From NCBI GenBank assembly GCA_918797485.1, contig CAKKNE010000004.1:1240001-1304000 (forward strand): a DNA stretch of 64,000 bases, given 5' to 3'. Under the pieces are notes generated by a model. That model searched no databases and was not told the origin of the DNA. It saw only the letters and a list, made by a program, of their open reading frames with translations. The translations under genes and the position numbers were made by a program. Source of the DNA: Pelagomonas calceolata. Taxonomy: Eukaryota; Sar; Pelagophyceae; Pelagomonadales; Pelagomonadaceae. This document shows positions 1-64,000 of the stretch, one piece after another; within the stretch, counting starts at the first letter, position 1, and every line of letters begins with the position of its first letter.

Positions 1-3000
1 GACTTTGCCGCGACGGCGCGAGCGGCGTCGAAGGCCGTGGCGGACTTGGCTGGAAGGGCCTATGAGCGGGAGAAAAGAATAGCGACGTATGCGGCGGACG
101 CCTACGAAGCCCAATTCGCTGTTTCCATGGTCGAGGGAGCGGAGGCCTTCGAGGCCCAGCTTCTAGCCTTCGAGGAGGAGCAGGCCGAAGCTCGCGCCGC
201 GTACGAAGCTCGGGTTGAGGAGGCGCGGGCCGCGGCCGAAGCGGCGGCGGCTGACGAGGACTGCATGGAGGCCGAGGCGCCGATCCCGGCCGTCGAGCCG
301 TTGGCGTGTGCGCCGGCGCCGGCGTTTGATGACCGAGCGGCGCGTCGCGCAGCCACGGAGGCCGCGGAAGCAGCGAGGAATAGAGTCGTCGACGCGCGAG
401 GCGGTCCTACCAACAAGCAATGGGCTACCTATTGTCTGGATGCGCGGGCGCCGGATCTGAGGCGAAGGATCCAGGACTCGACCGCATTACTGGCGGCCTG
501 TGCGGGCTCTGGCGAGGCGCGAACTTGTTCTGCATTGCTCGCGAGATGTGGCGGCGACGCCTCCGTCCCGGACAACACGGGAAGGACGCCGTCCATGGCG
601 GCTCTGCTGCGAGGTTCCACAGAAACGATACATTCCTTGCTCGAGGCGGGCTGCGACGCCGACGTGCGTAGCGAGGACGGCACGAATGTATTACTTTGTG
701 CGTTTGTGGCTCCGAACGGCGACGCTCTCGACACTGCGATCAACGAAGCCAAAGCCCAGTGGGAATTGACAGGTAGCTGCCCCTCCACAGTCCTGAAGGG
801 CTCGGGATCGTATGTGGAGGCTGTTTTACAGAAGGGAGCGGATCCCGATGTGCCTGACGGAAGGGGCAAGTTTCCGCTTCACTGGTGCGTCGAGGGCTGT
901 GCTATTGATTATGAGGTCGACGGGCTGTTTCCTTGTAGTTTTACGCTGGACGAAGCCGTTTCCGTGGAGATGCTCTCGACGTTGTTGGCGCATGGGGCGT
1001 CTCCGGATGTTGCTGACTTATCAGGTTGCACGGCCTTGCATTCTGCTTGTAGACGTTCGAATGGCGAGGCGGCCCGGCTACTCTTGCAAAATGGAGCGCA
1101 GATGAACTTGAGTGATGGCGTGGGGCGGTTGCCCGTTCATTTGGCCTGTGCTGCGGCGACGGATTACGAGCTTGTTGCTGAACTGCTAGAGAGTGGTCAG
1201 AAGAAGCCGCGCGGCACGGCGACGCACGATGGGTCAAGGGCGGGCCTGTCGAAGAGCGCCAAGACGCGGCGCAATGTCATTGCTGCCATGGACCGGGCTC
1301 TGCAAGCGGCACTCGCTCCTGACGTCGTGGTCGACGTCCTGCCCTCGCCTGCCGAACTCGCATCGGCGAGCGACTCTAACGGATATACGATGCTCCACTA
1401 CGCATCACAAGCTCCCATTGTTCAAGAGGAGGACGTGTGGTCCACGACAGAGCCGGTCTCCGCAGAAGAGAGAGGCGCGTTCCTCGCACAGTTGGCAGCG
1501 AGAGACGACGTAGTAGACCTGCACGCGGCCGACTCATCAGGACGCGACGCGGTCTGCCTCGCCATCGAGCAGCTCGGAGATCACTCATTGCAATTTGTGG
1601 AGACCGCGGTAAGCAAGGGCTACGACGTCGAACGGGAGCTCGAGTTGCCCGACGAAGATTTGGACCTCCCGTATCGACCGGCTTGGGAGACTCCATCTGA
1701 CCCGCCGCCGGGCTTCGCTGGCGACGCCGACGCGGATCTTTTTGACGACTTGGACGAGCCCGAGGACGTTTCTCCAGAACCATCAGAAGACGAACCAGGT
1801 GAGGCGACGCTCGACGCGCTGGAGACCTACCTGAAGGCGATCTTCGACCGCGTCGACAGCGATCAGAGCGGCGCCATCTCGGCGCAGGAGGCGCTGGCAG
1901 CCTTAAGGGACGACGACGACTTCGCCGAGGTCCTCGGCGTCGACGGCCGCAGCAAGGACGACGTCCTCGCTGCTATCACGGACATCGACGCCGACGGGGA
2001 CGCGCGCGTGTCGTGGGCGGAGTTCCGGGCGGCGGCGCTGGGCGAGGAGCCGGAACCGTCAGAGGAGGCCCCTCCGGACATCGAGGCGTACCTGCGCGCG
2101 ATCTTCGACCGCGCCGATGCGGACGGCTCGGGCGAGATCTCGACGAGGGAGGCCATCGAAGCGGTCCAGACTGATGAGGAGTTCGCGGAGATGATGGGAT
2201 TTGACGGCGTTACGAAGATCCAAAGTCCCGACGACAGGTCGGACCTCGAGTTCGCCATCGCGATGCTCGACGCTGATGGGAATGAGAAGGTCTCGTGGGG
2301 CGAGTTCCGGGAGGCCTTCCTCGGGCCGTTGACGGAGGAGCCCGAGGACCCGTTCGAAGAATACCTGAACGACTACGAAGCGTATCTAGCTGTGTGGAAA
2401 TCAACCAGTGTGCCGGGTGCACTAAGTCATTTCTCGGCGATGGCGTGGCCGCGCTGGCTCCGTCGAGCGGCGAGGAACCGGCGACGCCACGCCATCGAGC
2501 AGGCGTCGCGTCGATGGCGTGGAGGACGACGCGATGATTCAGCACGAACGCGCCGTAAAATTTTGATTTCCACACAGGTATCTAGAAACAGTATTTGACA
2601 GGGTCGACAAGAACAAGGACGGCACTTTGAGTTATGCTGAATTGGTCAGTGGCTTAAAGGACCCGGACTTCGCCGAGGAGGCGGGCTTCTACGGCTCCGG
2701 GATGAGCCGAGGCGAGTTCGCGGCGGAGTTCTGTGATGCATTAGATTGGGACGGAGATCGGACCGTGGACTGGTTTGAATTTAGGGATGAGGCCATGGGC
2801 AAGGCTTTGGATCAGATGCACGAATTGCGGATGGAGCAGGCGCTGCGCGAGGTGTTCGACAGAGTTGACGAGTCGGGGGATGGTGCTATTACTATCGTGG
2901 AAGCAGTCAAAGCTCTAAGGGAGGATGAGGACTTCGCCGATGTCCTCGGGTTCTGGTCCACCCACAAAGCGAACCGGAAGGACGGCTCGATGGAGTATGT

Positions 3001-4018
3001 GGCGGAGCAGATCCAAGCGATGGACGTCAATAATGATGGCGTCATCTCGTGGGAGGAGTTCCGAGGCTGCGTCTTCGGCATGGAACCTGTACTGGAAGTG
3101 GTGGAGGAGGAGCGGGCCGTGGGGAATTGGTTGACTGTTGCTGAGGATGTTGCAACGACGAAGGCTCGACGTTGTTCGCCTTTACATATGGCGGCCTGTA
3201 CTGGTGCACAAAGAGTGATGTCGTACTTAATTGACCAAGGGGCCCCGGCCTACGGCGGGCGGCCGAACCCGATTGCCCTTGCGGCTCTCAAAGGTTGTGC
3301 GCCCGAAGCCTGTGAGCTGTTGGAATCCGCGTTGCCAGGCGGCGGCCGCGCACCTGATCCTGATTTAGGAGGGGAGGCTCCCGCGCAAGCCGCGGCGGCG
3401 CGCGGGTTTGCTGCTACCGCATTAGCTTTAGGTGCCAAAGGGTTAACTGACCCGCAGGGCCGGACTTGTGCTCTCATCGCGGCAAGGCGGGGCGAGGCGG
3501 GCTGCGTCGCCGTGCTACTGGAAAATGGCTGCGACGCCGATGGCAGTGCGACGCCGTCGTTATTGGAGGGCGCCATCGATTCAATAGATGCGGACGTCGT
3601 GAAAGTCGCCGTCCAGCACGTTTCCGTGACGACGCATGACGTGCTCCGGGCGGAAACAATTCACGCCTTCTGGGCCGAGCGTTTGATGTCTCTCGAGCGG
3701 GATCAGAGGGACGGCTCGACGCCGCAGATCGCGTCGGATCTGTCCGCGGCAGCTTACAGATTAGTGGCCGCCGCGTGCACGACGCCGATCGGCGAGGACG
3801 CGCACGTTTACCACTGCTTCGCCGAGGGGCGGGTCCTCGCCGAGGAGCTCCTCGCCAAGGAGAAGGCTCGTTTAAGAGCCGAGGAGCGCAACCGCGCGGC
3901 GACGTCGATCCAAAAACAAGCTAGGGGTCGCAATCGTAGAAGAGCGATGCGCGACGCGGCCGCGGGCAAGTCCAAGAAGGACAAGAAGTCCAAAAAGAAG
4001 AGGAAGGGGAAGAAGTAA
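1..4018 (+). CDS. Ankyrin-repeat / EF-hand / IQ-motif protein (5' partial)
   Basis: The frame is open at the window edge, so the 5' end is missing. Exons are 1-2381 and 2578-4018, giving 1273 codons. In order I see an Ala/Glu-rich coiled coil, an ankyrin block (about residues 155-415), and eight EF-hands in four pairs, each following the pattern FDRxDxxxxGxI then DxDGDxxVSWxEF. After these come a second short ankyrin block, an IQ motif (AATSIQKQARGRNRR) and a Lys-rich tail. EF-hands bind calcium and IQ motifs bind calmodulin-like proteins, so a calcium-responsive scaffold is likely; its targets are unknown. Removing the introner restores EF-hand five exactly (LETVFDRVDKNKDG), which supports the splice join. 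It is convergent with the next gene. Confidence 0.85.
2382..2577 (+). mobile_element. Introner intron, family A, perfect TSD
   Basis: The element is 2390-2577 (188 bp), starting CTGTGTGGAAATCAA and ending TTGATTTCCACACAG. It is flanked by the direct repeat GTATCTAG at 2382-2389 and 2578-2585. The intron is the first repeat copy plus the element. Its GT donor comes from the duplicated target and its AG acceptor from the element. Confidence 0.95.
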
Positions 4019-4110
4019 GGATTCCCGTAGTATCCTAGCTCTTCCTGAGGCTCCCCCCGACGGGCCCCCGTACCATAGGCTACTGTTAATTACTATTTAC
4101 AATGGTGCGC

Positions 4111-4880
4111 CTAGATCAACTCCTTGCCGACGACGACGTCGGTCGGCGACGGCTGCGGCGCGGGCTGTCCAACATCATCCAAGGACCGCCGCAGCGCGGT
4201 CTCGGCGGCCGTCGCGTAGACGCCGCCCGCGGTCTTGACGCAGTAGACGTAGGCCCGCTGCACCGGCACCTGTGTAGAAATCAACCAGTGTGTCGGGTGC
4301 ACCGATAATTCTTCACTAAGTCATTTCTCGGCGATGACGCGGCCGCGCTGGCTCCGTCGAGCAGTGAGGAACCGACATCGCCACGCCATCGAACAGGTAT
4401 CGCGTCGATGGCGTGGAGGTCGACGCGGCGATTCAGGACGAAAGCGCCGTAAATTTGATTTCCACACAGACCGGCACGCCCCGCCAGAGCTTCCGCAGCG
4501 CGTACTTTGTGGTTGTTTCCTGCACGGAAATCACAACACCGTCGCAGTCGACCATCATGCCCTTCTTCCGGCCTGTGTGGAAATCCAAATTTTATGGCGC
4601 GTTCGCGCTGAATCATCGCGTCGTCCTCCACGCCATCGACGCGACGCCTGCTCGATAGCGTGGCGATGCCGGTTACTCGCCGCTCGACCCAGCCAGGTCG
4701 GCCGCGTCATCGCCGAGAAATGACTTAGTGAAGAATTGTCGGGTGCACCCGGCGCACTGGTTGATTTCCACACAGCTTCCGGCCCTTCGGGTCCGCGGGC
4801 TTCAGGAGCACGCGGCTGCCGACGGGGAAGCGCGGCGTGGCCGTGATCTGCGGCGAGACGCGGTTGCCGGCCCAGCCCAT
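4111..4880 (-). CDS. Small unknown protein with two introners
   Basis: Exons on the minus strand are 4880-4784, 4572-4478 and 4269-4111, giving 116 residues from the ATG at 4880. The frame stays open upstream into a degenerate repeat, so a longer N-terminus is possible. The protein reads MGWAGNRVSP then RFPVGSRVLLKPADPKGRKKG, and ends VVVGKELI. I recognise no domain. Both joins excise an element together with one target copy and keep a continuous frame. One of the two donors is GC (GCCGGAAG). The clean frame on both sides of two insertions is the main evidence that this is a real gene. Confidence 0.55.
4270..4477 (-). mobile_element. Introner intron, family A, perfect TSD
   Basis: The element is 4270-4469 (200 bp), with target repeat ACCGGCAC at 4262-4269 and 4470-4477. 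The minus-strand intron starts with GT of GTGCCGGT. The body closely matches the 2390-2577 element. Confidence 0.93.
4573..4783 (-). mobile_element. Introner intron, family A, perfect TSD, GC donor
   Basis: The element is 4573-4775 (203 bp), with target repeat CTTCCGGC at 4565-4572 and 4776-4783. On the minus strand the intron starts GCCGGAAG, so the co-opted donor is GC. The body lies in the opposite orientation to the neighbouring element at 4270. Confidence 0.9.
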
Positions 4881-4929
4881 CGCTCTTGCTTGACCAGCCC
4901 GGCGGCGCGTCGCTCGTGGCAGGCCAGTC

Positions 4930-5130
4930 GATGCCTGGCGCTTCTTGCGTGCACCAAAGCGCACCTCGATGTACCGATACCTGGGCACGGGCAGCCCTTT
5001 GGCCGCCAGTTTTTGCGTGCGCCCAAACGCGAGAGCACCTTCAGGTAACCAAGTCTGGTGTTACGGCAGCCCTTGTCGGCCGCTTCTTGCGTGCGCCGGC
5101 GGCGGGCAGCACCCGTCGTTGGTCTCCACC
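4930..5130. repeat. Degenerate tandem repeat, about 68 bp, three copies
   Basis: Three units share a GCACGCAAGAAGCG-like block (minus strand) followed by a GGGCTGCC-like block. In two frames they encode GARKKR-like peptides. The 68-bp spacing is not a multiple of three. This may be a decayed coding repeat upstream of the small gene, or non-coding. Confidence 0.5.
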
Positions 5131-5683
5131 GCGCTCCCTTGCCGGGAGGCGACACTCGCCACGTTTAGGCAGCTTATTCGCAGGGTGCACCTACGCAATC
5201 TGATCACGACTCGTTTTTTGTGCCACTTTGAAGTTGCCTCTTCCAATGGACGCCACCCGTCAGCGGACGCGACCTACAACGGGACGCGGTGGGTCGTAAG
5301 GCTCTAGAAGAGAAGCGTGCTTCACTTGCGTCGACCGCCGCGGTCGCGCTGGCGCCGGAGATACGCGTACTAGAGATGCGTACTAGCTTTTATTATCGTA
5401 TTTAGCCCGTCCCGCTAGCCATACGGCCGCGGACGCACGCCTGCGTAGGCGATACCTAGCATGCCTCCTAGTGGGATTCGCATGGCTAGTACGGTTTGGC
5501 AGTGCAGCCGGCCGCAGTTGGCCACCGATTGGGGCCGTGCCTCCGCACCGACACCGTTCGGACGCCTGGAAGCGCTGCACGGTAGCCGCGTCGCTACGGG
5601 GCAGCCTCGACCTACGCGGCTTCGGCAGCTTCGACATACGGTGGCTCGGGGCAGCCTATCGACCCACGGTAGCCGGGACAGCC
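5131..5683. other. Intergenic gap upstream of the coiled-coil gene
   Basis: I see no supported gene here. It holds short A/T-richer stretches and CTAG-containing direct repeats near 5365-5465. It presumably carries the promoter of the gene starting at 5684. Confidence 0.4.
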
Positions 5684-8600
5684 ATGCCGCAGACTCGCGC
5701 CGAGCGCCTCGCGCAGCGCGCCGCGGAACGCCGCGCGCGCGTCGAGCAGCATGCTACGAATGTTGAAAAAGTAGGAGACACGGCCGCGGCCCGCGAGCAG
5801 CAAGAGGACGACTACAAACGAGAGCTCGCGCAGAATCGGGCGGACCGAGAAACACGAGAAAGGGCGGAGGCGGACCAGCTGCGCGCCTCCGAGGCGGACT
5901 TCCTCCAGAAGTTCGCGCCGCCGCCGGGTTTGGCAACGGCCGCGCCGTCGCTGCGGCAGCAGGCCGTGGCAAATGCCATAGCCAACAAGCCGGATCCATT
6001 TGCAGCAAGGCGGGCGCAGCAGAAGCAGGCGCGCGAGGCCTACGAGGAGCGCAAGCGCGAATTACAAAGGAGAGTGCCGACGCCGCCGCCGCCCTCGCCA
6101 GGGCCTCCTTCAGAACCGCCGCCGTCCAGCCTCGAGGCGGCGTTCCCGCCGCGCGGCGGAGGGCTGGAAGACGCCTTCCCGCCGCGCGGCGGCGGCCTCG
6201 CCGACGCGTTCCCGCCGCGCGGCGGTAACCGAGCGGCGCCAGAGCCGCCCCGGAATCCCTTCGAGAAACCAGTCGATCCCCTCCGCGATCCGGTGGGGAG
6301 ACGGGCCGGCATCGACCCGCTCCCGCAGCCGCAGGGAAATCCCTTTGAGCGGCCCCCGGACCCGCTGCGGGACCCGCCGGGCCGCCGCGCCGGCATCGAC
6401 CCGCTCCCCCAAATGCAGCCCACGGCGCCGGCGGGATCGAGCACCAGGATCGACCACCAGATCGACCCGCTGCGCGACGCGCCGCCGCCGCGGCGCGACG
6501 ATCCTTTGAGAGACACGTGGGGCCAGGCGCCCCGCAACGACGGGCGCGAGCAGCGCGCCCAGTACGCCGCGCAGCTGCGGCAACAAATGGCCGAGAAGAA
6601 CAATAGACGCGCGTCGACGCCCCCCGCCGCGGCGCCGGAGCCGCCACGAGGAAGGCAGCCGCCGTCCAAGGCGGACTACGCCGCCGAACTCCGCGCGCAG
6701 ATGGCGGCCGACGAGCGGCGCAGGGACGCGGACCGCCGCGACGATGTCGGAGGTGGCTTTATCGGAGGCGCGAATATGGCGAACAATGTAAAACAAGACC
6801 GCCAGGCCGCCTACGCCGCGGATCTGCGGGCGCAGATGGCCGCCGACGCCCGGAGGAAGGGCGCTCAAGAGCGGCGCGACGCGTCGCCGGAGCGGCACAG
6901 CGGCATCCTCGGGGGTGCGAATCTATCAAACGACGCGCGGCACGACAGGCAAACGGCCTACGCCGAAGCATTGAAACGGGACCAGGCGCTGAAACGGGAG
7001 ATGACTCAAGATGACGAGGATGGCGGCGGCATCATTGGAGGTTCAAATATATCGAATGCGCAAAAAAACGACCGTCAATTGCAATACGCCGAGGCCTTGA
7101 AACGGGACCAGGCGATCAAGGACCGGATGGCGGCCCCGGTCGACCAGAACGACGGCAGCGGTATTATTGGAGGGCGGAATCTAGACAGAAACGCGAAAGA
7201 TGCGCGGCAAAGGGCCTACGCCGACGCTCTGGCTCGAGACCAATTGACTAAACGCGACTCGCCGAGGACACAACAACAACAAGCCAAGAGCGGCACGCCG
7301 CCGGGCTGGTACGTCGGTCCCACGGGCCAACTCGTGAGGATCGACCCGCGCGACCACGCGGGCCGGAATAACGCGGCCCTAGCTGTTGGTGTTCCACAAA
7401 ACTACACGCCTGCCAAAATTGACACGCTGGCCTCACCAGCCCGAGGCCTGGACCGCACGCCCCACGTGCGCCACACGGCCGGCGAGCTCCAGGGCTATAT
7501 TGGCGAGCCCGACCGCGACCAGGGCCGAAAGCAGGCCATGGCCGACATGTGGAAGCGCCAGCTCGAGGCCGACGTCGCCGCGAAGAAGCGCGCCAAGGAG
7601 CTCGAAGAGGCTAAAGAGAGGGAAGATGAACTCCGGGAGGAGCGGCGCATCGAACGGGAGCGGGCCGAGATGGCTCGGAAGCATGAACGAGAACGAGCGG
7701 TGGATGAGAAGTTGCGGCAGCAGGAGGCGGATCGTAGACAGCACGCGGAGTTGCTCGAGCAGCGGCGCCTGCAGCGGGAGCGCGACGACGAGGAACGGAG
7801 ACGGAAGGACGCCGAGGACGACGCGCGCGTCGCGCGGGAGCAGCGCGAGATGCTGCTGAAGTACGAGGCCGAGCAGGCGCGGCGCGAGGAACCGAAGACC
7901 ATGGGTGTGGCGACGGCCGCGCAAGTCGTCACGTCGTTGCAGCGGCTGCGGTCGCCGCCGCCGCCGGAAGAACCGCCCTCGCCGCAATTGTCGTTTGGTG
8001 CTGTCGGTCTGGCGGCGGCGGCGGCGGCGCGCGCGCACCAGACGCCGTCGCCGAAGCTGTCGTTCGGGGCCGCCGGGATGCTCTCGGCGGCGGCGGCGCG
8101 TGCGCACAAGGAGGCGACGCCCGTCGCGCCCAAGATGAGCTTCGGCGCCGCGGCGATGGCGTCCGCCGCGGCGTCACGAGCACACCAGACGCCGGCCTCA
8201 CCGGCCTCACCGGCCTCACCTAAACTGTCGTTTGGAGCCGTGGGCATGGTCTCGGCGGCGGCGGCGCGGGCCCACAAAACGCCCCAGACCGCGGCGCCCG
8301 CGCCGACCGTGGCGAGCCCCGCGCCCCCGAAGGCGCCGTCGCCGGCGCCCATCGCACGGAGGAGCCCCCTCCTCGCGCCGCCGAAGGCGCCGACACCGAT
8401 CAGAAGAAAGACGCCCAAGAAGCGGCTCAAGCTTCCAGACAAGCACACAGACTCCATGAAAGGATGGGTCGTGCCCGGCCGCGACGACGCGACGCTCGAG
8501 GGCCCTCCTTCTTCTCGTTGGTTGCCGGAGGCCGCGTCGCGCTTGGAACGGGCGCTCCAGGCCAGTCGCGCTGCAACGCCTGCCACGTCCCGGTTAGATG

Positions 8601-9031
8601 GCCAATCTCAGCTCGTCTTCCCTGATGGAAGGGTTGAGGACGGGGGGACTACGTCTCCGAAGCCGGTGCGGGCTCATACGCCACAAGCGCCCGCTTCTAC
8701 TCCTGTCCCGCACTACAAGGAGGACGACGTCGACGCGGTGCTGCGACGAAATCAAAAGCGATTGGTGCGGGCGGAGGCGTTAACGGAGGCGACGAACGCC
8801 GCGCTCGACGCCTCTGGATTCGAGAGAGGCGAGGCCGTCGACCGCCTTTTACAAATCGCGAACGAGCGGCCCGCGACACCAATGAAACGCGTCGAGGCGT
8901 CCCTGCCCTCCGACGTTCGGTGGGCTACCGTCGCGCCGTCTCCCAGATTAGAGGCGCGCGCGTCGGCGGCTAGAGAGTCGTGGCGGTCAGCAGGGGCTGC
9001 TGCGAAAAGCGTCGCGGCGTTCGCGAGGTAA
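5684..9031 (+). CDS. Large repetitive proline-rich / coiled-coil protein
   Basis: A single exon of 1115 residues. I chose the ATG at 5684 because the frame upstream offers only a GTG. Repeat blocks in order are three copies of AFPPRGGG; two of DPLRDPxGRRAGIDPLP; about six of a YAxxLxxQM / YAEALKRDQ unit separated by GGxNxxN linkers; and a long Arg/Glu coiled coil (about residues 610-740). Four copies of a KLSFGAxGMxSAAAARAH unit follow, then a C-terminal segment resembling a UBA helix bundle (LDASGFERGEAVDRLL). The repeated YAxxL/QM units recall the centrosome/spindle-pole protein CSPP1, but this is only an impression. The role is probably structural. Confidence 0.8.
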   Translation: MPQTRAERLAQRAAERRARVEQHATNVEKVGDTAAAREQQEDDYKRELAQNRADRETRERAEADQLRASEADFLQKFAPPPGLATAAPSLRQQAVANAIANKPDPFAARRAQQKQAREAYEERKRELQRRVPTPPPPSPGPPSEPPPSSLEAAFPPRGGGLEDAFPPRGGGLADAFPPRGGNRAAPEPPRNPFEKPVDPLRDPVGRRAGIDPLPQPQGNPFERPPDPLRDPPGRRAGIDPLPQMQPTAPAGSSTRIDHQIDPLRDAPPPRRDDPLRDTWGQAPRNDGREQRAQYAAQLRQQMAEKNNRRASTPPAAAPEPPRGRQPPSKADYAAELRAQMAADERRRDADRRDDVGGGFIGGANMANNVKQDRQAAYAADLRAQMAADARRKGAQERRDASPERHSGILGGANLSNDARHDRQTAYAEALKRDQALKREMTQDDEDGGGIIGGSNISNAQKNDRQLQYAEALKRDQAIKDRMAAPVDQNDGSGIIGGRNLDRNAKDARQRAYADALARDQLTKRDSPRTQQQQAKSGTPPGWYVGPTGQLVRIDPRDHAGRNNAALAVGVPQNYTPAKIDTLASPARGLDRTPHVRHTAGELQGYIGEPDRDQGRKQAMADMWKRQLEADVAAKKRAKELEEAKEREDELREERRIERERAEMARKHERERAVDEKLRQQEADRRQHAELLEQRRLQRERDDEERRRKDAEDDARVAREQREMLLKYEAEQARREEPKTMGVATAAQVVTSLQRLRSPPPPEEPPSPQLSFGAVGLAAAAAARAHQTPSPKLSFGAAGMLSAAAARAHKEATPVAPKMSFGAAAMASAAASRAHQTPASPASPASPKLSFGAVGMVSAAAARAHKTPQTAAPAPTVASPAPPKAPSPAPIARRSPLLAPPKAPTPIRRKTPKKRLKLPDKHTDSMKGWVVPGRDDATLEGPPSSRWLPEAASRLERALQASRAATPATSRLDGQSQLVFPDGRVEDGGTTSPKPVRAHTPQAPASTPVPHYKEDDVDAVLRRNQKRLVRAEALTEATNAALDASGFERGEAVDRLLQIANERPATPMKRVEASLPSDVRWATVAPSPRLEARASAARESWRSAGAAAKSVAAFAR

Positions 9032-9101
9032 GTGTGTTTTACGTTACGAGTTAGGTTAAGATAGGATTTCCGAATTCGTCGCCGTCTTGTGCAGACGATG
9101 A

Positions 9102-11134
9102 CTACTGCTTCTTGGAAGAGCAGCTGTCGAAGACCGGCCGCCCCGTGAAGAGGAACTTGAACGCCACAAAAGCTAAAGCTCGCAACGCGACGGATATCAG
9201 CATTATAGCGGTTATAGCTTTGCGGAAGGGCTTGTCCCGGAACCCGTAGTAGTCGACGGCGTCGCCGCCTCTCTGAAAAATGCATCGCGACGATTCCGGG
9301 TTCGAGCAGCCGTGCAGGTCGCCCAGGCCCAGTAGCTCTGAACGAGAACCGGCACTGATGGCCCAGTTGAAGAAGTTCGCGTCCTCGATCCACTTGGCTC
9401 CTGCTGGTATTGATTTATTATTGATGTAGTGGCCGTCGAACATCATGAAGAGGCAGAAGAAGACGGTGGCCTGCGTTTGATTGATACCGTCGCGGAACGG
9501 CCGCGGCCCTCTCGCAAGACGCGTAGACTCTCGTGTGATCATGGAGACGCCATCGACGCGACATGGTCTCATGAAGACGCCATCGCCGCGACCCCGGCAA
9601 GTTCAAGTTCATTTTCTGCGCCGACTCGGACGTAGTTGTTGGCCATCTCAAAATCCCGAGCACAACACCCGCAAAAGATGAGCAGCGACGTCCCGGCAAA
9701 CACGACCGCCTCGCAGAGGAAGAAGAAGTGCGCGAACTTCATGGGCGAGTTCTGGAAGCCCATCATCCAGTAGGCGATCGTCGCGTAGGCTCCGCCGGCC
9801 GTGAGGTGGCCGGGCAACTCTGCTAGGCATCTTGCATGAAAAAATGCTGATGCACCATATAACCCAGCTTGGGACTCCCTCGTATAGAGATCTCGTTCCT
9901 TCGGGAACAAGAGGACAATATCAAAGGCTATGAAGGACATGAGGAGCATACTGAACGAGATGGCGCCCACTCGCGACTGGATCGAGGCTTGGGACAACCC
10001 CTGCTGGAAGTAGATGGCTCCTAACAGTAGGGCCATGATGCAGGCCATGGTCACTTGCGTGATGACGACCATCTCGTCTCGTATTTTATACAGCCAGGCC
10101 CGCTGTAGGAGCACGTTGAACTGGTGGAGCCAGCCCGACGCGATGCCCTGGGGCTGTTGCGTGCCCGTAGCGCTCTTTTGGGCTTGCTGGAAGCGTGTTT
10201 TGGAATCCTGGGCGCCCTGCGAGGAAGCAAAGGCATCAGCCACTTGTTTCGCGATGACCTTCCTTTTCCGCAGGTCGTCCACACTTGCTTCGAGTTCATC
10301 TTCGGTTTGTTCGCCGCCCGCGACCTCGTCGGGGATCGCTACCAAATCTAGCAAATGGTCGGCCGGGTTCTCGTGGGCCGGACACGGGGCCCCCACACTC
10401 TCAAAATGTGCTAATAAGTCATTGGGAGAGCCGGCGTAGACCGGCCGCCCATCGCTCAAAGCTACAACCCGATCAAATAGTTGTAGGAGGGACGCTCGCG
10501 GTTGGTGCACCACGGCCAACACGGCTCGCTTTTCCGGGGATCTCGCTAGACGTGATAGCGTGCGACACGTCAGCAACGCGGTGGCCGCATCCAGGCCAGA
10601 GGTGGGCTCATCTAACAGTAAACAAGTCGGGTCGGAGACCATTTCCGCGGCCACCTGTAACCTTTTTTTTTCTCCTCCCGAAATGCCTTTGAGTCGTTCG
10701 TCTCCTATATAGGTAGAGGCGCATTTGCCCAGGTTCAATTCGTTCAAAACTTGCGTGACCTTGCTTGCGACGTCCTTTTTTGTGGAATTGGGCAGCCGTA
10801 GGCGCGCCGTGAACGTTAATGTCTCTCTAGGTGTCAGTGTCGCGAAGAACAGGGGGTGCTGGTCGACGTAGCCCGTAGCCCTTCGAGGGTGCCTATCAGC
10901 AATAGCACCGTCCGCCACTAATTGGCCCTGCCAGTCGCCGTGGGCGTGCCTGCCCGCTAATATGCGCAATAACGAGGTCTTGCCCGATCCACTGGGACCG
11001 ACGATCAAAAACATCTCGCCCGCATGGAGCGCGTCGCCCTGCGCGTGCAGTATACGCTTCTTTTCTTTTTGGGGCGTGATCACATCATACGATTCAATGT
11101 CCCATGCTAATCTCGCACTTGCGGGCTTGGCCAT
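9102..11134 (-). CDS. ABCG-family half-transporter
   Basis: Exons are 11134-9632 and 9470-9102, giving 623 residues, the usual half-transporter size. The nucleotide-binding domain comes first, with Walker A GPSGSGKTS (about residue 48), the signature SGGEKKR, Walker B LLLDEPTSGLD and the H-loop VVHQP. An ABC2-type membrane domain follows, with six hydrophobic segments (for example QVTMACIMALLLGAIYF). This domain-first order defines the ABCG (white/WBC) family, which exports lipids or xenobiotics after dimerising. The substrate cannot be told. The intron falls between helices and joins ANNY to ATVFFCLFMMFDG. Confidence 0.93.
9471..9631 (-). mobile_element. Introner intron, family B
   Basis: 161 bp, GT...CGCAG. 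It begins with the family B block GAGTCGGCGCAGAAAATG and carries the shared GATGGCGTC core twice. The target duplication is no longer recognisable. Confidence 0.85.
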
Positions 11135-11563
11135 GGGGCTGATGGCAGCCAGTGCGGTCTTTTAGTCCAGTGGGTTCGCAGCGTTGTGTAACGCTTACGC
11201 TTGGCCGAGGAAAATACCGAGCACTCCGAGGAAAGTGCAGCACACGCGCGCCCGGGAACGTGCAGTGTGCGGACTTCGACTGTATCGATACGGACACAGG
11301 TCGAGGTCAGCGTGCAGCGTTGGAATCGCCGCAACGGCCGTAAAACAAGCAGGCTCTGGCAGCTGCGAAATCAGACTATCTAGCGTGCAGTGACATACTA
11401 GCTCGCGCACTAGTCCTAGCACCGTAACAATATATAGGAGGGTTTGCCGAGGCGGTTCTGCTTAAAAAGAAGTATGCTGCCACGAAGGACGCGGCCCGCG
11501 CCCGCCGCCGACGAATCGGCGACGCGCCAACCAGCCCACCAGCAAATCTCACAACACAACAAC
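11135..11563. other. 5' gap of the ABCG gene
   Basis: No gene is supported. The gap lies between the ABCG start and the end of the RCC1 gene. It holds a degenerate copy of the recurrent GCTAGYG dyad at about 11380-11402. Confidence 0.5.
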
Positions 11564-12736
11564 TTACGCAGCGATAGCCACGGCGTGCCGCCACCCGAAC
11601 ACCAGATCAGTCACCGCATTTTCTTCCCGGACCTCGCAACCACAAGATAAACCTGGTGATAAATCGGGCACATATGTAACACCGTCATCGCCCAGCAGCG
11701 CGACGGCGTCGACGCCGTTTTTGATGGACAACACGCGCACGCCCGGCGGCAGGCGCACTTGGCGAGGCGCGTGGACCATTTTTCTCGACCCTCTCTCGAG
11801 ACCCATGCAAAAGACTTGACCATCTTCATCTAGAGTGACACAATGGAACGACGAGCAGGCCACGGCCTTGTAGCGGTGGCCTGGTACTTGTTTAGGTGAC
11901 AGAGCGTCGCCGTACACGTCTGGTAAATCGCGTGACACAGTAGAAGGTTTTTTTGAACTACTATCTCTCATCTTCCCCCACACGAAGAGGCGGCCGTCCG
12001 TCGTCAGTGCCGCGCTATGATTTAAGCCGGCACCTACGCTGATACATTCTTCGTCCAACGACACGGGTGCCACGGCCGGCCGCGAGTTTCTCGTATCATC
12101 TCCGAGCTGGCCGGCATCATTTTTTCCCCAGCTCAGGACTCGGCCTTCCTCGGAGAGACAAAGGCCGTGGCGGAAGCCCAATGCTACGGTAGAGATGGGT
12201 ACTTGTGGTGAATCCCACTTGACTGGCGCCGGCTCCCGCACGACATCCGAATGGTCCCCCACGCCGCACTGGCCGAACTGGTTCGCGCCCATGGTTTCCA
12301 ACGATCCATTCCTTTTTATCAAGGCGGTGACGCCGGCGCCGCACGCCACCTTGAGACATTGATCGGTAATCGGCGTCGGCCTTAATCTCAGACTGTTGTC
12401 CCGATCTAATAATGATGCTGTGGCATTCACTAACCGAGCCAGCGGCGGCACGACGCGCTCGATATGAGATAATCGTAAGGCAGACTCGGGCGGTTCCAGG
12501 TAGCGACCCCAAACAACACAAACGCCGTCTTCCAGTACAGCCGCAGAATGAGCCCAGCCCGCGCCTATACTCTTCACTCTGACATAATTGTCGTTGTCAT
12601 CCAAGACAGCTTCCAGGGCATCTCTATTTTGCCAGTCGCCATGACCTAAACAGCCCAAGAAACCCGGGCCCTTGGACGCGAGGTGGGCCAGCGTCCTTCG
12701 GCTCCTTGCTACGCGGCGCAGCGAATGGCGCAGCAT
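11564..12736 (-). CDS. RCC1-repeat protein, probably mitochondrial
   Basis: A single exon of 390 residues. The ATG at 12736 gives MLRHSLRRVARSRR, a basic amphipathic leader typical of mitochondrial import. The in-frame extension beyond it starts only with TTG. RCC1 beta-propeller blades are visible as GAGWAHSAAVLEDGVCVVWG, LGFRHGLCLSEEGRVLSWGKND, GAGLNHSAALTTDGRLFVWG and CSSFHCVTLDEDGQVFCMG. The short family size and the leader resemble the mitochondrial RCC1-like factor RCC1L (WBSCR16), but assignment to that subgroup is inference. Confidence 0.88.
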   Translation of the reverse strand: MLRHSLRRVARSRRTLAHLASKGPGFLGCLGHGDWQNRDALEAVLDDNDNYVRVKSIGAGWAHSAAVLEDGVCVVWGRYLEPPESALRLSHIERVVPPLARLVNATASLLDRDNSLRLRPTPITDQCLKVACGAGVTALIKRNGSLETMGANQFGQCGVGDHSDVVREPAPVKWDSPQVPISTVALGFRHGLCLSEEGRVLSWGKNDAGQLGDDTRNSRPAVAPVSLDEECISVGAGLNHSAALTTDGRLFVWGKMRDSSSKKPSTVSRDLPDVYGDALSPKQVPGHRYKAVACSSFHCVTLDEDGQVFCMGLERGSRKMVHAPRQVRLPPGVRVLSIKNGVDAVALLGDDGVTYVPDLSPGLSCGCEVREENAVTDLVFGWRHAVAIAA

Positions 12737-13297
12737 CGTCGATGAGTTATGCAAAGGTGCCGCGCCGATGGTGTCCGCGCGTCGACGGCGTCCGCGCTGG
12801 CTTGTGACTTGGAGCGCACGCTGTCGCCGCAGCGATGGTGAACTTGCAGCGATTGCACCGTATGGATGTCTTAATCGACGCAGAGCTTCTCTCGTGCAGC
12901 CTTATGATCTGTACGGCACGAGCCAAAATACTATGCGCCCCGCGGCATAATTTGCTAGCGGTCTGTAACACACTAGGCATCCAGCAAGCAAGCGCCCCGG
13001 AGCCTTCCCCGGCGCCAGCGCTCTCCGGCCGCCCGGGCGCTCCCCGGCTACGCCTCGAGGCCGTGCGCGCCCCGAAACAACGCCGGAAAACATACTAGGA
13101 ACAGCGCGCTGTGTTCATTCATCTCCGCCGGCGCTGTGCTCCATAGACCGCGCAGCGACACCGCCGCGCATCCCAGCAGCCCCCCGAGGCGCCCCCGAGG
13201 CAGCCCCGAGCCACCACCAGCGGCGCACGCCACGCGCGGGCGCCCCAAGCGTGCCACGAGCAACAGGAGCAACAGCGCACGAGACGCGCCATAAAGC
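12737..13297. other. Divergent 5' gap with one dyad motif
   Basis: This 561-bp gap separates the RCC1 gene (minus) from the coiled-coil gene (plus). It contains a good copy of the dyad at 12954-12976. No coding region is supported. Confidence 0.5.
12954..12976 (+). promoter_or_regulatory. Recurrent intergenic dyad motif, copy 1
   Basis: GCTAGCG, then GTCTGTAACA, then CACTAG. It lies 218 bp upstream of the RCC1 start and 322 bp upstream of the coiled-coil start. Confidence 0.6.
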
Positions 13298-14871
13298 ATG
13301 CCCAAGAAGGGCAAGAAGGGCAAGAAGGCCGCCGCCGAGGAGGCCGCCCGCCTCGAGGCCGAGAAGGCCGCCGCCGAAGCCGAGGCGAAGCGCAAGTTCG
13401 AAGAAGAACTAAAAGCGCGCGAAGCCGCCTTGTTACTCCGCGAGGAACAGATCGCGAAGCGCGAGCAGGACGCCCAAGCTTTAGAAACTGATTTTAGATC
13501 CAAGCTGGAGGGTCTCGACGCCGAAGTAACCCTAAGAGCGAGGTCGGGCATCGCGGCCGCGGAAGCGAGAGAGGCGGCCACGGAGCGACGAGCCAAGATG
13601 CGCGAGGAAGAAGCGGCCCAGCGCGAAGCCGTGTTTCGGGAGGCCGAGACGACGATGGCGGTCCGGGAGGTCGAGGTCGCGGCTCGAGAAGCCGCGATGG
13701 GAGAAAACGTCATAGGCGGCGTCGCGGCGCGCCTCGACGCCATGCTCAGCGACCAGGCCATTTCCCGGGACCAGATGACGCAGCGCAAGAAGGAGATCGC
13801 GAAAGAAAGGGAGGCCCTCAAACTCCGCGAGCAGGCCTGGCGCGACGAGGTCCTCAAGATGGAGGCGACGCTGGCCCAGAAGGAGCGCGACGCGCGAGGC
13901 CGCGTCGAGCGCGAGGAGCGCAAGCTCATGCAGAAGGACTTTACGCTGAAAAGGCGATTGGCGCGACGGGTCAAGGAGGCTTCGGCGATCGTGCAGGCGC
14001 ACCGGGCGGAATGTGACGTGCGCGACCGCCGGTTACGGGTGAGGGAGGAGGAGATTCGGAGGCGGAACACGGACTTGGTGTATCTACTGCGAAGGGCGCG
14101 GAAGTACGAGGCCACGGCGAAGAGGTCGCAGCAGCGTCTGGACCCCGCGACGGTCGACGTCGACGACGCGCCCTGGGAACAGAGACCTCAAACAGCACCC
14201 TTGCGTCGCAGTGTGACGCCGGAGATCAACCCTGAATTAGATGATTTAGAATTGAGGGCCACTCAGGGTCTCGAGACCTACGGTGCTGACTCGGAGCAGA
14301 AAATGAACTTGAACTTGAACTGTGGTCGCGGCGATGGCGTCAACGCGACGTCACGTCACCGTGACGCCATCGGCGCGGCCGCGCGAGAGTCTACGCGTCT
14401 CGCGAGTGCACGGAGACAATTTCGTGACGGTGTCTGTTCCACGCAGGTGATGAGGTCCCGGACGCGAACGAGATCAAGTCGCCCACGAACTTGTACCGCC
14501 CGCCGACGAACCCCGCCGAGAAGTTCACGGACTTTAAGAAGCTGCCGGAGCCGTCCGTGCCCGCCGACGAATTTAGAGCGGTGCTCAAGCGCGTCCAGGG
14601 CATGGAGGACGAGCTCGCGCAGGAGTTACTCGGACATACCGGTGCCGATCCGGACGACGAGGCCGACGCCGTCGAGGCGGCGTTGAAAGACGTGCAAGCT
14701 GCCGAGAGGTTGGTCTTGGCGGCCGAAGGCTTGTCGGCGTCGCCTTCGAAGTCACGGCCGTATGCTGCCCGGAACTTAGATGCCGCCTTGGGCCCGGCGC
14801 CGGCGCCGTTCTCGTTGGACGACGACGGGCCCGTTGGCTTCGACCTGCCCGATTTTGCCGTGGAGGCCTAG
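13298..14871 (+). CDS. Basic coiled-coil protein
   Basis: Exons are 13298-14282 and 14447-14871, giving 469 residues. The N-terminus MPKKGKKGKK is lysine-rich. Residues 15-280 form an almost uninterrupted Ala/Glu/Arg coiled coil, and the C-terminal third is acidic and Pro-rich. Similar lysine-headed coiled coils are often ciliary or cytoskeletal, but nothing here proves that. The intron join ETYG-DEVPDANEIKSP keeps the frame. The apparent longer first-exon frame (to 14686) is read-through of the introner. Confidence 0.8.
14283..14446 (+). mobile_element. Introner intron, family B
   Basis: 164 bp. It starts GTGCTGACTCGGAGCAG and ends CACGCAG. Flanks GTGCTGA and GTGATGA may be a decayed target duplication. 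Confidence 0.88.
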
Positions 14872-15316
14872 AGGCGCTTACCCTTCCCTTTCCCCCCCTC
14901 GCATAAGGCGGGCGCCCCCCCCTGAGTCTTCTTCTGGTAGTCGTGGTTGCCTGAGGGCTGCTGCGTGTCCCCGTGGGAGCCTTCCGTGGGAGCTCGAGTG
15001 AGGCGTTCGTCGGCTGAGTACGTTCTTCCTAGTCGTTGCGTCCTGGGGCATTGAGGTCGCACCGAGGGCGCCGCGTCGACGGCGTGGGGGCGACGCAACG
15101 TAACACGGCGTGCGTCGACGACACGTCGTTGAAGCTTTGCTCGCTAGTGTCTTACGAGACGCTAGGTAGACCAGCTTTGCCAATAGGCCAAACGCACGCG
15201 AAAGCGCGTCGTTTGTCACGCATCGATTGTAAGGAGCTCCGCCGATACGACTGGACCGGCTACCGGCCGCTCCGAGCACCCGTGCGCACCGCTGGCGCTG
15301 AAACAAAAACGCTGCC
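14872..15316. other. Gap upstream of the GT2 gene
   Basis: I see no convincing gene. It holds one reverse-orientation dyad motif (15143-15165) and, near 15068, a copy of the introner core GTCGACGGCGTG. Confidence 0.5.
15143..15165 (-). promoter_or_regulatory. Recurrent intergenic dyad motif, copy 2
   Basis: On plus it reads GCTAGTG, TCTTACGAGA, CGCTAG. It is 152 bp upstream of the GT2 start. Confidence 0.55.
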
Positions 15317-16372
15317 ATGCGCACGCCCTGGGCCCTAGCGCTCCTCGTGGCCGCCGCGGCCGGCCGGAAGCGCAACCGCGAGCAGCGCGCCGACGCCGCG
15401 ACCGCCCGGAAGCGCGCCCGCACCCAACGAACAGAAGTGAGGGACTTCTACCGCAACGCCACGGCGCTGAGTCCAGTACAAACGGTAGCCGCCGTCGTCC
15501 TGAGCCACAACCACGAGGGCACGGTAAAACGCATCGCCGACGCGTTAAGTGAAGAGGTCGACTCCATCGTTATTGTAGAGGACGGCTCCACTGATAACTC
15601 ATACGAAGCGTGGCGTGCGGCACTACGATCGCACGCAAACGCGAAAATAATTCGGACCCCGGACGTCCACGAGATCCGAGCATATAACCGCGGCGCAGCT
15701 ATCGCGAACGCGGACGTCTACTGCTTCCTGCAGGACGACGACATTCCGAATGATCGTGGATGGGGTAAACGAGTGATGTCATTGTTCGACTCATTTAGAA
15801 AGCAGAGGCTGGCGGTGGTCTCGGGCCTGGCCACGGAAGTCTGTCAATCCGAGTGGGGCGAGGCACAAGTCGAACACCCGAAGGCCATGAAGAACCCGCG
15901 GGTCACGCGCAGGATTCCCTACGCTTATCGAGGCGTTCCCTTCGCGTTCGCCACGGAGGCGTGGCTCGCACCGTTATGTGTTAGAGCGGACGTTTGGGCT
16001 GACCTGGGAGGCTTCGACGAGAGTCTAGCTCTTAGTGGCGAGCCGGGCATTGGGCTGGATATTCACCTGTCGTTGCGAGCGGGCGTTCTGGGTTATGCGG
16101 TGGGCGTCTTCGGCGCGCTGTTTGAGCGAGGTGTTGGTGGTCATGGAACCGTGTCCTCACCAGAGAAAACAAAATTAAGATTAAGGAAGCGGGCCGAGAT
16201 CGGCGCGCGCATCCGGGCTGTCGCGGGGTGTCGGTGGCCGCCGGAGATGCTTGAGCGGGCGCGTTTGCTCAATGAGGAGCTGCTGGAGCGGCGGCCCGGC
16301 ACGGACGCGTTGCGGGAAGCTCGGGAGAAGTGCGCGCGCTTCAGGAAGCACCCGTGCCGGCGGCCCCCGTAG
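15317..16372 (+). CDS. Family 2 (GT-A fold) glycosyltransferase
   Basis: A single exon of 351 residues. A hydrophobic leader (MRTPWALALLVAAAAG) suggests a secretory or Golgi location. The GT2 hallmarks are present: VAAVVLSHNHEG at the first strand, VEDGSTDNS, an AYNRGAAIANADVYCFLQDDDI stretch containing the acidic metal-binding motif, and GGFDESL further on. GT2 enzymes move sugars from nucleotide-sugar donors; donor and acceptor cannot be told. A stretch of introner core motif follows directly after the stop. Confidence 0.88.
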   Translation: MRTPWALALLVAAAAGRKRNREQRADAATARKRARTQRTEVRDFYRNATALSPVQTVAAVVLSHNHEGTVKRIADALSEEVDSIVIVEDGSTDNSYEAWRAALRSHANAKIIRTPDVHEIRAYNRGAAIANADVYCFLQDDDIPNDRGWGKRVMSLFDSFRKQRLAVVSGLATEVCQSEWGEAQVEHPKAMKNPRVTRRIPYAYRGVPFAFATEAWLAPLCVRADVWADLGGFDESLALSGEPGIGLDIHLSLRAGVLGYAVGVFGALFERGVGGHGTVSSPEKTKLRLRKRAEIGARIRAVAGCRWPPEMLERARLLNEELLERRPGTDALREAREKCARFRKHPCRRPP

Positions 16373-16482
16373 GCCGTCGAGCTGGCGTCGCGTCGATGGC
16401 GTGGAGGTCATGTTTGAGCTGCCCGACGCCGTCGACGCGGCGCGCAAATGTTGTGTGAGTCACATGTCATAAGGTTATACTT
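16373..16482. repeat. Introner-like core in a 3' intergenic gap
   Basis: GTCGCGTCGATGGCGTGGAG and, 40 bp on, GACGCCGTCGACGCGG form an inverted pair like that inside introners. It lies outside any coding frame, between two convergent gene ends. Confidence 0.6.
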
Positions 16483-16962
16483 CTAGTAGGAGTTCTCATC
16501 TTCCAACGTCGCCTGGTTCGCGAACTCCGCCCTGGCAATGTCCTGGCACTTGGCGAGCATCTCCTCGTCGGGCTCCTCGCCGTTGGCCAGGACGGCGACG
16601 CACTCGTCGATGGGGTCGTCGGTCGACGCGAGGTGGTCGGCGCGCTTCGGCGACCTGTGTGCAAAACAACCAGTGAGATAGGTTGTCACGGCGACAAGCG
16701 TCGATGGCGTGGCATCGCCACGCCATCGCGCAGACGCAGCTACGGAAGCACGCCGCGTCGACGGCGTGGGGCGCCCGAAATTTGATTTCCACACGGCGCC
16801 GAACGCCATGAGCGCGACGAGGCCGTGCGCGACGACCTCGAAGCCCGCCGCCCGCTCTAGCGCGACGCCCGCGACCGCGGCGCTGCGCGTCGCAGGCGTG
16901 AACGCATTCGTAGTGCCAAGCGCGGCCGCTACCAGGAGGATCTGGGAGAGGCCTTTTTTCAT
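16483..16962 (-). CDS. Small plastid-type preprotein
   Basis: Exons are 16962-16793 and 16654-16483, giving 113 residues. The leader MKKGLSQILLVAAALGTTNAFTPATR is a signal peptide ending in AFTP, like the ASAFAP-type motif used for import into stramenopile plastids. The mature part is acidic (PDEEMLAKCQDIARAEFANQ) and not recognised. The join through the intron (FGAV-SPKRADHL) uses the GT two bases into GTGTGG, the only choice that keeps the downstream frame. Confidence 0.7.
   Translation of the reverse strand: MKKGLSQILLVAAALGTTNAFTPATRSAAVAGVALERAAGFEVVAHGLVALMAFGAVWKSNFGRPTPSTRRASVAASARWRGDATPSTLVAVTTYLTGCFAHRSPKRADHLASTDDPIDECVAVLANGEEPDEEMLAKCQDIARAEFANQATLEDENSY
16655..16792 (-). mobile_element. 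Introner intron, family A, degraded
   Basis: 138 bp. Ends are GTGGAAATCAAATTT and TTGCACACAG (minus strand). The flanks have diverged and no clear target repeat remains, so it is probably older than the 2.4-4.8 kb copies. Confidence 0.8.
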
Positions 16963-17462
16963 ATTTTGCAACTAATGCGGTTTCGCGTCTTGAAACGTTT
17001 CGTGCCGTGCGACGGTGCAGTGGGGATGTCTTGCAGCGCTGCTGCAGTTGCCGCGGCCTCCGCCCGCCGCGCTCAATGGGTCGGAGTCTTGGCTTGCATT
17101 CCTCCGGCGCCAGGTGGCCAAGCAAAAACGCCCCGAGGTGGCCCTTCGAAGCCGTCCAGGGGCACGCGGGGAGGCCCAATGAGGGAGAAGAAGGGTGGAA
17201 AAGGAGGGGGCTTAAAAACGGGTTTTTGCAGCCGCATAGTTTGATGAGCGTTTTAGCACACGCTCAGCGCCCTCTCGCACCTTGTGAGGAGCGATTGCGA
17301 CATCTTTTGTAGCCTAGATCGCAACGCCGAGAGATTTCACGCCGCGAGCGTCCAGCGGCTGCGTAACCAAGGCGCTCTCCGGCACGCGCACGCGCTCATA
17401 CGCCGACGCCGCAGCTATAAACAAACGCGTCTTCACCTGGGACGCCGCCACCGCAATAAACG
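16963..17462. other. Divergent 5' gap
   Basis: This 500-bp gap between two divergent starts has no supported gene. Near 17210-17225 there is a self-complementary AAAACGGGTTTT stretch. I see no clear copy of the dyad motif. Confidence 0.4.
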
Positions 17463-17900
17463 ATGGCCGGCTCCAAGCGCCGCCGGAAACAGGTCGACGC
17501 CACCCCTCGTAAAGAAGGCCGCGTCTCGGCCCGCCTCCAGTCTTTATATTCGCCGACGGACCAGCCCCAAACACCCGTCGTCGACTTCGTGAGGGCCGGC
17601 ATACCCTTCAAAGCGAGGAAGTGGGTCAAGGCTTCGAAAAGAGTGGGAGGCGAGGGGCCCCAAGGTTTCTCAATACCGCGCTGGGCGCCCGTCGGCGACG
17701 TGACGCCGCAACTCCAGGCCGTGAAGAACCACCCGGCGCCGCGCCACAAGGGCCGGAAGAAGAGCCCGCGGGCGTCGCCGACTCCTGGGAGCGCGAGTGA
17801 GTCGAACAACGACGATAGTCAAGACGAGGACGCCGCCGCCGCCGCTGCGAAGGACGCCATGGCGTCGCCGCCGGCCCCGGCCATGGACGAGTCGGCGTAA
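17463..17900 (+). CDS. Small basic protein of unknown function
   Basis: A single exon of 145 residues from a clear ATG. The N-terminus is very basic (MAGSKRRRKQVDATPRK), the middle is Pro-rich and basic, and the tail is acidic and Ala-rich (SNNDDSQDEDAAAAAAK). No domain is recognised. The composition suggests a nuclear, disordered protein. Confidence 0.55.
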   Translation: MAGSKRRRKQVDATPRKEGRVSARLQSLYSPTDQPQTPVVDFVRAGIPFKARKWVKASKRVGGEGPQGFSIPRWAPVGDVTPQLQAVKNHPAPRHKGRKKSPRASPTPGSASESNNDDSQDEDAAAAAAKDAMASPPAPAMDESA

Positions 17901-18076
17901 TCATGATGTGTGTGTAATACCCGGGTGCCGCGTCGGCGGCGTGGGCGCGTTGGTTGGAGCTCCCAGCCGAACTATCGGTTCGTTCACAGAGTGCGCCGTC
18001 GCGGCGATGGCGTCTACCCCCCCAGCACGCCGTCGCCGCGACGCATCGACCGACGGACTACTACCGAAACCTATCC

Positions 18077-20463
18077 TTACGACTTCCACGTGAGCGCCAT
18101 CTCTCGATATTCGTCAAACGCCGACGCGTCGACGAGCGCTCCCACGTTCTTCGGCTCGACGCCTGAAATCAAATCTTTGACTGCCAACTCGACCTTCTTC
18201 CCGGAGCGAGTATAGGGAATTTTCTTGACCTGCTTCAGGAGCGCCGGCACGTGGGCGTCCGAAGCCCCTTCCTTGATCGTCCTCTTGATCTCCGTTTCTA
18301 ACTCTTTTGTGAGCTCGATGTCGTCTTTCGTTTTCACGAATAACACGATGCGCACGTCCCCAGCCCGTTTACCTGTTTTCAATTGATCTCCAATAACTAA
18401 AGAGTCCTCAACCAGGGGGTGCTCCTCGGCGAAGCGGTAGACCTCGGCCGTGCCTATTCTCACGCCTCCAGGCTTCAGCGTCGTGTCTGACCGGCCGTGG
18501 ACCACCACACCACCGGCAGACCCGACAGAGCCCGTAACCTCCACCAAGTCGCCGTGGTACCAGACGCCCGGCGCGCCGTCAAAATACGCGCCCCGGTACC
18601 GTGACTTGTTGTCGTCGTCGCCTGCGTGTGACCGATACCGTCGCGACACGCGGCGACGGCGTGAAGGGGACGCCGCGACCGCACCGTAGAAGCAGACCGG
18701 CGCCGGGACCATGGGAGTGGCGCAGACGAGCTCCGCCTTCTCGCCCACGACGAATTGCTCCGAATCTCGATCGAAGGCCCGGCCGTCCATGCCCAATCCA
18801 AACGCTTGCAATTCCCCGACCCTAACAGGTAAAGTAGGATTCCCGAGCGCGAAGCACGAGCAGATGTCCGTGCCTCCCGAGATTGATGCCAACATCACAT
18901 CTGATTTAACCTTGGCGTAGACGTAGCGGAAGTCCTCGTCCGTGAGTGGACTTCCGGTGGAGAACACGACTCGTAGTTTGCTCATGTCGTGCGACTCTTT
19001 CGGTGTGACACGCGCTCGACACGCTTGGAAGTATCGAGGAGAGGTGCCCAGATGCGTGACGCCTTCTGACTCAACCAAGGACCAGGGCGCGTCGAGCTTC
19101 GGGTAGGCCGCGAAGCCGTCGAAGCAGACAATAGAGGCCCCCGCAAAGAGCGACGACGCCATCCAGTTCCACATCATCCAGCCGCAGGTCCTGCGTCGCG
19201 GGTGCGCGTGAGTCTCGCGTCGGCGGCCTCCACGCCATCGACGCGACGCCAGGTGTGGTCTCTCACCGATCGATTCACAGAACGATACTCGGACGCCGGT
19301 AGATACGTGTAGAACAGCATCTTGTCCCCCTCCCTGAGATCGCCGTGCAAGACCAGCTCCTTGCCGTGCTGCAACAACGTGTTCCCGCAGCCGTGGGCGA
19401 TTGATTTGGGCATCCCCGTCGTGCCCGAACTATAAAGTACAAACTGCGGGTGGCTGAAGGGGACGCGCGTGAAGACGGGGTCCGCGTCGCCGCCGTCGAG
19501 GAAGGCCTCCCAGCCTATCACTTTGTCTCGTATCGATGCGGGCCACTCGGACGCGTCGAACTCTTTACCAGACGAGGAGATGACCACAACTCTTTCCACC
19601 GAAGGTAATGAATTGGCGAGCTCGGAGACCTTGTCGATGGTCGACGTGCTCTTGCCCATGCTGACGAAGCCTGCGTGTTTTAGGGTTCGATGGGGCCCGA
19701 TCTACGACGGCGTCGCGGTGGCGCCAGCACGCCATCGACGCGACCGCGCCCCGGCGTCGAACGAAGGGACGCCGACGCACGCACCGTCCGACGCAAAAAG
19801 TACCTTAGGACCGACCTGGCCGAAGCGGTCCGCGACGGCCCTCGCCCCAAAGTCCGGCGAACACGACGTCCACGTCGCGCCCGTCGCCGTGGCGCCGAGC
19901 ATGGCGACCACAGCCTCGCCCACATTCGCGATGTAGGCGCCGCAAGATTCCTTTTCATTGACTCCTAACTTCGACAACGCGCGCTGGACGCGGCCCGCGT
20001 CTCGCCTTAATTCAGCAAAGGTCCAGGCCTTGCGGCCCATGCCCTCGGAGACCGTGATCACCGCTTCTTCATTCGCCAATGGGCCTTTCCCGTGCCGCAG
20101 CAAATTCTCGGCGAAGTTCAGTTTTGAGGAAGGGAACCACTGCACGTCGGGCATCGTTTCTCCCTCTCTCGCTGGCGTATCGCTACCTTCTCTCTCAACG
20201 TCCAGGAAGTCCTGCAACTGCGTCCAGAACTGGTCCGGTTCACTCACGGACCAGTCCCAGAGCTGCTCGTAAGTGCCCTCAATGTTCATGGCCCGTTGGA
20301 AGCGGTCCATGGCCGTCGTCGTGACGTAGTCCGCGTTCGGCGTCCAGAGGACGTCCCTGGCTGTAGACGCTTGCAGCGGCGTCGTCGTGGCTCGTCGTCG
20401 TCGCACGGGCGCGACGAGGGCGCTCGCGCCGGCGGCAAGCAGCAGCCAGGCTGCTGGGGCCAT
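18077..20463 (-). CDS. Acetoacetyl-CoA synthetase (acyl-adenylate family)
   Basis: Exons are 20463-19785, 19670-19307, 19190-18685 and 18621-18077, giving 697 residues. Adenylation motifs appear in order: LYSSGTTGMPKSIAHG (phosphate loop), TTCGWMMWNW, SGGTDICSCF, WYHGDLVEV, GRSDTTLKPGGVRIGTAE and the C-terminal catalytic Lys in YTRSGKKVE. The CGWMMWNW and YRGAYFDGAPGVWYHGD signatures are those of acetoacetyl-CoA synthetase, which activates acetoacetate with ATP and CoA. The leader MAPAAWLLLAAGASALVAPVRRR suggests targeting to the secretory route or plastid. It is divergent from the aminomutase gene. Confidence 0.9.
18622..18684 (-). mobile_element. Mini-introner, 63 bp, frame-neutral
   Basis: GTGCGGTCGCGGCG...CACACGCAG, a family B remnant with only the two ends left. 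It is 21 codons long with no stop. Splicing restores CFYGDDDNKSRYRGAYF. Confidence 0.82.
19191..19306 (-). mobile_element. Introner intron, diverged
   Basis: 116 bp, GTATCTACC...GACGCAG, with one GTCGCGTCGATGGCGTGGAG core. Splicing restores LFYT-TCGWMMWNW. Confidence 0.82.
19671..19784 (-). mobile_element. Introner intron, diverged
   Basis: 114 bp, GTGCGTGCG...AACACGCAG, with a CGCGTCGATGGCGTGC core. The join gives FASDG-FVSMGKSTS. Confidence 0.82.
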
Positions 20464-21200
20464 GGTGCTTGCAAGGCGTGCAGCGGTTGCAGCGCTTTGG
20501 CTCGCACAGCGCAAGTGTGACTAAAGCTGCGTATCAATGCCTGAAATGAGCTCTGCTGCAGCGATGTCGATCTGTAGCCGCTTTCACACGACGTCGAGGT
20601 GCAGCTTGTGAGACGATCAGCTAGTGTTTGAAAGCTCGCTCAAAGTCCAGACCTCCTCTTCTAGCGCTCTCGGAGGCGTCAACCGAACGGCGACGCGTCC
20701 GTTGCGGCGCCCTACGAGGTAGGGCTCTGGCTAGCACCACGTCTGCGCTTCGAGCCCAGGTTGGCAAATAACTGAGCAGCAACGCGCGTCAGGGTGAAGT
20801 AGCCGTGTCCGGAGTATCGAGGAAGATCGCAGCTCGCCGGGCCCCGGCTTGGACCACGCGTCGCGGGCGGTACGGCCGCTGCTGTCAGCTGACAGCTTAG
20901 GCTGGAATCCGCGGCCGTCGTTGTTCGCCGGCGCGGCGCGCGCTGGTGACGGCGCCGCCGGCCGTGCCGTGCGCGCCCACGGCCGGCGACAGCGGCTCCC
21001 CGGCCCGTGGGTCCGGCTGGCCACCCCCGCGGCCGTCGGAAGCGAGCTCGCCCGCGCGGCGGCCGGGAGCACACCCACACATACGAGAGAGGCACGCCGG
21101 CGGCGCGCGCCGCGCGAGGACACACACACGAGCGACGACCCTCACGCCGTCCGAACGCGCAGGTCATTCGAATCGCCTGACGTCGCCGCGCGTTTCGACG
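20464..21200. other. Divergent 5' gap
   Basis: This 737-bp gap lies between acetoacetyl-CoA synthetase and the aminomutase. It holds a degenerate dyad at about 20620-20640 (GCTAGTGTTTGAAAGCTCGCT). The open frames here are GC-driven and not supported as genes. Confidence 0.5.
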
Positions 21201-23046
21201 ATGCCGCTCCGCCGCCTGACCATGCCGAGCGCCATGCGCGTGCTCGGCCTGTTAGCGTCCGTGAGGGCACTCCAATTCACCCCCAAGGCGCGCCCTTCTT
21301 TAAGGGTTTTCTCGAGCGCCGAGACCGAATTAACGATCGACCCCATCGCCGTGACGACCGAAGGCGAATACTCCGCCAACGAGATGGCGCCCGACGTCGC
21401 GGTGGAAAAGGCCGAGCGCTTCCGCGCCATCAACGCGAAGGACATGGACAAGCTCGCCGACAAGTATCCTCGACTGAAAGACAAGGTCGTCGACATCAAA
21501 AGATCGGCCTTAATCTTCCCGTTCAAGGCCTCGCCGTACCTCGTCGACGAACTTATTGATTGGGACATGGCCGGTGCGTATCTCGGCGTTTTGAGGTGTA
21601 GAGGCGCCTTCACGCCATCGAGGCGACTCGTCTCCAGGAGAGGAGGTCGTGGCTGGTTTTATTTTCGATTCTGAGCCGTTTCGGACCGCGTCGGACCGCG
21701 ACTCGCGCAGGCGACATCGGCTTGGATCCGTTCTACAAGCTGGTCTTCCCGACGATGGACATGCTCACGCAGGAGCACCAGGACCTCCTCAACAACGCGT
21801 GCGACGCCGGCGACCCCAAAGAGATCAAGGCGACGGTCGAGATCATCCGGGAAGCGTTAAACCCGCACCCCGCGGGCCAGAAAACTCTGAACGCCCCGAA
21901 GAAGGCCGAACTCACGGGCGTGCAGCACAAGTACGCCGAGACGGTCCTCTTCTTCGCGGCCGCGGCGCAGACGTGCCACGCCTACTGCACGTACTGCTTT
22001 AGATGGGCCCAATTTATTGGAGACGCGGATTTGCGGTTCGCGCAAAAGGACGCGGACAGTCTCTTCGATTATTTGGAGGAGCACGAGGAGGTCTCGGACA
22101 TCCTCTTCACGGGCGGCGACCCCATGATCATGAAGACGAACATGTGCGACTCTGCGCGGAAATGATTTTCAAATGCCGTTTCACGCCGTCGACGCGACTC
22201 GCCTCCATCTCACAATGAAGTGGGTGGTCTCCGGTCCAAATTTGACACCGTACACAACGCAGGCTCAAGCAGTACCTCGAGCCCTTCAAGGACCCCGACC
22301 ACCTGCCCCACGTCAAGAACCTGAGGATTGGTACTAGGGCATTAACCTTCTGGCCGCAGCGCTTCACCACCGATCCGGACGCCGACAGTCTCATTGAGTT
22401 GTTGAGAGACGTCAAGGAGGTCGGCGGCCGCCACATCGCCATCATGAGCCACCTCAGTCACTACCGCGAACTCAGTACGAAGAAGGTCCAGGACGCCATT
22501 CACCGCTTGAAGCAGGAGGGCGGCGTCATCATCCGGTCGCAGTCGCCGGTCATGGCGGGCATCAACGACGATGCCAGAGTGTGGAACAAGAAGTGGAAGG
22601 AGGAGGTCCGGTTGGGCATCATCCCGTACTACATGTTTATTGCCAGAGACACGGGCGCGCAGGCGTATTTCAACGTACCGCTCGTGCGAGCCCAAAAGCT
22701 CTACTCGGAAGCCATCCGCTCCACGAGTGGACTGTGCCGAACGGCGCGCGGCCCGTCCATGTCGTGCACGCCGGGCAAGGTCGAGGTCGTCGGCGTCCAG
22801 GAGGTCCAGGGGACCGAGGCCTTCGTCCTGCGCTTCCTCCAGTGCCGCGACGACGAGTGGATCGGGAAGGTGTTTTTCGCGAAGTTCGACCCCAAAGCCA
22901 TCTGGTACGACGACCTCGAGCCGCTGCCGGGCATGTCGCTGCCCTGGGAGGAGGCGGGCCTGCCGAGACCTTGTGTGGATGAGCCCTGCCAGGTCGAGTG
23001 GATGGACGAGTTCCTCGAGCCGGTGTACCCGCTGGAGGTTGTTTAG
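21201..23046 (+). CDS. KamA-type radical-SAM aminomutase with organelle leader
   Basis: Exons are 21201-21573, 21711-22143 and 22263-23046, giving 529 residues. The iron-sulfur motif CHAYCTYC (CxxxCxxC, about residues 212-219) and the following GDPM are those of the lysine 2,3-aminomutase family. These enzymes use SAM, a 4Fe-4S cluster and PLP to shift an amino group from the alpha to the beta carbon. The Lys in SMSCTPGKVEVVG aligns with the family's PLP-binding lysine. The leader (MRVLGLLASVRALQFTP) suggests plastid import. The substrate (lysine, glutamate or other) cannot be read from the sequence. It is convergent with an aminotransferase. Confidence 0.87.
21574..21710 (+). mobile_element. 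Introner intron, family C
   Basis: 137 bp. It starts GTGCGTATCTCGGCG and ends CGCGCAG. It shares its 5' block with the intron at 55518. Confidence 0.88.
22144..22262 (+). mobile_element. Introner intron, family C, diverged
   Basis: 119 bp, GTGCGACTC...CAACGCAG, with TTCACGCCGTCGACGCGACT. The join gives MKTNMLKQYLEPF. Confidence 0.85.
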
Positions 23047-23254
23047 GCGTCGCGTTACGTGGTCGCCCCACCACCCCCTCTCGTAACGACCGATTCTATT
23101 GTAGTTGGTTTGTCTCATATCATCGCCGGCACTTCGGCGAGGCGTGGCGCGTCGATGGCGTCGAGCGAGTCCTTCCCGAGCGCTGGATGTGGGGCCGCGC
23201 CGACCCATACGCCGTCGACGCAATAGCTATGTCTATATTAAACCCCAGTCCTCC

Positions 23255-25578
23255 CTAATACAGCTCCGGCGCGACTTCCGCCGCCTCCTTCTGCTGCGCG
23301 ATGATCGCCTCGTCCATGTCGCAGCCGTGCTGGAGGCAGACGTCCGCGTCGTCGGACGCGCCCGCCATCGCCACGAGCGCTGACAATTCCGCATCTGATA
23401 ATAACGCGGCGTCGGCCTCCCACGGTTGGTCTGTGCTATCATCAAAGACGTTGAGCGTGAGGGCCGAAGACGCCTGCCGGCCCACCAACTGGACGAGGGA
23501 AGCGACGCCCTCGGCGCCGAGCAGAGCCAGCGCCGACTCCGACCTTGCAAGACCACGGTTCCGCAGTAAGTCGACGGTCGAAGCGTGCACGGCCGCATCA
23601 CGAGAGGTAGGTGCAAAGGGCGGCGCCGCGCCCCGCGCGAGAGCCGCGATCGCCTCGTCCTCGAGGGAAGCGATTCTCGCATGCTTCGCCGCCACAGACC
23701 ACGCCTGTGCACAGCGGTGGAAGTAGGCCGTGTTGAGTTGTACTATAGCTCTATCTCTATCACTCAAATGCTCACAAGGTTTTTCCAACTCTTGCAGAGC
23801 TTCCTGGACGATGGGTTCGGCGGCGGACGTCGTCGTCGTCGTCGTACTTGTGATCGTGACCTCCGCCGGCTTTGATAGAGGCAGTAAGTCGTCTTCAGAC
23901 CACGACATCTCGTTTACTACTTCTAAACAACATCTAGCGAGGTCCTCGACGGCGCTCGTCAATAACGCGGGGTCGTCGTCGTATCTAGGCGTCAACATAA
24001 AGCCACCAACGGGCACGAAGTAGGGCAGCACGCCTGCGTGGTGTAGTCTCGTGAAGACGCCATCGACGCGACCGCGTTCCCTTTGACACGCCGCGACGGC
24101 CCCGACGCGGTCCGAACCAGCTCAAAAACGAAAAAGAGACCACCCATGGCCTTGTCTGATGGATGCGAGTCGCGTCGACGGCGTAAGGCTGCCGGTAAGT
24201 CACGGGACGCCGTTCTCATACCGCGCTCGGCGCACTTCTTTTTGAGGGCCACATTTGCTGCGGTCCGCTCCGCTAGATCACTATGAGCAAATAAACCGCC
24301 CCACAACGCGCCCTGGCCCTGCGTTAATACTCTACCGCCCGAGTCCTGGCGTAGTTTTTGCAGAGTCGGCTTTACAGCCTTTTCTACTGCTCGGACGTTG
24401 TCCCGCAGCGACGTCAGGCGGTTCAAGAGGGCCGCACCGTTACATAAGGCGCGAGCTGAGGAGCCAGCATACGTGTGGGATTGCAATGCTGTTCGAGACG
24501 ATTGAGCTAACTGAGAAGCTCCCGTCAACAGAATCGCACCAGACAACAGGTGACCGGCACCCCCACCGATGGACTTGCCGAACGTGACGGCGTCGGGCCG
24601 CAGATCCCAGCACTCCGTCAGGAAGCAGCCCGTCGCGCCCCTCGCGTCTTGCCCGTGGCGCCCAAGACCGCACATGACTTCGTCGCAGATGACCGCCAGG
24701 CCTCTTCGCTTCGCCTCCGTGACGTAGGCTCTCAGCAATTGAGGGGGCCAGGGCGTCGAGGCGACCGAGCTGCCCCATTGGGGCTCGAAGAGCACCACTC
24801 CCAGCTCGTGCTCGTACGTGTCGAGGTACTCGATAAATTCAGCTAACAGGCGCTCGTGGAACTCCTCATCGCTTTCCTCTCTATACCGCAGGAAGGGCGA
24901 CGGGACGGGGTACCTCACAGGGTGTGTGAGTCCTTTCGCGGCGGCACCGAGCGGAATCCCACCACCGGGAGAGGTCGACGCGGGCCCGTGGTACGACGAC
25001 GCCCCGCAGGCGACTCTCGTACGCGCCGTCGGCGCCGTCAAATCAGCACCCGGTTGGGTGGCTTGAATGACCATGTCGATCGCGGCATGAACTGCCGAGG
25101 ACCCTTCCGCCTGGAGGTTCACGCACCAGTCGTCTGACTCTTGGGCCCATTGTGGCAAATGCGGGGCTAGCGCGTCGAGGAAATCATCCAAGGCTTGGGG
25201 CACGCCGGCCGAGGTATGGACTGATAGGGGCTCGGCCGGCTCGCCGCTCTCCAATGCGCGGAACGCCCGCTCTTCGATCTCGAAACCCTTCCGCAGCACG
25301 TCGGCCAAGTTCTTGCCACCTAGCACTTCCGACGACGCGCCGCCCAACACCCTTACCGGTTGCTCTTTCCCTCGCCAGGCAAATTGCATGCCGTTCTTGC
25401 TCGAGACGGTGGGCAAATTCTTGCCTAACGCGTATCTACCGGCGAAGCGGTCCGTCTCGTAGCCCGGGCCGGCGCTCATTCTTATTCTTAAACGCGGCGC
25501 GGGTGCGCGCAGGCCGGAGACGGCCGCGCAGAGGAGGAGCTGGCACGCTCTCCTTGCAATCCATGACCGCTGCATCAT
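23255..25578 (-). CDS. Class III PLP aminotransferase with extra C-terminal domain
   Basis: Exons are 25578-24222 and 24033-23255, giving 711 residues. A leader (MQRSWIARRACQLLLCAAVSGLRAPAPR) precedes a class III aminotransferase. Family features are GSSAVHAAIDMV, the cofactor Asp in VICDEVMCGLGRHG, and the Schiff-base Lys in FGKSIGGG. These enzymes move omega- or alpha-amino groups to 2-oxoacids. About 240 residues follow the core, with a helical stretch and a UBA-like tail (CLQHGCDMDEAIIAQ). I do not recognise this extension. The intron join CAERG-VLPYFVPVGGFML uses a GTATGAG donor. Confidence 0.87.
24034..24221 (-). mobile_element. Introner intron, family C
   Basis: 188 bp, GTATGAGAACGGCG...ACCACGCAG. 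It contains TTACGCCGTCGACGCGACTCG and GGTGGTCTCTTTTTCG, shared with the other C copies. Confidence 0.87.
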
Positions 25579-25925
25579 TGCTCGACGCCGCTGCTCGTGC
25601 GATCGATGCTGCGCTGCAAGGTCACGTCTTTAGCTGCTCATGGCCCAAAACCGAGCAGTATCGCAGCCGTTGCGTTGGCTGAAAATGACCACGACTGTGT
25701 CCAGCCGCAATCCAAGCTAGAGCTACGCTACGCTAGCTAGTTTTGGACGCCTGCGTCCATCGCTTTTTGCAAGCGCTTCCTCCACCGTAAGAGCATTGAA
25801 GCATCAGGCCAAAAAACTTTGCGACGACGATGACAAGGTCTGGCGCAAGCTTTTTGATCAGAGCCAGGCCTGCTTCGTCGTCGGCGCGGCGGCAGTATTC
25901 ATTTGTTCAGAGTGGTCGCAGAGCC
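25579..25925. other. Divergent 5' gap
   Basis: This 347-bp gap has a degenerate CTAGC dyad at about 25716-25737 and a GCTTTTTGCAAGCGC stretch. No gene is supported. Confidence 0.45.
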
Positions 25926-27100
25926 ATGCTGCGACGGCAGGTTTGGGCGGCCGTGCTCCTGGCCGCGAGCTCTGGGGGTTTCATAGGCAGCAGGCCAGCC
26001 CCCACTCGTTCGTCGCCGCGGCGCTTCGCCGAGCCGAAGCGAAAGCCCGGCCAGCGCGGCAGCGCGCGCGCCAAGGAGCGCCTGCGCAAAGCCTTGGAGA
26101 AGGAGGGCGCGCCGCCGCCGCGCAAGGACCCGCTGCCGACGACGACCACGACGACGATCCCGTCTCGAGTAGAATTGAGGAGACGCGCGGGCTTGCCACC
26201 CCTAGAACCCTTATTGAGGAGAGCACCCGCAGATCTGACGGAAGCGTCGGTACCCTCGGCACCAAACGCGTTAGAAATCCCAGCAAGATGGCAAAAAGTA
26301 CCCGACTGCGAACGGCCCAATAAATGGCGCGAGCTCATGGACGACGAGGATTGTAAATTTGAAAAACAACAAAAAAAACTGTTAGGGGAAGGGAAAAAAA
26401 TAAACGACCCCTACGTCGAAATTATTCCGCAGCTCAAGACGCTCGACGACTTTTTGAAGGCCAACGCGCATGCGCAGTCACGGGAGAAGGCGCTCGTCGT
26501 CAAGTTTTATAGTAGGCAGTGCCGCGCGTGTTTGAGAATTGCGGCAAAATACCGAAGGTTGGCTCTCGAGAAGCGCGACGAAATTGATTGTTATGAGGTC
26601 GAATCTTTAGCGTCGCGGCCGCTGGTCGACGGCCTGAACGTGACGAAGGTGCCCAGCGTGCAGATCTACGATCCCGACGGCGTGACGCGCCTGGCCGACG
26701 GACCGTGCATGCCCGACGACTTCCCGCGGTGCGACCTCCGCGTTTTGATCGTGTCCATCGCACGAGGTCGTGGGTGGTCTCTTTGTCGGTTTTGAGGCGA
26801 AATGCTCCGCGCAGGCTCGAGAGGAAGGTCGACGTCGTGATACGGTCCATGCAGAAGCGCCGGTCGGCCCACAAGGTCGTCGCGCGGAGCTACGCGGCGG
26901 AGCTGTGTCACATGCGGTCGAAGGACTGCGCGCCGTCGCCGTCGTCCGTCTCGAGGATGTCGGAGGAGGAGTTCGAGGCCTTCGAGGCGGCCGTCTGCGC
27001 GATCTGCCCGCCCCAGGGGCGGTTCGGGAGCGCCCTGCGGACGAAGGAGAGCGCGGCAGCTGATCCCGAGTGGCCGCGGCCGGTTAGCGATGATGACTAA
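25926..27100 (+). CDS. Thioredoxin-like protein with organelle leader
   Basis: Exons are 25926-26728 and 26815-27100, giving 362 residues. The leader MLRRQVWAAVLLAASSGGFIGSRP is hydrophobic and Arg-rich. A basic linker is followed by a thioredoxin-fold segment: VVKFYSRQCRACLRIAAKY, with the redox pair CRAC in place of CGPC, and VTKVPSVQIYD containing the cis-Pro. A Cys-containing helical C-terminus follows the intron. A plastid or ER thiol oxidoreductase is likely; the substrate is unknown. Confidence 0.8.
26729..26814 (+). mobile_element. Mini-introner, family C, 86 bp
   Basis: GTGCGACCTC...CCGCGCAG. It keeps the GAGGTCGTGGGTGGTCTC block of family C but has lost the 5' third. The join gives DDFPRLERKVDVV. 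Confidence 0.83.
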
Positions 27101-27163
27101 TGTACAGTATGTGTTATTGTACTAACATTTAGGACCGCGCGTCGATGGCGTAAAGGCGGTGTA

Positions 27164-27910
27164 CTACTCAAGCTTCCCGCCCTTGCAGACGCGCGGCCGG
27201 TCCGTCAAATCATAAGGCGCGGAGTAGTCGGCCAGGTCCTCGCACGTCCCGTTGACGGCGGGAAGTAAGGAAAAGTCGTCGGGGTAGGCCCCGCGCACGG
27301 CCTGTAGCGTCTCGGCGTCCGCGACGGCGGCGCGCGTCAGGTTCGAGGGCAAGTGGTGCGAGATGTTCCGCGCGTGAGATAGACGCATCGTCAGCCCCTG
27401 AGACCGCATCAATCCATCGAAGTCCTCCCCTAGAAACTCGAAGCGGAGCACGTATCTACAAGTACACTTCCCGGACGCGTCCCACAAAAACCAGGTCTGC
27501 GGCAGGAAGTGGCACCTATTAGGAAAGGGCGCGGAGAGCGCGCCGTCCTCGCGGCGGCGCCGCGCGACGTGGCCCGCGTGATACCGGATCCACCTCGTCG
27601 CGGCGGCGGCGTCGTGCAGCTTCTGTGACGAACCGCGATGCTCGAACTTGTACTCCGAGAGGAGGCGGTCGAGCGGGTCCCTTACCACACAAAACGTCTC
27701 CGCAGCAGGGTACAGCCGCTCCCTTGGATCAAGATCGCGCGGCGGCGTGTGCCAGTCGCAAGCACGCTTCCAGACGACGCCGTTCTCATTCTTCCCGCAC
27801 CGCTTCTTCTTGAAATCGATGCTCAGCGTTTCGATGGTGGACCCGGCGGTCTCGGGTATGTGTAAGAATGAGAGCGCGTCGGCCGCCACTAACAACATCA
27901 ACAAAAGCAT
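27164..27910 (-). CDS. Carbohydrate-type sulfotransferase
   Basis: A single exon of 248 residues. The ATG at 27910 starts a signal anchor, MLLLMLLVAADA. The PAPS-binding motifs of membrane sulfotransferases follow: FLHIPETAGSTIE (5'-phosphosulfate loop, with Glu where Lys is usual) and FCVVRDPLDRLLSEYKF (3'-phosphate site). Such enzymes transfer sulfate from PAPS to glycans in the Golgi. Lys-to-Glu in the first loop could weaken catalysis. Its start lies just beyond the stop of the next gene upstream on the same strand. Confidence 0.83.
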   Translation of the reverse strand: MLLLMLLVAADALSFLHIPETAGSTIETLSIDFKKKRCGKNENGVVWKRACDWHTPPRDLDPRERLYPAAETFCVVRDPLDRLLSEYKFEHRGSSQKLHDAAAATRWIRYHAGHVARRRREDGALSAPFPNRCHFLPQTWFLWDASGKCTCRYVLRFEFLGEDFDGLMRSQGLTMRLSHARNISHHLPSNLTRAAVADAETLQAVRGAYPDDFSLLPAVNGTCEDLADYSAPYDLTDRPRVCKGGKLE

Positions 27911-27911
27911 A

Positions 27912-28307
27912 TTAACACGCCCGGTCGCGCCAGACGGGCGCATTAACGTCGTCAAAACCGTCCTGCACGCGCCACTGCCCACTCTGAGCGTCGAACCAGT
28001 TCGCACCGCGGTCGTTGACGGCTTCCAGGCGCGTCTTTAACTCCTCCGCTTGACGGAACTCTTCACGCCGCAGGGCGGCGTTCCGCTGCGCCGTCAGGGC
28101 CCTGACGTCCGCGTCGGCCGGGCGCGTCCACGTGTCCCCGGCCTCGACTTTCTGCCGCACGGCGTCGAGCGCGACGGCTTGTCGCTCCGGGTCCGAGAGC
28201 TGCTGCCACGTGATGCCTCGTTTTTGCGCCGCGACCCAATCGGATTCCGTTTCACAGGAATTGGGAAATGTGCCGGCGCGCCAGGCAGCCGACGTGGCCG
28301 ACGCCAT
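27912..28307 (-). CDS. Small protein with UVR-like motif
   Basis: A single exon of 131 residues ending directly upstream of the sulfotransferase start. The central helix pair ALRREEFRQAEELKTRLEAV resembles a UVR motif (the UvrB/UvrC interaction helix pair). The rest is not recognised (SDWVAAQKRGITWQQLSD; GQWRVQDGFDD). There is no obvious leader. Its almost zero spacing to the sulfotransferase suggests read-through transcription or very tight packing. Confidence 0.6.
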   Translation of the reverse strand: MASATSAAWRAGTFPNSCETESDWVAAQKRGITWQQLSDPERQAVALDAVRQKVEAGDTWTRPADADVRALTAQRNAALRREEFRQAEELKTRLEAVNDRGANWFDAQSGQWRVQDGFDDVNAPVWRDRAC

Positions 28308-28748
28308 GCACTACTCGGCCGCGCTCAGCTAGACGGCTGCCCCGCGGCGGCGCTAGCTGCCCAGCACCACACGCGGCTGCCCCCACGCGCCGACGGTGTT
28401 TCCCGCGGCGGGCGTCGACCCGCTGGCCTTTCCGAGGCAGGCGGCGACTCGCTGCGCCCGGCGTTGCCCGGAGAGTCGCACTCGGGCAAGCGTTGTGCGG
28501 CGTTTTGCGCGTGTTTTGCGTGCTAGCTAGTATGTTACATGCCGCTAGCTCATTGCTTGCAAAAAAAGCGTACAGCTCGACGCTGGCACGGAGCTGGACG
28601 CGGAGAGGTCTGAGACGCGCGAAATAAGTGCAAGAAGCGACCTACGCGGCGCCGGCCTCGCAGGTGCCGCCGCGGCCGCCGCCGAGCCCACACCTGATCA
28701 GCTGAGGCAGCAAAAAACCGGCAGCACTCGACCGACGCACTAAAAAGG
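28308..28748. other. Divergent 5' gap with dyad motif
   Basis: This 441-bp gap has the dyad at 28526-28549 and an A-tract element (TTGCAAAAAAAGCG) just after it. No coding region is supported. Confidence 0.5.
28526..28549 (-). promoter_or_regulatory. Recurrent intergenic dyad motif, copy 3
   Basis: On plus it reads GCTAGTA, TGTTACATGC, CGCTAGC. It lies between divergent genes, 219 bp and 200 bp from their starts. Confidence 0.6.
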
Positions 28749-31087
28749 ATGGACTTCGAGCGCGTCATCTTCCGGGTGCACGCGGCCGCATTAGGACCTT
28801 TAGAGAGAAACGAGGAGCGCTGCCGCGTGAAGCCGCGCGAGGCGTGTCGGGCGTGCTCCGAATGTTTGTTAGTGGTGGCGGTGGGACTACTCCTCGTGAC
28901 GACCGCTTTACACGCGACGCTGGGCACGGACCGCTGCCTCGCGCCTCGACTGAAAGAACGATTAGGCAGATACGACAACGGTTCTTACGTGGATTGGCGC
29001 CTCCCGAGAGACGCGGTCGTCAAAATCCGTTTAGTGAACGAGCTCCCCGACGACGACGACCTTTTTGTGGGGGAGAACGGCGTGGCGCCGCAGCGCCACG
29101 ATGATGATGATGGGATCCCGGGCGACTTCCGGCGGCTGGGCGAGTGCCCTTTGCTCAAACCGGCCCCTTCTTCCGAATGCGATGGTGTCTTGAACTGCGA
29201 CGCGCGCATGGCCCCGGATACTGTCTGTGGAGGCGACGATAAGTGCGGCACCGTTGCCAACGGCTGCTACAAAGTGCAGCACGCGCACCACACGCCCGCA
29301 CCTTCACCATTTAGATGGCGCGTGCCAAGCGGCGACTACACGCTGGCCAGGGACCTCCACCTCCTAGCTTTAAATGATGCATTCCTGGCGGAGCACCGCG
29401 TGCGCGCGTACAACGTCTCTGTCTCGATGCGATGTCTAGATGCGGCAAGTGCCCTCGCAAGTGTCTTCCACCGCTACGTGCTGGGCTACGACACGCCGCT
29501 CGCGAACCAGGCCATGGAGACCCTCGGTAGTAGTGGTGCATTACGAAACGACAACACAAACATAATTACAAGGTGGCGCCGCTCCGACGCGCGACGACGG
29601 CGCCTGTCCCAGCGCTTGGGTGCCGAGGCGGCGTTTAAGTGGTTGCTGCGGCGCGCTGGCGTCGCGGTGACGTCACTACTCGCTTTATTTTTATTATCGA
29701 CCGTAACAGCTGCCGTGTTACGTGTTCTGGTGGCCTCAGGAGTCTGCGGCGCCTTCGCGTTGTGGTATTTACTGTCCAGCACTAGATTCGCGCAACGACT
29801 CGATTTCCAAGCACTAGCGCGCGCGTATCCGTGGCTCGGAGCTGTGTGGCAAGCAACCAGACGCCTTCACGCCGTCGACGCGACTCGTGACGCCGTCGAC
29901 GCGACTCGTGGCCATCTCACGAGGTCGTGGGTCGTTTCTTTTTTGCTGAAGAGGCCGTTCGGACCGCGTCGGGGCCGGGTGCCGCGCGCGACGGGTGAAA
30001 GTTTGAGAACGGTGGTGTCGGGTGGTGTGCGTCGGCGGGGCGCGGTCGGGGGACTCCGGACGTCGCGCCGACGGCGTTGGTGCGTCTTGGGACGCCTCGA
30101 GCCGCCGCGCCTTCGGCGGCCGCCGTCGCGGCGTCGTCCGCCGCCCGCCACGCCGTCGACGGAACGCCTGCTCGATGGCGTGGCCCGTGTCGGTTCCTTG
30201 CCGCTCGACGGAGCCAGCACGTTCGCGTTTTCGCCGAGAATGGACTTCGTGAAGAATTGTCGGGTGCACCCGACACACTGGAGCATCGCTGTCTCTCGAC
30301 GCGGTCCGAACGGCCCCAAACTCGAAAATGAAACCACCCACGACCTCGTCTGACGGACACGAGTCGCGTCGATGGCGTGGAGGACGACGCGGCGATTCAG
30401 CACGAACGCGCCGTAAAATTTTGATTTCCACACAGGTTGGGAGCACCGCTGGAACTCCTACGAGCCCAAGGCCGCGAGGGCACGTCACTCCTATGCGCCC
30501 ACGCCGTTCGCGTCGTCGTAGCCTACGCGTTGTATGAAGCGGCGCAGTTCGCGTTCGCAAGGTGGCTCTACTCTCCACCTTTACCACCAGCATTGGGATT
30601 GTGCTGCTTCGGCCTCATGCTCGGCTGGGAGTACGCGACGCTGGCCCACTGCCGCTCGGCCGCATCCATCGCGTTCCTGCCAAAACTCAATGCACTGTAT
30701 TTCTTGGCATGTCACGGGACGTTTTATGCTGTCAGTAGACCGTACGCTCTCCTGAACTGCGGCGTCGCGGCTTTATTTATGTGTCATGCTACGCTATACT
30801 GCATCCTGGAGCTGGAGTTACCTGCCTTGGTGCGCGGCGACATCGACGCCACAACACCACGCGCGCGACGGACGGAGCTCCCGTGGCCGGCGCTCGACGC
30901 GATGCTGCCGCCGACGTGGTCGTTGTACATGCCTCTGGTGCCGAACGACGACGACCAGTTCCCCGAGGAAGAGGACATGCCGGCGGAACTGCCGCGGCCA
31001 CCTCCTCCTGCCGAGGATGAGGACGACGGTGTGGAGCTCGTGGACTTAAATAGGGCGCCGGCGCCGGCCGTCGCCACTACTGAGTAA
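28749..31087 (+). CDS. Membralin-like multi-pass membrane protein
   Basis: Exons are 28749-29833 and 30436-31087, giving 578 residues. An N-terminal membrane segment (VVAVGLLLVTTALHATLG), a Cys-rich lumenal region and a central helix pair are followed by a conserved-looking block of several helices (ASIAFLPKLNALYFLACHG, CGVAALFMCHATLYCILELE). That block matches the membralin (TMEM259) pattern SIxFFPRxxxLYFxxFH. Membralins are ER membrane proteins linked to ER-associated degradation. The tail is acidic and Pro-rich. The join needs a GC donor and gives YPWLGAPLELLRAQ. Confidence 0.75.
29834..30435 (+). mobile_element. Nested/mosaic introner intron, 602 bp, GC donor
   Basis: The outer element is family A, from CTGTGTGGCAAGCAACCAG at 29842 to TTTTGATTTCCACACAG at 30435. 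Flanks are GCTCGGAG (29834-29841) and GTTGGGAG (30436-30443). Family C sequence sits inside twice, in opposite orientations (about 29870-30000 and 30290-30380). The intron starts with GC of the first target copy. Confidence 0.85.
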
Positions 31088-31096
31088 TTGTATTTG

Positions 31097-33064
31097 TCAC
31101 AGTTTAGTCAGGAGCTTCTCCCCGGCGCGGAACTCGGAATCGGCCACGGAGGACATCATCTTTTGGAACTCGTCACGCGACAGCTCCCCGTCCCCGGCGA
31201 CGTCATGGGACGCGATCCACTTTTGGACATCTGATGCGTCGACTTTCACGCCCAGACCCGCCGCGCAGGCCATGACGTCCGACGCGGTTATCTTACCGGT
31301 ATGCGACACGTCGAGCGCCGCGAACGCCGCGTCGACAAGTTGCGCAACTAAGTCACCTCTTGTAGCTAACAGAGCACACTTGAACTCGTCCTTCGTCACG
31401 ACGCCGTCGCCGGCCAGGTCCGCGTGGTCGAACGCCAATTCTAAGTCTACTCGCCTTAAACGGCCGTGAGCTAATCGCAGTACTTCATTTCTCCGTACTA
31501 AACCTGTCGAATCCGCGTCCAGCGCCTCAAACAACTGATCGGCCTCCTTCGCGAACGTAGACACTTTCGGGGTGGATACTACAGATCTGAGAGCCAAAGC
31601 TTGGACGCCGTCCAAGCGCGTTCGTCGCAGCCGCTCGAGCACATCATCTGGTAGCGCCGGCGCTTCTACCACAGAAGCCGCTTCATCCAGCCACGGGAAT
31701 GAGCGTAGAGCGTCCTTGGCGCGGATTCTCTTGGCTGGATCGCATCTAGCCAACGCCCGTGCCACGTCCTGCGCGGAACGACACCATCACGACAACTCTC
31801 TCACGAGACGCGTCGACTCTCATGCGGCCGCATCGACGCCGTCGAGGCGGTGCGGCTTCGTGGAGACGCCATCGTCTCCACCAGATCAAGTTCAAGGTCA
31901 TTTTCTGCTCTGAGTCACTCGCCCTCGCGGCTTTGTTCACGCGACTCCATTTCTTATCGCTAAAATCAATGAGAAACGGAACGTCACAAGAAGCCAGCGC
32001 CAAGTTCGTGTCCACCTCGATGTCGGACAGCGGGTGTTTCCCCGTCAAGAGGAGAGCTACTAAAACACCAGTGCTATACTCGTCCACACTACTGTCGTAG
32101 GGCTTATGTCTTAAAATCTCGGGAGCCGCATACACCTTCGTGCCGACGAAGGAGTCCATCAATTGTTCATAACCCTTTTTGGACTGGACTGCAGTAGCTT
32201 GGCCCTTCTCGAGGATCTTGCTGCAGCCTGTGCGGAACGACGCCGTCACGAGACCGCCGTGGCTCTCTCGCGAGACGCGTGGACTCTCATGCGACCACGA
32301 AGACGGCGTCGAGGCGGCGCGGCATCGCGTCGACGCCGTCACGGCGACCACGTCATGCGCGGAGCATCGTGGTCCCTCGACTCGGTCCGAACGGCCCCAA
32401 AATCGAAAATAAGACCACCCACCACCTGCTCTCCCGGAGACGACGCGCGTCGATGGCGTGAAGGCGCCGCAGCACCGCGGGACGCCGAGCCAGCACCGAA
32501 GTCCGCCACTTTAATGACAAAGCTCCGCCGGTCCCTCACGAGCACGTTGTCCGGCTTGATGTCGCGGTGGACCACGTTCCGGTCATGGAGATAAGCTACT
32601 GCCTTCAAAATCTGCCTCGTGGCCGACGCCGCGTGACCTTCGGTGAACGACAGGTGTTGGTGCCCCGTCCGCGACGGCGCGTGCGTCGCCCATCCTAATA
32701 AGTCGCCGCCCGTCGCTAACTCTTCTACGAGTAACACGGACGTGGGCCGGTCATACACGTCCCGCAGCTGCAAGATGTTCTCGTGCCGGCCGTACTCTCT
32801 TAGTATAGTAATTTCCGTCCGTAACGACTCGAGGAGCTTCTCGTCGCCGCCCGTGCGTCGTCGCTTGGCGATGATCTTCAGAGCGTACGTGTCTCTTGAT
32901 TGTTTGTCCTCTATGAGAACTACTCGGCCAAACGATCCTTGCCCTAGGAACCGTTCCTCCGTCAGGCCCGAGACTTTCCTCGCGTATTTCTCTTGGAAAG
33001 GTGTCGTGGAGCACAAGCTTGGATCTAGTCGCGCCGTGCTCAGGTTGGACTGGAGGCAGCCCAT
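31097..33064 (-). CDS. Calcium-dependent protein kinase (CDPK)
   Basis: Exons are 33064-32497, 32227-31923 and 31768-31097, giving 514 residues. The start MGCLQS fits N-myristoylation plus palmitoylation, so membrane attachment is likely. Kinase motifs are LGQGSFGRVV (Gly loop), ALKII (Lys), HRDIKPDN (catalytic loop), DFG and AAPEIL. A junction segment is followed by four EF-hand regions (DADSTGLVRRNEV, DLAGDGVVTKDEF, DVSHTGKITASDV, DVAGDGELSRDEF), the canonical CDPK order. Calcium binding to the EF-hands would relieve autoinhibition. The second intron needs a GC donor. Confidence 0.93.
31769..31922 (-). mobile_element. Introner intron, family B, GC donor
   Basis: 154 bp, GCGAGTGACTCAGAGCAG...CCGCGCAG. 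Frame and kinase alignment (NKAARDVARALARCDP) require the GC start. Confidence 0.85.
32228..32496 (-). mobile_element. Chimeric introner intron, families C then B
   Basis: 269 bp. The 5' half matches family C (GGCGCCTTCACGCCATCGAC, then GGTGGGTGGTC). The 3' half matches family B (CATGAGAGTCCACGCGTCTC, then a CGCACAG end). The join restores DFGCSKILEKG. Confidence 0.83.
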
Positions 33065-33402
33065 CGTGTGCGATAGGTGGGCTGCCCTCCGCTGCCGCGC
33101 CGGAGCCGCAGCGATGGAGGGGGCCGGGGGCTTTGCGAAACGGGTTCGTGCGTGCAGCCTCGGGCAACTCAGCCGCAAGGCAGGGGTCTCCGGGCGAGGA
33201 GCAAGCTTTAGCTAGCGGCATGTAAGGCACTAGCAACCTCGGCAGCAAAGCCAAAAAACGCCTGTTATAGAGCGCGCAGCAAGCTGTATAACAAGGCAAG
33301 TTTATAATTCGTGCTATCATCCAGCCCTGCGTTGAATAACCCACGTCTTCTGCATCAATAAGTGCAGATTCAGCAATACGCCATCGGCGCGCGACGGCAG
33401 CG
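33065..33402. other. Divergent 5' gap (CDPK / ALG7)
   Basis: This 338-bp gap has the dyad at its centre (33211-33234), followed by GCCAAAAAACGCC. There is no other feature. Confidence 0.55.
33211..33234 (+). promoter_or_regulatory. Recurrent intergenic dyad motif, copy 4
   Basis: GCTAGCG, GCATGTAAGG, CACTAGC, a consensus-like copy. It lies 147 bp from the CDPK start and 169 bp from the ALG7 start. Confidence 0.7.
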
Positions 33403-34885
33403 ATGAGCCGCGTTGATGAAGACGCCAAGAAGTGGCGTAGAGATGTGGGCCTCAACTCGCTCTTCTCGAACACAAGACCAGCAATACCTAGAATACTAGC
33501 ATTACTACCCCTCGCCGCATCATTAACGGCACTATCAATATGCCTCCCTCCTGACCTGCGACCGTTGGCACTAAGAAGCTGCGGCATTGGATTGGGGGCC
33601 TACCTCACGACTGTGCACCTCGTGCCGGTCATCTCGAAGAAAATTCCGCGAAGCAAATTCGGGTGCGATTTACTCAAGCGGCCACCAAGGCTACAAATTG
33701 ACAATAAAGATAAAACCATACCGGAGTCCCTCGGGCTGGTGAGCGGTGTGGTCTTCGTCCTCGCTCTCGTGATCTCGGACGCGATTGAAGCTGATCACGT
33801 CGTCGACGCCCATACACTAGCTGCGGCCACTTTGGCCATAGCCTTAGCAATCCTACTGGGCTTCGCGGACGACATCCTCGACTTAGAATGGAGATATAAA
33901 TACGCGCTACCGCCGCTCATGGCGCTACCGCTACTGGCCGCGTATAGTGGCGGGACCGTCATACGACCGCCCGTACTGGTACGGAGGTATCTGACGGAAA
34001 CGAAGCTGGGCGACGTCGCTGATTATCTCCTAAAGTTGGTCGGCGGGTCGGTCGTGCCCGAAGCGATGGGATTAGTGGACCTGGGACGGGCCTACCAGGT
34101 CAGTGACTCGGAGCAGAAAATGAACTTGAACTTGACGTGGTCGCGTCGATGGCGTCGATGCGGTGCCGCGTCGCGTCGACGTCGTCGACGTGGCCGTCAG
34201 AGAGTCTACGCGCTGCGTGAGGGAGCCGCGACAGTTTCGCGACGGAGTCCATTCCACACAGATCTACATGGTGCTACTGGTCGTCTTCTGCACGAACGCC
34301 GTGAACATCTACGCCGGCGTCAACGGCCTCGAGTGCGGCCAGGTCTACGTCATTGCCTGTGCCATCCTGGCGATGGCGGCCATAGAATTACAACACGATC
34401 GCTCGGAGAACTACACGCTGTCCATCGTCTTCCTGCCCCCCTTCATCGCCACGACCCTAGCTCTGCTGCGGAGCAACTGGTACCCGGCGCGAGTTTTCGT
34501 CGGAGATACCTTTACGAACTACGCGGGGATGGCGCTGGCGGTCGTGGCCATACTGGGCCATTTCCCCGTCATGCTCCTGTTGCTGATGGCGCCGCAACTC
34601 ATAAACTTTCTCGTGTCCATCCCGCAGTTATTCAAGCTGAGGCCGTGTCCTAGACACCGCTTACCGACGTACGACGAACGCACTGGACTACTACGGTGTT
34701 CGTACGTCAACGATAGAGTGAAGATTACTGAAAATGATGGCATGAACCTGACGCTCATCAACGTGGTGTTACGCTTAAAACCGATGACGGAGCCGGCTTT
34801 GGCTGCGACGCTGTTGGTGCTCCAGGCGTTGTGCTGCGCTCTGGCGCTGTTTTTGAGATTTGGGTGGGCGGGGGGGATCTACTAG
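33403..34885 (+). CDS. ALG7: UDP-GlcNAc:dolichyl-phosphate GlcNAc-1-phosphotransferase
   Basis: Exons are 33403-34098 and 34262-34885, giving 439 residues. This multi-pass ER protein makes GlcNAc-PP-dolichol, the first step of N-glycan precursor assembly and the tunicamycin target. Family motifs are IPESLGLVSG, LGFADDILDLEWRYK (the metal-binding Asp pair) and TNAVNIYAGVNGLECGQ, plus about ten hydrophobic segments. The introner sits between helices and is removed to give RAYQIYMVLLVV. It is divergent from the CDPK. Confidence 0.94.
34099..34261 (+). mobile_element. Introner intron, family B
   Basis: 163 bp. CAG is followed by the donor GTCAGTGACTCGGAGCAG, and the intron ends CCACACAG. Two GTCGATGGCGTCG-like cores lie inside. 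Confidence 0.9.
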
Positions 34886-35173
34886 GTCGGCGCGGCGATG
34901 GCGTCACCCTCACGCCGTCGGCGCGTGGCTTCACCCTAGGAATACTCTAAATATTAATTGTGGTTAACACAGGGTATCGCGGTAGTAGTGTCTAGTACGC
35001 GCGCGGGAGAGCAGCTCGTCGCCCGACGGCCGGCCGGTAAAGGGCCGTCCGTCGGGCACAGCGGCGGCGAGACACGGTCGGTAAAGGACGGTGTCGCCGC
35101 GTCGTCGGTACGCGACGGGCTTCCACGCCGTGCGTACCGACGGTAGCCGCGGGAGGCTACGTCGTCGGGAGGG
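34886..35173. other. Convergent 3' gap with introner core and hairpins
   Basis: It begins with an introner-like inverted core (GCGGCGATGGCGTC / CACGCCGTCGGCG, 34895-34925). Four strong hairpins follow from 35021 to 35160. Confidence 0.6.
35021..35160. other. Cluster of four consecutive hairpins
   Basis: Stems are 35021-35056 (GCCCGACGG...CCGTCGGGC), 35061-35100 (GCGGCGA...TCGCCGC), 35103-35142 (CGTCGGTACGC...GCGTACCGACG) and 35143-35160 (GTAGCC...GGCTAC). The first two loops both contain GGTAAAGG. The cluster lies between two convergent stops, so it may act in transcript 3' ends or be a small RNA. Confidence 0.55.
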
Positions 35174-38100
35174 CTAGCGCCCTATCACGCGCATCCCGTC
35201 GCCCGTCACGCGCAGGTACATGTCCGGCGCCAGGTACTGTTGTCTAACCTGCTCCGGCCAGGCCACGTATTCAAAAGTTGATAAAATAGCGTTGGTGTCC
35301 AGCCTCCTGCGACCGTACTCGACCCATCTTCTTTTAAGCGCGCCGGCGCGCATCGCATGAATCAAAGCCAGGCGCACGCCTTTCCCCGTTAAAGCAGCCC
35401 CGAGCTGCTGGTCCTCGATCCAGTCGCTCCCGGCCACGTCGGAAACAATCGAAAGGAACACGCGCGCCGGTTCTTCGTCTTCGAGTCGTTGCGAGGGATC
35501 GACCGCGTTCACAACCGTAGGTGGCAATGGCGGCGGCGCCCGTTCCACACAAGTGACATCCATGGCCTTACTCTTGCCGTTGAACTGTACCGCACTATAC
35601 TCAACTAAGTCGCCCTCGCCGATACTATCCTTAACATCAGAGGCGTGACAAAAAATCTCCTGCCCGTCCGAACCCTTGAGGAAGCCCATCTTCCTCGTCG
35701 CATCGTACCAGAGACACGTGCCTCGGACCCGCTCTACGACGGGAGGCGGCGGCCCGCTGATTCTGACGACGTCTTGAGCTTTGGGCCGGCCCTTGAAGTC
35801 GAGCACACGGAACTCGACGAGGTCCCCCTCGCCCAGAACTTCTTTGACGTCCGACAGGTGCACGAAAATATCGCGCCCTTCGGACTGGACGAAGCCGTGC
35901 TTTTTGCTGGCCTCGAACCTGTGTGGACATCAAATTTCGGGCGCCCCACGCCATCGACGCGATGCTATCTCCGTAGCTGCTGCGTCTGCTCGATGGCGTG
36001 CAGTTTTCAGGCCATCGACGCGACGTCGTCCCCGTGACCGCGTCGGCTCGGATAACCTAACTCATTGGTTGATTTCCACACGGCCTCGAACCACAGGACG
36101 GTGCCGCGCTGGCGCGGCGCCGGCGCGCGGTCGCGGCCGCGCGCGGGCGCCGATTCGCCATTGCGGCCGCGCGGCGCCGGACTCGTCGTGGGCGCCTCGC
36201 CCAATCGGCCCGCTCGCAGCTGGGCAGCTTTCGCGAGCAGCGCGTCCGTCCGCGACGCGGCCGCTTCGACGGGCGCCGCTTCGACGGGCGGCGGCGCCTT
36301 AGCTTTGTATTTCTTGCGGAAGGCGGCCTTGGCCTTCTCGTCGTCGCCTGCGTGGCACGGACGCCGTCACACGAGACGCGTGGACTCTCGTGTGATGATG
36401 AAGACGCCATCGACGCGAAGTGACATCGCGAGGACGCCATCGCCGCGACCACGTCAAGTTCAAGTTCAGTGACGACGCCGAGTCCGCACCGAGGAGATCC
36501 GTCAGATCATCATCTTGCAACAGAGCAAAACAATCTAACCCAACGTCGTTGTCGACGAAGCGCTGCCTTTGCGCCTTCGAGCAGAAGGGCAGCGCCTTGA
36601 GCAGGGGGTCGCTCCGCACCATCTGCGGGACAGGTGGTGGTGAGGGTTCGAGGTTCGGCCGCGTCCAGTCCGGGTGGAGCTCCTTGAGCAGCGTCTTCCT
36701 TTCTAGATTTGTCGCTTTCTTGGGAATCCTGAACCCGATCAACGCGGCCTGCCTCGTCCGTTCGCCGTGGGACATGGCGAGCCACGCTTCCCTCTTTTCG
36801 GCGTGCGTGACGCCGTGCCTCTCGGAGTACTGGGAGTCGCGCCAGCGCTGGTAGGGGTTCCTACTACCTTTCGGGGGTGGGGGTGGGGCCGGCGCCTCCA
36901 CGACGCCGTTCTCTTCTTTCACATAGTGCGCGATGGGGCCTCTCGTATTTGTGGTTCTTTCATAAGTCACGCGCAGGCCCTCCGACAAGGCCAGACCCGC
37001 GTCGCCGCGCGTCATGTAAAAGATGTCTTCGTTCCCGTCGTCTTGCGTGATGAGGCCGCAGGTGTACTTGTTCGCGACGCCTGCGTGGCACGGACGCCGT
37101 CGCGAATACGCGTAGACTCTCACGCGATCATGAAGACGCCATCGCCGCGACCACTTCACGTTGAAGTTCAGTGAAGACGCTGAGTCAGCACCGGGCTTCC
37201 TGTATTTATACGGCCCCTTCTGCTCTCGATGTTCGCACGTCTTTATCGAACCACTCAACCTTCGTCGACAGGAGGCATCCGTCCGCTGGTTGCGCGCGCA
37301 GTCCTCGGAGGACCAGCGGTCCTTTTTCACCAAAGGCTTGGCGTATACCTTCTTCCCTAGTGAAGGAGCGGGGCAAGGCGCGGGGAACGGCGCCGCGGCC
37401 ACGTTTAGTAAAGATTCTTCATCAGCTAACCGTCTAGCCCTGTCTTCCGATGACTCAACCCCAAAGATGCGATCCAGCCTCTGAACTAACGATGGCTGCG
37501 GTGCCAACGATTCACCAATCACAGACCAGGCGTCGCACAAGCGACAGCACGCCGCGACGGAGTGGTCATCGAGGACACCGTGGGGTACTGGGTTCAGACT
37601 AACACCGAACACCGTCAAGGCTTTGAGCAACCATTCCAGCGACGGCAACAGCGTACAACTCTCCGCGCGGACGCCGCCCCCGGAAAGATCGAGCATCGAC
37701 GCCGCGACGCCGAGCTGCTGGTCATTTACTAAATTAAGTGATGTTCTGACCGTAGTATGGTGGGGCATCAAACACTCGCCCCTTCGATCGGACCACGGAC
37801 TGCACATGTACCTCGGTTGGGCCACTTGGACCTGGAGCTCGTGTTTGCCCAACGCCTGGTCTTGGTCGCGCCACAGTTCGATCCGATCTCCCCGTCGTCC
37901 CGACGCCAACGCGGACACGATTTGCGCTCCTAACGGTAAAGTTTCGAAGAGACCCTTCTCAGGTGATGAGGGGAACACGATGGCTTGCTTCCCCGACAGC
38001 ACCTGGACCGAGACGTCTCCAATCGTTAGTCCTAACAGAGCTTCCAACCGGGCGTGGTCGAAGGTCGTGCCGCCCGCGTTCACGACGGCCTGCGGGAACG

Positions 38101-41100
38101 ATACCATCACGACAACTCTCTCACGAGGCGCATGGGCTCTCTTGCGGCCGCATCGACGGCGTCGAAGCGATGCAGCGTCGCCGCGACGCCATCGACGCGA
38201 CCGCGTCAAGTTCAACTTCAATGAAGACGCTGAGTCACTCGCCTTGCTGTTGTAGTCGGCGAAGGACACGCCGAACGCCGTGCACACGTCCAACAAACTC
38301 TTGAGGTCCTTCTTTTCGTCCTTGGATAATGTTTTCTTTTTTATGACGACGTAGTCCTCCCTCGCGACGCACGTCGCGCCGTGCTGCAGTAACCTTAGGA
38401 TTAAGTCACTAGCGGCTTCTCGGCCCGACGGCGTCGCGAGCAACACCAACCCGTCGGCGTGCACCGCGTAACACAGATCCGCCCCATTACGTTGTGCTAC
38501 TAACCTCCGTTCAAAGCCCGGAGAACAGTCCCGCACGAGATCGTTCCTCGTCTTCTGATATAAGTCAACAGTCAAGACAACCCCATTGACGTCATGCTTT
38601 CCATCGAGCGCCTCCATGGCCTCCAACGGGTTGCCCATTCTCACTTTCGCCGTCCGGCGCGTGCCTGCGTCGACCGACGGCGTCGCGACCACGTTAAAGT
38701 TCAATGACGACGCCGAGTCGGCACCCGTCTTGTCCGTGATGAGCTCGACGTTTTCCACGCTCCCGAACTGCTCGAAATGTGTCTTCAGTTCCGGAGCCTT
38801 CATTCTCTTGCTGACACCACCGACGAACAACTCGTCGCTGTGGGATGAGGGAGTCCACGACAGCAGCGCGGTGTAGACGTGCCGCTCGCCACTTATGAAG
38901 GCGTACTCGACCGAGGGCGGAAACAGCGTCGCGATGTGGTCCTTCAACAGCGAAGGGCCCGTCAAGCCCACGCGATGGATGTGCGTCTTATGCTTGACGT
39001 CGTAGAGCTGGAAGAGGCCGTTCGGGGCCGTGGTCCAGGTCAACAACAATCTTAATCTGTTGAGTCTAGCTTCGTCTTGCAGGGGGTCCTCACTTTGTAA
39101 TAACGAAGTAGTCTGGTCATGCTTCGATCGCGTGTCTCTGTCCATCGCCTCGAGGGCTCGCCTATATAAATTGGACGAGGCCGAGCAGAGCTGGCGCATG
39201 CGAGCTTCCACGACCTGTGTGGCACGGACGCCGTCGCCGCGACCCCGACACGTTGAAGTTCAATGAAGACGCCGAGTCACGGACGTTGTGCTTACTGCAG
39301 AATTCTTTTTTAGACGAAGCCGTGACGAGTTTCGCGTAGGCCCTACTCAAACGTAGTAGCGCTATCGGTTCCGACTGCATACCACTGTCCCACCTATAGC
39401 GACTGACGAAACTCCGAGACGCGATCTCGTTATATTCCTGTGGATCTTGGTGGATCAAGGGCGACGCGATGCGCCAGGGGCTTCGAGGTTGCGACAGCGT
39501 CGCTGCTAATGCGCACCCATCGATCAACATCCCACTCTGCGCTGAGAGACCAACTAATCTCCCCAAATGTAGGTCCACGCCTAATTGAGCCACGAACGCG
39601 CCCATGTTCGTGACATCAGCCTCATCACAGTTGCTTGAAGTGATCAGAGCGGAGGAATGCAGCTCGTGGTACGATCGAAGTACACTATCAATAGATGGAG
39701 GCTCGACCGTCTCCGACAGCATCGAGGCAGCAGTTAAGTCCGTCTCGAGCGTCATGAGATCCAACACGACCTTGTCCAGCGGTTGGCGGTGGATTTCCGA
39801 CGTCGTGAACGCGTTCATGCGCAGGTAGCGGTCCCGCCCGTACAAGCGATAGACCGATCCCGGTCGCACTCGACCGGTTCGTCCCGCTCTCTGGACGGCA
39901 GAACTCTGGGAGATCCAGACCTGGTCTAGCATGCTTCTATGAGTCGCGGCGTTGTACGTGAGCTCCTTCGCCGTACCTGGGTGGGAATAATGCTGTCACG
40001 AAACCGCCGCGGCTCCAGCACGAGACGCGTCGACGGCGTCGACTCTCATGCGGCCACATCGACGGCGTCGAGGCGACGTGGTCTCATGAAGACGCCAACG
40101 CCGCGACCGCGTCGTGGCATCGCGTCGAAGCCAACGCCTCCACCGGATCAAGTTCAAGTTTCAGTAAAACGCCGCGTCGGCACCGAGGTCGATGACGTGG
40201 TCGCAGTCCGGGATCGTCACGCCGCTCTCCGCCGCATTTGTAGCTAAGATAACCCTAACTGATTCCGTCTTCTGGAAGACACTTAATTGCTCGTCAAATG
40301 GGACCTCCGAATGGATCGGCGTACAAATAAAGCCCGGTAGTTGTTCTATTTTATCGGTCAAGTCGAGGATGTCGGCTAAACCAGGTACGAATACCAAGAT
40401 CGACGAACCAGGAGTGCCTACTGAACGCACGATGGCTTTGACCAGCGGGTGCTGCGCCGAGGCATGTGGGGGTCTCTCGCCAGTGTGTAGGACTAATCTT
40501 TGAGCATTACTATGCAAGTTCTCCGGCAGTCGTAAACTATCCACAACGTCGTCAGCATAAAACTCGGTCACTGGATAACGTCGAGCCCCGACGTGTAACG
40601 AGCTCGTTCGAGGATCGACGCCGAAGTACGACGCATATAAATCAACACAGACGGTGGCCGACATTAATACGACCCTAATCGTAGGGTGCTCCTGGACCAA
40701 CCTTCGTAATAACAAACAGAGTATCTCCGTATCTACCGATCTCTCATGAACCTCATCAACAATAATGTGCGTGTGCGTCTTCAGGGCTTGCGGGTGGGCT
40801 GCCACCAATCTCACTAAATATCCAGTGGAGCAGAACCAGAGCCGCGTCTTTCTCGATTCGTCTCGCTCCCCAAACCCGAGTCGCAACCCGACCTCCTCCC
40901 CCAAAGACTGGCGGACCCGATCGCACAACGCCCGCGCCGCGATGCGTCGCGGTTGGGAGACGAACATCTTGGCCTTTGAGTCGTTTTCCAAGAGCATGAG
41001 AGGTAATCTCGAACTTTTCCCGCAACCGGTCTCTCCACACACAATCGTGACCCGGTTTCGTGCGATCGTATCCAGGATCTCCAACCGGTGGGCGTCGATG

Positions 41101-42443
41101 GGGAGCTGGGCGGGCACGTTCGCGAGGGCCTTCCTTAAACCAGGAGGCGTCGTCGGCGTCGTCTGTGGGGAGAGGCCCGGCGGTGGTGCTGCGCGCCCTC
41201 TCAATTTGCGACATAAAGCATGAAAACCGGGACCATGATACAAATTCCTAGGACCGTCGGCTCTGACACCGGCCCCTAGATGGCGGAACAGCCCGGACTC
41301 GCACAGAACTCTCTGATACCTATACGCCGCCACGACATCGCTCCACAGTGGAGGCGTTTTACTACCAATCGCATCCAAGTCGTCGGGCGTCGATTGCAGC
41401 ATGCCTCCCAGGGCCCTTGCTGATATATCGTCGAGACATGACTGGAGCTGCTCCCTCATGTTCGATAGGATGGGCTGGAGCACGCGGTCGCCGCCCGGTG
41501 CGGCTACGAGACACCTCACCTCGTCGACGATCGCGTCGATGGCGTCCGGGGACGGTCGCGGCGTTATTGTTGACGAGGGTACGAGCGGAGGCGCGCCGCT
41601 TTCTCCAGATGAGGGCTGATCGAGGGGCCACTCTTCTAACGATTGTAGATCATATAAAGCTCTCGAAAACAATACGGGAGCGCGGTCCGGGCACCTGTAG
41701 TCGGTCGCAAAAAATTCTAAAAGTTTTTCTGGCGACTTCGGCACGTCCAGTGCTAAATGACTAGTGTAGTCGTTGCCCAAAGCTAGGCAGAATTCCACGA
41801 AGAGCGCCTCCGACAGATTTAGCGAGGAGGCGACGCCTGCACGCGTCCAGACGGGGACCTGCGCTTCTCCTATTCTAGCGGCGTGCTCGAGCTCCACATA
41901 TCTCACGTCCCGAAAAACTAAAAAGTCCGAGTCGTTGCCTACAATCAGGGCTTTCCGGCGGCAGGCGTCGATGGCTATGCGCTGGTCCGCTTCTTCGGAA
42001 CACTGAAGCAGCGTCAGTTTTCGCCGCTTGGGGGCGTCCAATCGACGTAAACAAGCTTCAAACACTCTTGAAGCTAACGCCGGTCGGGGCAGGTCGCCGG
42101 CCGGCCTTCGAACCTCCTGGGACCCGTCGGCGTAGCGTTCCAACGTAGACCACTCGTCTCGGCGCTTGGCTAATCGATCTTCGGAGGTGTGCGTCTTCAT
42201 CCTTCGCTGGTCGCCATCTAAGTAGACCACGACCCGGAAGTCTCTGTTTAACAATCGCTCGAGGAACTGCGTCGTCGCGGCATCTAGTGCACCTAAATCT
42301 CCGCCGTATTCGCATTTCTGGTCTCGCAGCGCGTGCGCGCATAACCCGCTTCCATCTATCAGTAGTGTCGTGTCCGCATCGATCGTTTCTAAGGTCGAGC
42401 CGCCGCGCTTTCGTGCCAGGGTCGCGAGGCCGCGGACGCCCAT
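35174..42443 (-). CDS. Asteroid-type nuclease / DEAH helicase / RRM / cold-shock fusion
   Basis: Eight exons: 42443-40184, 39976-39285, 39214-38725, 38664-38243, 38089-37192, 37080-36490, 36347-36092 and 35918-35174, giving 2117 residues. Residues 1-270 look like an Asteroid/XPG-type PIN domain (MGVRGLATLARK, TTLLIDGSGL, CEYGGDL, acidic SEEADQ and GNDSDF). Residues 430-1100 are a DEAH-type helicase: GETGCGKSS, DEVH, SAT, ATNAAESGVTIPDCDHVIDLG and QRAGRTGR. An RRM follows (ELFVGGVSKRMK...TRRTAKVRM). Three cold-shock-like OB folds lie toward the C-terminus; the last two are GTVLWFEASKKHGF and GTCLWYDATRKMGF. This is probably an RNA-processing enzyme. All seven introns are introners, and three have no in-frame stop. 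Confidence 0.85.
35919..36091 (-). mobile_element. Introner intron, family A, perfect TSD
   Basis: The element is 35919-36083 (165 bp), with target repeat CCTCGAAC at 35911-35918 and 36084-36091. On minus, the GT of GTTCGAGG is the donor. The join completes a cold-shock domain (GTVLWFEASKKHGF). Confidence 0.94.
36348..36489 (-). mobile_element. Introner intron, family B
   Basis: 142 bp, GTGCGGACTCGGCG...CCACGCAG. The join gives DLLGDDEKAKAAF. Confidence 0.88.
37081..37191 (-). mobile_element. Introner intron, family B, frame-neutral
   Basis: 111 bp (37 codons, no stop), GTGCTGACTCAGCG...CCACGCAG. The join gives KYRKPGVANKYTCG. Confidence 0.87.
38090..38242 (-). mobile_element. Introner intron, family B, GC donor, frame-neutral
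   Basis: 153 bp (51 codons, no stop), GCGAGTGACTCAGCG...CCCGCAG. Phase requires GC at the 5' end: AAG then GCGAGT. Confidence 0.82.
38665..38724 (-). mobile_element. Mini-introner, family B, 60 bp, frame-neutral
   Basis: GTGCCGACTCGGCGTCGTC...GTCGACGCAG. It sits inside the RRM; removal gives ITDKTGTRRTAKVRM. It is 20 codons without a stop. Confidence 0.83.
39215..39284 (-). mobile_element. Mini-introner, family B, 70 bp
   Basis: GTCCGTGACTCGGCG...GCCACACAG. Flanks GTCCGTGA and GTCGTGGA may be a decayed duplication. The join gives SKHNVVEARMRQL. Confidence 0.85.
39977..40183 (-). mobile_element. Introner intron, family B, 207 bp
   Basis: GTGCCGACGCGGCG...CCACCCAG, with three GTCGACGC-type cores. 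The join gives HVIDLGTAKELTYN within the helicase. Confidence 0.88.
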
Positions 42444-42714
42444 CGCTTCCTGTCTCTGGCTGCCTCGCTGGCTGCGGAGAGCTGCGGAGAGCTGTGCTGG
42501 TGTTGGGTGTGCCGCTAGGTTTGCAGCAGAGCAGAGATGTCACCGATGCAAATGAGCACAGCACAATTTCGGCGCGCAGACTGCGACGCTCTTTAGGTCG
42601 CGCCAAGCTGCTCTGCTCGACAGGCTCCGGCTCCGCGATTCGGCTGGAGCTAGCGGCCTGTAAGACACTAGCAAACAGATATATATATCTCGATACTTCT
42701 AGTACAAACAATCC
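42444..42714. other. 5' gap of the nuclease-helicase gene
   Basis: It carries the dyad at 42649-42672 and a short direct repeat of GCTGCGGAGA near 42474-42492. No gene is seen. Confidence 0.45.
42649..42672 (+). promoter_or_regulatory. Recurrent intergenic dyad motif, copy 5
   Basis: GCTAGCG, GCCTGTAAGA, CACTAGC, then AAACAG. It lies 206 bp upstream of the nuclease-helicase start. Confidence 0.7.
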
Positions 42715-43107
42715 TTAGTGCGTCTTCAGCGTCAGGCCGTGGTTAAAGATCGGCCGGACTGCTACGTTGAAGAAGACCTCGTGGCAGCCGAAGATAATCG
42801 CCACCTCGACGAGCACGACGGCAGACGTCCAGAGCAGGCGCCGGCCGAGACTCGACGGATGGGGCGTCGCGAAGCCCAGTGTCGCGTGGTGATCCAATAC
42901 GATGCATCCCACGACCAGGAAGAAGAGGCCGAACCACCAGCCCGTCGGGAAGCGGTTGACGAACGTGTGGCCCTCCGTGCTCTCGTCGTCGTCGGGGTAG
43001 GGCAGCCGCCGAAACGCGACGAATTTGCCCCTTGATGTAGTTTTCATCTGGAGCGTCAGCGCCGTCAGCCCGACCGCGGCACCTATCAAAACACGGCAGA
43101 CGAGCAT
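42715..43107 (-). CDS. Small membrane protein, 5' end probably lost
   Basis: 130 residues from the ATG at 43107. Three hydrophobic segments are visible (VCRVLIGAAVGLTALTL, WWFGLFFLVVGCIVLD, LWTSAVVLVEVAIIFG), separated by short charged loops. The frame stays open to 43218. However, from about 43108 onward the DNA is homologous, on the other strand, to the TPR gene at 44442-44580, so that extension is not native. I infer that a duplicated TPR segment landed at or near the 5' end of this gene, which may be truncated. Its function is unknown. Confidence 0.55.
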   Translation of the reverse strand: MLVCRVLIGAAVGLTALTLQMKTTSRGKFVAFRRLPYPDDDESTEGHTFVNRFPTGWWFGLFFLVVGCIVLDHHATLGFATPHPSSLGRRLLWTSAVVLVEVAIIFGCHEVFFNVAVRPIFNHGLTLKTH

Positions 43108-43584
43108 GACCAGGGCAATCTTGCGATCACGTATCGAAACCTCGGACGGAATGAAGAGGCCCTGAGCCTGCGACGAGACGTATACTCTGGATGGTTGAAG
43201 CTCAAGGGCGAGGAACATGAAAATACCCTCCTAGCAGCCAACAACTACGCGACGTCCCTTGTTTGTCTAAAGCGCTTCGAAGCAGCCAAATCACTGTATC
43301 GCAAAACGATCCCCGTCGCGCGACGCGTTCTCGGAGAGGGTCATGACGTCACGTTCAGGATGAGGAAAGGTTACGCACGTGCGCTCTGCGAGGACCCCAC
43401 CGCCACGGTCGACGATCTTCACGAGGCCGTGACGACGATCGAAGAGACGATACGGACGGCTCGGCGCGTGATGGGTCGCGCGCATCCTCTCACAGTGGCA
43501 ATTGAGCACGATCTGCGAAAGACGCGAGCCGTCCTCCGCGCCCGCGAGACGCCGCCGTCGCCGTCGCCGGCGGGGAGTGTGTAA
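43108..43584 (+). pseudogene. Duplicated 3' fragment of the MYND/TPR gene
   Basis: It matches the last 150 or so codons of the gene at 43770-44897, beginning at the shared GGCAATCTTGCG and running to a stop at 43584. The frame is still open (ITYRNLGRNEEALSLRRDVYSG, LAANNYATSL, AKSLYRKTIPVARRVLGEG). The MYND and RING-like parts are missing and there is no convincing start. It is a recent, 5'-truncated tandem copy, or a small TPR gene if a start has been captured. Confidence 0.7.
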
Positions 43585-43671
43585 ATGGGAGCAATATAGC
43601 GACTCTCTGGAGAGAAGACTCGGCCGTAGACTGCAAAACGACGCGTCCTGAGGCGAGCCCTCCTTGTATTA

Positions 43672-43694
43672 GCTAGCGGTTGTAAGGCACTAGC
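43672..43694 (+). promoter_or_regulatory. Recurrent intergenic dyad motif, copy 6
   Basis: GCTAGCG, GTTGTAAGG, CACTAGC, then AAACAA. The spacer is one base shorter. It is 76 bp upstream of the MYND/TPR start. Confidence 0.68.
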
Positions 43695-43769
43695 AAACAA
43701 GCAAGCGGAGTCTCTCGAGGGCTTTTTTGCATCGTAGGGGTGCCCCTGCGCGATTTGACCATATAGAAG

Positions 43770-44897
43770 ATGATCCTCACGCAGTGCGCCGTCTGCGCCA
43801 CCGAGCTTGGCTTAAGCTTGGGCAAGAAATGCGGCCGCTGCAGCACACGCTACTGTGGGCCTGAATGCCAGAAACAACACTGGGAAGCGGGCGGCCACGA
43901 CCAGCTTTGCAAACCGATAAAAAAGGCGGGCGGCGCCGAGCAGTATAATGCCAATAAGAGATACACGGAGGCCGTCGCGGAGGCCGTCGAGGCGTGCGCC
44001 GAGGACACGAAGGGCCAGACGTGCTACATCTGCACGCAGGCCCTCCACTGGAAGACGAAGGAGGGCCTCGTACGCGGGTGTTCGTGCCGCGGGACGGCGG
44101 GCCTCGCGCATGTGTCGTGCCTGGCGGAGCAGGCGAAGATTTTATTCGCGGAGGCCGAGGAGAACAATAAACCATTAGATCCAGCGTGGGCGCGGTGGCA
44201 CACGTGCGGCCTGTGCAAGCAAAATCATCACGGCGTCGTGCGGGGCGCGCTCGGCTGGGCGTGCTGGAAAACGTACGTGGGCCGGCCGGAGGGGGACTGG
44301 AATCGGATCAACGCGATGAATGAGCTCGGGACCGGTTTATCCGCCGCAGAGCACCACGAGGACGCGTTGGCCGTGAGGGAGGCCGAATTGTCTACACGGC
44401 GGCGCCTTGGTGATTCAGAGGAATCCATTCTCACCGTGCAGGGCAATCTTGCGGTCACGTATGTAGTGATCGGGCGGCACGAAGAGGCCCTAAATCTATA
44501 TCGTGATGTATACTCTGGACGTGTGAGGCTCAATGGCGAGGAACACTTGACCACCCTTATAGCAGCCAACAACTACGCGCTGTCCCTAAATGAACTAAAG
44601 CGCTTCGAAGAAGCCAAGCCGTTGCTGCGCAGAACGATCCCCGTGGCGCGACGTGTTCTCGAAGATGGCAATGACACCATGCTCAAGATGAGGTGGACTT
44701 ATGCGCAGACCCTCTACAAGGACGACGGCGCCACGCTCGACGATGTCCGCGAGGCCGTGACGACTCTCGAGGACACGGGACGGATCGCGCGGCGCGTGCT
44801 CGGCGGCGCGCACCCGACCACAACGGGGATTGAGGACCATCTGCGAGTCGCGCGAGCAATCCTCCGCGCCCGCGAGGCGCCGCCGACGAGTGGCTAA
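43770..44897 (+). CDS. MYND / RING-like zinc-finger and TPR protein
   Basis: A single exon of 375 residues. It has an N-terminal MYND finger (CAVCATELGLSLGKKC, then CSTRYCGPECQ, HWEAGGHDQLC). A second Cys/His cluster follows (CYICTQ, CSCRGTAGLAHVSCL, CGLCKQNHHG) resembling a RING-CH finger. From residue 180 come kinesin-light-chain-type TPRs (VQGNLAVTYVVIGRHEEAL, AANNYALSLNELKRFEEA). The layout suggests a protein-interaction or ubiquitin-ligase adaptor. A truncated copy of its 3' end lies just upstream. Confidence 0.85.
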   Translation: MILTQCAVCATELGLSLGKKCGRCSTRYCGPECQKQHWEAGGHDQLCKPIKKAGGAEQYNANKRYTEAVAEAVEACAEDTKGQTCYICTQALHWKTKEGLVRGCSCRGTAGLAHVSCLAEQAKILFAEAEENNKPLDPAWARWHTCGLCKQNHHGVVRGALGWACWKTYVGRPEGDWNRINAMNELGTGLSAAEHHEDALAVREAELSTRRRLGDSEESILTVQGNLAVTYVVIGRHEEALNLYRDVYSGRVRLNGEEHLTTLIAANNYALSLNELKRFEEAKPLLRRTIPVARRVLEDGNDTMLKMRWTYAQTLYKDDGATLDDVREAVTTLEDTGRIARRVLGGAHPTTTGIEDHLRVARAILRAREAPPTSG

Positions 44898-44908
44898 GAA
44901 GTTACTTA

Positions 44909-45910
44909 CTAGAGCGTGGCCTTGGCCGGCGACAAGGGAAGCCGCCTATCAACAATCTCCGAGTCGCGCGCCAAGCCAGTAAGCGAGGAAATGTCCGCCG
45001 GCAGGTGCAGCCCCTCGTGGCCGCCCGACGCTAGTAGGTCGCGGTAGGCCGCGTGCGTGTCCCTAATGACGCCGTGGGCGTAGGCACGCGGCATGCACCG
45101 CTCCTCCAACGCGAATTTGTTCGGCGGCTTGCCGTCGGGGATCTTGTACGTGCGGAACCACTCTCTTATGAAGGAGATCGTTCCTGGCAACAAGCGCTCC
45201 ACATCCTCCACATCATTGAGTTCAGGAGCCCACCGGTCGTCGACGTCAATCGCTACGACCTTCCAGTCGGTCTCGTCGTCGTCGATCATCGCCAGGACAC
45301 CTAAGACTTTGACGGCCCTCACTTGGCCCGTGCCGATTTGTCTTATACCAATTTCGCACACATCCAAAGGATCGTTGTCGCCCGGATAGCCCGTGTCCTT
45401 CGACACGTGCCTCGGGTCCTCCCACGTCCGCGGAAAACACCCATAGTTAAAAAAAATGTCGCCCTTCTTGAACTCGCGCAGCACGCCCTTCTTCTCGTCC
45501 TGCTTGATGGGGCACTTCGTTTCATCGGTCGCCACTTCAAATTTCTTTCTAGTGCACTTGGGAATCTCGCACACAAAATTAAATAAAGGCGGGGCGTTGC
45601 GCGGCGACGCCGGCGCCGACGACGGCGCCGAGGGCGCGACGAGGGGCACGTCGTGCCAGAGGCTCAGCTCTCTGGCTCGTTGCGACGTGTCCTTCTGTAA
45701 GACGTGGACCCGATAATCCTTCGACCCGACGGAGCCGCGTTCGAGTATCAAAGCTTCGTATCTGCGTATCGAGGCCTGGCGCTTCGGGATTGGTGGGTCG
45801 TTGTCTTTTACTTTGTTCTTCTTGTTGTCGCGCTTTTTGAGCTCTATCAGTAAACCAATGACGGAGATGCCTAGGGCGGCGAGCGCGATCTGGAGCGTGG
45901 ACTCGCGCAT
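44909..45910 (-). CDS. Family I inorganic pyrophosphatase, membrane-anchored
   Basis: A single exon of 333 residues. An N-terminal hydrophobic segment (LQIALAALGISVIGLLIEL) precedes the soluble pyrophosphatase fold. The family signature is GDNDPLDVCEIG, followed by GVLAMIDDDETDWKVVAID. It splits pyrophosphate to phosphate, pulling biosynthesis forward. The N-terminal anchor is unusual for this family and suggests an organelle or endomembrane location. It is a different protein class from the H+-pumping pyrophosphatase at 59.4 kb. Confidence 0.93.
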   Translation of the reverse strand: MRESTLQIALAALGISVIGLLIELKKRDNKKNKVKDNDPPIPKRQASIRRYEALILERGSVGSKDYRVHVLQKDTSQRARELSLWHDVPLVAPSAPSSAPASPRNAPPLFNFVCEIPKCTRKKFEVATDETKCPIKQDEKKGVLREFKKGDIFFNYGCFPRTWEDPRHVSKDTGYPGDNDPLDVCEIGIRQIGTGQVRAVKVLGVLAMIDDDETDWKVVAIDVDDRWAPELNDVEDVERLLPGTISFIREWFRTYKIPDGKPPNKFALEERCMPRAYAHGVIRDTHAAYRDLLASGGHEGLHLPADISSLTGLARDSEIVDRRLPLSPAKATL

Positions 45911-46386
45911 CTTTTGCTTGTTGATGCGCTACCCGATCGTCTTCTTGTTGATGTTGCGCGTCGCGTCGATGGCGTATCACGTCGGATGCTGCCGCGGAGG
46001 CTGCGGTTCCCGACGTCGAGTCTTGAGGCTGGGATGAATCCCTGGCGCCTAGATACGGCTCCTGTTTTCGATGCTGGGCAGTGCCGCGGGATCGGTTCTG
46101 TCCTGCGGCAGCGCTACGCGTGCACAAAGGCAAACGTACAGGCTTGCGCTCCTGGGATTTTTGTCTGCTTGCTAGTGTGTTACTGGACGCTAGCACCGGG
46201 TCGGCGCGGCTCTGCGTTTTGCCGGGGCTCGCATACCTGGTGGACGTTGACCATTTGAACAGCTCTCAAACGCTGCCGACGAAGCCGCCGTCGAAGCGTC
46301 ACCAGCCGCCGCATCGCCTGGCACTGAAAACTCCCAGGGGCCCCAGCATCCTTCCGCAGCCACACAACACCACAACACCGTAACCA
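45911..46386. other. Divergent 5' gap with dyad motif
   Basis: This 476-bp gap has the dyad at 46171-46194 and, near 45960, one GTCGCGTCGATGGCGTA introner core. No gene is supported. Confidence 0.5.
46171..46194 (-). promoter_or_regulatory. Recurrent intergenic dyad motif, copy 7
   Basis: On plus it reads GCTAGTG, TGTTACTGGA, CGCTAGC. It lies 193 bp from the EHD start and 261 bp from the pyrophosphatase start. Confidence 0.65.
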
Positions 46387-47955
46387 ATGGAGGAGATGTT
46401 CTTCGGCAAGAAGAAGCAGGAAGGACCCTCAATCCCACCGCCGCCGTCCGCCGACGACGCCGAAAAGAAGGATTATGTGCTCCGGGAATTGTCGAAACTT
46501 TATACAAAAGTCTTCCGGCCCATCGAAGAGGCCACGAAGTTCGACGTGTTTTATTCCTCACTGCTGAATGAGGCGGAGTTCCGCACGCCGCCCATGGTTT
46601 TACTAGTAGGACCTTATTCGGTCGGCAAGACGACGTTTATCGAGTATTGACCAGTGTCGAGGTTCAAGGGCCCTTCAACTCGGGGTCTCTCTGCGTGTGG
46701 GCGCAGTGATGCTCTCGCCACTCGGTCGAGTGCATCAGAGGGGCGTCGGGTCCGAGTTTGGTCGATGTCCGCGCAGGTACCTCCTCGGCCGCAAGTTCCC
46801 GGGCCAGCGCATCGGTCCCGAGCCGACCACGGACCGGTTCACGGCCGTCATGTACGGCGAGGACGACCGGACGATTCCTGGAAACGCTCTGACGGTGGCA
46901 CCGAATTCGCCCTTCCGAGCGTTGCAGCGCGAGGGCAACGCATTTCTGTCGAGGTTTGAAGGAAGTCTCTGTGCCGCACCGTTGCTGGAGCACTTGTCAC
47001 TGATCGACACGCCTGGGGTGTTGTCCGGAGAGAAACAACGGGTCCAGAGGCACTACGACTTTGACGTCGTCGTCCAGTGGCGCCGACGCGGCGTCTATCA
47101 AGTCGCGGCGATGGCGTCGTCGCGATACCGCATCGCCTCGACGCCGTCGACGCGGCCGGCAGAGCGTCGACGCGTCTCGTGACGGTGTCGTTCCCACGCA
47201 GGTTCGCGGAACGAGTGGATTTAATAGTGCTGCTCTTCGATCCGTTCAAGCTCGACATTAGCGACGAGTTGACGGGAGTCATCCGACGGTTCCGGGGCCA
47301 CGAGGACAAGGTGCGCGTCGTGCTCAACAAGTCCGATAGAGTGAATCAGCAGCAGTTGATGCGAGTTTATGGTGCATTGATGTGGTCGCTGGGACGCGTG
47401 TTAGACACGCCCGAAGTGTGTCGAGTTTATGTTGGCTCGTTCCACGATGAAGAATTGAGAGACCCGGACACGGCGCCTCTCTTAGCCGCGGAGATGGGCG
47501 ATCTCCTGTCGGATCTGCGGGAATTACCGCAACAATCCGCGACGCGGCGCGTGAACGAACTCGTTAAGAGAGCGCGATTGCTCAAGGCGCACTGCTACTT
47601 GCTGGACCACCTGCGGGAACAGATGCCGTCGGTCTACGGCTTCCAGAAGAAAAAACAAGAGCTGTTGAACAGCATGCCGGCGCAGTTCCGGACCGTTTGT
47701 AGAGCTCGTGGTCTCTCCCCGGGCGACTTCCCCGACTTGCAGAAATTCGTCGCGGTGGCGAAGGAAGTGGATTTTGCGCAGTTCCCTAGGGTGAACGGCT
47801 CGCGCATGAAGAAGGGCAAGATGATGCAGGAGCTCGAGGCCGCGCTCAACAACGCGATCCCCGCGCTCATGGAGTTCCTGCCTCGAGGGGCTGCTTCTGT
47901 GGAAGAACCGGTCACGGAGTCGGTGGGCGTGAGCGAGGTGGAGACGGTGATCTAG
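46387..47955 (+). CDS. EHD-family membrane-remodelling GTPase
   Basis: Exons are 46387-46643, 46777-47079 and 47202-47955, giving 437 residues. EHD features are GPYSVGKTTFIEYLL (P-loop), DRFTAVMYG (switch region), LIDTPGVLSGEKQR (DxxG) and WFAERVDLIVLLFD followed by KLDISDEL and VLNKSD. EHD proteins are dynamin-like ATP/GTP-driven scaffolds that tubulate membranes in endocytic recycling. No C-terminal EH domain follows the helical region, so partner binding must differ from animal EHDs. Keeping the family's invariant Trp in WFAERVD requires a GC donor for intron 2. Confidence 0.92.
46644..46776 (+). mobile_element. Introner-like intron, family D
   Basis: 133 bp, GTATTGACCAG...CCGCGCAG. Its body (CTCGGTCGAGTG...GTCGGGTCCGAG) is shared with the element at 61087-61211. 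Confidence 0.75.
47080..47201 (+). mobile_element. Introner intron with GC donor
   Basis: 122 bp, GCGCCGACGCGG...CCACGCAG, with GTCGCGGCGATGGCGTCG and GACGCCGTCGACGCGG cores. A GT alternative three bases upstream would delete the conserved Trp. Confidence 0.82.
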
Positions 47956-48092
47956 GGGCTAAGTGTCGTTCTATTCGACGTTGCGTCTCGTCGTCTCGAG
48001 ATCATAGGTGAGGCGGGTCCGTGGCGTTGGCGCGGCCTCGACGCCATCGACGCGCCGCTCACCGGATACCCAGGGACGTAAAGGTAGCACGG

Positions 48093-48566
48093 CTAGTACT
48101 TAAATTCCTCCCCGCCGCCCGCCGCGCGCCTCTCAGCAATCCGCGCGTCGAGCGACGGGTGCTTCGTCAACGATTTCTTCTGAGACTTCTCCTCGCATCG
48201 CGGGCAGGTGAACTCCTCGATGGGGTTCGCGAGCGTGCAGTACGTGTGCACCTCGTTCCCACATCCTGGAATATCACAAGTCAGCACGTTCCACGGACTG
48301 CACGCGTCGGCCGCCGTGCTTCGCCCGCAGACGACGCACTCCTCCTTGCCGTTTGGAATTGGGGGCGTCGCCGCGCGCGCGTACGACGGCGGCGTCGGCG
48401 CGCGCGAAGGTGCCTCGGCGACCGGCGGCGTCGCCGCGCGGGCGTAGGCGGGTGGAGGCGAGGCGGCGCGCGGCGCCTCCGCGACCGGCGGCGTCGCCGC
48501 TCGCGCGTAGACTGGCGCGGGCGCCACAATATCCGGACGACACGGGAAGCTAGACGATGCCACCAC
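48093..48566 (-). CDS. Pro/Ala-repeat zinc-finger protein, start uncertain
   Basis: 157 codons from a GTG; no ATG is visible in frame, so an upstream exon may exist. Three copies of YARAATPP, each in a PVAEAP-type context, precede a Cys/His-rich domain: CVVCGRSTAADAC, LTCDIPGCGNEVHTYC and FTCPRCEEK. This resembles a PHD-like or treble-clef zinc finger. It lies antisense to the region where the 5' part of the sulfotransferase-like gene should be. Confidence 0.6.
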   Translation of the reverse strand: MVASSSFPCRPDIVAPAPVYARAATPPVAEAPRAASPPPAYARAATPPVAEAPSRAPTPPSYARAATPPIPNGKEECVVCGRSTAADACSPWNVLTCDIPGCGNEVHTYCTLANPIEEFTCPRCEEKSQKKSLTKHPSLDARIAERRAAGGGEEFKY

Positions 48567-48569
48567 CGC

Positions 48570-49082
48570 AAGCCGACGACGATCGAGCCGATAGATTTCT
48601 TGGGGCGCGTCCGCGGCGAGGCCTGCGACTCGGCTACGTTATACTCCCTCGGCGCCGCGTTCGCGAACGACACGCGCGTCGTCGTCGCGACGTACGAGGC
48701 GTTCCGAAACGACGCCGGCGGCGAGTTGACGCGCGTCTTCCGCGAGCTCGGCCTTGACGCGTCGGCGGCGCGCAAGACGCCGCCGCGGACCATGAAGCGT
48801 TCGCCCGAGGCCCTGTCACGCGCTGCGTGGAAATCGAATTTCAGGCGCCCCACGCCATCGACGCGACATTGTCCTTGTGACTGCGCCCCACACAGGTCAC
48901 GCGTCTTCGCCAACCACAAGGACCTCGCGCGGGCCCTCAAGCGCTGGGCGCCCAAGGGCTGCCGTTTAGAAGGAATGATCCTGGACACGAAGGGGACGCG
49001 GTCATTTAGGTGCAACGCGGCGAAGGCGTGCGACCACTTCAGGGAACTCGAGCGCGCGTGCCGGGGGGCCGGGGAGTGTTAG
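48570..49082 (+). pseudogene. Sulfotransferase-like C-terminal fragment
   Basis: It has an open frame but no start; upstream it collides with the antisense zinc-finger gene. After removing the 48815-48895 introner, the frame reads RVVVATYEAFRNDAGGELTR then VFRELGLD, resembling the C-terminal half of PAPS sulfotransferases, and ends in a Cys-rich tail. The PAPS loops are not seen. It could be a truncated gene, or its first exons could lie further upstream through an unseen intron. Confidence 0.45.
48815..48895 (+). mobile_element. Mini-introner, family A, perfect TSD
   Basis: The element is 48823-48895 (73 bp), CTGCGTGGAAATCG...CCCCACACAG, with target repeat GTCACGCG at 48815-48822 and 48896-48903. 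The intron is 81 bp (27 codons, no stop). It is the smallest copy here with a perfect duplication. Confidence 0.93.
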
Positions 49083-49207
49083 TTTCGGACAACATTTCTT
49101 CTTATCTGAAGTTATCATCACTAGCCGAGGAGAACGGACCCAGCAACTCCATTGATAATCCCTGGTGCTTAAAGACCAAATCTTTGGAATCAACATACAT
49201 AGCTTAC

Positions 49208-49900
49208 TCAGTAGTACCCCGCGTGGAGCCAGTACTCGAGGACCTTTCGGACGAGTTCCGGCGGGAGGAGGGGCGTCTCAAGGATCGACGTGATCCTCGC
49301 GAGGTGGGCTTGAGCGTATCTCTGGAATCCGCCGGCGTTTTTGACTCGTACGATGTACGGCTCCGTGTTATCGGTGGGGATCTCAGCGCCCGCGCGGAGA
49401 AAGAGCGGCCACATCCAGCGGTTCGTTCGGGAAAGAAGTGCAAGGCTGAAAGCCGTCAGCCCGTGACCTTCTCTTAGATTCAGAGAAGCGCCTGCGGCCA
49501 GGAGCACTTCGAGGCAATTGTTAGGCCCCATCCGCACTGCAAAGTGCAGCGCTGTGGTTCCACCGGTGGTTGCCGCATCCACATTAACGCCGCTTTGAAC
49601 TAGCAACGACACCAACCCGACGCTTCCAATGCAAACCGCACAGTGAAGTGGCGTCCAGCTAGAAGAATTGGTCGCTTCCAAATTTGCCCCCGCGTCACGA
49701 AGGAGCTTGAAGCAGGCCGCGCGGCGGTCTTCATCCGCAGCGGTTGTGTTGGAAGAGGCCTGCGGATGAAGCGGGCCGCACAATAAATGAAGAGGCGTTC
49801 TACCGTAATCGTCCGTTACATCTGGCCTTATACCGGCCCGCAAACATTTTCGGAGCATCTCGACGTCACCGCGCCATGCGGCCTCGCGTAAGGTTGCCAT
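49208..49900 (-). CDS. Ankyrin-repeat protein
   Basis: A single exon of 230 residues from the ATG at 49900. Ankyrin repeats start at once (LREAAWRGDVEMLRKCLRAG, YGRTPLHLLC, WTPLHCAVCIGSVGLVSLLV, TTALHFAVRMGPNNCLEVLL, LTAFSLALL). A short C-terminal helix follows (LPPELVRKVLEYWLHAG), a tail often seen in stramenopile ankyrin genes. It is a protein-interaction module; the partner is unknown. Confidence 0.87.
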   Translation of the reverse strand: MATLREAAWRGDVEMLRKCLRAGIRPDVTDDYGRTPLHLLCGPLHPQASSNTTAADEDRRAACFKLLRDAGANLEATNSSSWTPLHCAVCIGSVGLVSLLVQSGVNVDAATTGGTTALHFAVRMGPNNCLEVLLAAGASLNLREGHGLTAFSLALLSRTNRWMWPLFLRAGAEIPTDNTEPYIVRVKNAGGFQRYAQAHLARITSILETPLLPPELVRKVLEYWLHAGYY

Positions 49901-50099
49901 AAAATATGGTCTGACCAAGAGAGCCGTGAGAGGCGCTATCTATGGACAGCGCAGCGAAAACGGGCAGAGACCGCGCAATAGCGGTGCGCCGCTGTAGCGG
50001 AACGCCTATGCGCTGCGTCCCGGTACGCAAGTCGCCGCGTACGCGTGGTGCCTCTAGTGTGTTTCAACTAGATGCGTTTTTTATCAGGGCTACAGGTCC

Positions 50100-50320
50100 T
50101 CTCAGACTTGGGGAGGGCGAGCCACTGATTCGGCGGGGAAAAGTACCCCTTTCCACGACGAGTGCCTCGCCTATTACTCTGAGTAATACCCCTACCTCTC
50201 CCCGCGTCTCGGGATACGTGCGGGAGCAGTCTTCTCACCCCAATGGCTGGGGCCCGGCATGAGCCGCACTCGGGCGGCTCGCCGCGCCTCGGCAATCCGG
50301 TGAAACCGGACAACCTCAAG
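50100..50320 (+). ncRNA. Candidate structured RNA
   Basis: Read on plus, an outer stem GGGGAG (50110-50115) can pair with CTCCCC near 50198-50203. Inside it GGCGAG pairs with CTCGCC. Local hairpins are GGGGAAAAGTACCCC, TATTACTC/GAGTAATA (50172-50188), CCCC-AATGGCT-GGGG (50238-50252), GAGCCGC-ACTCGG-GCGGCTC (50261-50280) and TCCGG-TGAAA-CCGGA (50296-50310). I could not match it to a known RNA family, and the strand is uncertain. Confidence 0.4.
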
Positions 50321-50369
50321 CCATTGCTTTGTGACCTTCCACTCCCCGCGAAAAAGTCAAAGAACACGA

Positions 50370-50393
50370 GCTAGCGGCATGTAAGGCACTAGG
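50370..50393 (+). promoter_or_regulatory. Recurrent intergenic dyad motif, copy 8
   Basis: GCTAGCG, GCATGTAAGG, CACTAGG, then AAACAC. It is 96 bp upstream of the glutaredoxin-like start. Confidence 0.68.
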
Positions 50394-50488
50394 AAACACA
50401 AAAGCGGCAGTCGCCGCACGCGTGCGGCTGCGCACTCAAAAACGCCAGGAAAGGACTCATTTGGACACGCCGTCGACGCCTGCGACCG

Positions 50489-50908
50489 ATGCGACGCCAA
50501 CTCCTCGCACTAACGACGCTGGCCGCCCGGGCGCTGCAGCCCCCGCGCACGCGCGCGCGGCACACGCGCCACTTTTCCGTCAGCGGCCGTATATATGAAG
50601 GCGACGGCCCGACGATCGAACTCTTCACGAAGGAGGGCTGCACGCTCTGCGACGCCGCGAAGGCCGTCCTCGACGCGTTACGAAACGACGCGCCCCATTC
50701 CCTCGTAGCCGTGGACATCACGGACCAAGACAAAAAACAGTTGTGGGACAGGTACAAGTACGACATCCCCGTGCTCGCGATCGACGGCGTGTACTGGACG
50801 AAGCACCGCGTCACTGAGGGAGACGCGCGCGCGGCCATCGACGAGGCGACTGCTGGAGAGTTCCGAGAACGCCCGGGCGAGCCCGACGCGTCGCGGCTAG
50901 AACGATAA
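50489..50908 (+). CDS. Glutaredoxin-like protein, organelle-targeted
   Basis: A single exon of 139 residues. The leader MRRQLLALTTLAARALQPPRTRARHTRHFS is Arg-rich and suggests mitochondrial or plastid import. The fold follows: IELFTKEGCTLCDAAKAVLD (CxxC redox pair CTLC), VAVDITDQDKKQLWDRYKYD and IPVLAIDG (cis-Pro). This matches the short glutaredoxin-like (DUF836) group. It is probably involved in thiol redox exchange. Confidence 0.85.
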   Translation: MRRQLLALTTLAARALQPPRTRARHTRHFSVSGRIYEGDGPTIELFTKEGCTLCDAAKAVLDALRNDAPHSLVAVDITDQDKKQLWDRYKYDIPVLAIDGVYWTKHRVTEGDARAAIDEATAGEFRERPGEPDASRLER

Positions 50909-50910
50909 CA

Positions 50911-53900
50911 TTAGTCTCCTAGCCTACCCGTAATCTTCCGGTCGAAGACGCGCTTCCGCAGTTTGAGGGATGGCACGAGCGGCGCCGGCAAAGCGCGCCG
51001 CGCATATTCGCGAGTACCGGTGACCGGCCGCCGCGACCTCTCATCAAGAGTAACAGGAGGCCCCCGCTCGCCGTCCGGCACGAACTGGCGCGGGTGCATT
51101 GCAGCTCTACAAGCCGTGTCGGCCCTTTCCGCTTCCACTTCCGCCACGCCCTCTGGTGTTACTCTTTTGGCCATCTCTTCATCAAAAACTTTTTGGGTCT
51201 CGTCCTCCGGCAAGGGTTCGGGGGGCGGCCGGTTCGTCTCGTCGAAGGACCGCGTGACGACCGTCCTTCGTCCTAGTAGGTCATCGCCGACGCCGCCCCA
51301 CGACGTCAGGCTACAAGGTTGTTTTGAGCGTTTCAGGTCCGCCAGGATTAGTTTAGCCACCTCGTATTTCGGCGCGGCCCGGACCATGTAGCCGTCGTGG
51401 GGGTCAATAGTGTCGACTTGTGGCAACAGCTTCCACGGCTTATCACTTTTGTGACAATAATGTTCGACGCGCTGCGAGCAGTCGTAGGAGTCGCCGCCGT
51501 TCCGGTCCAATGCTGATAGTGACGGGTTCAATCGCCGCAAGAAGTTCGGAGCTTTCCCATTCCTCAGATCCAAAGCTAAAAAGTCGCCGCGCGCTAAACC
51601 ATCGGCGCACCGCAGGACCCCATGGGCCCACGCAGATACTCTCCCGAGACCATCTTCCGCGTCATCTGTTTCGCATAAACCTCGCAACGAGGCACAAACT
51701 GCTTCAGGCATCATTTTTAGCCTTTGCAGTCCGTCGTAATTGGTACGTCTAGCAATGGCAGCGACGATCTCCCCCGCGGAAGCAGCGAGCAATTCCTGGC
51801 ACTCGCGCTCCCTTCTAAGCTTCTCCTCGGCCATGGCCTGCTTCGCTAACGCTTCTTCCTCCTCCTGGGCCTGTGCGGAAACCGACCCGTGAGCACGCGG
51901 CCGTGCGGGCGGAGTCGAACGGTGAGCGTCGCGTCGACGGCGTGGAATTATGCACGGGCCCGCGCGGCCTTGGCGTCGGCCTCGGCTTGGACTCGTAAAC
52001 GTTCCCGGTCGGCCTCGGAGTCGTCGCTCGTCGCCGTTGCGGGTCGCGACTCGTCGGGGGTCGCCGGCCGCGACTTCTTGCGCGAGCCCGGCCTTGACCT
52101 AGACCGCGAGCCGGGCCGCCGCGGCGTATTCAGCGCGGAGCCCGGTCTAGAGCGGTTGCGCCGCTGGCGCGACCCGGGCCGCGACGAACCCATCGTTGAA
52201 TGAGAAGCACGACTGGCCGTCGAGTAGTGGGACGACTGGGACCCCGCCGGCGAGGGCAGACCGGAGTAGTAGGACGACGTACGACTCGTAGTGGACTCGT
52301 CGTCACTGCTTGCGCCGTCCCACGCATCTGGTTGTACGGGCGGGCCCTTCAACGCCTCCGCTAAAGCTAGCAAACATTCCTCGTTCCCCAGGACCTCCAG
52401 TCCTCTTTCCAGACCTTCAGTTCCAGGCTTGGCACAGGCCCGCGCGACGCAAGTCAAGCATTCCGCAGCTCCATCTAACCGGTTAATACCAATGTAGGCC
52501 ATGGCCAGCTTCATCAGACTATCAACACCTTTCAACGCGCAGTTCTCCGCCACGAAGCGCGGCGCGCTGTCCATTTTGTCTAGGTCTGGAGGGGGGCCTG
52601 CGTCGAACGACGGCGTCGCGAAACTGCCGCGGCTCCCTCACGCGACGCGCAGACTCTCGCACGGCCACGTCGACGGCGTCACGGTGGCATCGCGTCGCGT
52701 TGACGCCATCGATGCGAAGTTGAAGTTCGGAAAGGCTGGAAATCACGCCGAGTCAGCACCCGGGACCCACGGCTCGCCCAGGAAAAACTCTTTCAGTTGT
52801 CTTCGGAGGATGCGCTTGATGGCCCGTTGCCCGCCGTCGTCCCGTCTTACCGGAGGCGGCTCCTGGCGTTTCAGGTCCCGTAGTCGCTCCCTTTCATCGC
52901 CCTCGGCCCGGACCTGGTCCAAAAAGGAATCTATTCCAATACCTTCGTGGGTCCACCGCCCTCTACTATTATGGGGCTCCCTCCACTTCTCTCGGAGACG
53001 CTTGGCGCGTTCGCGGCCCTCGTCGATGTGCACAGCACCTAACAGAGCCGAATCGCGCGTCCCTTGCGAACTTTCGTCCGCGTCGAGGTCGTAGCGTCTT
53101 ATAAGAGCGTCGACGTCGCGCGGCGGTTGCGGTCGCGGTCTCGACCTTAAACCAATTAACTCCACTCTCATACTCTTAAAAGATTGAGATCGACCCCGAT
53201 AAGCCTTGGCACCCGTAGGCGCGTTCACGACCCGAAAGATGGCACTACCAGTCCAAAGCATGGAACAGTGCGCCTCGTGGTCCTCCGGCGCGACGTCGTA
53301 AAAGAACCGTCCCGCGGCCACGTGTCGGATCACGCCGCGACACAACGTATGAGCGGCCTTCGCCTCACCTGGAGGCATGACGTTCTTCGTATCCACTGTG
53401 ACTTGCGACCGCTTCTGGCGTCTTCCAGCAGCATCGAGGCAGTCGGCCGGCCGCGCGATGACGATCCTGTCTCCTCTCCTCAGTACCTTCTGAGATACGT
53501 GGACGCCGAATGGTGCTGACTCAATGGGGCAGTGGGGCTCCGATGACCCAGCCGCACAGAGCACGAGATGCGAGGGCTCGTTTTTGTGGGACGCGTAAAA
53601 CGCGTCATTTGGTGAACACGTCACGACCGTAGGTCTCCTGGCAGGTATGTCGATCTCGCTGTCCGACGACTCAGTGTCGTCAGTGGGGAGATCTTCGACG
53701 AAGGCCGCCACGGACCTTTTCGCGGAGAAGGGATCGATTGGCCACATCGGCGCGGGACTGAGGAGTAGTCGTAGGCGTTGTGGCGGTAGCACCGGGACCT
53801 CTTCATTCGTTAAGGGATCCATGCCCACGCCTCTCAAATTGTCGAGTAAATCACCAGGTAGCACGATGGCAATGCCGTGGCCGCACCAGAGCCGGTCGGC

Positions 53901-54068
53901 GTCGTTCACGCCGTCGTCGCGGTGGCTCGCCGTGAAGAGGGCCCGGCAGGCCTCCTTCAGCGGCAGGGCGGCGCCCTTCTCGAACTCCCTCGCCGCGATT
54001 CTTACGTGGCCGATCTTCTTGACCTTGGTCACGGCTGCCGCGGGGGCGTCCCGGCGCTGCTCGGCCAT
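50911..54068 (-). CDS. Large protein of unknown function
   Basis: Exons are 54068-52760, 52597-51960 and 51870-50911, giving 968 residues. The first exon encodes a globular region (VKKIGHVRIAAREF, LWCGHGIAIVLPGDLL, GVHVSQKVLRRGDRIVIA) that I do not recognise. A helical part (AMAYIGINRLDGAAECLTC) resembles a TPR. A Ser/Arg/Pro-rich low-complexity segment (GSRSRSRPGSRKKSRPATP), a Glu-rich coiled coil across intron 2 and a second globular region follow. Both introns keep frame; the second needs a GC donor. Only two bases separate its stop from the stop of the convergent glutaredoxin-like gene. Confidence 0.78.
51871..51959 (-). mobile_element. Introner intron, family A, short, GC donor
   Basis: 89 bp, GCCCGTGCATAATTCC...TTCCGCACAG. 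Phase 0 on both sides requires the GC start and gives AKAARAQEEEEALAK. Flanks GCCCGTGC and GCCCAGGA share four bases. Confidence 0.78.
52598..52759 (-). mobile_element. Introner intron, family B
   Basis: 162 bp, GTGCTGACTCGGCGTG...TCGACGCAG, with ATCGATGGCGTCAACGCG. The join gives WVPGPPPDLDKMD. Confidence 0.87.
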
Positions 54069-54384
54069 GGGTGGGTCTGAGCGCTACCTAGGCCCCGGGA
54101 GGCAGCCCAAACGTAGCAAGCGCACGGCTGCCGTGCCAGATGACGCCTTCGACCCGTCGCCCGCGCCTATGGGCCGCCGCAATGCGCCTGGGCAGGCTCA
54201 GCCGAGCGCTAGCGCTAGCATCCATCTGCGCTAGCTAAAGCAAAAATTTAAATCGAGGACGGGCGCTCCCACCGCGTGCCTGCGGCCAGGCGGTGGTAGA
54301 TCTGAACGAGGTAGCTTTCTAGAGAAGCGGGCGCGTGCCCCGGAGGCGCTTTCCCGGTGGCTGCCCTCACGCATCGACAGCACC
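54069..54384. other. Divergent 5' gap
   Basis: This 316-bp gap is rich in CTAGC sequences. It includes a possible degenerate dyad near 54208-54236 (GCTAGCA ... GCGCTAGC), then GCAAAAATTTAAATCG. No gene is seen. Confidence 0.45.
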
Positions 54385-57333
54385 ATGGGCAGCCTAATCT
54401 ACCTATCCATCATAACCGCCGTGACCGCCCAACGCACCTTGATCCTGACGAACAAGGCCCTCGAGGCCGTCGAAGCGGCCAAGGACCTCGCGCGGCAGCG
54501 GCGCCACGCGCTCCTCGAGCCGCACCACGTGGCCACAACTCTCTTCTCCGACCCGAACACCTTCGTGCTGACTCAGCGTCTTTTCCGAAGTTTTCTGAAC
54601 TTCAAGTTGCGTCGACGGCGTCGTAGCGATGTCTTCATGATCATCAGAGAGTCCACGCGCCTCGCGTAATCTGTACAACACAGGCCAGTCGAGTGCTGAA
54701 GTCGGCGGGCGGCGACGCCGCTCTCCTCCACGCCGAACTCCGGAAGGAGTTGCGGAGATTGCCTCGAGGCGACAACGACAACACCCCGCAATCTGCCATC
54801 TTGGAGGTGCGATCTCGGCGTCCCGTCGTGTGGAGGCGCCTTCACGCCATCGACGCGACTCGTGGCCATCTCACGATGACGTGGGTCGTTTCTTTTTTGC
54901 GGAAGAGGCCGTTCGGACGAGACCGCGATGCTCCGCGCAGGACACCTACAAACGCATCTTGAGGGAGGTCTCCGGCAGTAAAGGCACCGTGGCCCACCTC
55001 CTCATTGCGTTACTAGACGATGAACCTCTAAAGAAGTGCGTTCCCAAGAGTGGCACGACTATCCAAGCGGTACGAGACGCGACCAAAAAAGCGGCCAAAG
55101 CAGCGGGAGTGGAAGACGCGGCCGAGACCTTCGACGCCTTGTCGTTGTACGCCATCGAGCTCGTTGAAAGGGCGGAGCACGGGCAACTGGACCCTGTGAT
55201 AGGAAGAGATTCCGAGATAAGAAGACTCGTCCAAGTGCTCTCGCGACGGAAGAAGAACAATCCCGTGCTCACGGGGCCGCCGGGCGTCGGCAAGACGGCC
55301 GTCGTCGAGGGTCTGGCGCTTCGCGTACTGGAGGGTGCTGTCCCGGAGCCGCTCCGACGGGCGAAGATCTGGGCGTTGGATTTGGGGCTCCTGATGGCCG
55401 GCGCTTCCCAGAGAGGCGCGTTTGAAGCTAGGTTGAAGGCCGTCGTCCAGGAATTGGAGCGGGACCCGTCGTCGATACTTTTCGTCGACGAGATGCACAT
55501 GCTCATTGGCGCGGGCGGTGCGTATCTCGGCGTTTTGAGGTGTTGCGGCGCCTTCACTTCCTTGATATGAGTCGTCTCCAGGAATGATGGACGTGGGTGG
55601 TTTCTTTGTCGATTTCGAGGCCGTTCGCAGGTCAAGGCGCCGCCGACGCCGCGAACTTGCTCAAACCCGCCCTAGCGAGAGGGCAATTAAGGTGCATCGG
55701 CGCCACTACGGACTCCGAGTACATGAAGCACATCGAGCGGGACGGGGCGTTCGAGCGGCGGCTGCAACGCGTTTCTGTAACAGAGCCCGACGTTTCGGCC
55801 ACCACAGCTATCCTGCGAGGTCTGAGAGATACGTACGAAGCCCACCACGGCGTCCGTGTCTTAGATGAGTCGTTGCAGCACGCTGCTGTCTTAGCTGAAC
55901 GATATATCAGTGAGAGACACTCGCCCGACTCCGCGATTGACCTCTTGGACGAAGCCTGCGCCCGGAGACGTGTACTGTTAGATAGTAGGCCCCAAATCTT
56001 AGATTCATTGAACCAAGCGGCGAACGCGTTGTTGGGCGAAGTGCAAGCTTTGGAGACGGAAATTTCTCTGAGAAAGAAAGGATTTCTCGGAACGTATTTC
56101 TTTTCTTCGCCGAAAAATATGGACGTGGAGCTGGTGCGGAAGCTCGATTCGGCTCGAAGCTCCTACGCGCATGCCGACGCCAAGAGGCAGGAGGCTACAT
56201 CAGCGTGGCGCGCGGAGAAGTCGTTTTATGACGAGCTCCGAGCTATTAACTTGGAAATTGAGGATGTGGAGAGAGACATCGCGACGCAGGAGCGCCGTTC
56301 ACGTTATGATGAGGTCAATGAAGGGAAGAGGCAGCTCTCGGTGCTGCAGCGGCGGCGGTTGGACGCGGTCCGAAGTGCGCAGAACGCATCATCAACATAT
56401 GGTGCTACGGACGTCGTCTCGGCCGCTGATGTGGCCGAGGTCGTCGCGCGAAGCACGGGTATTCCCGTAGCGCGCCTGTCCTTGGACGAAGGGCAACGAC
56501 TGCTCGATCTAGCGGAACGACTGTCTAGAAGAGTCGTGGGCCAGAAACGAGCCACGGATGCGATTGCGGGCGCTGTACTACGCGCAAGAGCGGGTTTACG
56601 AGATGCGCAGCGACCGCGCGGTGCGTTTCTGCTGCTGGGACCGACCGGCGTCGGTAAAACGGAAACGGCACGGGCATTGGCACAAGAGCTCTTCGACGAC
56701 GCCCGCGCGTTGATCCGCATCGACATGTCGGAGTACGCCGAGAAGCATTCTGTTTCTCGGTTAGTAGGTGCTCCGCCCGGCTACGTCGGCCACGACGATG
56801 GCGGCCAGTTAACGGAAGCCGTAAGAAGACGGCCCTACGCCGTCGTTTTACTGGACGAGGCCGAGAAGGCCCATGCGGATGTGTTTGACGTTTTTTTACA
56901 AGTGCTCGAGGACGGGCGGTTGACGGATTCGAAGGGCCGAGTTGTCGACTTCTCGCACGCTTATGTCATACTTACTACGAATGCGAAAGATTCTTCTAGG
57001 TTCAAGCCCGAGTTCCTGAATCGGCTGGATCGCGTGTTGATTTATGAAAAATTGGATACAGAGTCGTTGATTCGTATCGCTTCCGTACATCTGGAGGCTC
57101 TTGCGGAGCTCGCTTCGGAGGAGCACGGCCTCCTCATACAAATGAGTGACGACGCGGCTTCGGCTGTCGTGGACGCTTGTAGCGACGAATTGGAGGCGTA
57201 CGGCGCTCGACCTCTCAGAAGGTACGTGGATCAAGTGGTGGCCACACAACTCGCCGAGCGCGTCTTGCGGGGGGAGCGGTCATTGTCTCTCGTCTCAACG
57301 GGAGATGGTGTTTCCATCAGAAGCGAACTCTAA
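54385..57333 (+). CDS. clpB: ClpB/Hsp100 disaggregase with signal peptide
   Basis: Exons are 54385-54564, 54684-54806, 54941-55517 and 55631-57333, giving 860 residues, the usual ClpB size. In order: a signal peptide (MGSLIYLSIITAVTAQ), the Clp N domain (ALEAVEAAKDLARQRRHALLEP), AAA-1 (GPPGVGKTAVVEGLALR; FVDEMHMLIGAGG), a roughly 150-residue coiled M domain, and AAA-2 (GPTGVGKTETARALA; VVLLDEAEKAH). The M domain separates ClpB from ClpC. It unfolds aggregated proteins with Hsp70. The leader points to the plastid or endomembrane system. Confidence 0.95.
54565..54683 (+). mobile_element. Introner intron, family B
   Basis: 119 bp, GTGCTGACTCAGCG...ACAACACAG, between codons for NTF and ASRVLKSAGG. 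Confidence 0.87.
54807..54940 (+). mobile_element. Introner intron, family C
   Basis: 134 bp, GTGCGATCTCGGCGTCCCG...CCGCGCAG, a well-preserved copy with TTCACGCCATCGACGCGACT and TGGGTCGTTTCTTTTTTGCG. Confidence 0.9.
55518..55630 (+). mobile_element. Introner intron, family C
   Basis: 113 bp, GTGCGTATCTCGGCG...CGTTCGCAG. The join gives GAGGQGAADAANLLKP, the ClpB consensus. Confidence 0.9.
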
Positions 57334-58049
57334 GTATACCCTGTTAGTACGGTCATAGCTAGGACGAACACTGCACAGAAGGCGCAGGGCGTCGCTCGTA
57401 AAAACGCCCCGATCAGCGACGGCCGCGAATTCAAAGCCAGACTCTCCAGCTTTGTTTGAGCGTCCTTCAATCTCTTTTGAGCGGAATCGAGCGTGTACCT
57501 CCTTCGTACGGGCCGCGCCACCGGTAGTAATGGTGTATCCCTCCGGTCGAGCTCGAAGAAGGCCCGGACCAGCCTCAGACCGAACAAGGAGCCGCCCGTA
57601 GCATTGGTAGCCGTCGTTAATGCTTCGGCGAGGCCTCGCAGTAACTCCAGGCGCTCCGCCGCGAAATCAGATTGCGCATCAGACTCGTACAAGTTGCCCG
57701 CGACACCATTTCCAGATAAGAAGGCGGAATGTCTAGGAAAAGGCGGCAAATCAGCCCCACAAGCCTCGGCCTGGTCCGTTAACGATTCCCAGAACTTTTT
57801 CACTTCCGAAAAACGTTTCGTGACGTTGTCGCGGTGGTCGCCGTTTTCTTCCACTGAAAAAACATACACTAATTGCTTTTCTTTTTTGAGGACTCTGGCG
57901 GGGTCGAGCTTCGAGTGCGCCTTTGTCATTTCGACGCGGATCGCGTCGACGACGATATGTCCGGGGGGTGGTGGCGTCATGCCCGGAGAATCTGGTGGCG
58001 GCGGCCAGCTCGCGATCAGCCTTTCCATCTGGCGCGTGGCGTTCTCCAT
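57330..58049 (-). CDS. PX-domain, tail-anchored protein
   Basis: 239 residues from the ATG at 58049; the longer frame starts only with TTG. The region VYVFSVEENGDHRDNVTKRF through LPPFPRHSAF fits a PX (phosphoinositide-binding) fold. A helical segment (SAQKRLKDAQTKLESLAL) and one C-terminal membrane span (CAFCAVFVLAMTVLTG) follow. It is likely an endosomal or vacuolar sorting-nexin-like protein. Its 3' end overlaps the last four bases of ClpB, which is convergent. Confidence 0.75.
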   Translation of the reverse strand: MENATRQMERLIASWPPPPDSPGMTPPPPGHIVVDAIRVEMTKAHSKLDPARVLKKEKQLVYVFSVEENGDHRDNVTKRFSEVKKFWESLTDQAEACGADLPPFPRHSAFLSGNGVAGNLYESDAQSDFAAERLELLRGLAEALTTATNATGGSLFGLRLVRAFFELDRRDTPLLPVARPVRRRYTLDSAQKRLKDAQTKLESLALNSRPSLIGAFLRATPCAFCAVFVLAMTVLTGYT

Positions 58050-58386
58050 CTGTGGTGAGCGCTGCGGCGTCCGCGTTTTGCGGTGGCTTCCGCTGCCGGC
58101 GCGGCGGGCAAAGGAGCTTGTGGTGCTGGGAGAGCGCTCTGCAGTTACGGGCCACCGCGACGACCGCTGCCGGGAGAGCTGTACGCGCGGGCCACTGGTC
58201 GTCTGGCAAGCTATCCAACGCGCGAACAGGATGCAAAACCGATGCAAATACGAGTAGTCAGCTGCTTGTTTTTGCCTGCTAGTGTCTTACAGGACGCTAG
58301 CCTCGCAGGATCGACTCAAGCGCCGCAGTCATTGCACACATGCGTTGTCGCATCGCAGACCGCGTTTTGGAGTCATGATTTGATCC
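58050..58386. other. Divergent 5' gap with dyad motif
   Basis: This 337-bp gap carries the dyad at 58278-58301. No other feature is supported. Confidence 0.5.
58278..58301 (-). promoter_or_regulatory. Recurrent intergenic dyad motif, copy 9
   Basis: On plus it reads GCTAGTG, TCTTACAGGA, CGCTAGC. It is 86 bp upstream of the hydrolase start and 229 bp from the PX-gene start. Confidence 0.7.
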
Positions 58387-59328
58387 ATGCGTGGGCTCCT
58401 GGCCTTCTTCTTGCAGCTGTGCACCGCCTTGCGCACTCCGCACCCTTGCCTCAGCAATGGCATCGGTCGCCGCGCCGCCTTAACGCTGCCTCTCGCGCCA
58501 ACCGCCGCCGTGGCCGCGACGGACGCGACGACCGTGAGCTACGGCCCGCGAGAGGCGGACCTCTACTTGCAACCCGGACGACGGCCCGTCGTGGCGTTGC
58601 TGCACGACAGCCTGACCGCGTCGCGAGGCTCGCTCGACGCGGTCGCGCGGGACGTCATTGCACGCACGGCGTACCACTGCGTCAACTTCGACTACCGAGG
58701 CTCGGGCGACGTTGAAACAGCCATGGAATGGCTTGCCAGCCCCGAGGCCGCCGCGCTGGGTCTCACAAACGACGTCGTGCTGATCGGACACGGCGTCGGT
58801 GGTCAACTGGCTTTCCGACACGCGCTCCGAGGGTCTCCAAAGCTCCGAGGGACGTCCACGACCTCCGCGCGCCTCCGCGGCGTCGTCGCATGTGGGGCAC
58901 CGCTGGACCTGCGCGAGGCGCGCGCGCTCGGGATTGATGTGAGCGGCGACTCGCCGATCGCGCTCCTGCCGCCGGCGATGACGTCGTCGCTGCGCACCGC
59001 GGCCTGGACGGCCTGGGAGGAATTACTGGTTGTGGAGACGTCGTTCTCGCTGGTCCACGGCCTCGACGACGCGGTGGTCCCGCCGGCGCTGTCGACGCGC
59101 TTCGTCGTCGCCGCGGCGACGGGCGGCATTCCTACCGAGTACCACGAGATAAAGGGCGAGGGCCACAGCTCAATGCTCGACCCGGCGTCGTACTCCTGGC
59201 GGGTGGCGCGCGCCGCGGCCGTCGCAGCCATGAAAACGCAGCCTCGGCCCCCGGAGACGCTGCGCATGGCGCCGACGCGCCGCGCCGATACGGACCGGGA
59301 GATTTTGATCCGCACGTTAAGAATGTAG
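58387..59328 (+). CDS. Alpha/beta-hydrolase-fold protein lacking the nucleophile Ser
   Basis: A single exon of 313 residues. The leader MRGLLAFFLQLCTALRTP is a signal peptide. It is followed by RRAALTLPLAPTAAVAA, a twin-Arg-type second signal that would suit the thylakoid lumen. The fold is clear (VVALLHDS; VNFDYRGSGD; VVLIGHGVGGQLAF). The nucleophile elbow is GHGVGG, with Gly where Ser is expected. The acid (HGLDDAVVP) and His (GEGHSSM) remain. It is probably non-hydrolytic or uses another mechanism. Inside the central region a neutral-rich insert separates the two halves. Confidence 0.8.
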   Translation: MRGLLAFFLQLCTALRTPHPCLSNGIGRRAALTLPLAPTAAVAATDATTVSYGPREADLYLQPGRRPVVALLHDSLTASRGSLDAVARDVIARTAYHCVNFDYRGSGDVETAMEWLASPEAAALGLTNDVVLIGHGVGGQLAFRHALRGSPKLRGTSTTSARLRGVVACGAPLDLREARALGIDVSGDSPIALLPPAMTSSLRTAAWTAWEELLVVETSFSLVHGLDDAVVPPALSTRFVVAAATGGIPTEYHEIKGEGHSSMLDPASYSWRVARAAAVAAMKTQPRPPETLRMAPTRRADTDREILIRTLRM

Positions 59329-59389
59329 TGTCTGTGACTCCCGAGTCGATCCTAGTTACGAGTGGGGGGGGGCTAGGGGTAGGATCATT

Positions 59390-62300
59390 CTAGGCGACGA
59401 GCTCGACCTCCTTGTTCGAGACCACCGAAGGCGCAGATTCAACTTTTTTCTCGCCCTCGTCGAGCATCTTGCCGATGGGGTCCTCCCACGTTAATATTCC
59501 GGTGTAGACCAGCGCCGCCGTCAAGACCACGAACAAACCGAGCGGCGGGAAGCCCCAGTAGTAGAACTCCCAGTGCTTGTCGTACGTCTTCAGTAAAGGA
59601 GCAATCGTGAGACTGACCATGCTCATCAACTTGATGAGGATGTTCAGGGCCGGCCCCGACGTGTCCTTGAAGGGGTCGCCGACCGTGTCGCCCACCACAC
59701 ACGCGTCGTACCACGTCTTCTTCATCGGATGAGCTAAGCTTCCGTCGGCGTTCTTGACCTTGGACAGGCCCTGTGTGGAAATCAAAATGTTACGGCGCGA
59801 CCGAGCCACACCGGTTGATTTATGCACAGGTCGTCGCCTTCGTGCCGTCCTTCTCGCAGTACTTCTTCGCGTTGTCCCAGGCGCCGCCGGCGTTGCTCAT
59901 CATTATCGCGACCATGGCACCACTTCCAATGCCACCTGCCAACATACCCACCAAGCAGCGGGGACCGACCAAGAAGCCCACGAACAAGGGCGCGAGGATC
60001 GCGTAGGCGCCGGGCGCGATCATCTCCCGCACCGACGACTTGGTACTGATAGCCACACATTTGTTGCTGTCGGGAATGACGTCCATGTGGGGAGGAATCG
60101 GCTCGCCGTTCGACGCCATAATAATACAATCCTTGAGGGTGGTCTTGCCGTCCTGGGCGACGAGGTCGGGGCGGTTGTGGAATTGGTCGCGGACCTCCAT
60201 GATGATCTCGGCGGCGGCCTTGCCGACGGAGATCATCGTGAGGGCCGCGAACATGTAGGGCAGCATGGCGCCTGCGAGGTTCAAAACGTGATGCCACGCC
60301 ATCTTCATGAATCGTCTCCGGGAGAGGAGGCGACGGGTGGTCTCTCGTCGAAATTTGGGCCGAATTCGGACGCCGGCGCGGGCCGAAGAGCATGCCGCTC
60401 AACACATACGGATCGGTCACGGCGAGTAATGAAACATCTAATTGAGCTTGTTCCTTGAAGGCCGCCAACAAACTGAGGGAAGTGAGCACGGCCGACCCGA
60501 TCGCAAAGCCTTTCCCGGTCGCGGCCGTCGTGTTCCCCAGAGCGTCCAACGAATCCGTGATGCACCGCACCTCGTCGGGGATCGCGGGGTCCATCTCCGC
60601 CAGCCCGCCCGCGTTGTCCGCGACGGGACCATAAGCATCGGTAGCTAAAGTGATTCCTAGAGTAGCTAACATCCCGACGGCCGCGATCGCGACGCCGTAC
60701 TCGCCCTTGATCGCCGCGCATCCTAAGATGGCGCAGACTAACACGACGATCGTCGGCACGCAGGAGATCATGCCCACGCCGAGGCCCTGGATCGTCACGG
60801 TCGCGGGGCCCGTCGCGCCCCGAGCCTTAATGGACTTGACCGGAGCAAAATCAAAACTCGTGAAGTACTCCGTGATCTTCCCGATGACCATGCCGCAGGC
60901 CAGACCGATCAAGACGCAGATGTAGGCCCCCCACATGCCCCCCAATAAGTGGCAGCACGCCGCCGCGAGGCCCAGGAAGAGCACACCAGCTAACATGGTG
61001 CCCTTCTCGAGGGCCCACATCAAGGCACCCAAGTTCGAGTTCCAGCCCTCGCCCTTCTCGTTCGTGCTGACGGCCATGGTCCCAATCTGTGTGGAAATCA
61101 AAGTTCAACTTGTGCTTCGTTTGCGTGAGGTGCTGCTCGCTCCAGTCGGTCGAGTGTATCTCTCGGAGATCGTGTCCGAGTCTCGAGACTCACTGGTTGA
61201 TTTCCACACAGGTCCCGACCATCGCCGCGACGACGCCGCACGCGCTCAACCAAAAAGGTAAGGCGATCTCGTTGTCCCGCTTGGCCAGCGTCGCCGCGGC
61301 GATGATGCTCCCAACATACGATTCGAAGAGGTCCGCGCCCATGCCCGCGACGTCGCCGACGTTGTCGCCGACGTTGTCGGCGATCACGGCCGGGTTGTGC
61401 GGGTCGTCCTCGTCGATGCCCGCCTCGACCTTGCCTACTAGATCCGCGCCGACGTCCGCGGCCTTCGTGTAGATGCCGCCGGCCACGCGCGCGAACAAAG
61501 CGATGCTTGAAGCACCAAACCCGAAGCCCGCCAGAATTTGGAGCGACTCCGTCTTGCCCAATCCATTATGGATGGCGAGGACGCAGAAGCAGCCCGCGCA
61601 GCCCACTAACCCAAGGCCTGCGCGGAGCATCGTGGTCTCTCGATTCGGTCTCAAAATCAAAAAAGAAACCACCCACGACCTCGTCTGATGGACGCGAGTC
61701 GTATCAGTGAAGTGAAGGCGCCTCCACACGACGGGACGCCGAGATCGCACCGACGACCACAAATCCCATGACGCTCCCGGCCTTGAACGCGACGCGCAAC
61801 CCGTCATTCAGCGACCCCGTGCCGCCCGTGACCTTGCCCTGGGCGTCCTTCACTTCTTTCCCGGCGCAGGCCGCCGTCGTGCGCGTGTTGCCTGCGCGGC
61901 GCATCGCGGTGTCCGAACGGCCTCAAACTCGAAGAAGAAACCACCCACGTCCATCGTTCCTGGAGACGAGTCGTATTGAAGTGAAGGCACCGACGTGGGA
62001 CGCCGCGAGCGCGCCGTCCGTGGCCACCATCATGCCGAGCCAGCCGGCCGACGCGCTGAGGATCGCGCCGAGGAAGAAGGCGAAGGTCGTCAGCACGCCG
62101 TCGAGCTTCGTGTGCTGGTCCTCCACCGAAAAAAGGGCGCAGAGGATGCCTCCCAACAAGACCACGAAGACGCTCAGCCACTTGTACTCCTCCTTCAGAA
62201 ACGCCATCGCGCCTTCCTTGATCATCGCGCCGTACTTGTCCACCAAAGGACGGCCGACGTCCTTGCCCGTGGGCTCGCCCTTGAGCGAGAAGAACGTGTA

Positions 62301-62726
62301 CGTCGTGAAGGCTAGTGCTAAAACGCCGCTGCGAGGGGCGTGGCGTCATGTCGCTGCCGCGCGATGCGATCGAGTCTCTCTCTCCCTAGCGCGCCGCGGG
62401 CCCGCACTCCGCATCGAGGAGTCCTCGCTGCGTGCTGTGCGTGGCGCGCCGCCGCGGTCCCGCGCCAGGGCGACGGGGGTGGCACGCGCGTATCGCGCCG
62501 CCGCCGCGGCCGCAAGCCAGCTCTTCCTGGAAGAGCGCCGGCCGCGGCGACGCGCGCCGGCGGTCCTCTGAACTCCCATCGCCGCGGTGCGCGGCTCGGC
62601 GCGCCGGCGCGCCGTCGGCGATGCGTCAACTAGGCGAGCTGCTCAAGAGACACCGGCATTGCACCCGACGAGCGCCGGCAGCGCGATCTCGAGGACCGTC
62701 TTGTCGTTCCGGGCGAAGGGGGCCAT
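59390..62726 (-). CDS. H+-translocating membrane pyrophosphatase
   Basis: Seven exons: 62726-62665, 62328-62015, 61891-61751, 61617-61220, 61086-60384, 60271-59838 and 59770-59390, giving 810 residues. About 15 hydrophobic segments are present. Family motifs are [14 protein letters not shown] (pyrophosphate site), [34 protein letters not shown] and [14 protein letters not shown]. The enzyme pumps protons across the vacuolar membrane using pyrophosphate. Position 541 reads GAML, inside the region that separates K+-dependent from K+-independent types; I cannot assign the type by eye. Five of six introns are introners, and three need GC donors. Confidence 0.94.
59771..59837 (-). mobile_element. 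Mini-introner, family A, GC donor
   Basis: The element is 59771-59829 (59 bp), CTGTGCATAAATCAACC...TTGATTTCCACACAG on minus. The 8 bases before it (GCGACGAC) supply the GC donor. The join gives [15 protein letters not shown]. Confidence 0.85.
60272..60383 (-). mobile_element. Introner intron, diverged, GC donor
   Basis: 112 bp, GCCCGCGCCGGCGTCC...AACCTCGCAG. Phase 1 on both sides gives [13 protein letters not shown], the conserved family sequence. Confidence 0.8.
61087..61219 (-). mobile_element. Chimeric introner: family A ends, family D body
   Basis: The element is 61087-61211 (125 bp) with family A inverted repeats. Flanks are GTCCCAAT (61079-61086) and GTCCCGAC (61212-61219). The body matches the EHD intron at 46644. 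The join gives VAAMIGTMAVS. Confidence 0.88.
61618..61750 (-). mobile_element. Introner intron, family C
   Basis: 133 bp, GTGCGATCTCGGCGTCCCG...CCGCGCAG, nearly the same 5' block as the ClpB intron at 54807. Confidence 0.9.
61892..62014 (-). mobile_element. Introner intron, family C, GC donor
   Basis: 123 bp, GCGCGCTCGCGGCGTCCC...GCCGCGCAG. It aligns to family C copies that start GTGCGATCTCGGCGTCCC, with T changed to C at the donor. The join gives [13 protein letters not shown]. Confidence 0.85.
62329..62664 (-). other. Conventional-looking intron, 336 bp
   Basis: GTGCAATGCC...CCTCGCAG. It lacks introner ends and the shared core. The join (ALPALVGGVLALAF) completes the first membrane helix of the pyrophosphatase. 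It is the only intron here I cannot link to an introner family. The first exon is inferred from frame and the hydrophobic pattern. Confidence 0.6.
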
Positions 62727-63152
62727 CGTCCCGGCGGGTTGCGCAGCACCTGCGGCTGCCCTACCACTCGCACGTACCAGTCGGTGCGCGCGCAAACGTG
62801 GCCCTTTGGTTGTGCGTACCAGCCGTGCTAGTAGCCTCAACTTTGCGTCTGCGTCTCGTAGTAGGGCCTGCCGGAGGCGCACGGCCTCCCGGGGAGGCGC
62901 TCGGCGGAGGTTTACTCCGGAGCTGGGGGCCGCGCGCGTGACACGCAAACGACCCCGTGGAGGTCCCGGAGACCGGCGGACGCTGACGCGTGCCCGGTGC
63001 ATGGTGCTCTCTCGCGCCCACTCGAACGACATCACGGCAGCCGCTTCCTAGTGTCTTACATGCCGCTAGCTCCAGCTCTCCGAGTTTTGGGGCTTTTTTG
63101 TGGCTGCCAGACGTCGTGCCGACGCGCCGAGGTCGTTGAGCGACGCCTCAGC
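62727..63152. other. Divergent 5' gap with dyad motif
   Basis: This 426-bp gap has the dyad at 63047-63070. Long GC-driven open frames are present on both strands and are not supported. Confidence 0.45.
63047..63070 (-). promoter_or_regulatory. Recurrent intergenic dyad motif, copy 10
   Basis: On plus it reads CCTAGTG, TCTTACATGC, CGCTAGC. It is 83 bp upstream of the PIG-M start. Confidence 0.68.
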
Positions 63153-64000
63153 ATGCCCTCGCCCGCCCGCCGCGGCGGCTCCCAACAGCATGCACCAGCA
63201 ATCACGGCAGCAGCCCTCGCCCTGCGCTTTGCATTGGTAGCCGTCGCGTCGATAATCGACGCCTACAAGCCCTTGGGGCTGCGCTACACGGACGTGGATT
63301 ATGACGTTTTGAAGGACGGCGCGCGCGCCATGGTGCAAGGCGGCAGTCCGTTCCAGCGAGCGACGTATCGGTATTCGCCACTTGTATCATACCCTTTACT
63401 GTTAGATGTAAAGACGGGGCTACCGCTGGCCAAGCTGCTGTTCTGTCTGATGGACGTGCTGCTAGGCGACGCCATGGGTCAACTCGCTTCCCATCGAGGC
63501 GCGTCGTCGCACGTGCGGTTGCTCTGGTTGTTCAACCCGATCTCTATCGTTCTGTGCACGCGCGGGTCCTGGGACGCCGTGAGCGTTTATCTTGTGCTGA
63601 AAGCGCTACTGAGCAAGCGGGCTCCCGTGCAAGCGGGTTTATTGCTGGGTCTGGCGACTCATTTACGGCTCTATCCAGTCATCTATGCTGCGCCCTTCTT
63701 GTACAACCTCTGCTTCGAAGCACGACGACGAATTACGTGGGGCAGGGCTCTGGCGTTTGGTCTGGCGTTCGCTTCTGGTCTCCTCGGACCGACGCTCTAC
63801 GCCTATCATACATATGGCAATGTATATGTGGAGGAGGCCCTGCTTTTTCATTTAAGGCGAGCGGACCACCGCCACTCGTTTAGTGTCTTCTGGCTGCCCA
63901 TTTATCTTAGTAGGGCGCTGCAAGATTCAAGGTTAAACCTCCTACTCAAACTAGCGCCCTTCGCGGCTCATGTGGTACTGCAGGCCGCGTCACTCGTAGC
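63153..64000 (+). CDS. PIGM: GPI mannosyltransferase I (PIG-M), 3' partial
   Basis: The frame opens at the ATG at 63153 and runs off the window, 282 codons so far. Family features are the lumenal acidic motif in RYTDVDYDVLKDGARAM, SPFQRATYRYSPLVSYPLLL, WLFNPISIVLCTRGSWDAVS and GLATHLRLYPVIYAAP, with many hydrophobic segments. PIG-M adds the first mannose to the GPI anchor precursor from dolichol-phosphate-mannose in the ER lumen. Together with ALG7 it marks dolichol-linked glycan pathways, although the two genes are not neighbours. Confidence 0.92.
   Translation, partial: MPSPARRGGSQQHAPAITAAALALRFALVAVASIIDAYKPLGLRYTDVDYDVLKDGARAMVQGGSPFQRATYRYSPLVSYPLLLDVKTGLPLAKLLFCLMDVLLGDAMGQLASHRGASSHVRLLWLFNPISIVLCTRGSWDAVSVYLVLKALLSKRAPVQAGLLLGLATHLRLYPVIYAAPFLYNLCFEARRRITWGRALAFGLAFASGLLGPTLYAYHTYGNVYVEEALLFHLRRADHRHSFSVFWLPIYLSRALQDSRLNLLLKLAPFAAHVVLQAASLV

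What the first reader, a model, noticed from the sequence alone, without database searches (positions are those of the whole stretch)
12954..63070. A recurrent 24-bp intergenic dyad near gene starts
GCTAGYG, ten bases with a TGTAA core, CRCTAGC occurs at 12954, 15143, 28526, 33211, 42649, 43672, 46171, 50370, 58278 and 63047. Weaker copies lie near 11380, 20620, 25716 and 54208. Every copy lies in a 5' gap, most about 75-260 bp from a start codon and often between divergent genes; none is in a 3'-3' gap or an exon. The asymmetric core gives it a direction. It is often followed by AAACA and an A-tract such as GCAAAAAAGCG. It looks like a widespread promoter or nucleosome-boundary element.
Basis: seen in the sequence. 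Interest (0 to 1): 0.8.

Follow-up and report, generated by a model that had tools for sequence, protein, structure and literature searches.

The report
Shared switch between back-to-back algal genes
A nearly invariant 24-letter DNA signal sits in the middle of the gap between many neighbouring genes that point away from each other, at thousands of places in the genome of what looks like one of the ocean's most abundant algae, and most likely marks a shared two-way promoter whose binding protein is unknown.

Summary
All ten strong copies are present; two of the four weak ones are supported. The genome (32.4 Mb, 8 contigs, inferred to be Pelagomonas calceolata) holds 2,465 arm-exact dyads against 31 for the reversed control; about 5,100 copies are estimated in all (range 3,345-7,503). 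Consensus: GCTAGCG-KNN-TGTAAGR-CACTAGC-AA. The arms are unequal in a fixed way and the spacer is elastic (N6-N12, mostly N10). An arm with its core nearly always has the other arm. In 164 kb of contiguous sequence, 15 of 30 divergent, 8 of 46 same-strand and 1 of 29 convergent gaps hold a site; 124.8 kb of coding holds none. Start codons lie at medians of 194.5 and 189 bp on the two sides. Motif direction does not follow gene direction. Best reading: binding site of a lineage-specific general factor that founds bidirectional promoters, working like ZNF143 or yeast general regulatory factors. The protein, occupancy, transcription starts and nucleosomes were not tested. No printed description appeared in the listings seen. 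Surprise: a non-coding dispersed repeat often sits opposite a protein gene across the dyad.

The parts
12954..12977 (+). dyad, 10-bp spacer, last base G; between an RCC1-repeat gene (minus, ATG 12736) and an ORF (plus, ATG 13298)
   Evidence: score 29.6
15143..15166 (-). dyad, one end base changed, 10-bp spacer; tandem gap, 151 bp before the ATG of a glycosyltransferase-2 gene (plus, 15317)
   Evidence: score 32.9
28526..28549 (-). dyad, one arm base changed, 10-bp spacer; divergent gap, plus ORF ATG 28749
   Evidence: score 31.7
33211..33234 (+). dyad, perfect arms, 10-bp spacer; between a protein kinase (minus, ATG 33064) and a plus ORF (ATG 33403; Glycos_transf_4 below cut-off)
   Evidence: score 39.9
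42649..42672 (+). dyad, perfect arms, 10-bp spacer; 206 bp before the ATG of a DEAD-type helicase (minus, 42443)
   Evidence: score 45.3
43672..43694 (+). dyad, perfect arms, 9-bp spacer; 76 bp before the ATG of a TPR/MYND gene (plus, 43770)
   Evidence: score 39.9
46171..46194 (-). dyad, perfect arms, 10-bp spacer; between inorganic pyrophosphatase (minus, ATG 45910) and an EHD-type gene (plus, ATG 46387)
   Evidence: score 39.5
50370..50393 (+). dyad, last base G, 10-bp spacer; 96 bp before an ATG of a glutaredoxin-like gene (plus, 50489)
   Evidence: score 34.2
58278..58301 (-). dyad, perfect arms, 10-bp spacer; between a minus ORF (ATG 58049) and an alpha/beta-hydrolase gene (plus, ATG 58387)
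   Evidence: score 39.7
63047..63070 (-). dyad, one end base changed, 10-bp spacer; before a PIG-M mannosyltransferase gene (plus) whose coding signal starts near 63213, so the ATG at 63060 inside the dyad is unlikely to be the start
   Evidence: score 38.8
11379..11402 (+). weak dyad in a same-strand gap before the ABC-transporter gene (minus, ATG 11134)
   Evidence: score 14.8
25716..25737 (-). weak dyad, 8-bp spacer; between an aminotransferase (minus, ATG 25578) and a thioredoxin-fold gene (plus, ATG 25830)
   Evidence: score 16.3

Best explanation
The dyad is the DNA-binding site of one lineage-specific general (architectural or pioneer-type) transcription factor, or a fixed complex of two. 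It founds promoters, and most often two-way promoters shared by head-to-head genes. The factor reads two unequal half-sites (GCTAGCG and CACTAGC, each built on CTAG) together with the TGTAAGR core. It tolerates a spacer of 6-12 bp but seems to need both half-sites. Bound near the middle of a gap of about 400 bp, it would keep that gap open so that the transcription machinery can start to either side, between it and the start codons some 190 bp away. Shown here: sequence, copy number, paired arms, elastic spacer, position in 5' gaps, central position, indifference to orientation. Inferred: that a protein binds it, that it drives transcription both ways, and that it opens chromatin.
For: Genome counts: 785 exact 20-letter matches against 0 controls; 2,465 arm-exact dyads against 31. 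Base composition is nearly flat beyond about 5 bp. One arm plus core predicts the other arm: 838 and 596 hits; in the roughly 100 rows listed per call, read by eye, about 96 have CACTAG intact and about 97 have the left arm in place or slightly shifted with at most one change. Gap classes in 164 kb: divergent 15/30, same-strand 8/46, convergent 1/29, coding 0 in 124,821 bp. Of 79 site-centred loci 69 have both neighbours called: 48 divergent, 20 tandem, 1 convergent (chi-square p 1.2e-6 against gap bases). ATG distances: medians 194.5 (n=64) and 189 (n=59). The site lies in the middle third between the two ATGs in 32 of 46 pairs (KS p 0.016). About 33 bits per site in the 164 kb sample against 13.7 needed to find 5,000 sites.
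Against: No expression, TSS, accessibility or footprint data were available. Half of the divergent gaps in 164 kb lack a site scoring 14 or more, including all 4 in the 20 kb sample of C6, so it is not a universal promoter part. In the fresh 100 kb alone the divergent-versus-same-strand contrast is not significant (7/19 v 4/16, p 0.49), and divergent-versus-convergent is only p 0.042. Gene calls come from a codon-usage model trained on this window, with no transcripts; the same-strand class includes introns. No candidate protein was identified: zf-C2H2 gave 2 matches, one finger each, a weak search for so short a domain.
Confidence: 0.7

Rival explanations
1. A regulon activator or repressor site: one pathway-specific factor (for example for iron, light or cell cycle) that happens to have a very large target set.
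For: Only half of the divergent gaps in 164 kb have it; nothing tested here shows constitutive use.
Against: About 5,100 estimated copies lie before unlike genes in the window: kinase, pyrophosphatase, helicase, PIG-M, glutaredoxin and, at a weak site, aminotransferase. The central position fits an organising role better than a regulon.
Confidence: 0.13
2. A boundary or insulator element (CTCF- or BEAF-like) that separates the two genes rather than driving both.
For: Central between head-to-head genes and orientation-indifferent; long bipartite motif.
Against: 20 of 69 scored sites lie in tandem gaps before a single start codon, and there is 1 site in 29 convergent gaps; a pure boundary should also occur between genes that end toward each other.
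Confidence: 0.08
3. Replication-origin recognition sequence placed in open intergenic DNA.
For: Long fixed motif in 5' gaps.
Against: About one per 6.3 kb (26 in 164 kb) is far denser than eukaryotic origins need (recalled knowledge); the distance to start codons is tight.
Confidence: 0.03
4. Remnant or terminal part of a mobile element, so the copies are related by transposition.
For: In 4 of 79 sites a dispersed repeat begins beside the dyad. Of 18 further repeat copies, 10 carry a dyad scoring 17 or more at that edge, 3 a weak one (12.5-12.7) and 5 none within the roughly 50-100 bp fetched beyond the repeat.
Against: BLAST of dyad-masked flanks gave 17 hits in 12 of 3,081 pairs: 11 hits (6 pairs) join those four sites, and the other 6 pairs match away from the dyad. 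Spacer letters and flanks vary. In the 10 repeat copies examined further the neighbour across the dyad is a divergent gene each time, so they look like users or neighbours of the dyad, not its source.
Confidence: 0.03
5. A transcribed RNA hairpin acting in 5' UTRs.
For: The arms are near-complementary.
Against: In all 79 oriented sites the arm pair at position 6 is C and A, a mismatch on one strand and only a G-U wobble on the other; orientation to genes is random.
Confidence: 0.02

Closest known systems
ZNF143/Staf (SBS) motif of animals
   Same: Long motif (29 bases), thousands of sites (4,682 ChIP peaks), a factor said to stimulate initiation, and a set of motifs, which I take to include ZNF143's, enriched within bidirectional promoters (PMC11118474, a preprint; four passages seen).
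   Different: Unrelated sequence; ZNF143's motif is called degenerate there, while this one is near-invariant in both arms; the factor here is unknown.
Yeast general regulatory factors (Abf1, Reb1, Rap1)
   Same: Factors at gene regulatory regions that help establish nucleosome-depleted regions (abstract start of PMC11069190 seen in the listing).
   Different: Abf1 and Reb1 sites are far shorter (recalled); no occupancy data here; GRFs are also reported to limit divergent noncoding transcription (PMC9481977 abstract start).
REST/NRSE and CTCF bipartite sites of animals (recalled, no call)
   Same: Two unequal half-sites with a tolerated range of spacings read by one multi-finger protein.
   Different: Different sequence; REST is a repressor and CTCF is mostly distal or boundary; no such factor found here.
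Introner elements of pelagophytes
   Same: Another dispersed short element of this genome: the paper reports an intron-length peak near 210 bp, characteristic of introners (PMC9481584, passages seen).
   Different: The dyad is 20-26 bp, lies in gaps between coding segments, and has no long flanking similarity.

Membership tests
Bidirectional-promoter element (kind) | Enriched between head-to-head genes | tested here: met
   15 of 30 divergent v 1 of 29 convergent gaps (Fisher p 6.4e-5); 48 of 69 site-centred loci divergent. Against same-strand gaps p 0.004 overall but p 0.49 in the fresh 100 kb.
Bidirectional-promoter element (kind) | Transcription starts on both sides | not testable with these tools
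   No TSS or RNA data; only start-codon distances.
General regulatory factor site (Abf1/Reb1 type) | Occupied site inside a nucleosome-depleted region | not testable with these tools
   Introner-phase proxy had only 21 points.
General regulatory factor site (Abf1/Reb1 type) | Very many unrelated target promoters | tested here: met
   About 5,100 copies estimated; unlike Pfam families at window sites.
ZNF143/SBS family | Core TGGGA within the motif | tested here: not met
   Consensus GCTAGCGKNNTGTAAGRCACTAGCAA has no TGGGA on either strand (core as given in PMC11118474).
Mobile-element remnant (MITE and the like) | Shared sequence beyond the motif in most copies | tested here: not met
   75 of 79 sites without shared flank abutting the dyad.
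RNA hairpin element | Complementary arms conserved through compensatory change | tested here: not met
   Fixed C and A at arm position 6 in 79 of 79 sites. The other arm positions were held fixed and so could not be tested.
Core promoter element (TATA, Inr) | Fixed orientation relative to the gene | tested here: not met
   10 right-facing and 10 left-facing tandem cases.
Promoter shared with viruses or prokaryotes | Occurs in viral or prokaryote collections | tested here: not met
   Exact 20-letter pattern: 0 in viral contigs; 1 in genome contigs, inside a stretch of a metagenome-bin contig 90-96% identical to this genome.

The most novel reading that the evidence does not exclude
The dyad is the master organiser of this genome's transcription: one factor pair reads about 33 bits, far more than needed to find its sites. 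This implies two proteins reading the same 26 bp, or a template that must also position two polymerase complexes back to back. The same centre also serves a family of non-coding units (about 1.3 kb in the one pair followed to its end), each set opposite a protein gene, so that protein genes and a repeated RNA or mobile unit share one two-way start.
Probability: 0.25. Interest if true: 0.82.

Novelty: new member of a known kind. Interest (0 to 1): 0.66.

Why it matters
[quoted passage not shown] A near-invariant element at thousands of loci gives a direct handle: bait for the factor, a prediction of starts for thousands of genes, and a test of how one site can drive two promoters. Its excess information (about 33 bits against 13.7) is a sharp puzzle for binding-site theory.

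Tried and rejected
Considered and rejected: mobile-element remnants, RNA hairpin, oriented core promoter element, viral or prokaryotic origin (see rivals and membership rows). Led nowhere: introner positions as a nucleosome ruler (21 points); consensus fold of the repeat family (covariation term -0.03); Rfam on the window and on 8 loci (no match); a C2H2 array as candidate factor (2 matches, one finger each); a second motif explaining dyad-less divergent gaps (15 gaps, best words in 5-7 of them). In one search I first searched the wrong side of the dyad; it found the query, its copy in the duplicated end of C5, and two weak matches. One search ended with a script error after printing its table; the table is used and the scan was repeated. 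One fetched locus (L069) was dropped before the counts because it lies between two dyads.

Literature: I saw only the top 12-25 rows of each listing (42, 114, 69, 29, 1,003 and 351 papers held the terms); none of those rows describes the motif. Find-in-text in the two genome papers gave 0 for 'motif' and 'promoter'. Sequence-word search returned unrelated papers. Supplements, subscription papers and most preprints were not searched.
Full report
WHAT WAS CHECKED. The finding names ten copies of GCTAGYG-N10-CRCTAGC and four weaker ones. All ten are at the stated places; nine have a 10-bp spacer and the copy at 43672 has 9 bp. The strict pattern occurs 4 times in the window and 0 times in 100 shuffles. 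Of the weaker ones, 11380 and 25716 pass a matrix cut of 14; 20620 and 54208 do not.

WHERE IT IS. The window is C4:1240001-1304000 of a 32,445,274-base genome in 8 contigs. Six contigs sum to 32,315,327 bases, leaving 129,947 for the other two. This fits Pelagomonas calceolata RCC100 as published: six nuclear contigs of 32.4 Mb, a 90-kb plastid and a 39-kb mitochondrion, 16,667 genes (PMC9481584, passages seen). The identification is inferred from sizes, not from a named record.

HOW MANY. The pattern GCTAGCGNNNTGTAAGNCACTAGC occurs 411 + 374 times, control 0 + 0. Any arm-exact dyad with spacer 4-18 occurs 2,465 times against 31 for the reversed pattern; the equal forward and reverse counts are the same sites, because that pattern is its own complement. 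With up to 3 mismatches the longer pattern gives 1,088 + 1,153 against 0 + 2, a lower bound. Large parts of C1 and C5, and of C3 and C6, are duplicates in the assembly according to the paper, so some copies are counted twice.

ANATOMY. I fetched 80 site-centred loci of 2,001 bp: 60 from the first 67 rows's list and 20's list. One (L069) lay between two dyads and was dropped, leaving 79. In all 79 the left arm is GCTAGCG and the right arm CACTAGC when read in one direction, so this is an asymmetric element, not a plain palindrome. Spacers are N10 in 56, N9 in 9, N11 in 5, N8 in 4, N6 in 3, N7 in 1 and N12 in 1. Nineteen of the 56 come, whose pattern fixes N10; among the other 60 sites N10 is 37. 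Composition is nearly flat beyond about 5 bp; after the right arm come A, A, G, C (80%, 73%, 49%, 48%). With left arm and core fixed and the right arm free there are 838 hits; with core and right arm fixed and the left arm free there are 596. Of the roughly 100 rows printed for each call, read by eye, about 96 keep CACTAG and three of the rest differ from it by one letter; about 97 show the left arm in place or slightly shifted, with at most one change. A core with one arm therefore almost always has both. Lone 7-letter arms away from a core do occur. In the 26 sites of the 164 kb sample the motif carries about 33 bits, against 13.7 bits needed to specify 5,000 places in this genome; the set was chosen by a matrix, so this leans upward.

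POSITION. I trained a codon-usage model on long open frames of the window and applied it to the window and to five 20-kb stretches from C2-C6 chosen by round coordinates. At a cut of 14 simulated sequence gives 0.3 sites per 164 kb and the real sequence 26. Divergent gaps: 16 sites in 15 of 30 gaps. Same-strand gaps, introns included: 8 of 46. Convergent: 1 of 29. Coding: 0 in 124,821 bases. One site at an end could not be classed. Divergent against convergent gives Fisher p 6.4e-5, divergent against same-strand p 0.004. In the 100 kb without the window the figures are 7 of 19, 1 of 18 and 4 of 16, p 0.042 and p 0.49. The second contrast therefore rests on the window and on the site-centred set: of 79 loci, 48 divergent, 10 ++, 10 --, 1 convergent and 10 with one side uncalled, a departure from available gap bases with p 1.2e-6. 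The density of 26 per 164 kb extrapolates to 5,121 copies, range 3,345-7,503; the 14 sites of the fresh 100 kb alone would give about 4,500.

GEOMETRY. Start codons lie at a median of 194.5 bp on the left-arm side (n = 64) and 189 bp on the right-arm side (n = 59). In the 46 pairs with both, the two distances sum to a median of 400 bp, and the site is in the middle third in 32 (KS p 0.016). Motif direction is independent of gene direction (10 ++ against 10 --). These facts argue against an oriented core element and for a centre from which both genes are served.

WHAT IT IS NOT. BLAST of the dyad-masked flanks (400 bp each side) gave 17 hits in 12 of 3,081 pairs. Eleven hits (6 pairs) join four loci that share a repeat starting beside the dyad; the other 6 pairs, one of them 306 bp long, match away from it. 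So 75 of 79 sites share no flank abutting the dyad. The exact pattern is absent from viral contigs. Its single match among prokaryote genomes is in a stretch 90-96% identical to this genome inside a metagenome-bin contig. In that stretch the 24 letters are unchanged while small gaps and substitutions lie on both sides: one natural variant, not a test. An RNA hairpin is unlikely given the fixed C/A arm position and random orientation.

MECHANISM. The best reading is a general factor, or a fixed pair, that needs both arms and the core, tolerates spacer changes, and founds an open two-way promoter. Shown: sequence, number, exclusion from called coding sequence, centre position. Inferred: binding, opening of chromatin, initiation on both sides. 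About half of the divergent gaps lack a site at this cut, so another promoter class probably exists; the 20 kb of C6 sampled has four divergent gaps and no dyad. The factor is unknown.

COMPARISON. It works like ZNF143 of animals, for which a preprint reports a 29-base motif and 4,682 peaks and confirms enrichment of a set of motifs, which I take to include ZNF143's, within bidirectional promoters (PMC11118474, four passages seen), and like yeast general regulatory factors that help make nucleosome-depleted regions (abstract start of PMC11069190). It is not a member of the ZNF143 family by sequence: there is no TGGGA core. Elastic spacing with two unequal halves recalls REST and CTCF (recalled, no call). 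Listings of six searches showed no printed description in the rows I saw, nor did find-in-text in the two genome papers; supplements and subscription papers were not seen.

SIDE FINDING. The repeat beside four dyads has 41 scored matches in the genome out of 184 candidates: 38 long ones at 77-88% identity, two at 100% (the query itself and its duplicate) and one short. In one pair of copies similarity was seen again about 1.0-1.37 kb from the dyad, where it ends. The longest stop-free stretches in 900 bp are 105-163 codons; there is no Rfam match and no covariation support. Of 18 further copies fetched, out of the 41 rows, 10 have a dyad scoring 17 or more at the same edge, 3 a weak one and 5 none. 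For exactly those 10 I fetched 560 bp beyond the dyad: in 10 of 10 the coding signal there runs away from the dyad, weakly in two (scores 8.6 and 8.8), with the first in-frame ATG about 110-260 bp off. The four sampled copies also have a divergent neighbour, in L002 only at 575 bp. The repeat thus occupies the place of a second gene at a two-way promoter: either a non-coding transcription unit driven by the dyad, or a mobile unit that settles beside dyads.

Noticed in passing
L002, L008, L057, L076; copies L093-L110; G000:C1:83634-84059 and 184 candidate places: Dispersed non-coding repeat (about 400 bp aligned in 22 copies, reaching about 1.37 kb in one pair) starting a few bases from the dyad's right arm, with a divergent protein gene on the other side in 10 of 10 dyad-bearing copies examined.
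   Followed up: partly
L091:2043-3615 (CAJWEZ010000013.1): A contig of a metagenome bin labelled uncultured Spirochaeta holds a 1.6-kb stretch 90-96% identical to this alga's C1, dyad included: probably a chimeric assembly.
   Followed up: partly
window, whole: A word that I take for the introner core occurs 30 times in the 64-kb window but 3 times in 100 kb elsewhere: introners look clustered.
   Followed up: no
flanks of the 75 repeat-free sites, within 260 bp: Two further words are over-represented: ATCGATGC in 11 of 75 (0.8 expected) and CGATAGCG in 10 of 75 (0.6 expected); possible partner sites.
   Followed up: no
L085:8223-8246 and 8258-8280; C1:575885-575948; C2:1156563 and 1157125: Some regions hold two dyads close together, in opposite (L085) or equal (C1, C2) orientation.
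   Followed up: no
C6:1000001-1020000 (L089, L090): GC-rich (69%), compact stretch with four divergent gaps (131-994 bp) and no dyad: perhaps another promoter class.
   Followed up: no
window 43111-43410 and 44439-44738: Two 300-bp stretches 74% alike; the second lies in a TPR/MYND gene, suggesting a decayed or unannotated paralogue between the dyads at 42649 and 43672.
   Followed up: no
window 54196-54235: Cluster of GCTAGCG/CGCTAGC half-sites in a divergent gap that scored below the cut as a dyad.
   Followed up: no
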